Assembly: GCA_016183775.1 (NCBI GenBank)
Contig: JACPDY010000088.1
Location: 1-34,256 of the forward strand
DNA: 34,256 nucleotides
Direction of reading: 5' to 3'
DNA from: Bacteroidota bacterium
GTDB lineage: Bacteria; Bacteroidota; Bacteroidia; JABDFU01
Shown one piece after another: positions 1-34,256 of the stretch (positions are counted from its first letter, which is position 1; each line of letters begins with the position of its first letter). The translations under genes and the position numbers were made by a program. Under the pieces are notes generated by a model, which was not told the DNA's origin, did not search any database, and saw nothing but the letters and a program-made list of their open reading frames with translations.

Positions 1-129
1 ATTATTGAAAGAACTTTTTCTTGGTTTGAAAACCAACGAAGATTGAGTAAAGATTTTGAATATTTGCTTGAAACAAGTGAGGCAATGATTCATTTTGCAG
101 CTATAAAAATATTATTGAATAAATTTTAA
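1..129 (+). CDS. IS5-family transposase, C-terminal end (cut by window edge)
   Basis: Frame 1 is open from the first base and encodes 42 residues before TAA at 127-129. The peptide holds [17 protein letters not shown] and [13 protein letters not shown], the typical C-terminus of IS5-family (IS427/IS1031-like) DDE transposases. The glutamate of the IERTF motif corresponds to the catalytic E of that family. The start and the rest of the element lie outside the window, so it cannot be said whether the element is intact. A short GC-rich near-palindrome (CCCTTTAAGGG, about 195-205) lies 65 bases downstream and might be near the element's end, but I could not identify a terminal inverted repeat. 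Confidence 0.8.
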
Positions 130-326
130 ACAGTTTCTAAATATTCGATTTAGAATGTATTGCAAAAAAGGTGCGAAAGGAATTAACACTCCCCTTTAAG
201 GGCCAATGGAAACACTCCTGCATGTTAAAAATTGTTAAATCCATTTACATCTTGAAATAAAGGAATGAAATTTGTGTTATCCTATTAAACTTGAATAAAA
301 TAAATAACCTTAAAAACTCAATAGCC

Positions 327-1805
327 ATGAAACGCATAAAACAGATAGCCGGAATTTTCCTTGTGGCAGGAATTGGTGGCATTACAGCCATAGGAATAGA
401 TCATTTCTATATTAAACATAACCAACAACCTATCGTATTACAACAGGCCCCACCGAAAGATGTAAAATTTGTCAGTATGCCTGGCACAGCTGCCGAAACT
501 ACAGTAAATTTTGTAAACGCTGCCGAGATGACAGTTCATGCTGTGGTTCATATTAAAACAACTTACGCAATAGAGAATCAAAACCAATACACGCAGGATC
601 CTTTTTATAACCTGTTCTTCGGGCCAAATCAACTACAGCAAAGACCTTCGCAACCTATGTCTGCGGGCTCAGGAGTTATTATTACAGGCGATGGTTATAT
701 AGTAACCAATAACCACGTAGTAGATCATGCCGATAAGATTGAAGTGGTGTTGAATGACAGGCGTACCTACCCCGCTACCATAATAGGAAGGGATCCCAAT
801 ACAGATCTCGCTTTGCTGAAAATAAAGGAGCAAGGACTCCCCTATGTTGCCTATGCCAATTCCGACGATGTAAAAGTTGGAGAATGGGTTTTGGCTGTCG
901 GCAACCCATTCAATCTTACCTCTACTGTTACCGCAGGAATAGTAAGTGCAAAAGGCCGAAATCTCAATGCCCTTGCAACAGATCCACAGAACGGTGTTTA
1001 CCCCATTGAGTCATATATTCAAACTGATGCAGCCATAAACCCGGGCAACAGCGGAGGGGCATTGGTTAATACTGCCGGACAGCTTGTAGGTATAAATGCC
1101 GCTATTAAATCAAACACCGGTTCATATGCGGGCTACTCATTTGCTATACCTGTAAATATTGTTAAAAAAGTAACCGCAGATCTCCTTGAGTTCGGAGAAG
1201 TTCAGCGTGCATTTATTGGAGTAAGTATACGTGACCTTGACTCAAAGCTTGCCGAAGAAAAACACATAAAGGATATAAGGGGTGTTTTTGTAAATACAAT
1301 TACTGATGGCGGAGCCGGTGAAGAAGCGGGTATCCAGGAAGGAGATGTAATTACAAGGATCGCTGAAATGGAAGTAAATAATGTTTCTGAGTTACAGGAG
1401 CAAGTAGGTAAATTCCGTCCCGGCGATAAAATAAATGTCACGTTGAAACGTAATGGTGATGAAAAGATAATTCCTTTGACGTTGAAAAACCGGAATGGAA
1501 ACACCGAAGTATTTAAAAAAGACAAACCGGAGGTAGCAAATGTACTTGGAGCAAGCTTTGAACAGATCAGTCCCGATGAAAAGAAGCGGTTAAATATCAA
1601 AAATGGGCTCAAGGTAGTCCGCCTGAACGGAGGAAAATTAAGAAGTGCCGGTATACGGGAAGGCTTTATCATCACAAGGATCGACAAAAAAGAAATTGGC
1701 TCTATGGAGGATGTTAAAAGCTCCCTTGAGAACAAAGATGGAGGGGTGTTAATAGAAGGGATTTATTCAAATGGAATGCGCGCCTACTATGGCTTTGGAC
1801 TATAA
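327..1805 (+). CDS. HtrA/DegP-like periplasmic serine protease with two PDZ domains
   Basis: This is a trypsin-like protease/chaperone that degrades or refolds damaged envelope proteins. An N-terminal hydrophobic segment (about residues 6-24) serves as signal peptide or membrane anchor. The catalytic triad is visible: His130 in NNHVVDHAD, Asp160 in NTDLALLKI and Ser242 in NPGNSGGAL. A DPFYNLFFG loop typical of DegP-like enzymes precedes it. The first PDZ domain covers roughly residues 285-375, and a more divergent second one about 400-490. Length (492 aa) is normal for the family. The frame stays open upstream to a TTG at 291, but the ATG at 327 gives MKRIKQIAGIFLVAGIGG, a standard signal-anchor start, so I prefer it. 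No clear Shine-Dalgarno is present, as is common in Bacteroidota. It is monocistronic, with rpoD 237 bases downstream under its own promoter. DegP, DegQ and DegS cannot be told apart from sequence alone. Confidence 0.93.
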   Translation: MKRIKQIAGIFLVAGIGGITAIGIDHFYIKHNQQPIVLQQAPPKDVKFVSMPGTAAETTVNFVNAAEMTVHAVVHIKTTYAIENQNQYTQDPFYNLFFGPNQLQQRPSQPMSAGSGVIITGDGYIVTNNHVVDHADKIEVVLNDRRTYPATIIGRDPNTDLALLKIKEQGLPYVAYANSDDVKVGEWVLAVGNPFNLTSTVTAGIVSAKGRNLNALATDPQNGVYPIESYIQTDAAINPGNSGGALVNTAGQLVGINAAIKSNTGSYAGYSFAIPVNIVKKVTADLLEFGEVQRAFIGVSIRDLDSKLAEEKHIKDIRGVFVNTITDGGAGEEAGIQEGDVITRIAEMEVNNVSELQEQVGKFRPGDKINVTLKRNGDEKIIPLTLKNRNGNTEVFKKDKPEVANVLGASFEQISPDEKKRLNIKNGLKVVRLNGGKLRSAGIREGFIITRIDKKEIGSMEDVKSSLENKDGGVLIEGIYSNGMRAYYGFGL

Positions 1806-1960
1806 TTATTGCGCAACTTAAGATCAGAAAAGCAGTCCTTATTTTAAGTCAAAAGTTCATTTCATCGTTAAAAAAGCCTTCCTTAGAGTTCACTTTAAGC
1901 TATTTATCCAAAATTGTTCAAAACAACTGACAACCAACTGATTATAATTAAGTCAAATAA

Positions 1961-1991
1961 TTGACAAGTACCAATAAATGGAATACATTTG
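1961..1991 (+). promoter_or_regulatory. Bacteroidota-type -33/-7 promoter of rpoD
   Basis: TTG at 1961-1963 (-33 box) is followed after 20 bases by TACATTTG at 1984-1991, a perfect match to the TAnnTTTG -7 consensus of the phylum's primary sigma factor. Transcription should begin about 5-8 bases downstream, leaving a leader of about 45 bases before the rpoD start. The gene probably drives its own transcription. Confidence 0.7.
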
Positions 1992-2042
1992 CGTTAGTTT
2001 TTAAAAACTAATGATGTTAATTTAACATCGTAAACCAAACAC

Positions 2043-2906
2043 ATGAGGCAGCTAAAAATAACCAAATCGATTACCAACCGTGAAAGCGCATCTCTTGATA
2101 AGTATCTTCAGGAAATAGGACGCGAAGAACTTATTACGGCTGAAGAAGAAGTATCATTGGCCAAGCGCATCCGCGATGGCGACCAGATTGCTCTTGAAAA
2201 ATTAACAAAGGCCAACTTGCGTTTCGTTGTTTCTGTTGCCAAGCAATATCAAAATCAGGGTTTAAGTTTACCGGACTTAATTAATGAAGGTAATCTTGGA
2301 CTCATAAAAGCCGCCAAGCGTTTCGATGAAACACGTGGTTTTAAATTCATTTCCTATGCTGTATGGTGGATCCGTCAGTCTATTCTCCAGGCATTGGCTG
2401 AACAATCGCGTATTGTTCGTTTACCTTTGAACCAGGTTGGTTCATTGAACAAGATCAATAAAGCGTTTTCTAAACTTGAGCAAGAGTTTGAGCGTGAGCC
2501 AAGTGCGGAAGAACTTTCGAACCTGCTTGACCTGCCTGAAGATAAAGTTGCAGATACCATGCGTGTATCAGGCCGTCATGTATCAATGGATGCCCCATTT
2601 GTAAATGGTGAAGACAACAGCCTGCTGGATGTGTTGATCAACCCTGATTCACCAAAGGCTGATAATGGCTTGATGAATGAATCATTACAACGTGAAATCG
2701 AGCGTTCACTTTCTACATTAACCGACCGCGAGCGCGATGTAATCAAATTGTTTTTTGGAATTGGACAAAATCACGGACTGACGCTGGAAGAGATCGGAGC
2801 GAAATTCGATTTAACCCGTGAACGTGTTCGCCAGATCAAAGAGAAGGCTATACGCAGGCTTCGCCATAATTCACGCAGTAAACTACTTAAAGCATACTTA
2901 GGATAA
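2043..2906 (+). CDS. rpoD: RNA polymerase primary sigma factor (sigma-70/SigA, short Bacteroidota form)
   Basis: This is the housekeeping sigma factor that directs RNA polymerase to promoters. Region 1.2 is at about residues 14-47 ([20 protein letters not shown]). Region 2 spans about 50-125, with the core-binding and -10-recognition helices ([44 protein letters not shown]). Region 3 is about 130-205. Region 4 is about 217-280, with the helix-turn-helix [20 protein letters not shown]. Like other Bacteroidota primary sigma factors it is only 287 aa and lacks the long region 1.1 and non-conserved insert of E. coli RpoD. The start [14 protein letters not shown] is characteristic of the phylum. 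A promoter of the phylum type lies upstream and a hairpin terminator follows. Confidence 0.97.
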
Positions 2907-2929
2907 TATGTGGTTATATTAATTAACAC

Positions 2930-2970
2930 AAAAGAGGAAATGGATTTTTATCCCTTTCCTCTTTTAATTT
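2930..2970 (+). terminator. Intrinsic terminator after rpoD
   Basis: AAAAGAGGAAA (2930-2940) pairs perfectly with TTTCCTCTTTT (2955-2965). The stem continues inward by four more pairs after a single mismatch, and a T-rich tail follows. It sits 23 bases after the rpoD stop codon and separates it from gap. Confidence 0.8.
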
Positions 2971-3011
2971 TAAAAATAATCCGGTCTAATTAATCTATAA
3001 AAAAAATAACG

Positions 3012-4487
3012 ATGGCTATAGCAATTGAACCTATGATAAAGAAAAGCACTTACGAAAGCGAACTGGGCTCATGGATAGAACAGGAAAAAGCAGCAATTGA
3101 TCTTATTAAAGCCGTTGGCGACTTGTGGTTTGAAAAATCTGTTGAACTTATTATCTTCCGTAATCAGCTTATTGACAGAAGTTCGAGCGAGATCATGAAC
3201 CTTCACCTGTATGCCAAGCAAATGGTAAAGCAGCCTATTACCATTTTTGATACTGCTATGCTGGCTAATGAATTATTAAAACTCAACCTTGCCCCTTCCC
3301 GTATTGATATCGGCCGCCTTTGCAGTGAGTGGCTAAACGAAAAAGCTAATTATAAAACAGCAGGCGACTTTGTCGGAAAAAAGTTAGAAGACTTTATCGG
3401 CAAAGAAAAAAGTAAATTAAAACCTAAAGATGTTGTGTTATACGGATTTGGACGTATTGGACGTTTAGCGGCACGTGAAATTATAGCACAGGCCGGCAAG
3501 GGAATGCAGCTTCGTCTAAGGGCCATTGTTACACGCTCAAACTCCAATGAAGATATTACCAAACGCGCCGACCTGTTAAAAACAGATTCTGTACATGGCC
3601 CTTTCCCCGGAACTATTATTGAGGATCTGGAAAACAAAGCCCTGATCATAAACGGACATACCGTTAAAATGATCGCGGCGAAAAACCCTGATGAGATTGA
3701 TTACGAATCCTATGGTATTACGAATGCTCTGTTGATTGACAATACAGGCGTGGCACGCGATCGCGCAGGCTTATCCAAACACCTGAAATCGAAAGGTATC
3801 AGTAAGGTGTTGTTAACGGCTCCTGGCAAAGGTGATATTCCCAATGTTGTTTATGGCATTAATCAATCGAAACTTGAAATAGAAAAAGAGCAGGTTTTCT
3901 CAGCCGCAAGTTGCACAACCAACGCTATTATTCCTGTGCTAAAAGTAATTGAAGAAAGCCTGGGTATTAACCACGGACATATAGAAACCATTCACTCCTA
4001 TACCAACGACCAAAACCTGCTGGATAACTATCATCCCAAGCATCGCAGGGGCCGTTCGGCTGCATTGAACATGGTTATTACCGAAACTGGTGCAGGAAGC
4101 GCTATTACAAAGGTACTGCCCGTTTTAAAAGGTAAACTGACAGCTAATTCTGTTCGTGTCCCTACCCCAAATGTTTCATTGGCTATACTTGCTCTCACAG
4201 TAAAAAAGGAAACGGACAAAGAAACCGTGAATGAAATTTTAAAAAATGCCGCACTCAAGGGCGACCTTGTAGAGCAAATTCAATATTACTACAGCAACGA
4301 ACTCGTTTCATCCGACGTGATCGGAAACCCCTGCGCTTCTGTATTCGACAGCCAGTCTACTCTTGTCAGCGAGGACAAACAAAGCATTGTGCTTTATGTT
4401 TGGTATGATAACGAATATGGTTACACCCGCCAGGTGATCAGATTGGCAAAATATATTGCAGAGGTGATTCCGTTGAGGTATTATTGA
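3012..4487 (+). CDS. gap: Glyceraldehyde-3-phosphate dehydrogenase, long form with N-terminal extension
   Basis: It oxidises glyceraldehyde-3-phosphate to 1,3-bisphosphoglycerate with NAD(P)+ in glycolysis, or runs in reverse in gluconeogenesis. The Rossmann nucleotide-binding motif GFGRIGRLA is at residues 145-153. The catalytic cysteine is Cys301 in SAASCTTNAIIP, and the partner His328 is in ETIHSYTNDQ. The substrate-binding loop HRRGRSAALN and the C-terminal WYDNEYGY signature are present. The protein is 491 aa, against about 335 for classical GAPDH. The extra ~138 N-terminal residues are predicted helical and precede the Rossmann fold. This long form is known in Bacteroidota and some gammaproteobacteria; the role of the extension is not clear to me. 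The ATG at 3012 is chosen because it follows an A-rich leader and gives the full extension. Strong terminators flank the gene on both sides, so it is probably transcribed alone. Confidence 0.93.
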   Translation: MAIAIEPMIKKSTYESELGSWIEQEKAAIDLIKAVGDLWFEKSVELIIFRNQLIDRSSSEIMNLHLYAKQMVKQPITIFDTAMLANELLKLNLAPSRIDIGRLCSEWLNEKANYKTAGDFVGKKLEDFIGKEKSKLKPKDVVLYGFGRIGRLAAREIIAQAGKGMQLRLRAIVTRSNSNEDITKRADLLKTDSVHGPFPGTIIEDLENKALIINGHTVKMIAAKNPDEIDYESYGITNALLIDNTGVARDRAGLSKHLKSKGISKVLLTAPGKGDIPNVVYGINQSKLEIEKEQVFSAASCTTNAIIPVLKVIEESLGINHGHIETIHSYTNDQNLLDNYHPKHRRGRSAALNMVITETGAGSAITKVLPVLKGKLTANSVRVPTPNVSLAILALTVKKETDKETVNEILKNAALKGDLVEQIQYYYSNELVSSDVIGNPCASVFDSQSTLVSEDKQSIVLYVWYDNEYGYTRQVIRLAKYIAEVIPLRYY

Positions 4488-4505
4488 TCTTTAGAAGATA
4501 AAGGA

Positions 4506-4550
4506 AATAGATCAGGCTGACACAATAAAATGTCAGCCTGATCTATTTTA
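4506..4550. terminator. Bidirectional hairpin terminator between convergent gap and paralog A
   Basis: A perfect 17-bp stem (4506-4522 with 4531-4547) encloses an 8-base loop. It has A-rich flank on one side and T-rich flank on the other, so it can end transcription of gap on the + strand and of the large paralog A on the - strand. Confidence 0.85.
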
Positions 4551-4566
4551 TACCTTCCTGTTGATT

Positions 4567-7500
4567 CTATGGCGCAGTAAGGTTAACATTTACACTACAG
4601 CCGTTTTTATCTTTAATATTTATTGAATAAGCTCCCGGACAAAGTTGATTTTTATACCTACTGACATATCCATCAGGCCAGGTATAAGTGTAGGGACTTG
4701 TCCCGCCTGTTGCAGTTACCATTATCCATTCTTTACAACCGCAACCGATACAGTCAGCAGTGCCTTTTGCAAATTGTCCTGCTAAAGGTAAAGCTGAAAT
4801 AATTGTAACAGAAGCAGTGGCTATACAGCTTACCGCATCAGTAACAGTAACTGTGTAGGTGCCCGCACTCAATCCCGTCGCGGTAGCACTTGATCCACCC
4901 GACGGCAACCATAAATAGGTGTAATTTGGTATCCCGCCGGCAGGTTGTGCCGTGACAATACCAGAAGAACTACAGGTTGAATTGGCCTGAGTGAGGGTAA
5001 GCGTAAGTGTCCCGATGCCACCCGAAATACCGGCAGTAAGCGTTATACTCTTGCATAAATAATTGGTAACAGTTACAGTGTAAGTACCAGCACACAAACC
5101 GGTGGCAGAATCCGTAGTATTACCATTGGTCCACAAGTATGTATATATACAAGCGGAAGGTGAAACAACATTTACCGCAGCGCTGCCGGCACATGAACTG
5201 CCGCAACCAGATTGATTTGTGCTGGTATTGGCTATAATACTGTTTGTGAATTTTATAAGATACCCATCGTCTCCTCCATTAAAAGTAGCATCAAAATAAG
5301 CTCCGCTACCCGGATCTGTTAATGGGTATGTTGCAGAATTAGAAACAGATGTCCATTCACCCGCCATAAACAAATTATTGCTGCCGTCAACGGCCAATGC
5401 CTCCCTAACATCTATACCGTTTCCACCCAAATAGGTCGCCCATAAACAGTTTCCGGAATTGTTAAAAAATACAAGTGCAATATCCCTGTTTCCCACAGGA
5501 CCATTGTGCGAATTGTCCTGGTATTCACCATCGCATGAACTTTGTACCGGCATATCGACAGAATATGTATTAAAGCTCATGTATACATTTCCACAACTAT
5601 CTATTGTTAAATTATCATAAGAAAACATCCCCTCGATTCCGGCTCCTCCATAATAAGTTGCCCATAAACGATTACCGTTGTTGTCGAACTTCAGGATAAA
5701 CGCATCGCTACTGCCTCCCAATACTCCATCAAAATAACCCGAAGGACATGTCGCACAGCATACCACGCCGTTACATACCGGAAAATCTGCGGATGCCGTA
5801 GAGCCTGTTACAAATACATTCCCGCTTCCATCGGTGTCGATCGTATAACCATAATCGTCTCCAACTCCTCCATAATAGGTCGCCCATAAACGGTTTCCAT
5901 TGTTGTCAAACTTAAGGATGAAGGCATCCCTGCCTCCGGCAGCACCCTGAGAATAGCTCAAAGTACAAGTCGCACAGCACGCCGGACCATTACAAACAGG
6001 AAAACCCGAATATCTTGTCTCTCCTGTTACAAAAATATTTCCACTGCCATCTGTTGCGATTGAATATCCAACATCTCTGTCACTTCCACCGTAATAAGTT
6101 GCCCACAAACGGTTACCGCTGTTATCGAATTTAAGAACGAATGCATCTCCAACTAATAATGATCCTCCGGCATATATACTCTGAAAGTAGCCAGGAGTAC
6201 ATGCAATGCAACATGCCGGACCGTTGCAAACAGGAAAATTGGTGGATGTTGTATTTCCGGTTATAAAAATATTTCCGCTGTTATCGGTGATTATAGAATA
6301 ACCAATGTCTCTTCCGTTCCCTCCATAATAGGTGGCCCATAAACGAATACCGTTATTGTCAAATTTAAGGATGAAAATATCGTTTACTCCCGTTAATATA
6401 CCCTGAAAGTATGTTCCTGTATTCTGAACAGGAAAATTGGCAGAACCAACCTCTCCCGTTACAAATACATTCCCGGCAGCATCTGTGGTAATGGACCAGC
6501 CTGCATCACCTCCGCTTCCCCCATAATAAGTAGCCCACAAACGGTTACCGGTGTTGCTAAATTTGAGGATGAAAACACCTGAGCCTCCCGCTAATGCCCC
6601 TTGAAAATAAGTCCCTGCTGCCTGCACCGGGAAATTAGCCGAACCTGTATATCCTGTTACAAAAACATTCCCGCCTGCATCAGTCGTTACGGATGTTGGT
6701 CCATCAAGACCGCTACCTCCGTAAAAAGTGGCCCAAACAAGCTGCGGATCTATTATTAATTGAGAGTTGTGAGTTGAAAGATCAGAATGAAGATCGAATG
6801 AAATGGAAGTTTCGTATCCATCATCACCATTCACTTTCACGGGTCGCTGATAGTTTTGAATAAACCGCGTTTTCAACTCTGCTCCGTTCAGGAAACTTAC
6901 AGGAGCGTTTTCGGCTATGTCGCCGTTGAGTGTATTGATGACTATTTCTCCACGCTCATTTATCCTGATCGGTTTTTTACTTCTGTAAAGCAGTTTTATA
7001 AGTTTATAATCGCCTCCTGGCCTTACAACAAAATCGTATTTGAACCCTTTGTCATTGGTGTTATACAATACCCAATCAATGCCCGGGTATATATTTTTGA
7101 TAGTTACTTTTTCATACTCTTTAACTCCGTATATACCTTGTGAACAATGCGGATAAAAGAAATTAAAATTAGTCGCACCCTCCCCCTCTTTTGTTATGTT
7201 CTCTTTGCTTATCCTCGCACCATATAAATTAACATCAACACGCTCCCACTCTGTCTTACTATTTTCTGCTCTTTCTTCATTTGTCACGCTGAGCGAAGTC
7301 GAAGCATCTTCCTCGCCAATTGATACCATTCCACTACTAACATCTTTTTTATCCTCTTCCTCAATTTTCAATGTTTGTATTGTTAATCCTTGTTCCGTAA
7401 TAAATAAATTTACTGCAGGAGCTTCGGCTTTATAGAGCACAAACGGAACGGGGTTTCCGTTCAGGTCCTTCATCTGCCCCTTGTTCTCTAAAAATTTTAC

Positions 7501-7620
7501 TAATTGGTTTTGCATCAATATACGAGCCCGTTGCCTGAGTTTGGCTTCTCCTCTATCATCCGCTGCTAAAAGCGAAACACTCAAAAGGGAAAAAATCAAC
7601 ACAGTTGATATTTTTGTCAT
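4567..7620 (-). CDS. Large secreted SBBP-propeller/SprB-repeat protein, paralog A
   Basis: Probably a surface or extracellular structural/adhesive protein of 1017 aa; no enzymatic motif is seen. In order: signal peptide (MTKISTVLIFSLLSVSLLAA); an N-terminal domain with FLENKGQM, NIYPGIDWVLY and FKYDFVVRPGG, as found ahead of SBBP repeats (DUF7948-like, from memory); seven SBBP repeats each starting near LWATYYGG (about 5230-6740); two SprB-type repeats (GLCAGTYTVTVTN, GLSAGTYTVTVTD); and the shared C-terminal module with CIGCGCKEW, RYKNQLCPG and KDKNGCS. There is no T9SS type A or B sorting domain. Blades 3, 4 and 5 carry a Cys-rich insert CNGxxCCxxC not found in the other paralogs. An earlier ATG exists at 7647, but the ATG at 7620 gives the cleaner signal peptide. 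B ends 29 bases upstream, so A and B are probably cotranscribed. Domain assignment is firm; function is inference. Confidence 0.88.
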   Translation of the reverse strand: MTKISTVLIFSLLSVSLLAADDRGEAKLRQRARILMQNQLVKFLENKGQMKDLNGNPVPFVLYKAEAPAVNLFITEQGLTIQTLKIEEEDKKDVSSGMVSIGEEDASTSLSVTNEERAENSKTEWERVDVNLYGARISKENITKEGEGATNFNFFYPHCSQGIYGVKEYEKVTIKNIYPGIDWVLYNTNDKGFKYDFVVRPGGDYKLIKLLYRSKKPIRINERGEIVINTLNGDIAENAPVSFLNGAELKTRFIQNYQRPVKVNGDDGYETSISFDLHSDLSTHNSQLIIDPQLVWATFYGGSGLDGPTSVTTDAGGNVFVTGYTGSANFPVQAAGTYFQGALAGGSGVFILKFSNTGNRLWATYYGGSGGDAGWSITTDAAGNVFVTGEVGSANFPVQNTGTYFQGILTGVNDIFILKFDNNGIRLWATYYGGNGRDIGYSIITDNSGNIFITGNTTSTNFPVCNGPACCIACTPGYFQSIYAGGSLLVGDAFVLKFDNSGNRLWATYYGGSDRDVGYSIATDGSGNIFVTGETRYSGFPVCNGPACCATCTLSYSQGAAGGRDAFILKFDNNGNRLWATYYGGVGDDYGYTIDTDGSGNVFVTGSTASADFPVCNGVVCCATCPSGYFDGVLGGSSDAFILKFDNNGNRLWATYYGGAGIEGMFSYDNLTIDSCGNVYMSFNTYSVDMPVQSSCDGEYQDNSHNGPVGNRDIALVFFNNSGNCLWATYLGGNGIDVREALAVDGSNNLFMAGEWTSVSNSATYPLTDPGSGAYFDATFNGGDDGYLIKFTNSIIANTSTNQSGCGSSCAGSAAVNVVSPSACIYTYLWTNGNTTDSATGLCAGTYTVTVTNYLCKSITLTAGISGGIGTLTLTLTQANSTCSSSGIVTAQPAGGIPNYTYLWLPSGGSSATATGLSAGTYTVTVTDAVSCIATASVTIISALPLAGQFAKGTADCIGCGCKEWIMVTATGGTSPYTYTWPDGYVSRYKNQLCPGAYSINIKDKNGCSVNVNLTAP
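4601..4707 (-). repeat. Near-identical tract shared with paralog C (13327-13433)
   Basis: By eye, 104 of 107 bases match 13327-13433, including a run of 59 identical bases. The tract lies inside the coding sequence of the C-terminal module. Neighbouring parts of the same modules are clearly more diverged, which points to recent recombination between A and C. Confidence 0.75.
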
Positions 7621-7649
7621 ATAAAAATTACATCTTGTCATCAGCAAAA

Positions 7650-10600
7650 TCAGGGTGTAGTAAGATTAACATTTATGCTGCATCCATTTTTATCTTTAAT
7701 ATTTATATTATATGAACCGGGACAAAGCTGATTTTTGTATCTGCTCAAATACCCATCAGGCCAGGAATAAGAGTAAGGACCTGTACCTCCCTCAGCAGTT
7801 ACAATTACCCATTCCTTACAGCCGCAACCGCCACAGTTGGCAGTACCTTTGGCAAATTGGCCCAATAACGACGGGGGTGAAATTATTGTGGTTACCGAAG
7901 TTGAGGTACAACCTTTGCTATCGGTTAAGGTAACGGTGTAATTACCCGGCGCTAATCCTGAAACCTGAGACCCGGTAAGCGGAACCCCTCCGCTCCAGCT
8001 ATAGGTATATGGCAAACTGCCACCTGCTCCTGTTACTGTTGCCGAACCGGTTCCTCCATTACAGGTTATATTGGTTGCTGTGGTTGTTGAAACAACAATA
8101 GGATTTACAATTACTAAAGCAGTCGAAGTGGACGTAGCCCCTCCTGAATCGGTTATTGTTACAGTATATGTTGTTGTTGAAGACGGACAGGGATTAATAT
8201 TTTGTATGGTCCAACCATTGCTCCATGAATAAGAGTATGGAACCGTACCACCTGTTCCGCTGGAAGTTACAGAAGCGCAACTTCCCTGACAAACCGAACT
8301 ACCAACAGCAGTTACAACAGGACCATTACAATTTATTACTGTTATAGTACTTGTTTGAGTGGTTGAACAACCTCCGCTGGAAACTGTATGTGAAACACTA
8401 TACGTCCCGGCTGTTAAAAATGTATAGGTAAAATTGGAAGTTGTTCCACTTACATTTGTCGGAGTTATGGGGGAAATTACCCAGCTATATGTTCCTGTTG
8501 AGCCAGTATTCGTAAAGATTACTGCCATTCCTACACAGGTTTGTGGATATGTAAACGTTGCTGATACAGGATTTACTCCTGTAATATTGAATGTTTTTGT
8601 TTGGGTACATCCATTGCCATCTGTAACTGTTACAGTGTATCCTCCGGCCACAAGACCTGAGGCAATCGTTCCTGTCTGACCACTACTCCAGCTAAATGTA
8701 AAAGGCTGTGTTCCTATGCTCGCTATTACTGAAGCGCTGCCTGTAGAATTACAACCATTGTTGGTGCTTGTGGTATTTATCACGGGTCCTGCAGGAAGCG
8801 TTATACTTACTGTTTGGGTAGCAGTGCAGCCGGTTTTATCAGTTATCGTTAATGTATAATTACCCGCAGCTAATCCTGAAGCGTTTTGGGCAGTTTGTCC
8901 GTTATTCCAGGTATAGGTATAAGGTGAAGCGCCTCCGGTGACTGTCGCCCAAGCTGTGCTATTTCCATTGCTACTACAGGTTGCCGGGTTTGTATTGGTA
9001 ATAGTTAACGCTAATCCGGTTACGGGACCAGTAAGTGTATAATAAATGGTATCTCTGTTACATGCAGCATCCGTTACTTCCACCCAATAATTACCTGCAC
9101 ATAATCCTATACTGTTTGTTGTGCTTATTGAATTAATAAGCTGACTCCCATTACTCCACACATAATTATACGGCGGAGTGCCGCAATTGATCTGAATTGT
9201 AGCGTTGCCACAGGTGCATCCGGTTGCATTTACCTGGGTCTGGATATAGCTTGCCGTATCAGGCTTGAGTTTTATAAAATAAATATCATCCGCTGAAGTG
9301 TAGTTATTATTAAAAGCACCTCCACCCGGATTAGCCATAGCGTTAGACGAGGCTCCCATCCACTCTCCTGTAATAAATAAATTTCTGTTATTATCCAATG
9401 CAAGGTTTGCCCGAAAATCCTGAGATCCGCCTAAAGTGCCGAAGTATGTTGAATATATCATTGCACCGGTGGCAGCGAATTCCACTAATACCAGGTCCTG
9501 CGGACCAAGCCTTGCATTGTTAAAAAAAGTGCCACATGTATTTACAGTAGGAAAATCATTGGACCCCGTCCACCCCCCAAGATAAACAACCCCGCAAAAA
9601 TCAGTAACCAGATTTTTTGTTCTGTATCCAAAATTAGCAGTATAATGAGAAACATCACTTGCTGAGCCACCAATAAAAGTTGACCAGATCATTGAGCAGG
9701 AGCTATTGAATTTACATAAAAACAAGTCGTATCCATTGGTGTTTCCATTACTAAGCACACTGTTATTATATGCTCCCGAAAGATTCTGAGTAGGAAAATT
9801 CGAAGAAACGGTTTTTCCCGTTACATACAAATTACCAAATACATCTTCTTCGATATCCGTAGCCTCGTCAAAAATATTTCCTCCCAAATAGGTCGACCAT
9901 TGCAATGCCCCTGTGTTGTTGAACTTAAGTACAAAAACATCATTATTACCATTTGAAACAGGGTCATTATATGCTCCCCCGAGGTTCTGCAAAGGAAAAT
10001 CAGTGGAGTTCGTATATCCTGTTACAAACAGATTATTCCCTGCTCCTACCCACAATGCATTTCCTACTTCGTCCCCCAGACTTCCTCCGAAAAGTGTTGA
10101 CCACTGCAATGCACACGAGGAATTGAATTTTAAAATAAAAATGTCTTGCCCTCCGCCAATAGCATTATCATTATAGGCTCCGGCAAGATTTTGGGTCGGA
10201 AAATTTGCCGAACTTGTGAAACCTGTTACGTAAATACTATTTGTTGCATCGGTTTTTATTGACCATCCCATATCCATTCCCGTACCTCCGAAATAGCTGG
10301 CCCATAACCGAACACCAGCCGGAGAAAATTTTAACATCACCACGTCCGAGCTTCCGCCATTTGTATTATCATTATATGCTCCCGCAAGATTTTGTGTTGG
10401 AAAATCTAAAGAAGGAGTAACTCCTGTTATATAAATATTATTAGCCACATCACTCGCAATACTCTGCAAATTCTCATTCGTATCAGAACCCCCATAAAAA
10501 GTGCACCAAAGAAGAACTCCTGCATTGTTAAATTTTAATATCAAGCCATCGGTCGAGCTACCCAGAGTATTATCATAATATACGCCTCCTCCGGGATTCA

Positions 10601-11630
10601 AAGTGGGGAAATTTGTTGAAACTACATAGCCACAAGCATATACATTATTATTTCCGTCTACCACAATATCCATTGTTCCTTCGTTGCTGATACTGCCTCC
10701 CGTACCCCCGATATACGTACCCCAAAGAAGCTGGGGATCTATCACCAGAGTTGACCTTAAGCTATTATAAGCTTCAATTTTAAATGAAACTTCAGCAAAA
10801 TGGAGATCTGTTATAGTTGTTAAAAATGTAGTTTGAATTTCTGTATCAGACTCTTTTAAATAAGAATAGGGCGCATTTTCAGTAAGGGTTCCGAGTGGCG
10901 TATTTATTTCGAGACTGCCATCCTGTTTCTGAACAAGGGGTTTATCGCTTTCGTAACACAATTTTATTTGTGATGGATCGGCACCCGCATGTACAAGAAA
11001 ATCATATTTAAACCCATTGGCATTACTGTTATATAAAACCCAATCTATTCCCGGATAAATGTTCCGAACTGTGATCTTCGAATATTGCTTTACATCATAG
11101 ATTCCATCAGGACAGTGAGAGAAGAAATAATTATAATGCGCCGAACCTTCTCCTTCCATGATAATATTTTCCTTTTTTATTGTTGTCCCTTTTAAACGCA
11201 TATTTATCCATGCCATCTCTATTTTGTTCTTCTCTATTTCAATTTTCTGTTTACTCGAAGTATATTTTTCTCCGATTTCATTGTGCCCATCTTTTTCATC
11301 AATTTTTGCAAATACATATGTAAGGCCCGTTTCGGTTATATATACATCGATACCTGGTGCGGAGGCCTTGAACAAAACAAAAGGGACAGGAATGTTATCT
11401 GTATTTACCATTTGTCCCTTGTTTTCAAAAAAATGAACCGGCGAATCCTGTATATGTTGCAAAATTTGATCTTCACTAACCGGAAGGTCCCTTGATGCAA
11501 AAGCAGGTGATGTAAGAAATATAACTGAGAGGAATAGTGAATATATTACGATCCTGAATAATGTACTCCCCGGAGCCGCACTTATGGTTCTGTGTTGTAG
11601 CATGGCATTTTTCGATGACGGATGTTTCAT
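7650..11630 (-). CDS. Large secreted SBBP-propeller/SprB-repeat protein, paralog B
   Basis: Paralog of A, 1326 aa from the first ATG in frame (11630); the frame continues to a TTG at 11666, and an ATG at 11603 is also possible. The signal peptide has core IVIYSLFLSVIFLTSPAFA with probable cleavage after AFA. The N-terminal domain carries FFENKGQMV, NIYPGIDWVLY and FKYDFLVHAG. Seven SBBP repeats follow (LLWGTYIGG, LLWCTFYGG, LWASYFGG, LQWSTLFGG, LQWSTYLGG, MIWSTFIGG, MIYSTYFGT). Then come several SprB repeats, a PKD-like unit (SGTTSNFTYTFLTAGTY) also present in D, and two Ig units that C and D share. The protein ends in the C-terminal module (CGGCGCKEW, RYKNQLCPG, KDKNGCS). No T9SS sorting domain is visible. 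A divergent intergenic region separates it from a broken helical-repeat gene. Likely a surface adhesin or filament component; this is inferred from architecture only. Confidence 0.88.
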   Translation of the reverse strand: MKHPSSKNAMLQHRTISAAPGSTLFRIVIYSLFLSVIFLTSPAFASRDLPVSEDQILQHIQDSPVHFFENKGQMVNTDNIPVPFVLFKASAPGIDVYITETGLTYVFAKIDEKDGHNEIGEKYTSSKQKIEIEKNKIEMAWINMRLKGTTIKKENIIMEGEGSAHYNYFFSHCPDGIYDVKQYSKITVRNIYPGIDWVLYNSNANGFKYDFLVHAGADPSQIKLCYESDKPLVQKQDGSLEINTPLGTLTENAPYSYLKESDTEIQTTFLTTITDLHFAEVSFKIEAYNSLRSTLVIDPQLLWGTYIGGTGGSISNEGTMDIVVDGNNNVYACGYVVSTNFPTLNPGGGVYYDNTLGSSTDGLILKFNNAGVLLWCTFYGGSDTNENLQSIASDVANNIYITGVTPSLDFPTQNLAGAYNDNTNGGSSDVVMLKFSPAGVRLWASYFGGTGMDMGWSIKTDATNSIYVTGFTSSANFPTQNLAGAYNDNAIGGGQDIFILKFNSSCALQWSTLFGGSLGDEVGNALWVGAGNNLFVTGYTNSTDFPLQNLGGAYNDPVSNGNNDVFVLKFNNTGALQWSTYLGGNIFDEATDIEEDVFGNLYVTGKTVSSNFPTQNLSGAYNNSVLSNGNTNGYDLFLCKFNSSCSMIWSTFIGGSASDVSHYTANFGYRTKNLVTDFCGVVYLGGWTGSNDFPTVNTCGTFFNNARLGPQDLVLVEFAATGAMIYSTYFGTLGGSQDFRANLALDNNRNLFITGEWMGASSNAMANPGGGAFNNNYTSADDIYFIKLKPDTASYIQTQVNATGCTCGNATIQINCGTPPYNYVWSNGSQLINSISTTNSIGLCAGNYWVEVTDAACNRDTIYYTLTGPVTGLALTITNTNPATCSSNGNSTAWATVTGGASPYTYTWNNGQTAQNASGLAAGNYTLTITDKTGCTATQTVSITLPAGPVINTTSTNNGCNSTGSASVIASIGTQPFTFSWSSGQTGTIASGLVAGGYTVTVTDGNGCTQTKTFNITGVNPVSATFTYPQTCVGMAVIFTNTGSTGTYSWVISPITPTNVSGTTSNFTYTFLTAGTYSVSHTVSSGGCSTTQTSTITVINCNGPVVTAVGSSVCQGSCASVTSSGTGGTVPYSYSWSNGWTIQNINPCPSSTTTYTVTITDSGGATSTSTALVIVNPIVVSTTTATNITCNGGTGSATVTGAGGSLPYTYSWSGGVPLTGSQVSGLAPGNYTVTLTDSKGCTSTSVTTIISPPSLLGQFAKGTANCGGCGCKEWVIVTAEGGTGPYSYSWPDGYLSRYKNQLCPGSYNINIKDKNGCSINVNLTTP

Positions 11631-11683
11631 TTCAATATTCCCTGCTTTTATTCCTCTTCCTGTCAAATGAACTTAAGAATGTT

Positions 11684-11715
11684 TTAAATTAACCCTAAGA
11701 AAGCTTTAAAGCAAA
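11684..11715 (-). promoter_or_regulatory. Candidate -33/-7 promoter for paralogs B and A
   Basis: Read on the - strand, TTTG (11715-11712) is followed after 20 bases by TAATTTAA (11691-11684), which matches six of eight positions of TAnnTTTG. It lies 54 bases upstream of the chosen B start. It is a partial match in AT-rich DNA, so confidence is limited. Confidence 0.35.
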
Positions 11716-11837
11716 CCAAATAAATTTATAAGTTATAAGTCTAAGGTTATGTAATGATCATTAAAAAAAGAATTTTGTGAGAAAGAACTTCATAGAATGA
11801 TTCACTTTAGCTATTTTTATACAAAAAAAATGTAAAA

Positions 11838-13284
11838 ATGAAAACTCCATCAGACGATCTTTTCATTCTGATAAAATCACTTAGTTCGGCAGAAAAGCGT
11901 TATTTTAAGATTTTTTCGACGATTCATTCAGGTAAATCATTTAACAAAAAATATATTATCCTATTCGATGCTATTGACCGATTAAAACAATATGATGAAA
12001 AAAAATTAAAGACAAGACTGAAAGACGATACATTAAAAAGCAATCTGAAGATGTTCAAAAGTTATGTTTCAGAAGTAATTCTAAACAGCCTTGAAAAGTA
12101 TCACCAAAACTCAACAAAGCAACTACAGGTTAACCATCTGTTTGCGCAGGCCCACATATTATGTTCCAAACGACTTTTTCCGCTTTGTGAAAAAGTTCTT
12201 AAAAAGGCTGAGTCCATAGCTGAGTCGGAAGAATTATTCCCGGAGCTTATCAATATCCTATTTTTAAAAATTGAAATTGCAAGAGCGACCGAGCAATATG
12301 AAAAAATATTTAGCACAAATGGTCATAAACAGCGGGTGAGTTCTTTTTCCAATCTTCTGCATAATTATACAGAATATCTTTTTCTAGGATTGAATGCTGA
12401 ACAGGTCCTGAAAAAAAATTTTCTTACCCGAAAAAATACAGATCGGATCATGCATAAGCAAATATTAGCCAATACCTTATTGCTGAATTCCACAAAGGCC
12501 AAAAGCGCCACAGCCAAAAGAATGTACTTCAACCTGAAATCCCGGTTTCTTATGATAATGGGGCAAGATCAAAAGGCGTATGATGTTATTTTGGAGTGTA
12601 TTAGTTTTTACAAAAGCAAAAACACTTTAGCGAATCAAGATCTATCGTTTTATTTTATTACACTATATAATAAAGCTATAATTGAGTTTATCATCGGGCA
12701 GGCAAAGACTGCTTATGAAACCATACATTGCTTTCAGGAAATGTTAGAAAGATATATGCATCAATTATCTGCAAATGCTCTCGTAAATGGAAATGATCAA
12801 TTATATACATTAAAAATCGGAAGCTGCATAAGCACGGGGGATTTTAAAGCAGCAGAAAAACATCTTGATGAATTTGAGCACGCTTAAATATCTGAATAAA
12901 ATCCTTCTTTTACCAAATACGGGTATCCGGAATGATATTATTGTACAATCAAAATTTTTGATCATGATAGTGCAATTTGAATTAAATGATCTAGATGCTT
13001 TACCTTATACAATACGCTCAACATATCGCTCCTTGCTTAAAGGAGAGCGGTTATATAAATTTGAGAATGCAATATTGCAATTCCTGAGAAAGGATTTACC
13101 AAAAGCCGACCATAAATCTGAACTTATACATGCGTTTAAGAAGTTATCCGGCATAATAAGAGAAATCAGCAAAGATCCCTTTGAAAAAAATGCAATGGGA
13201 GAATTTGATTTTATTTCCTGGCTAGAAAGTAAAATTGAGAACAGACCATTTGCTGAGATCATAAGAAATAAAGTAAAGCAATGA
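11838..13284 (+). pseudogene. Helical-repeat (TPR-like) protein gene, broken by internal deletion and frameshift
   Basis: Two overlapping frames (11838-12887 and about 12865-13284) together match the intact paralog at 25512-27017. The first begins with the family's N-terminal motif (LSSAEKRYFKIFST against LNKSEKRYFKIDAG). The second ends with its C-terminal motif (EFDFISWLESKIENRPFAEI against DFDILSWINSKIEGRPFAEM). Aligning them, the residues after KAAEKHLDEFE correspond to the intact copy's KLVPEIEKGL, while STLKYLNKIL corresponds to SALKWLNYIL. About 25-30 residues, one helical hairpin, are therefore missing exactly where the frame changes (about 12870-12890). One deletion not divisible by three explains both defects. 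The family is recognisable as tandem amphipathic helices but has no function known to me. The TTG/ATG at 12865-12870 is unlikely to be a genuine start. The gene ends 8 bases before the stop of convergent paralog C. Confidence 0.75.
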
Positions 13285-13292
13285 GAAAATAG

Positions 13293-16200
13293 TCAGGGCG
13301 CGGTAAGATTAATATTCACACTGCACCCGTTTTTATCTTTAATATTTATTGAATAAGCTCCCGGACAAAGTTGATTTTTATACCTGCTGACATATCCATC
13401 AGACCAGGTATAAGTGTAGGGGCTTGTCCCGCCAGCGCCTGTCACCATTAACCACTCTTTGCATCCACAACCTGCGCAACTGGCGGTCCCTTTGGTAAAT
13501 TGTCCAGCTAATGGCGGGGGTGAGATTATTGCAGCTGTGGAAATTCCCGTACAACCCTTACTGTCCGTTATTGTTACTGTATAATTTCCTGCCGTCAAAC
13601 CTGTTATAGTTTGTGCAGTCTGGTTGTTACTCCAGCTATAGCTGTAAGGCAAACTACCGCCACTCCCCATCGTAGAAACAGATCCTGTACCGCCGTTACA
13701 TGAAGCATTTGTTACCGTGGAAGAAACATTAACAGATGGATTAATTATTATAGTTGCTGTTGACGTGGATGTGCTTCCACCTGAGTCGGTTACTTTTACA
13801 GTATAAGTTGTTGTTATTGGCGGGCACGTATTTATATTTTGAGTTGTAGCGCCTGTACTCCATGAATAAGTGTATGGATTGGTGCCGCCACTTGGATTGG
13901 ATATTATGTTGGCACAGCCGCCAGCACAGATAGTACTACCGGTAGCCGAAAACACAAGCGTACCGCAATTTGGGTTAATTGTTATGCTTTTAGTCATGCT
14001 GCACCCATTTATACCCTCAACAGTAACAGTATATGTTTTTGATGCAGAACCGCTTATAAATAATTTCGGATTAGAAATTCCTGAATTATTTAAGCCGGCA
14101 GAAGGACTCCATGAATATACAGGGTTCACTTTACAGAATCCAAGTTGTATATTAGGTGAAGTATTTGTTGGCCCGGTTGCAAATGGAATTAAACATCCTG
14201 AGACTGAATTGTTTGTAACTGTATTGTAATATGTATCATTTTGCAGCACTGAAACATCGTCAGCAATATCTGAAGTCGTTTTATCCCAGCATACTTCAAC
14301 CACTATATTTGATTGTCCATCCCAATGAAATGATTGGGTAAAATTATGAGTGTTCCATCCTGTAATGCTTGAATAAGTGGTGGGTCCAAACACAGTTGAC
14401 AAACCTGTAAGCCAAGATTTATAAGGGTTTGTGGCATCCGGTAACTTCACAGCTTTTGTGCAACCAATCTTTATTGTAAAATTTGTGTATGGTGTAGAAC
14501 TGTTTTTTTTTCCTACATAAAAAGCCAAAGATTGTATACTTCCCGCTTGCAGACCCGCACTTTTCAGGCTATAGGCATCATATATAACCTGCATCCTGTA
14601 ATCGGTTCCCGTATTATAAGGTGACATATGGCCATAGTATGGATTACTGAAATTTGGATTAACAACAGGCCCAAGTGAAATTTTTTGAGGAGAATTTGCG
14701 CAAGTTGTTACTGGCAATGTACCACAGGAAAATGAAACAAAATCTGTCGTTCCAGACAAAACTGCGTTTAGCTGAACGCTATCGCCCGGACAAATTGTTG
14801 CAGGAATATTTACATCAACGACTGATCTCGCGCCTATTGCTATACTTTTAGTTATTGAACATCCATTTGAACCTGTAACGGTGACCTGATAGCTACCTGG
14901 CGCAAGATTTTGAGCAGATTGTTTATTTTGTGCAGGGACAGTATTCCAACTATAATAAAATGGCCCTGTTCCGTTAGCGGGTATTATTGTAATACGGCCA
15001 TCAGTTCCACCACTACAAGAAGGTTCAGTAATCATAATACCTAAAGACGGTATAGCATTATTCATATTAACCGAAGCTGTTTTTAAGCATCCTGAAATAT
15101 CTCTAATCGTAATAGTATATGTGCCACTTCCCAGATTGGATGCTGTTGTTGAAGTCTGTCCTGAAGGATTGTTCCACAAATAGGTATATGGCGACTTCCC
15201 TCCTGTTACTGTTACTGAAGCAGAACCATTAACGGCACATGAAGTTGTAAAAGATAAAGAAAGAGAATCGGGATTTGACAACATAATCGTTGCGGTATTT
15301 TTACAACCATTGCCGTCCTGAGCTGTTACTGTGTAAAGTCCCGACGATAAACCTGATATATTATTTGCTGTACTTCCAGTTGACCATTGGTATGAATAAA
15401 CACCATTTCCTCCTGTAGTATTTACAGATACAGATCCATCACTACTTCCATAACAGCTGATATCTGTTTTAGCAGCAACAATATTCAGCGCACAGCAGGA
15501 TCCTGTTACTGTTAATGCCTTAATTAAAGTATCTCCTGGACAGATTGCAATCAGCTTTACATTATAAGTTCCTGCGTTCGCATATGTATGAGAGGGATTT
15601 CTGCTACTGGAAAAATTGCCATCCCCAAAATCCCATAGCCAGGTTTTAACCGAATCCAGGATTCCACAGTGTTCTCCTGTAGTAGTATTATTGAAGTTTA
15701 CAGGAGTGTTGCATACAGCATTACCTGCATTAAAGTCCACAATCATATTTTGAGTAAAACGGCTAATAACAGGCTGATCAGAGCCTCCATTAAGATTAAG
15801 CTTGGCAGTTTGGAAAGCTCCGGCAGTTACAGGGAAGTCGGAGGAGTGAGTTGTGTTCGTCATTATCAGGTCTTCTTTACAATCGTATTTAACCAATGTA
15901 ATCTGAGTTGTAGCAAAATCGGCATCTACTCCACTTCCGCCAATCATACCGGAAAACAACAATTTCTTTCCGCTGTCATTCAATTTATACAAAGCAATGC
16001 CGCCGCCTTTATTATTATTATAACTGCATCCATTAAGTGGTACACTGGATGGATAAGCAACCGAAGAATACGCTTCATCTCGATCATTAATCTGTATTGA
16101 CATCCCATATCCGGCACCAATAAAAGTGGAGTATTTCAAAGTTGTTCCCTGCGGATTAAGACGCACAATGAATGGGTTTGAGGGACCGCTTGTTACCGGT

Positions 16201-18128
16201 CCATTATAAGTAGGATCATAAACTCCGGCAGTTGTCGGAAAACTACTCGAACTTGTATTCCCAATAACAAATGCATCACCCGCGGAGTTAACAGAAATAT
16301 CATTTCCCAGATCTCCGTATGTTCCGCCAAGATAGGTTGAGTATTTTAAATCTGCGTTACCATTACCGTTCATACTAAGCTTTAATACCAACGCATCGGA
16401 TTGATTAACTCCTGGCAAACTATTATAGGAGGGGTCAAAGCAACCTGGTGAAACCGGAAAGTCAGTTGCACTTGTCCATCCGGCGACATAAACGTTGTCC
16501 ATAGGATCTAATGCATTGCGGAAACCAATTTCGCTGGAAGTAACATTCATATTTCCAGCGCGATCTTGGTCTGTCGACCCTCCAATAAATGTAGAATAAA
16601 GCAATGCACTCCCGTCAGAACTTAATTTACTTACAAAAATATCAGATAAGCCACCATTAAATGATGTATCATAAGCTCCGGGAGTTACCGGGAAATTAGA
16701 ACTTAAAGTAGAACCGGTAACAAAAGCTTCTCCTTTATTGTTCACCGCCACTCCACATCCCAATCCGGCATAACCAAGAAATGTTGAATAAACTAATCCG
16801 GTACCAGCGGCATTAAGCTTAAGAACAAATGGTCCATAAGGTCCGTTCAATCCTGAGAAGGATGAATTCCCGGCAAGTGAAAAAGGCCCATTGTAGGTTG
16901 GATCGTATGCACCGGCTGTAGTAGGGAAATTGGGAGATTCCGCATCTCCTGTAATATAAGCGCAACCAAAATCATCAACTGCAATTCCAACACCCTTGTC
17001 TCTGCCGTTTCCTCCGATATATGTTCCATAAACTATATCTGTTCCATCAGGCTTTAATTTAAATACGAATACATCATTGGCACCATTCCATGTTCCGTCG
17101 TAATTACCCGGTTTGGTTGGAAAACCACCACCTTCATACCAACCGGTTACATACGCGTTACCCTGTTTGTCAGACGCAATATCAAAAATATAACCCCAAA
17201 TAAAAGTGATATTTGCAGAAGCGGCTGCCCCAACATAAGTGGAATAATACAACACAACCGGATCAATTATCAGATCATATGCGGGGTTAATATTCGTTGA
17301 ACTATAAAATCCTATGGTAGTATCATTTAATAAGTAATAACGGATATCAACCTCTGTTTTTATTCCATTTATTACCTGGTAAGAATATGGAGCTAAATCT
17401 GCTGTGGTACCCCATTCGGTCTTAACTTCAAGGATACCATCCCTTTTTATTCTGATTTTTTTTACTCCTGAAAACGCCATTTTGATCTGCTCCATTCTTC
17501 CACCCGGCTTAATAATATAATCGTACTCAATTTTAGTTCCGGAAGAATAATACCTCAGATCAATTTTATCATAAAGTTCGTGGTATTGGATCTGTTCATA
17601 ATCGCGTGCATTTAATACATAACGGGAAGGGTCGTCACCTATAAGATAATTGATATTGCTCATATGCTCCCCTTCGGATGTACAGCTAACATTTTTATTG
17701 CAGCCAATAAAATTCATGTTCCAAACAAGGTAATCATGTCTATCACCACCCGTCTTTCCAGACGGTGAAAGTACACTTGTGCTTTCCGATTCATTTTCTC
17801 TGGCACTTAAATAACTAATTCCATCCTTCATAAAATACATGTGAATCCCGGATGAGGCTGATTCAAATAGAATATTATCGCTCCACTGCCCCCTATTTTT
17901 ACGGAAATTTACCGGCAAGCTTTGAAGGTTATTTTCGATTTTAGTTTTCCTCGCCTGATCCATGGCTCCTAAACTACTATGGATACTCTCCTGCGCTGAA
18001 ATAGTATGATAAAATGAACCCGATATAATTAAAAACAAAGTAGCATAGACAAAAGACAACCCTTGCAGCAAAAAATCTATTTCTACTTTGAGTAATTTAT
18101 TAAATTCAAATCTTATTATATTTTTCAT
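13293..18128 (-). CDS. Large secreted SBBP-propeller/PKD/SprB protein, paralog C
   Basis: The largest paralog, 1611 aa from the ATG at 18128 (a TTG at 18134 is also open). The signal peptide ends near FYHTISAQES. The N-terminal domain has the variant motif FRKNRGQW and KIEYDYIIKPGGR. Seven SBBP repeats follow, of the YSTYxGG form with FPTTAGAYDPTYNG-like loops. Next comes a PKD domain (WLWDFGDG, about 15510-15740), then three SprB repeats (GLSSGLYTVTAQD, NLGSGTYTITIRD, NLAPGSYQVTVTG). A ~250-residue segment follows (about 14110-14840) with YRMQVIYDAYSLKSAG, YTNFTIKIGCT and HWDGQSNIVVEVCWD, a module I know only from other Bacteroidota surface proteins. Two Ig units and the shared C-terminal module (CAGCGCKEW, RYKNQLCPG, KDKNGCS) close it. 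Its 3' end is mosaic: one tract is nearly identical to A, another to D. No T9SS sorting domain is seen. Confidence 0.88.
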   Translation of the reverse strand: MKNIIRFEFNKLLKVEIDFLLQGLSFVYATLFLIISGSFYHTISAQESIHSSLGAMDQARKTKIENNLQSLPVNFRKNRGQWSDNILFESASSGIHMYFMKDGISYLSARENESESTSVLSPSGKTGGDRHDYLVWNMNFIGCNKNVSCTSEGEHMSNINYLIGDDPSRYVLNARDYEQIQYHELYDKIDLRYYSSGTKIEYDYIIKPGGRMEQIKMAFSGVKKIRIKRDGILEVKTEWGTTADLAPYSYQVINGIKTEVDIRYYLLNDTTIGFYSSTNINPAYDLIIDPVVLYYSTYVGAAASANITFIWGYIFDIASDKQGNAYVTGWYEGGGFPTKPGNYDGTWNGANDVFVFKLKPDGTDIVYGTYIGGNGRDKGVGIAVDDFGCAYITGDAESPNFPTTAGAYDPTYNGPFSLAGNSSFSGLNGPYGPFVLKLNAAGTGLVYSTFLGYAGLGCGVAVNNKGEAFVTGSTLSSNFPVTPGAYDTSFNGGLSDIFVSKLSSDGSALLYSTFIGGSTDQDRAGNMNVTSSEIGFRNALDPMDNVYVAGWTSATDFPVSPGCFDPSYNSLPGVNQSDALVLKLSMNGNGNADLKYSTYLGGTYGDLGNDISVNSAGDAFVIGNTSSSSFPTTAGVYDPTYNGPVTSGPSNPFIVRLNPQGTTLKYSTFIGAGYGMSIQINDRDEAYSSVAYPSSVPLNGCSYNNNKGGGIALYKLNDSGKKLLFSGMIGGSGVDADFATTQITLVKYDCKEDLIMTNTTHSSDFPVTAGAFQTAKLNLNGGSDQPVISRFTQNMIVDFNAGNAVCNTPVNFNNTTTGEHCGILDSVKTWLWDFGDGNFSSSRNPSHTYANAGTYNVKLIAICPGDTLIKALTVTGSCCALNIVAAKTDISCYGSSDGSVSVNTTGGNGVYSYQWSTGSTANNISGLSSGLYTVTAQDGNGCKNTATIMLSNPDSLSLSFTTSCAVNGSASVTVTGGKSPYTYLWNNPSGQTSTTASNLGSGTYTITIRDISGCLKTASVNMNNAIPSLGIMITEPSCSGGTDGRITIIPANGTGPFYYSWNTVPAQNKQSAQNLAPGSYQVTVTGSNGCSITKSIAIGARSVVDVNIPATICPGDSVQLNAVLSGTTDFVSFSCGTLPVTTCANSPQKISLGPVVNPNFSNPYYGHMSPYNTGTDYRMQVIYDAYSLKSAGLQAGSIQSLAFYVGKKNSSTPYTNFTIKIGCTKAVKLPDATNPYKSWLTGLSTVFGPTTYSSITGWNTHNFTQSFHWDGQSNIVVEVCWDKTTSDIADDVSVLQNDTYYNTVTNNSVSGCLIPFATGPTNTSPNIQLGFCKVNPVYSWSPSAGLNNSGISNPKLFISGSASKTYTVTVEGINGCSMTKSITINPNCGTLVFSATGSTICAGGCANIISNPSGGTNPYTYSWSTGATTQNINTCPPITTTYTVKVTDSGGSTSTSTATIIINPSVNVSSTVTNASCNGGTGSVSTMGSGGSLPYSYSWSNNQTAQTITGLTAGNYTVTITDSKGCTGISTAAIISPPPLAGQFTKGTASCAGCGCKEWLMVTGAGGTSPYTYTWSDGYVSRYKNQLCPGAYSINIKDKNGCSVNINLTAP
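13327..13433 (-). repeat. Near-identical tract shared with paralog A (4601-4707)
   Basis: Partner of the tract in A: three mismatches in 107 bases by eye, within the C-terminal module of C. Confidence 0.75.
13558..13603 (-). repeat. 46-base identical tract shared with paralog D (18996-19041)
   Basis: All 46 bases are identical to 18996-19041. The tract lies in the Ig unit just before the C-terminal module, coding for the GLTAGNYTVTITDS region. C therefore resembles A in its last module and D in the one before it. Confidence 0.75.
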
Positions 18129-18157
18129 GATCAACGAAGTTTAAATCAATTAATATT

Positions 18158-18328
18158 TTACCAAAGCCGGAAAACATCTTCAAATAAGTCAAAATTCCGA
18201 TAGCTGTTAAATTCGTGATCAATCTTTCCTGATGCTTTCAACGCCTTTTTTCCTTTGACAATCTTACTTGTCTGAGTTGTTTTTGTTTTAATTTTTATTC
18301 TTCCCTTTATTCGCTTATTATTTTTCAT
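18158..18328 (-). CDS. Possible small basic protein (56 aa), unknown
   Basis: An open frame from ATG at 18328 to TAA encodes a strongly basic N-terminal half (MKNNKRIKGRIKIKTKTTQT) followed by a mixed aromatic/acidic tail ending NFDLFEDVFRLW. It lies 29 bases upstream of the start of paralog C, same strand, so the two could be cotranscribed. GGGAG (18331-18335) precedes the ATG but with only 2 bases between, closer than optimal. I recognise no family. The non-random composition and position favour a real gene, but it could equally be a leader ORF or chance. Confidence 0.4.
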   Translation of the reverse strand: MKNNKRIKGRIKIKTKTTQTSKIVKGKKALKASGKIDHEFNSYRNFDLFEDVFRLW

Positions 18329-18355
18329 ATCTCCCATATTTATTTCAGAACTATC

Positions 18356-18726
18356 TCAATCCGTAATCATCACCTTCTTCATTATAAAATTATTTTCCGT
18401 TGAAAGCTTCAACAGGTACAACCCGCTTTCCTGCCCACTTATACTGCGAACGGGATAAATTTCCGCATTCGTATATCATCAGAGTCGGAAGTCAGAAGTT
18501 AGAAGACTTCCGGCTTCGGACTCCCGACTTCCAGCTTTTCAAAATGCGACAAATTACACCGTTTCATGTATAAATCTATTTCTTCGATGTATTTCACCTG
18601 TGCTCCTGTTTCAATATGTTTTTTTATATGAGCTGTCCCGCAAGGTTTCGTATCTCTATTCTCACATATTATTCTAAAACACGCTACAATACAGTATCTT
18701 TGAGCATCAATGTTTACCAAAAACAA
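18356..18726 (-). pseudogene. Relic of a T9SS type A C-terminal sorting domain
   Basis: Read on the - strand directly after the D stop codon, this region aligns with the sorting domain of the esterase at 23276-25213. The first part encodes VRIEIRNLAGQLI (esterase: VEIEVHNLAGQLI), then one base is missing in an A-run, and the shifted frame continues KKHIETGAQVKYIEEIDLY (esterase: KKLLETGAQMKYVEAIDLS). An inverted-repeat element (18445-18567) then interrupts it. After the element the end of the domain resumes as ISGQESGLYLLKLSTENN and MKKVMITD, with TGA at 18356-18358 (esterase: LSGFENGLYLMKL and MKKILINH). It has no start of its own and carries stops in frame, so it is non-functional. It is most simply read as the former C-terminus of D or of a predecessor gene. 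Confidence 0.75.
18445..18567. repeat. MITE-like imperfect inverted repeat (~123 bp) inserted in the sorting-domain relic
   Basis: The left arm (18445-18490, starting TGCGAACGGGATAAATTT) is the approximate reverse complement of the right arm (18524-18567, ending ACACCGTTTCAT). Pairing is interrupted by several mismatches. The centre contains nested GGAAGTC/GACTTCC hairpins. It encodes nothing and separates two halves of a sorting domain that are contiguous in the esterase, so it behaves like an inserted element. The junctions are TA-rich, but I cannot define a target duplication with certainty. Confidence 0.6.
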
Positions 18727-18730
18727 CTAC

Positions 18731-21700
18731 TCACGGTGCAGTTAAATTAACATTTAAACTACAGCCATTTTTATCTTTAATATTTATGGTATAGTTTCCA
18801 GGACAAAGTTGATTCTTGTACCTGTTTGTGTATCCGTCGGGCCAAGAGTATGTATACGGGCTTGTTCCGCCTGTTGCACTAACCATTAGCCACTCTTTAC
18901 AGCCACAACCTGCGCAACTGGCAGTACCCTTGATAAATTGTCCGATTAATGCCGGCGGCGAAATCAGAACGGCAGTAGAAGTTCCTGTACAACCATTACT
19001 GTCCGTTATTGTTACTGTATAATTTCCTGCCGTCAAACCTGAAACTGTTGAACCTGATCCGCCTGAGGTGGACCAAGTGTAAACGTAAGGCGAACTACCT
19101 CCGGCTCCTGCAGCTGTGATCGAACCGTTACCTCCACTACAATTTATAGTTGATACAGTTGTTATTACAGTAATTGCCGGATTTATAGTCACTACCGCGG
19201 AAGAAGTGGATGTTTTGCCTCCTGTATCTTTTATTGTTACCGTATACATTGTGGTTGACACCGGACATGTATTTATGTTTTGTGTAGTTGCTCCGTTACT
19301 CCATGTATAAGTATAAGGTGATGTGCCACCGGTTGGAACAGATGTAACAGTAGCACAACTACCGGGACAAACAGAACTGCCTGTGGTAGTAATTGTGGGG
19401 CCGGAACAATTTATAACAGTGATATTTACTAATTTACTATCGTTACAGCTACCATTACCAATATTAAGATTCACGCCATATGTACCCGCAGACAGGAATG
19501 TATACGAGAAATTACTTGTTGTGCCAGAAACATTAATTGGGCTAATGAACCAGTTATATGTTATTCCACTTCCTGGTTGTGTACCAATGTTAGTAAATGT
19601 TACCAAAGAACCCAAACATGCCAGAGAAGGAACTGTAAAATCGGAAAAGACCGGTTTATTTATTTGTAACTGGAATGTTCGGGTTGTAATACACCCGGTA
19701 GCATCTGAAACAGATACGGTATAGTACCCAGCCGCAACATTTACTATACTACTGTTTGTACTCCCATTACTCCAATTATAAGTATATGGAAGAATACCTC
19801 CATGAGGTGTAACAGATGCCTGTGCCTGTACACTGCAACTTCCATCAAATGAAGATGTGTCAAGTGGAAGAGGTAGTTTCTGTACATTAACCGCGCCCGT
19901 TGCAGTGCATCCGTTAGCATCGTTAATAGTAACAACATAGGTACCCGCATTTAACCCTGAAACACTTACGGTAGTTTTCCCATTACTCCAAAGATAATTA
20001 TAAGGTGAAGTGCCATTTACCGCAGAGGCTGTTGCTGTTGCTGCATCTGGAGGACAAGTCCATTTTGGAAGTGAGAATCCAACACCCAATAGTGGAGACT
20101 GTGTAACAACAACTGTTGAAATTGAAACACAAGCTCCATCACTTACCGTTAAAGTATACGTACCAGGAGCATTAACTGAAGGGGTAAAAGTATTGGCTCC
20201 ACTAACAATTCCGGGACCTGTCCAGGATGGTATTGCCCCAATAGTAGACGATGATCCATTTAAAATTTTTACTGGATTTGTGCAGGTGATTGTCTGCATT
20301 AGCCCCGCGTTCACATTCGGCTTCGATCCCGTATTTGTTATGTTAATAGTAAAAGATGTACTACAGCCGTTAGACCCGGTAATAACATATATGTGAGTAC
20401 CCACTGAAACAGAAGAAACAGTATAGGGTGTGTTTACGTTAGATGCTATTGTAATAACCCCTTCAGAAATTGTATAGACAGGGTTACCATTTGTTACACT
20501 GGTAATAACAAACGAACCTGTGGACGAAGAACATGAGGCATTAACAATTGTAATATTAGGTACAAAAGTCGCCGCGGGACCAGCAATAGTGAAATTTCCG
20601 TATAATGTATCACATGTCATAGTTACGGTATAGGTATAAGTTCCGGGACAAAGATTATTTACAGTATTCGAGGATGAAGAAGTATTGATTGTTTGCATAC
20701 CATTATTATAGTAATAACTAAATGGGGGTATTTTGCAGCCTGCTACCAAATTTAATGTAGCTGACCCATTACAAGCGCAGGAAACTGCAGAGCTTGTTGT
20801 AACACTTACTGTTTGTGTTGATGCCACTGATAATCCGCAACTTTTTATGTTAAATTGTGAAATTGTTGCATCTCCTTCAATCCCCACCACCCCTCCACAA
20901 GTAGTTTGGAAAGCGCCAGGCGTTACAGGGTATGTACAGGCAGATGTTCCGGCCAAATATGCATAACAACCAAAAACGCTAATACAGCCTCCCCCACCAT
21001 GTCCACTCTCATTATTAGGACTTGATGAGTTTCCAGTACCAATAAAACCCGAACATAAAAGGTTACCGGCCTGATCGAGAGTAGTAATAAAATTATCTTC
21101 AGTACCAGCAAATACTGTTTGATAAGCACAAGAAGTAACAGGAAAATTATGACTGTATGTATCTCCTCCAACAACAATATTATTATTCACATCACAATCA
21201 ACGCCCATTGGTTCTTCGTCATATGGACTGCCACTACCTGTACCTCCAAGTAAAGTTCCCCATTTGCGAACACCGTTCGCATCAAATTTTGCTACAAATC
21301 CGTCAGCATACCCTCCTCCAAAAGCTGTTTGAAACGCTCCTGCGGTGGCAAAAAGACCAATCCCTCCTGGGCCACAGGTGCTTCCTACGATAATAATATC
21401 TCCTGCACCATCTACAGCTATTGCAGCCCCAAAATCAACCTGATTTCCTCCATAATAAGTTGCCCAAAGCCGATTTCCACCAGGTAAAAATTTTGCCAGG
21501 AAGGCATCAGTATTAATCACATTACTTATCGAACCTCCTCCAAATATAAATTGATGGCACCCAGCTGTCACAGGAAAATTTCCCTGTGTAGCACCGGTAA
21601 TATAAATTTCATTAGTCACTTGGTCTACCGCAATTCCATTTCCTTTATCGTTATTTACATTGGGAGAATTGTTTCCTCCAAAATACGTACCCCAGATACG

Positions 21701-23185
21701 TTGTCCATTAGGTTGAAATTTAACTATGAAGACATTTATTTTTGAAGTTGCTGATCCTCCTAGTGCCGACTGAAATGCCCCAGCAGTACTAATACCTGCT
21801 GCAGAACTTGTTTCACCAACCCCAACAATATTATTTTGGTTATCGGTGCGCACATCGCGAATTACACCATTATAAAATGTAGAAAATTGGCGCATTCCTA
21901 AATTATTTAATTTAACAATGAAACCTATACCGTAAAAAGGTTGATGTACAACGTTTAGTCCAACATTCCCTATAGGGAATCCAGCAACAGCATTACCACA
22001 AAATATAACATTATTTGAAGCATCGGAACAGATACCTAGTCCCTGGCTAGCACCATAATACGTGGCAAAATTCCGTATATTTCCATTTGATTGAAAACTA
22101 ACAACAAACGCGTCGGAGTATGAAGCAGCGGAAAAAGCTGTTTGAAATACACCGACTGTAACCGGGAAATTAATCGATGATGTTCTACCGGTGGTTATTA
22201 TATTACCCAGTTTATCATTTGCATTAGCCACGGCCACATCGGCTCCGCTCCCGCCATAATATGTTATCCATGGGTCAATGATAAGCGGATAATTCCTATT
22301 ATAATTTGATATGTTAAATCCTATTCGTGTGTTTCCATTTTCTTCAGATAAGCGTTTATATGTTGATCTTATTGCAATTTCCTTTCCGTCAATATTTTGA
22401 TAAACTTTTGGAATCCATTCAAGTACTACACCCATTTCTGTTTTAACTTGTATTTTATCTTCATTCATTAAAATATTATCCATCCCGGAATAAGTCAATT
22501 TTATATCTCCTGGACGGCCGCCAGGATTAACAATTATATCGTATTTCAATCCGTGCTCTTTTCCTCCATAGTACACAATATCAATTCCTTTGTAAACATT
22601 TTTGTAAGTTATCTTATTATATTGAGTTATCCCTGTAATTCCCTCAGGACAATATGCCTTGTAAAAATTTACTAACCCCGGAATTTTATCGTTATTTATT
22701 GTTTGAATGTTTTCATTACATCCCGAAAAATTAACATCTACCCTGTATCCTTTCAGGGTAGAATTTTGCATGAAATTATCCTTATAAAGTTGTTCATCGG
22801 CTTCGTCTCTTATCAAGCCTTTGCTAATCGCTTCATCGGCGTTTTCCTCCGCATTTCGAATTAAATCAGCCATATTAGTTATCACATAGCTGATACCTGT
22901 TTTACGTATGTAAACATCAGTTCCGCCACCGTCACCTTTATATAAAACATCAGGCCGAAGTTGTTTGTTCATATCAATAATCTGTCCTTTGTTTTCGGTA
23001 AAGCACATGCCGTTCCCCATTAAAGACGGTGCAATGGCTGAAGGGAAGACCGATCCGGGTTTGGGCGCTTCATAACCAAAATTTTCTTGCGCTTTAACTA
23101 CCTGAAGAGTTAAGGTTGAAATAAATAGCAAAAAGGGGAAAACAGCAGGTAAAGGCAAATATAATATATGTGAAAATTTTCTCAT
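18731..23185 (-). CDS. Large secreted SBBP-propeller/SprB-repeat protein, paralog D
   Basis: Paralog of A-C, 1484 aa from the ATG at 23185, which gives a good signal peptide (MRKFSHILYLPLPAVFPFLL, then about VVKAQENFG); an ATG at 23209 is also in frame. The N-terminal domain has FTENKGQI, NVYKGIDIVYYGG and LKYDIIVNPGGR. Seven SBBP repeats follow, more diverged than in A (TYYGGSGAD, ATYYGASQG, STFYNGVIRD, GTYFGGNN, ATYYGGNQVD, GTLLGGTG, SGFIGTGN). A long chain of Ig/SprB units comes next, including a PKD-like unit (SGTTSNFSYTFLSAGTY) shared with B. The protein ends with the two shared Ig units and the C-terminal module (CAGCGCKEW, RYKNQLCPG, KDKNGCS). The stop codon lies at the point where the T9SS sorting-domain relic begins. 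The esterase gene ends 66 bases before the alternative start (23209), so D may be its downstream operon partner. Confidence 0.88.
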   Translation of the reverse strand: MRKFSHILYLPLPAVFPFLLFISTLTLQVVKAQENFGYEAPKPGSVFPSAIAPSLMGNGMCFTENKGQIIDMNKQLRPDVLYKGDGGGTDVYIRKTGISYVITNMADLIRNAEENADEAISKGLIRDEADEQLYKDNFMQNSTLKGYRVDVNFSGCNENIQTINNDKIPGLVNFYKAYCPEGITGITQYNKITYKNVYKGIDIVYYGGKEHGLKYDIIVNPGGRPGDIKLTYSGMDNILMNEDKIQVKTEMGVVLEWIPKVYQNIDGKEIAIRSTYKRLSEENGNTRIGFNISNYNRNYPLIIDPWITYYGGSGADVAVANANDKLGNIITTGRTSSINFPVTVGVFQTAFSAASYSDAFVVSFQSNGNIRNFATYYGASQGLGICSDASNNVIFCGNAVAGFPIGNVGLNVVHQPFYGIGFIVKLNNLGMRQFSTFYNGVIRDVRTDNQNNIVGVGETSSAAGISTAGAFQSALGGSATSKINVFIVKFQPNGQRIWGTYFGGNNSPNVNNDKGNGIAVDQVTNEIYITGATQGNFPVTAGCHQFIFGGGSISNVINTDAFLAKFLPGGNRLWATYYGGNQVDFGAAIAVDGAGDIIIVGSTCGPGGIGLFATAGAFQTAFGGGYADGFVAKFDANGVRKWGTLLGGTGSGSPYDEEPMGVDCDVNNNIVVGGDTYSHNFPVTSCAYQTVFAGTEDNFITTLDQAGNLLCSGFIGTGNSSSPNNESGHGGGGCISVFGCYAYLAGTSACTYPVTPGAFQTTCGGVVGIEGDATISQFNIKSCGLSVASTQTVSVTTSSAVSCACNGSATLNLVAGCKIPPFSYYYNNGMQTINTSSSSNTVNNLCPGTYTYTVTMTCDTLYGNFTIAGPAATFVPNITIVNASCSSSTGSFVITSVTNGNPVYTISEGVITIASNVNTPYTVSSVSVGTHIYVITGSNGCSTSFTINITNTGSKPNVNAGLMQTITCTNPVKILNGSSSTIGAIPSWTGPGIVSGANTFTPSVNAPGTYTLTVSDGACVSISTVVVTQSPLLGVGFSLPKWTCPPDAATATASAVNGTSPYNYLWSNGKTTVSVSGLNAGTYVVTINDANGCTATGAVNVQKLPLPLDTSSFDGSCSVQAQASVTPHGGILPYTYNWSNGSTNSSIVNVAAGYYTVSVSDATGCITTRTFQLQINKPVFSDFTVPSLACLGSLVTFTNIGTQPGSGITYNWFISPINVSGTTSNFSYTFLSAGTYGVNLNIGNGSCNDSKLVNITVINCSGPTITTTGSSVCPGSCATVTSVPTGGTSPYTYTWSNGATTQNINTCPVSTTMYTVTIKDTGGKTSTSSAVVTINPAITVITTVSTINCSGGNGSITAAGAGGSSPYVYTWSTSGGSGSTVSGLTAGNYTVTITDSNGCTGTSTAVLISPPALIGQFIKGTASCAGCGCKEWLMVSATGGTSPYTYSWPDGYTNRYKNQLCPGNYTINIKDKNGCSLNVNLTAP
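18996..19041 (-). repeat. 46-base identical tract shared with paralog C (13558-13603)
   Basis: Partner of the C tract; identical over all 46 bases by eye, in the Ig unit preceding the C-terminal module. Confidence 0.75.
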
Positions 23186-23275
23186 AACAATACTAATTAA
23201 CTTACACATTCTTTTTAGCTGAAGAAAAGTACAAAAAAAGATTTTTGATAAATACCGTATTAACCCGCCTCTGAT

Positions 23276-25213
23276 TTAATGATTAATCAGTATTTTTTTC
23301 ATTGTGGCATTATCTCCGGTCATCAGCTTCATCAAATATAACCCATTTTCAAAGCCGCTTAAATCAATTGCTTCCACATATTTCATTTGCGCACCCGTTT
23401 CAAGCAATTTTTTGTATATGAGCTGCCCGGCGAGGTTATGCACTTCTATTTCTACCATTTTCTCCGGAATATTTTCAAGCATCAGTTCAAATTTTCCGTT
23501 CCCCGGATTGGGAAACACATTTGCGGAAAACAATTCATTTCCATCGGAAACCCCCGTGGTTATTGAATTACTGATATTTATATCATCAATATATAACATA
23601 TTCTGATAACCTGTTGTATTGCGAAACTTGATCCGGACATTTGAAAATGAAGCAGAGCTATTCAATGGAATGATCTCGTTTCTCCATTGATCAGACGCAG
23701 GAACAAACCGTGTTGTACTGAAAGCCGGAGTCGCAGTGATGAGGCTTGCGCCATATTTTTTATACAGGCTTTTATAAGTAGCCCCGCAATCGGTTGAGAT
23801 CAGCACTTCAAGCGTATCTTTTTTATAATTAAGAGTCGGATCGGCATAGGCCTGGTAAGCCATCCAGAATGAGAGAACTGGTGATACTGCCGAAGAAAGA
23901 TCGATCGGATAAATAATAGATTCATCGATCGCTCCGGTAATAACATAATCGTAATTATTTACTACCAGTGAGGAAGCTCCCGTTTTTCCTGCAGTATTTG
24001 TTATCATCCAGCTTATATATCCATCCGGATTATTCAACATCCATCCCGGAAGCGTTGTGTTTTCGAAACTTTCAGCAAGCGGTAATGGTACGCCCGTAAG
24101 CATGGTTCCGAAAGTTGAAAACACTGTATCATTAACAATATTCATGTCCGTTATTCCATTGGGCTTTTTTACCCAAACTTTAAGCTTATGTGTGCCTGAT
24201 GATAAAGAGATTGAAGGAAGCGTATAAGATTCGGAAGATAATGACGGCAACTTGCCGGTCCAGTTTATATTATTGACTGATCCTGCATCAATGCTGTAAC
24301 TTATAGTAGCGGATTTCAGCGTATCCTTTGCTCTGTTCTGAATGATCAATGAAGGTGCAACATTAGAACTGCAATAATAGTAGTCCGAGGCGGTTTTCAG
24401 ATTATGCAGACCGGCATCAACAGAAGGCATGTTTGTAAAAAAATTACCGGCAAAATCCATACATCCGAATTGTTGCGCCTGCGGGGGCAGTGTATGTCCC
24501 ATGCCGGCAATGATATTGAGCGTTGCAGCGGCATTTGAATCAAGCATAATGTTATAGGCCCGTTTTACAGTGTTAACATAATAATCCTGATCACCCACCG
24601 TCATGCAGATCGGTATTTTTTTAGCATTGCTATAGTTATATTGGAAAGAGGTTTTATTTTCTACATCTGCGATAGATTGAACTGCAGGTGTCCACAGAAA
24701 TAATCCTTTAAATAGTTTATAATTATCGAGTCCGTATTTAAGCGCGCTTCTTCCGCCCAAGGAGAATCCATTAAGATAAATATTGGTAGTATCAATATTG
24801 TACCATTTAATTGTTGAGTCGCGTGCAACGCGAATTATTTCCTGGTAACCCCAGGGTGAATAAAAATTTTTATCCGGGGTGCTTTGGTTACCATCAGGAC
24901 ATACAATGATACAGTTGTACAGAGGCGAAGTTGAAGCAGTTGAATTGGCCTGAATAGAATTTCTGTACTGGGTTCCGTTCCCGCCACTCCCATGCAACCC
25001 GATGACCAGTTTATATTTAGTAGCAGAAGAATAGGTTGTTGGCACATAATAAGCCAAAGTCCGCGCCCCTCCAAACTGAACTGTTTTGGTAAAGCTTCCT
25101 GTTGTTTGAGCGGTAAGAAGGGATTGAATAAACAATATTGAAAGAATTAACACTTTAATAGTGCTTCTTTTAAAAAAAAGTTCCCTAAAAAGATTTTCGT
25201 TTCTATATTTCAT
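23276..25213 (-). CDS. Secreted alpha/beta-hydrolase (esterase/PHB-depolymerase-like) with T9SS type A sorting domain
   Basis: A 645-aa secreted esterase, probably acting on polyesters or plant-wall esters; the substrate is not readable from sequence. The signal peptide covers residues 1-35 (VLILSILFIQSLLTA, then QTTG). The hydrolase domain is about 40-255: oxyanion-region IGLHGSGGNG, nucleophile elbow NGFSLGGRS with Ser151, probable acid Asp210 in VGDQDYYV, and His240 in GMGHTLPP. A CARDB-like Ig domain (about 285-370) and a jelly-roll/choice-of-anchor-J-like domain (about 378-548, FENTTLPGWML to YIDDINI) follow. The C-terminal T9SS type A sorting domain is residues 565-645 (NVFPNPGNGKFEL to MKKILINH). 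Type IX secretion is therefore the expected route to the cell surface. This intact sorting domain is the closest relative in the window of the relic downstream of D. Family: LpqC/feruloyl-esterase-type hydrolases. Confidence 0.9.
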   Translation of the reverse strand: MKYRNENLFRELFFKRSTIKVLILSILFIQSLLTAQTTGSFTKTVQFGGARTLAYYVPTTYSSATKYKLVIGLHGSGGNGTQYRNSIQANSTASTSPLYNCIIVCPDGNQSTPDKNFYSPWGYQEIIRVARDSTIKWYNIDTTNIYLNGFSLGGRSALKYGLDNYKLFKGLFLWTPAVQSIADVENKTSFQYNYSNAKKIPICMTVGDQDYYVNTVKRAYNIMLDSNAAATLNIIAGMGHTLPPQAQQFGCMDFAGNFFTNMPSVDAGLHNLKTASDYYYCSSNVAPSLIIQNRAKDTLKSATISYSIDAGSVNNINWTGKLPSLSSESYTLPSISLSSGTHKLKVWVKKPNGITDMNIVNDTVFSTFGTMLTGVPLPLAESFENTTLPGWMLNNPDGYISWMITNTAGKTGASSLVVNNYDYVITGAIDESIIYPIDLSSAVSPVLSFWMAYQAYADPTLNYKKDTLEVLISTDCGATYKSLYKKYGASLITATPAFSTTRFVPASDQWRNEIIPLNSSASFSNVRIKFRNTTGYQNMLYIDDINISNSITTGVSDGNELFSANVFPNPGNGKFELMLENIPEKMVEIEVHNLAGQLIYKKLLETGAQMKYVEAIDLSGFENGLYLMKLMTGDNATMKKILINH

Positions 25214-25511
25214 ATCTTTTCATTTTGAATATTGTTTATCAGTCAGATCTATTATTAATGGAAGTTAGCTCCAATCTCTGCTAAAATCAATTCATAATTA
25301 AGTATATTTCTATATTTCAAAAACACATGCTATATTTATGTTATTTTAACATTAGAGTTGTAATGCTGAGCATATATCACTAAATACACAATAATTACAG
25401 AATAAATAAGACTGATCTAAAATTCAAAGACAATAAATAATCAACTTATTATCAGATATTTTTTACCGTTTTCTATATTTCTATTTATAAATATTTACTA
25501 AATTAAGTCGT

Positions 25512-27017
25512 ATGAATTATGACAAAGTACTGGCTGATCTTATTAAAGGACTAAATAAATCCGAAAAACGTTATTTTAAAATAGATGCCGGCCGACACAC
25601 TATAGGCGAGGAAAACAATTATGTAAAGCTCTTTAACCTGTTCGAACGGCAGGAGGATCACTCAAAAGTGTTTGCCAAAACACCGGCTAAAAATTTATCC
25701 GCTACAAAAAGACATTTGTACCAGACTGTGCTTAAAAGTATGAGAGGGTATTCTGAAAAATTCTCCGGATTTCAACTGATAAACGGGATACTTAGTGATG
25801 TATCCTATTTGTATTCCAAGGGACTTTATTCGCAATGCCAGCTACTTCTTGATAAGGCAAAAAAAATCGCCTATGACTATGAGCGATTTGAACAATTGAT
25901 CACCATAATTTTTTGGCAAAAAATATTTTCAGGTGCAGATCCCTCTGATAAGGGCTATAGAAGCTTACAAAAACTGCATCAGGAAGATCAAAAGATATTA
26001 AGGATATTACAAGACATTGATGAATTAGAAGTTGTGGAACATGAGATCCTGAGCTTTGGCAGACGCAAGGGTTTTGCCCGTACAAAGAAAGAAATCAAAA
26101 GAATGCATCGATTTATGACCAGGCCAATTTTAAAAAATTCTCCCAAAAACAGGCCGCTGAGAGTGAATGTACCTTATTATGTGGCCTACAGCCTTTATTT
26201 TGCCGATACACATCAAATGGCAAAAAGCTATAATTACAGGAAGAAAGCTGTTGAATTATACGAATCGAAACCATTGCTTGTCAGTGAGTATTTCAAAAGT
26301 TATATGGGCCTCATGCACAACCTGATGGTCAGTCAGCGGAAATTAAAAAAATTTACCGGATTACTCGAAAGTATTGAAAGATTGAGAAGCACGCCGACCG
26401 ACTCCCTGCATAAAGCATCGGCTATCTTTTCCGCAAGTTATATCTCCGAATTGAATCTTTACGTGAACAGGGGGCAGTTTGAAAATGGCATCAAATTAGT
26501 TCCCGAAATTGAAAAAGGCTTAAGAGATTTTAAAGATCAACTTTCGAACGAACATGTATTAATTTTTCAATGCAATATCGCCTACATGTATTTTGGAAAT
26601 GAAGAATTCAGATCAGCATTGAAATGGTTAAACTATATTCTGCAAAATGAAGACAAATACCTACGTGAAGACGTGCAGGTTTTTGTCAGAATTCTAAGTC
26701 TGATTATTCACTATGAACTGGATAATCCGGATGTTGTTACTTATTACGAAAGAGCGGTCACCAGATTTTTAACGAAGAAAAGTCACAGGTTGAAAACCGA
26801 GAAAGCAGTTTTGAATTTTGTTAAAAGAAACATTCAAAAAACTAATACTAAGGAAGAGCTTAGTCGTACATTCCTTAAATTAAAAAATGAAATAAAAGAA
26901 TATTTTAAAGATCCGATTGAAAACAGGATCCGGGAAGATTTCGACATTCTTTCCTGGATAAACAGTAAAATTGAAGGTCGACCGTTTGCAGAGATGATCA
27001 GAAATAAATATAAATAA
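25512..27017 (+). CDS. Helical-repeat (TPR-like) protein, intact member of a three-copy family
   Basis: 501 aa, with no signal peptide or membrane segment, so probably cytoplasmic. The sequence is a series of amphipathic helix pairs rich in Leu/Tyr/Lys, consistent with a TPR-like solenoid, although no single repeat is a clean TPR match. Family markers are LNKSEKRYFKIDAG near the N-terminus, YSKGLYSQCQLLLDKAKKIA at residues 101-120, SALKWLNYIL, and the end motif DILSWINSKIEGRPFAEM. The same markers occur in the broken copy at 11838-13284 and the truncated copy at 32891-34120, so this is the reference copy. The 298 bases between it and the divergent esterase are AT-rich and show no clear -33/-7 promoter. 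It converges with the FKBP operon, 21 bases apart. Function unknown; such proteins usually mediate protein-protein contacts. Confidence 0.85.
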   Translation: MNYDKVLADLIKGLNKSEKRYFKIDAGRHTIGEENNYVKLFNLFERQEDHSKVFAKTPAKNLSATKRHLYQTVLKSMRGYSEKFSGFQLINGILSDVSYLYSKGLYSQCQLLLDKAKKIAYDYERFEQLITIIFWQKIFSGADPSDKGYRSLQKLHQEDQKILRILQDIDELEVVEHEILSFGRRKGFARTKKEIKRMHRFMTRPILKNSPKNRPLRVNVPYYVAYSLYFADTHQMAKSYNYRKKAVELYESKPLLVSEYFKSYMGLMHNLMVSQRKLKKFTGLLESIERLRSTPTDSLHKASAIFSASYISELNLYVNRGQFENGIKLVPEIEKGLRDFKDQLSNEHVLIFQCNIAYMYFGNEEFRSALKWLNYILQNEDKYLREDVQVFVRILSLIIHYELDNPDVVTYYERAVTRFLTKKSHRLKTEKAVLNFVKRNIQKTNTKEELSRTFLKLKNEIKEYFKDPIENRIREDFDILSWINSKIEGRPFAEMIRNKYK

Positions 27018-27038
27018 ATTTTTCGGCTAGTCAGAATT

Positions 27039-28238
27039 CTACTTCACCTCCACCAACTCCACATCAAACGTCAACTGCGCTTTTGCCGGTATTATAGGGG
27101 GCCGGCCGGCTTCACCATAAGCCAGCTCATAAGGAATTATTAAACGCATTTTGTCGCCTACATTCATCATACCTATTCCTTCATCCCATCCCTTTATTAC
27201 TCTTCCCTGCCCTATAGGAAATTCAATAGGTTCACCGCGTTCAACAGATGAATCGAAAATTGTGCCATCATCTAAAAAGCCTGTGTAATGTACTTTAACA
27301 TTTTGCCCGGCTTCTGCTTTTGCTCCGCTGCCTTTATTTACAATAATATATTTTAATCCGCTGGTTGTTGTTTGAACTTCTTTTCCGGTTATATCATACA
27401 ATGTTGGCTTTATCGGGGCTTTTACTTCCAATAATTCTATATCTAAAAGAATTGTTGCTTTCGGCGGAATCACACCCTGGTAACCCTGCTCTCCATAAGC
27501 CAATTCGTATGGTATGATCAAACGGAATTTCTCACCCGTACGCATCAGCGAAACACCCTCATCCCATCCTTTTACAACCTGGTTTTTACCCAGCAAAAAA
27601 CTAAAAGGTTTACCTCTGTCAGCTGTAGCGTCAAAAATAGTTCCATCGGTAAAATGGGCTACATAGTTTATCACAGCCCTTCCGCCCTGTACGGGTTTTT
27701 CTCCTTTAGGGTTTGCCTGGGCAATAAGATATTTTAAACCACTTGCTGTTTTGACCGTGTCACGTTTTTTAATATCATATAATTTAACGCCTTCTGAAAC
27801 GCCCAGTAATTCAACATCAAATACAAGCGTAGAATTAGCAGGAATAGGCCCTGAATCCTGGTCACCATAACCTATTGCAGGTGGAATAATAAAAGTGGCT
27901 TTGTCGCCAACGTGCAGGTAGGCAATTCCCTCATCCCAACCTTTTATAACACGTCCGCGTCCCAGCATGAATTCAAAAGGCGTTCCACGCTTAACCGAAC
28001 TATCAAAAACAGTATCATTGGTAAACTTACCGGTGTAGTGCACTTTCACATTATCGCCCTTATGCGCCTGTGGACCATTGCCCTGTGAAGTAATGGTATA
28101 TTGAAGTCCGGAAGCTGTTTTTACAGTTTTAGGTTTGTCAACTTTTTTAGAAGTAACCTCAGCGGTCGGTTTGGTCTGTGCATGAGTACATATCATACCC
28201 GTAAAAAGTGCCAACCCTAAAATGAATATTTTTTGCAT
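27039..28238 (-). CDS. Exported FKBP-type peptidyl-prolyl isomerase with three FKBP domains
   Basis: Catalyses cis-trans isomerisation of prolyl bonds in the envelope. The 399 aa begin with a signal peptide (MQKIFILGLALFTGMICTHA, then QTKP). Three tandem FKBP domains follow at about residues 42-150, 160-272 and 285-399. Each has the family hallmarks: VHYTGKF or equivalent, DSSVKRGTPFEF, VIKGWDEGI and an IPPxxxYG-type loop (VVKGWDEGV in domain 2). Domains 1 and 3 resemble each other more than either resembles domain 2, where NYVAHFTDG replaces VHYTG. All three look catalytically plausible. No lipobox cysteine follows the signal peptide, so unlike its three upstream neighbours it is probably soluble in the periplasm. 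Last gene of a tightly packed operon, 8 bases after the preceding one. Confidence 0.92.
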   Translation of the reverse strand: MQKIFILGLALFTGMICTHAQTKPTAEVTSKKVDKPKTVKTASGLQYTITSQGNGPQAHKGDNVKVHYTGKFTNDTVFDSSVKRGTPFEFMLGRGRVIKGWDEGIAYLHVGDKATFIIPPAIGYGDQDSGPIPANSTLVFDVELLGVSEGVKLYDIKKRDTVKTASGLKYLIAQANPKGEKPVQGGRAVINYVAHFTDGTIFDATADRGKPFSFLLGKNQVVKGWDEGVSLMRTGEKFRLIIPYELAYGEQGYQGVIPPKATILLDIELLEVKAPIKPTLYDITGKEVQTTTSGLKYIIVNKGSGAKAEAGQNVKVHYTGFLDDGTIFDSSVERGEPIEFPIGQGRVIKGWDEGIGMMNVGDKMRLIIPYELAYGEAGRPPIIPAKAQLTFDVELVEVK

Positions 28239-28246
28239 AACAGTTT

Positions 28247-29119
28247 TTATTTTACGTCAACTACTTCAATGTCAAATACAAGAGATGAATACGGAGGAAT
28301 TGTTTGAAAACCCTGAGAACCATAACCCAGTGAAGAAGGTATCACCAACATTGCTTTCTCTCCCTTTTTCATTTTCTGAAGCGCTTCGTCCCAACCCGGA
28401 ATAACCTGACCTTTTCCAACAGTGAGTTCAAAAGGCTTTCCCTCGTGCATATCAGAAGCATCGAATACATTGCCATTTAAAAACTTACCTGTGTATTTTA
28501 TCTTTGCCATCTGGCCGGCTTTAATTATCTCACCATTCCCGGCCTCCTTTTCAATTATGTACAAACCCGTTTCGGTAGGTTCTGCTGTTATATTATTTTG
28601 CTTTAAAAACTCATTGCGCTGCTTACCCTCTTTTATACTCAGGTCATTCAGTATTTCCTGTTGGGTTTTAACACCATGCATCTTTACGTAAAATGTAAGC
28701 ATACTTCCTTTTTTAATATAAGGAGGTAATTCCTTTAAGCCAAATGTTTTCATGTAAACGGAATCGGCACTTATTTTAAAACTGGCGCTATCACCCTGTG
28801 CCATAGACATTAACCCTTCTTCAAAACTTCCCTTAAACGTAGAGGCAAATATAGGTTGGGTGATTATCCCGCCTTCTGCTTCCTTTATCGCGGACGAATT
28901 GAATATTTCGGAATCCTTTTCTGTAACATATTTTACCGAAATCGCAGCGTATTCGCCTGTTTTAGGCTTACGCGCTCCCTCATTTGTAACATAGAATTTG
29001 GAATACAGTCCGGTTGCCGATCGCTCATAACCCGGATAGTCACCACCCTTACATCCTCCAATTAGCACAGTTACTACTGCTGCATACCCTAATGATCTGT
29101 ACATACTCATCGTCTTCAT
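28247..29119 (-). CDS. FKBP-type peptidyl-prolyl isomerase lipoprotein (degenerate + canonical domain)
   Basis: 290 aa. The N-terminus ends in a lipobox (TVLIGGC, Cys23), so it should be lipid-anchored in the envelope. Residues about 30-155 look like a degenerate FKBP fold (SATGLYSKFYVTNEG, GSFEEGLMSMAQGDSASF) that lacks the usual VHYTG and GWDE motifs. Residues about 190-290 form a canonical FKBP domain (AKIKYTGKFLNGNVFDAS, VIPGWDEALQKMKKGEKA, IPSSLGYGSQG). It starts 1 base after the stop of the upstream FKBP gene, so translation is probably coupled. The two-domain architecture and the run of FKBP genes resemble the gliding-motility-associated GldI-type lipoproteins, but orthology to GldI itself cannot be shown here. 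Confidence 0.9.
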   Translation of the reverse strand: MKTMSMYRSLGYAAVVTVLIGGCKGGDYPGYERSATGLYSKFYVTNEGARKPKTGEYAAISVKYVTEKDSEIFNSSAIKEAEGGIITQPIFASTFKGSFEEGLMSMAQGDSASFKISADSVYMKTFGLKELPPYIKKGSMLTFYVKMHGVKTQQEILNDLSIKEGKQRNEFLKQNNITAEPTETGLYIIEKEAGNGEIIKAGQMAKIKYTGKFLNGNVFDASDMHEGKPFELTVGKGQVIPGWDEALQKMKKGEKAMLVIPSSLGYGSQGFQTIPPYSSLVFDIEVVDVK

Positions 29120-29120
29120 T

Positions 29121-30113
29121 TTATTTTACTGTTTTAACTTTAATAAGTTCAACTTCATACACCAATGTGGTATGTGGCGGTACGATCCCGGTTGAAGATC
29201 CGTTTTCGCCAAAACCAAGGTACGAAGGTATAATAAATTTTGCTTTTCCGCCTTCCTTCATCAGTTTTATGCCCTCCCCAAGCCCCCAAATAACCTGAAA
29301 TTCATCTCCAATTCTGAATTCAAAAGGGATATTACTATTCGAAGAATCAAATTTCCTGCCAGATAAAAAAGATCCGGAATAGTGTATCATCACGGTTTTA
29401 CCCGAATCGGCCTGTGGTCCTTTCCCTTCTGCCTGGGGAATATAATACATACCGTTAGACTGAAGCAAGGCGTTTAATCCCTTACTCTTTATATACTGCC
29501 TGATCCTCCTCTGCTCTTCCACATCCCACACAGACAAGCTTTCCCTGTACTTTTCCAATTCAGCTTGATACTCTTTTGTATCAAGCACAGCGCTTAATTT
29601 AACATCAACCTTTACTATGCTGCTTTTATTTATAAACAAAGGAAGCGGAGTTTGAAAGAATTGAACGAACAATTCATTTGCCGGGATTATAAAAGTCACG
29701 CTATCCCCTTCAGTGAGTCCCATTATTCCGTTACCCAATAAACCCTTTGAACAGGCATCGAAAGCCGAAAGGATGACAGTTCCGGCCGGATTTTGATCTT
29801 GTGTATCCCAAAAAACAGAATCACTTTCTGTTTTGCAGATAATAGATACTTTCAGATGATCCTCTTTTGATGGTTTGTGTTTACTATCACCAAAGGCATT
29901 TAGTTTATAATAAAGTCCTGATGAAGTTTGAGTATAACCGGGGTATTTTTCATTTGAGTGTTTGCAGGAAAAAAAAACGAACAAAAATGTTGTAGTAATG
30001 ATAAGATATTTTAAAAAATACGGCAACAATTCATCCGTTCGTCCCGGGCGGATATTTCTTCCAAATAAAAAAAGGAATCGGCGCGGAATCACTTTACAAA
30101 GTAGACTGCTCAT
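29121..30113 (-). CDS. FKBP-type peptidyl-prolyl isomerase lipoprotein, long N-terminus
   Basis: 330 aa from the ATG at 30113. The hydrophobic segment YLIITTTFLFVFFSC places a probable lipidated cysteine at residue 50, which is unusually deep. The first ~28 residues are basic and atypical, and no other in-frame ATG exists; a TTG at about residue 29 or 30 would give a normal lipoprotein leader. The mature part has a degenerate FKBP-like domain (about 60-190, TSSGLYYKLNAFGD) and a canonical one (about 225-327, MIHYSGSFLSGRKFDSS, IWGLGEGIKLMKEGGKA, IPSYLGFGENG). WGLGEG replaces the usual GWDEG. It begins 3 bases after the upstream FKBP gene and is clearly part of the same operon. Likely an envelope folding factor like its neighbours. 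Confidence 0.85.
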   Translation of the reverse strand: MSSLLCKVIPRRFLFLFGRNIRPGRTDELLPYFLKYLIITTTFLFVFFSCKHSNEKYPGYTQTSSGLYYKLNAFGDSKHKPSKEDHLKVSIICKTESDSVFWDTQDQNPAGTVILSAFDACSKGLLGNGIMGLTEGDSVTFIIPANELFVQFFQTPLPLFINKSSIVKVDVKLSAVLDTKEYQAELEKYRESLSVWDVEEQRRIRQYIKSKGLNALLQSNGMYYIPQAEGKGPQADSGKTVMIHYSGSFLSGRKFDSSNSNIPFEFRIGDEFQVIWGLGEGIKLMKEGGKAKFIIPSYLGFGENGSSTGIVPPHTTLVYEVELIKVKTVK

Positions 30114-30116
30114 GTA

Positions 30117-30644
30117 TTAACGCAGAGATAATAGTTCAATATCATATAAAACGCTGGCGCGTGGAGGTATCTTATTATTATCGCCGGATAAACCGAAAGC
30201 AAGGTGCGAAGGTAAAATGATCATCGCTTTGTCTCCCACATGCATATACATGATCGCCTCATGCAGGCCGCTTTCCACATGGTCCTCTCCTATTAAGAAC
30301 TGCCGTGGTCCGTTCTTTTCTGATGTATAGCAAAGTGTGCCATTCAGCAGGCTGACCTTATAACTTATTTCAGCCTGTTTCCCTGTTGAGGCAAGCTCTC
30401 CATCTCCATGTTTATATATCATATAGCGGATTCCGGTTCCGGTAGTGACTACGTTCCAACCTTTGAATTTCACATACTGATCGATCTCATCCGATTCTCT
30501 TTTTACGGACAGTTTGTTGGCGTTAATCAGGGGTTCGCGCAGGCTGTCATAATTTACGCTCTTTACCGAAGTAGCATTGCGGGAGTCGCATGAAGCAATA
30601 TAACAGGTGATGAGAATAATAAAAGCACGGATTGCCAGCATCAT
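30117..30644 (-). CDS. FKBP-type peptidyl-prolyl isomerase lipoprotein, single domain
   Basis: 175 aa. The leader ends in the lipobox CYIASC (Cys19), so it is probably lipid-anchored. One FKBP domain covers about residues 70-175 (AEISYKVSLLNGTLCYTS, VESGLHEAIMYMHVGDKA, LPSHLAFGLSGD, IPPRASVLYDIELL). SGLHEA replaces GWDEG and YKVSL replaces YTGKL, so activity may be reduced. GldI of gliding Bacteroidota is also a single-domain FKBP lipoprotein of similar size, and this is the best candidate in the cluster for that role, but the match is not decisive. Its ATG overlaps the stop of the DHH gene by one base (TAATG), which implies translational coupling. A start at the second methionine is equally possible. 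Confidence 0.88.
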   Translation of the reverse strand: MMLAIRAFIILITCYIASCDSRNATSVKSVNYDSLREPLINANKLSVKRESDEIDQYVKFKGWNVVTTGTGIRYMIYKHGDGELASTGKQAEISYKVSLLNGTLCYTSEKNGPRQFLIGEDHVESGLHEAIMYMHVGDKAMIILPSHLAFGLSGDNNKIPPRASVLYDIELLSLR

Positions 30645-31663
30645 TACTTTGCGGAATTCAATTGTTTGGTATAAGCCGGTAACAGAGCCAGAAATTTATC
30701 GATCGTCTGATCAAGAGTCAGCTTGCTCATACCACCGGCGGCATTGGCATGTCCTCCGCCTTCGAAATGCATGCGTGCAAATTTATTTACATCAAAACTC
30801 CCCTTTGAACGGAAAGAAACCTTGATCATATCGTCACGATCGGCGAAAAAGGCGGCAAAGCGTATCCCACGAATGGATAAACCATAGTTTATAACTCCCT
30901 CCGTATCTCCTTTTTGATAATTGTACCTGGTCAGTTCTTCAGCCGAAAGGCTTATCATAGCTGTTTTGTATTCAGGAAAAATCTTCAGTTTTTCTCCCAA
31001 ACAATAACCTAACAACTTAACCCTGTCACCACTATTATTGTCATAAACGTTATTATAAGCTTCTGAGTTGCTCGCGCCCGCCTCAACCAGATCGGCAGCT
31101 ATACGAAGTGTTTTCGCGGAGGTCGAAGGAAAACGAAATGAACCGGTGTCAGTCATTATACCGGTATACAGGCAATTGGCGACCGCTTTATTGATCAGTT
31201 TTTTAAGGTTTAAAGCGCATATTAGCTCATACACCAATTGAGCTGTTGAAGACGATCCCACATCATGCAGCATGAAATCAGCAAATCCATCCGGCTGCAA
31301 ATGATGGTCGATGATCATTTTTTTCGCTTTACTTACTGCAACTTCATCACCTAATTTATCAATACGTTTTAGTGAATTAAAATCAAGGCAAAAAATAAGA
31401 TCGGCTTTAGCAACCGCCTTTTTTACCTGACCTGTCTTTTCACTGAACACCAGGACTTTTTTATTGCCCGGAAGCCAAAATAAAAACTGGGGATAATCAT
31501 TTGGAGTTATAACAGTGACACGATGTTTAAGCTGTATTAAAAAATTATATAAACCAAGAGAAGACCCCATCGCATCGCCATCGGGAGTCCAATGAGTGAC
31601 AATTACAATGTTACGTTTTGTCTTTAAAAAACTTTCCAGATCCTTTAACTGTGTTGATTTCAA
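30644..31663 (-). CDS. DHH/DHHA1-family phosphoesterase (NrnA-like oligoribonuclease/pAp phosphatase)
   Basis: A Mn2+-dependent phosphoesterase that, in characterised relatives, degrades short RNA/DNA oligonucleotides and 3'-phosphoadenosine 5'-phosphate. The N-terminal DHH domain shows HWTPDGDAMGSS (His24, Asp28, Asp30), CLDFNSLKRID (Asp93), the DHH triad at 119-121 and TDTGSFRFPS at 171-180, all expected metal ligands. The C-terminal DHHA1 domain has the substrate-binding GGGHANAAGG at 302-311. Length 339 aa is typical. It is the second gene of the operon, 12 bases after the small unknown gene, and overlaps the first FKBP gene by one base. Linkage of a DHH phosphoesterase to FKBP genes is, from memory, recurrent in Bacteroidota. 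Acts in the cytoplasm. Confidence 0.92.
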   Translation of the reverse strand: MKSTQLKDLESFLKTKRNIVIVTHWTPDGDAMGSSLGLYNFLIQLKHRVTVITPNDYPQFLFWLPGNKKVLVFSEKTGQVKKAVAKADLIFCLDFNSLKRIDKLGDEVAVSKAKKMIIDHHLQPDGFADFMLHDVGSSSTAQLVYELICALNLKKLINKAVANCLYTGIMTDTGSFRFPSTSAKTLRIAADLVEAGASNSEAYNNVYDNNSGDRVKLLGYCLGEKLKIFPEYKTAMISLSAEELTRYNYQKGDTEGVINYGLSIRGIRFAAFFADRDDMIKVSFRSKGSFDVNKFARMHFEGGGHANAAGGMSKLTLDQTIDKFLALLPAYTKQLNSAK

Positions 31664-31675
31664 AATGCTGTATGT

Positions 31676-32110
31676 TTAAATTCTGTTTACCAATACCGTA
31701 TTTCCTTTACTATAATCAACCCCCCAAACATTTACGTCAAATATTTTAGGAAGATAGCGTTTATACAGATTTATCCGTTGTGAAAGCCTGCTCTCATCTT
31801 CACCTTCCTTTGAAATGCCTGTAAACTCATACGACACCATTTTTGTATGCTGTTCCATGAACAGTTTTACAACTTTAACTATTGTGGCCATAACACGATA
31901 CAATTCACCTTTGTTTGTCACGATGTACTCCTCTCCTTCAAACTCATCGTTAATAACTCCAAAAACAATAGTGGCATGTAAAATATTATCCTGCCGGCGA
32001 CCGAAACGAACTTCATACTGCACTCCCTTATCCGTTGTAAAGAAATATACACCTGCAGTAGCAATGGCCGGTGAAATTATTTTGTAAACATCCAACAATC
32101 CATGACTCAT
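31676..32110 (-). CDS. Conserved-looking small protein of unknown function, first gene of the FKBP operon
   Basis: 144 aa, no signal peptide, mixed alpha/beta composition. The central part alternates hydrophobic and charged residues as in beta-strands (GVYFFTTDKGVQYEVRFGRR, ATIVFGVINDEFEGEEYIVT), followed by a helix (GELYRVMATIVKVVKLFMEQ) and a basic loop (SRLSQRINLYKRYLPKIFD). I do not recognise the family. Its stop codon is 12 bases before the DHH gene, so it is almost certainly cotranscribed with it, which suggests a cytoplasmic role linked to nucleotide metabolism or phage-like nucleic-acid handling; that link is only positional. It starts at the ATG at 32110, divergent from the J-domain gene. 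Confidence 0.75.
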   Translation of the reverse strand: MSHGLLDVYKIISPAIATAGVYFFTTDKGVQYEVRFGRRQDNILHATIVFGVINDEFEGEEYIVTNKGELYRVMATIVKVVKLFMEQHTKMVSYEFTGISKEGEDESRLSQRINLYKRYLPKIFDVNVWGVDYSKGNTVLVNRI

Positions 32111-32148
32111 AACAACTTGCTCAATAATGCTCTTAAAATTAAGAAATC

Positions 32149-32179
32149 TTTGTATTCAAATAACCCGGCATTACATAAT
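32149..32179 (+). promoter_or_regulatory. Candidate promoter for the J-domain gene
   Basis: TTTG (32149-32152) is followed after 19 bases by TACATAAT (32172-32179), a partial match to TAnnTTTG with the correct spacing. It would give a leader of about 80 bases. Confidence 0.35.
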
Positions 32180-32264
32180 CTTAGCAGGTATCGGAATAGT
32201 ACCGGTAAGTTAAAAAGTGTTACCTTGTACAAAACACCTGTTTACTGCGGCAAACCTCTATCAG

Positions 32265-32837
32265 ATGTTTCACGACTATTACAAGATACTCGATATTTCC
32301 ATCAGCGCGACACAGGAAGAAATTAAAAAAGCCTATCGCCTGAAAGCTAAAATTTATCATCCCGACGTAAACAGCTCCGCTAACGCGAATCAATTATTCG
32401 CACTTATCAATGAGGCCTATGAAGTGCTTACCGATGAAAATAAACGCTTTCGGTTTGATCTTAAATACAAATACCGAAACGGTACAGGCCACAAGTCTCA
32501 AACCGAAGACAGCACCGGTTACAATACAAAAAAAAGGAACCAGGATTTTCATTACGACTGGAACAGTTATAATAAAGCCCGGTACAGAGCGAAGGACATG
32601 CGTGAATCGCATCCCGTACTTTTCCACCTCTTATTCTTATTCGGGATGTTTGTCGGTTTTTTATTAAGTATTCTTTCCATTGTGGGTACTTATCTGAAAC
32701 TATGGCCATTCGTTTTTGTTATAACTGTAATACCCGGAATAGTACTGATTGTGGAAGGATTTAACGGTATTATTGGAAAGAAGACAAGGTATGATAAATT
32801 CTTTAGCTGGATATCGAAGCGACTTAGGAATGGTTGA
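32265..32837 (+). CDS. Membrane-anchored DnaJ (J-domain) protein
   Basis: 190 aa. The N-terminal J domain (residues 1-68) has DYYKILDISISATQEEIKKA, the HPD tripeptide at 32-34 required to stimulate DnaK ATPase, and the usual EAYEVLTDENKR helix. A charged linker follows, then two predicted membrane segments at about 118-143 and 146-165 and a short basic tail. It lacks the Gly/Phe, zinc-finger and substrate-binding regions of full DnaJ, so it is a type III J protein that probably recruits DnaK to the membrane. The frame is open from an ATG at 32217, but the ATG at 32265 begins directly at the J domain (MFHDYYKIL) and is preferred. It is divergent from the FKBP operon and convergent with the truncated helical-repeat gene. 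Confidence 0.88.
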   Translation: MFHDYYKILDISISATQEEIKKAYRLKAKIYHPDVNSSANANQLFALINEAYEVLTDENKRFRFDLKYKYRNGTGHKSQTEDSTGYNTKKRNQDFHYDWNSYNKARYRAKDMRESHPVLFHLLFLFGMFVGFLLSILSIVGTYLKLWPFVFVITVIPGIVLIVEGFNGIIGKKTRYDKFFSWISKRLRNG

Positions 32838-32847
32838 AAAAATTGTT

Positions 32848-32889
32848 GGTTGGGCGTTGTTAAAGTAAACAAATCGACAACAAGCAACC
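32848..32889. terminator. Weak hairpin between convergent genes
   Basis: GGTTG and TTGTT (32848-32861) can pair with AACAA and CAACC (32879-32889) around a 17-base loop, with unpaired bases in the stem. It sits between the stops of two convergent genes, but it is an imperfect stem without a strong T-tail, so its role as a terminator is doubtful. Confidence 0.3.
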
Positions 32890-32890
32890 A

Positions 32891-34120
32891 TCAACTACCA
32901 TTACTGCCAACTAATTTTGTTTTCTCTCTTACGATTCCTGCAAATGATCGATTTTGTATTTTGCTTTCAATCCAGGAGAAAAAATCAAAATATTGAAGCG
33001 TTTCATTCTCTTTTGAATTTTTTTCAACATTGGAAATCTCGTGAAGTAAAGCCTTAAAGACCTCTGTCGATTTTTGACCATTTCTGTTTCTTGATATTTT
33101 ATTAAAAAAATTGATCAATGCTTTTTCAAACAAATAAAGTCCTTCTTTTTTTGAAAAATAACGATAGGTGTTTTTTACCTCGTATTCAAGTAAATCATAA
33201 TTTCCCAATTCATAATGGATTAAAAGATTTAATATCCTGCAAAAATTATTGAGTCCTCTATTATTATGTTTGTCGCTCTCATTTAATATTTTGTTTAACC
33301 ACAAAAGAGATTGGGTATACCTGGAATTACAAAAAAATATCAAAGTAATATTAAACATTAGTTTAACCTTGTGAAGCGACCGCCCGTCCGGATATAAATT
33401 TGCCCATTGTTTTTCAATTTTGGGAATCAACAAAAACCCTGTTTTAAAAGAAGCGGTTTCTAAAGAAAAATAGGTCTCATGCGTATAAATTTGACAAAGT
33501 ATTTTATTTTTTACATCTATTTTATGTGGCGGTAACTTGTGATAAATATTTTTAAGCTTTTGAATACTAATATTCGCCTCTTCATATCTCTGGAGTTTAA
33601 TACTATAAAGTATATGATTAGAAAGTGAGAAAGTATAATGATTTAATTTGAGCTCCAATATTCTTGGATATTTTTCAAATAATTCAATTGTTTTAACAAT
33701 AGATTGAAAGCAGTTTAATAAATCACCGGTAATACTTGTATAAAGTCCATATATATTATAATAGATACATTCAGACGTAAAAGTTTGAAAATTGGATGTT
33801 GTTCGCAGTAAAGGATCTTCGATAATTGCCTTTAGCAGTACCTGCTCTCTTTCATTCCTGGGTTTTCCAATTTTGTTGTAAAAAGAATTAAGTGAGTCCT
33901 GAACCCGGCAATAGTTATCAATAATATGCAATTTATTAAGAATAGCTTTTCGCTCTTCTGTAAGTTTTTGAAGATTAATTTCAGGAGAATTAGTTGATAG
34001 CCATATTTTTCTTTCCCACATTATTAATTCTCTGACCAATTCAAACTTTTCAATTTCATAAGCCAGTTTTTTGGCTTTAAGTATTATTTTCCAACAATCA
34101 GTGTAAAGTCCTTTATTGTC
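32891..34120 (-). pseudogene. Helical-repeat (TPR-like) protein, 5' truncated by a probable insertion
   Basis: Third copy of the family at 25512-27017. Reading continues in frame upstream of the first available start (34039) to 34120, encoding KGLYTDCWKIILKAKKLAYE, which matches KGLYSQCQLLLDKAKKIAYD of the intact copy at residue 103. Upstream of 34120 the similarity stops abruptly at an in-frame TAA and unrelated sequence begins. About 100 N-terminal residues, including the SEKRYFK motif, are therefore missing. The C-terminal motif (YFDFFSWIESKIQNRSFAGI) is intact. If expressed from an internal start at 34039 it would be an N-terminally shortened protein of 382 aa. I interpret it as a gene cut by a mobile element. 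Confidence 0.7.
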
Positions 34121-34255
34121 TTAGCCCCCTAATAACTGGACACTTTTTTCAAAATGGTTTACTACTAAATCCCCTTTTTCTTGCTCGTCCGTTAGGCGAA
34201 GATAGCTTAGCGCTTCGGGATTGTCAAGGTTAGTACTAAGCGGCTGATTTTCTAT
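34121..34255 (-). mobile_element. Probable insertion-sequence end (IS3-like), partial
   Basis: An open frame enters from the right edge on the - strand and ends at TAA (34121-34123) after 44 residues (end: EKSVQLLGG). The last coding bases on that strand read GTGTCCAGTTATTAGGGGG, which resembles right-end inverted repeats of IS3-like elements, where the transposase stop often falls in the terminal repeat. The boundary coincides exactly with the loss of similarity in the helical-repeat gene. The peptide itself has no motif I recognise, so the family assignment is tentative. Confidence 0.4.
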
Positions 34256-34256
34256 A

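Follow-up and report, generated by a model that had tools for sequence, protein, structure and literature searches.

The window, that is, the whole 34,256-nucleotide stretch of Bacteroidota DNA analysed, carries four surface-type genes (A–D) on the minus strand. All four encode DUF7948, SBBP and SprB repeats and end in the same 77-residue C-terminal module, here termed the tail. They were found together with an esterase-like gene and three copies of a TPR-like gene family, R:

4567–7647, minus strand: protein A, with a signal-peptide-like N-terminus, DUF7948, SBBP repeats, SprB repeats and tail (ORF and Pfam matches)
4570–4800, minus strand: 77-aa C-terminal tail of protein A, up to the stop codon (alignment; own-genome profile match, E 4.9e-52)
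7650–11666, minus strand: protein B, with DUF7948, SBBP, PKD, SprB repeats and tail; heads the A–B pair (ORF and Pfam)
7653–7883, minus strand: 77-aa C-terminal tail of protein B (alignment; own-genome profile match, E 1.3e-50)
11811–13284, plus strand: gene R (TPR-like), frame broken near 12.88 kb; divergent to B, convergent to C (profile matches, TPR superhelix model)
13293–18134, minus strand: protein C, with DUF7948, SBBP, PKD, SprB repeats and tail (ORF and Pfam)
13296–13526, minus strand: 77-aa C-terminal tail of protein C (alignment; own-genome profile match, E 1.5e-51)
18731–23209, minus strand: protein D, with DUF7948, SBBP, PKD, SprB repeats and tail (ORF and Pfam)
18734–18964, minus strand: 77-aa C-terminal tail of protein D (alignment; own-genome profile match, E 1.4e-51)
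23276–25213, minus strand: esterase-like protein carrying a genuine T9SS type A sorting domain (PF18962, E 2.5e-12; TIGR04183, E 4.3e-10)
25491–27017, plus strand: gene R (TPR-like), intact, ORF from 25512; divergent to the esterase-D-C group (ORF and profile matches)
32891–34120, minus strand: third R-family gene, without the first ~115 model positions (covers 116–523; profile matches)

The esterase-like gene is the upstream neighbour of D on the same strand and provided a positive control for the type A search. Its true type A domain shows that the window's genome encodes T9SS cargo beside the tail proteins. Four successive genes at 27039–30644 (minus strand) resemble FKBP-type peptidyl-prolyl isomerase paralogs, as judged from sequence motifs. 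These adjoin the surface-protein cluster and could encode periplasmic folding helpers.

Alignment of the four 77-residue tails bore out the sequence-only reading of a common C-terminal module at the stop codon of A–D, including its five conserved cysteines. Residues C17, C20, C22, C54 and C68 and most other columns are common to all four. In a gapless comparison the last 72 residues of A–D are 75–89% identical, against 26–42% for the preceding 72. The remainder of the proteins is accordingly far more divergent, as had been claimed, with similarity of 50–60% detectable in some pairs over 200–480 residues further upstream. Across the family, all 143 aligned 77-residue tails retain the same cysteines as well as W25, Y37, W41, D64 and P77. 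Median identity between random pairs of members is 71% in the tail, dropping stepwise to 45%, 33% and 24% in the three 70-residue blocks that precede it. The tail ends in AP, not in a basic residue, and all type A and type B motifs are absent.

Tail pairs gave a median pS of 0.73, with dS ~2.6, dN ~0.18 and a ratio of ~0.06. Since synonymous sites are saturated and the amino acids kept, purifying selection acting at the protein level is what keeps the tail constant, and both gene conversion and recent copying were ruled out as the cause. These values bear directly on an alternative in which the tail is simply the inherited end of one fast-duplicating family, similar through recent duplication or gene conversion and of no specific role. 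Such an origin would fit the massive paralog expansion (at least 139 tails, often tandem, with 73 same-strand neighbour pairs) and the restriction to one genus. It does not fit saturated synonymous sites beside conserved amino acids, upstream blocks of the same genes that are down to 24–45% identity, or the occurrence of the tail on different passengers. We consider it very improbable, its strong form being already refuted by the dN/dS result. Shared ancestry does explain part of the pattern, because one architecture holds most of the passengers.

Copy number and position were determined from fetched stretches and with a profile built from the four tails, which matched the window's genome ~140 times; the procedure may slightly undercount. 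The window's 4.5-Mb genome contains at least 139 tails, A–D being four of these. The tail is terminal: of 156 deduplicated copies (139 from the window's genome and 17 from fetched stretches of one congener), 155 run precisely up to the stop codon, as do 10/10 copies of a third species. Matches are thus at the extreme C-terminus, as anticipated. The opposite outcome, mainly internal matches with a normal T9SS domain alongside, did not occur; the internal profile matches proved to be weak SprB repeats and were discarded as instances of the module. The 119 own-genome tail ORFs not cut by a stretch end, a few frame-broken fragments included, have a median length of 1093 residues. Together they span 388 kb, or ~8.5% of the 4.54-Mb genome.

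In six members (L062:1061–5192, L050:498–4746, L052:498–3912, L048:6968–11252, L093:8221–10923 and L110:1498–4495) the reading frame shifts within the repeats, placing the tail in a different frame from the N-terminal domain. Assembly error, pseudogenes or phase variation may be responsible. Orphan or partial tails with no attached protein, apparently decayed, were also seen (L084:5589–5828, L065:12938–13147, L088:7314–7529 and G000:C50:20985–21213).

The distribution of the tail is narrow. At E ≤ 1e-14 it was detected in three of the six genomes of the genus (146, 52 and 18 matches) and in none of the other three; the genus is known from MAGs only, and the five congener genomes are incomplete (56–85%). 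The sampled family and order consist of this one genus. Among 395 sampled genomes of the phylum, the sole full match was the window's own. In a scan of ~85,000 named genomes just two MAGs gave full matches, JAEUTS01 (MAG-335) and JADLGT01 (SJ452). Their contigs match those of the congeners G004 and G005; the remaining matches of the scan were weak and SprB-like (28–49% identity). Among the genomes searched the tail is confined to three species of a single genus. The proposed search of Bacteroidota proteomes upheld a real, multicopy module, but a widespread Bacteroidota domain is ruled out by these counts (one of 395 phylum genomes and two other MAGs of the genus).

DUF7948 proteins are present in all six genomes of the genus, which permitted comparison of their endings. 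The tail-less congeners G001 and G002 gave 16 and 42 DUF7948 matches, respectively. Intact DUF7948/SBBP proteins read in tail-less congeners terminate in a type B sorting domain of the T9SS, with one type A case. Within the window's own genome, the few DUF7948 proteins without a tail likewise have sorting-domain endings. Tail and sorting domain exclude one another, with no DUF7948 protein carrying both. They have also been repeatedly exchanged: the tail/sorting-domain label requires 14 changes on a FastTree phylogeny of 141 DUF7948 domains, many of whose branches are weak, and at least eight of these changes are forced by well-supported branches. Two paralogs from the same genome, L146 and L079, are 45% identical over 918 residues, beyond which L146 has a type B C-terminal domain (CTD) and L079 one SprB repeat plus the tail.

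Several passengers bear the tail, namely DUF7948-SBBP proteins, a Kelch propeller, PKD arrays and several uncharacterised signal-peptide proteins, with either an SprB-type or a PKD-type linker preceding it. The expectation that it follows signal-peptide proteins was supported by a crude test, positive in 73 of 108 tail proteins. A sorting, anchoring or polymerisation module had been suggested. Terminal position, alternation with type B on the same N-terminal architecture and unrelated passengers lend partial support to a module of this kind, which may serve any of the three functions.

That A–D lack a T9SS sorting domain held, with no type A or B match at their C-termini. Type A models (PF18962/TIGR04183) gave no match over the curated cut-off in A–D or in 62 tails, one member reaching E 0.14. 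Type B models (PF13585/TIGR04131) gave none in the same set, and type B domains are present elsewhere in the genome. NCBIfam likewise yielded no match of the tails to a type C CTD (ChiA, cl41395), in a scanned library that may lack a type C model. No described sorting family was matched in either the Pfam or NCBIfam scans, and nothing relevant was found in the literature on the tail module or on DUF7948.

A close parallel is the type B domain (PF13585/TIGR04131, CHU_C, gliding motility-associated C-terminal domain). Both occupy the C-terminal position of the same DUF7948/SBBP/SprB proteins, both are about 75–100 residues long and both have adhesin-like cargo. In contrast, the tail shows no sequence similarity to type B and lacks the FSPNGDG, YDRWG and KGNVTLLR motifs, while five invariant cysteines, the AP ending and the missing linked PorP/SprF gene are features of its own. 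Its median pairwise identity of 71% exceeds the 36–55% of type B CTDs on the same family. Type A domains (PF18962/TIGR04183) resemble it in length (~75 residues), C-terminal position on secreted proteins and Ig-like beta-sandwich, but the tail has neither a profile match (one member at E 0.14) nor type A motifs. Type C (ChiA, cl41395; PMC10202324) offers a precedent for a third T9SS signal class used by few proteins. As a C-terminal secretion/anchoring domain the tail would stand outside types A and B, and membership of type C found no support in the NCBIfam scan.

An AlphaFold2 model of the tail predicts a six-strand Ig-like domain (mean pLDDT 86). Foldseek searches with this model gave generic Ig/PKD matches only, none with an E-value below 0.001, and no T9SS CTD was among the top 50 matches. 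Of the fold comparison proposed with T9SS CTDs and SprB repeats, the Ig-like fold was recovered and a confident CTD match was not.

A clearer pointer to its origin came from the Pfam SprB repeat PF13573, which 61 of 62 tails match weakly (best E 6.5e-7). The protein A tail scores 22.9 bits, under the curated cut-off of 28 bits, and the tail falls below the cut-off wherever a score is listed. Given these matches, the tail is best interpreted as descending from an SprB repeat that moved into terminal position. The two share a PYxYxW, CPGxY and DxNGC framework. The tail differs by its C-x2-C-x-C-K-[EQ]-W and RYKNQLCPG elements, by being strictly terminal and by far greater conservation than the internal repeats. 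An SprB-type ancestor probably gained the C-x2-C-x-C-K motif. The suggestion of a specialised terminal Ig unit held constant by function thus survives as regards origin.

An alternative reading takes the tail as a terminal adhesive or cross-linking Ig unit, acting by disulfide polymerisation or on a common ligand, with export by another secretion signal and secondary loss of the CTD. Descent from an SprB repeat (the 61/62 weak PF13573 matches), an odd number of invariant cysteines and a position behind adhesin-type SprB/PKD arrays in most proteins would all be natural for such a unit. Its difficulty is that the tail replaces the CTD, with no protein carrying both, and does so repeatedly. A binding unit, moreover, need not end at the stop codon, yet 155 of 156 copies do. 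We rate this possibility as rather unlikely, though worth keeping in view.

The genus encodes T9SS machinery. PorU is full length in G000, G004, G001 and G002, and split or partial in G005 and G003. PorV-family and PorP/SprF-family proteins and many type A and B cargo proteins were also found. Tail-bearing genomes contain PorU, PorV and both CTD types, matching the expectation that the tail occurs in T9SS-positive genomes. No PorP/SprF gene lies beside tail genes when TIGR03519 match positions are compared with tail positions in G000. Orphan type B substrates exist, and a missing adjacent PorP/SprF is therefore non-decisive.

A tail-specific PorV or PorP/SprF shuttle was rejected as a candidate, no such gene being linked to the tail genes. 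A PorV-like gene at G000:C5:33.1–34.0 kb is syntenic in G004 but was discarded as a tail-specific candidate, since its neighbours are purE and a gene for a helix-hairpin-helix barrel protein. The corresponding segments of these two tail-bearing genomes (G000:C5:31.1–34.0 kb, L266:3095–5999; G004:C56:1–1840, L267) encode this weak PorV-family protein and the helix-hairpin-helix barrel protein. The PorV-family gene was unseen at the same score in the tail-less congeners, themselves incomplete genomes. Type A CTDs are known to use PorV and type B CTDs cognate PorP/SprF shuttles, with type C described for ChiA (PMC10202324, PMC12618676); a cognate PorP/SprF gene immediately downstream is a type B criterion (PMC12618676).

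Tail proteins that are not T9SS-exported at all, being periplasmic or reaching the surface by a route that recognises the cysteine motif, would account for the absence of both a known T9SS CTD motif and a linked shuttle gene. The same architectures, however, carry type A or B CTDs and are T9SS cargo in sister species, and we hold this explanation to be improbable.

Gene R is co-expanded with the tail proteins, with 94 (window's genome), 42 and 14 copies in the three tail-bearing genomes versus 5, 8 and 0 in the others. Its orientation to adjacent surface-protein genes is either divergent (72 cases) or convergent (44), with no same-strand case. It belongs to no Pfam family. Its model (mean pLDDT 87) is a TPR superhelix similar to many proteins, Rap/NprR-type regulators among them. 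About one in four of the Bacteroidota sampled has homologs. These lie among leucine/isoleucine biosynthesis genes, or are transcribed divergently from them or from type A cargo; in G001 and G002 homologs lie beside operons with DUF7948 genes. Because R homologs elsewhere in the Bacteroidota flank type A cargo and leucine-biosynthesis genes, a tail-specific partner role was ruled out. No DNA motif common to R and surface operons was found. We infer that R is a putative local regulator of secreted-protein operons and not a tail-specific factor. In L238, L239, L241, L242, L244 and L248 an R homolog keeps a conserved place, either divergent from leuA (2-isopropylmalate synthase) or flanked by ilv and leu genes, making it an uncharacterised gene of the leu/ilv cluster in sampled Bacteroidota.

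On balance we favour, with some confidence, the reading of the tail as a surface-targeting and/or anchoring module that, on a large set of adhesin-like proteins within one genus, came to occupy the position otherwise filled by the T9SS sorting domain. Tail proteins would leave the cytoplasm by Sec signal peptides and then pass the outer membrane via the T9SS translocon. The folded tail would then be bound by a shuttle or anchor common to all family members, and that shared partner could be why the tail is constant as the exposed part diversifies. With an odd number of cysteines at least one thiol would remain free, potentially for a covalent disulfide link. In F. johnsoniae, SprF and PorG are tethered to the gliding track by disulfide links (PMC12635249), and by analogy a cysteine-based anchor for the tail is plausible.

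Several observations count against targeting. Confinement to a single genus is unusual for a secretion signal. The tail also lacks type A and B motifs, ends in AP, has no linked PorP/SprF or PorV-like gene and gives no CTD fold match. A bolder version is tentative and, in our view, doubtful: a fourth T9SS signal class derived from an SprB Ig repeat, whose invariant C-x2-C-x-C-K motif is recognised by an outer-membrane partner of its own, with disulfide anchoring of ~140 alternative surface proteins at one docking site.

The described T9SS C-terminal signals fall into three sequence classes, and the tail, if this were true, would be a fourth, drawn from a repeat within the cargo itself. T9SS signals could then arise from ordinary Ig repeats and displace older ones. 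Annotation by recognised sorting domains would overlook all tail proteins as T9SS cargo. One common ending would explain how a single genome deploys ~140 different giant surface proteins.
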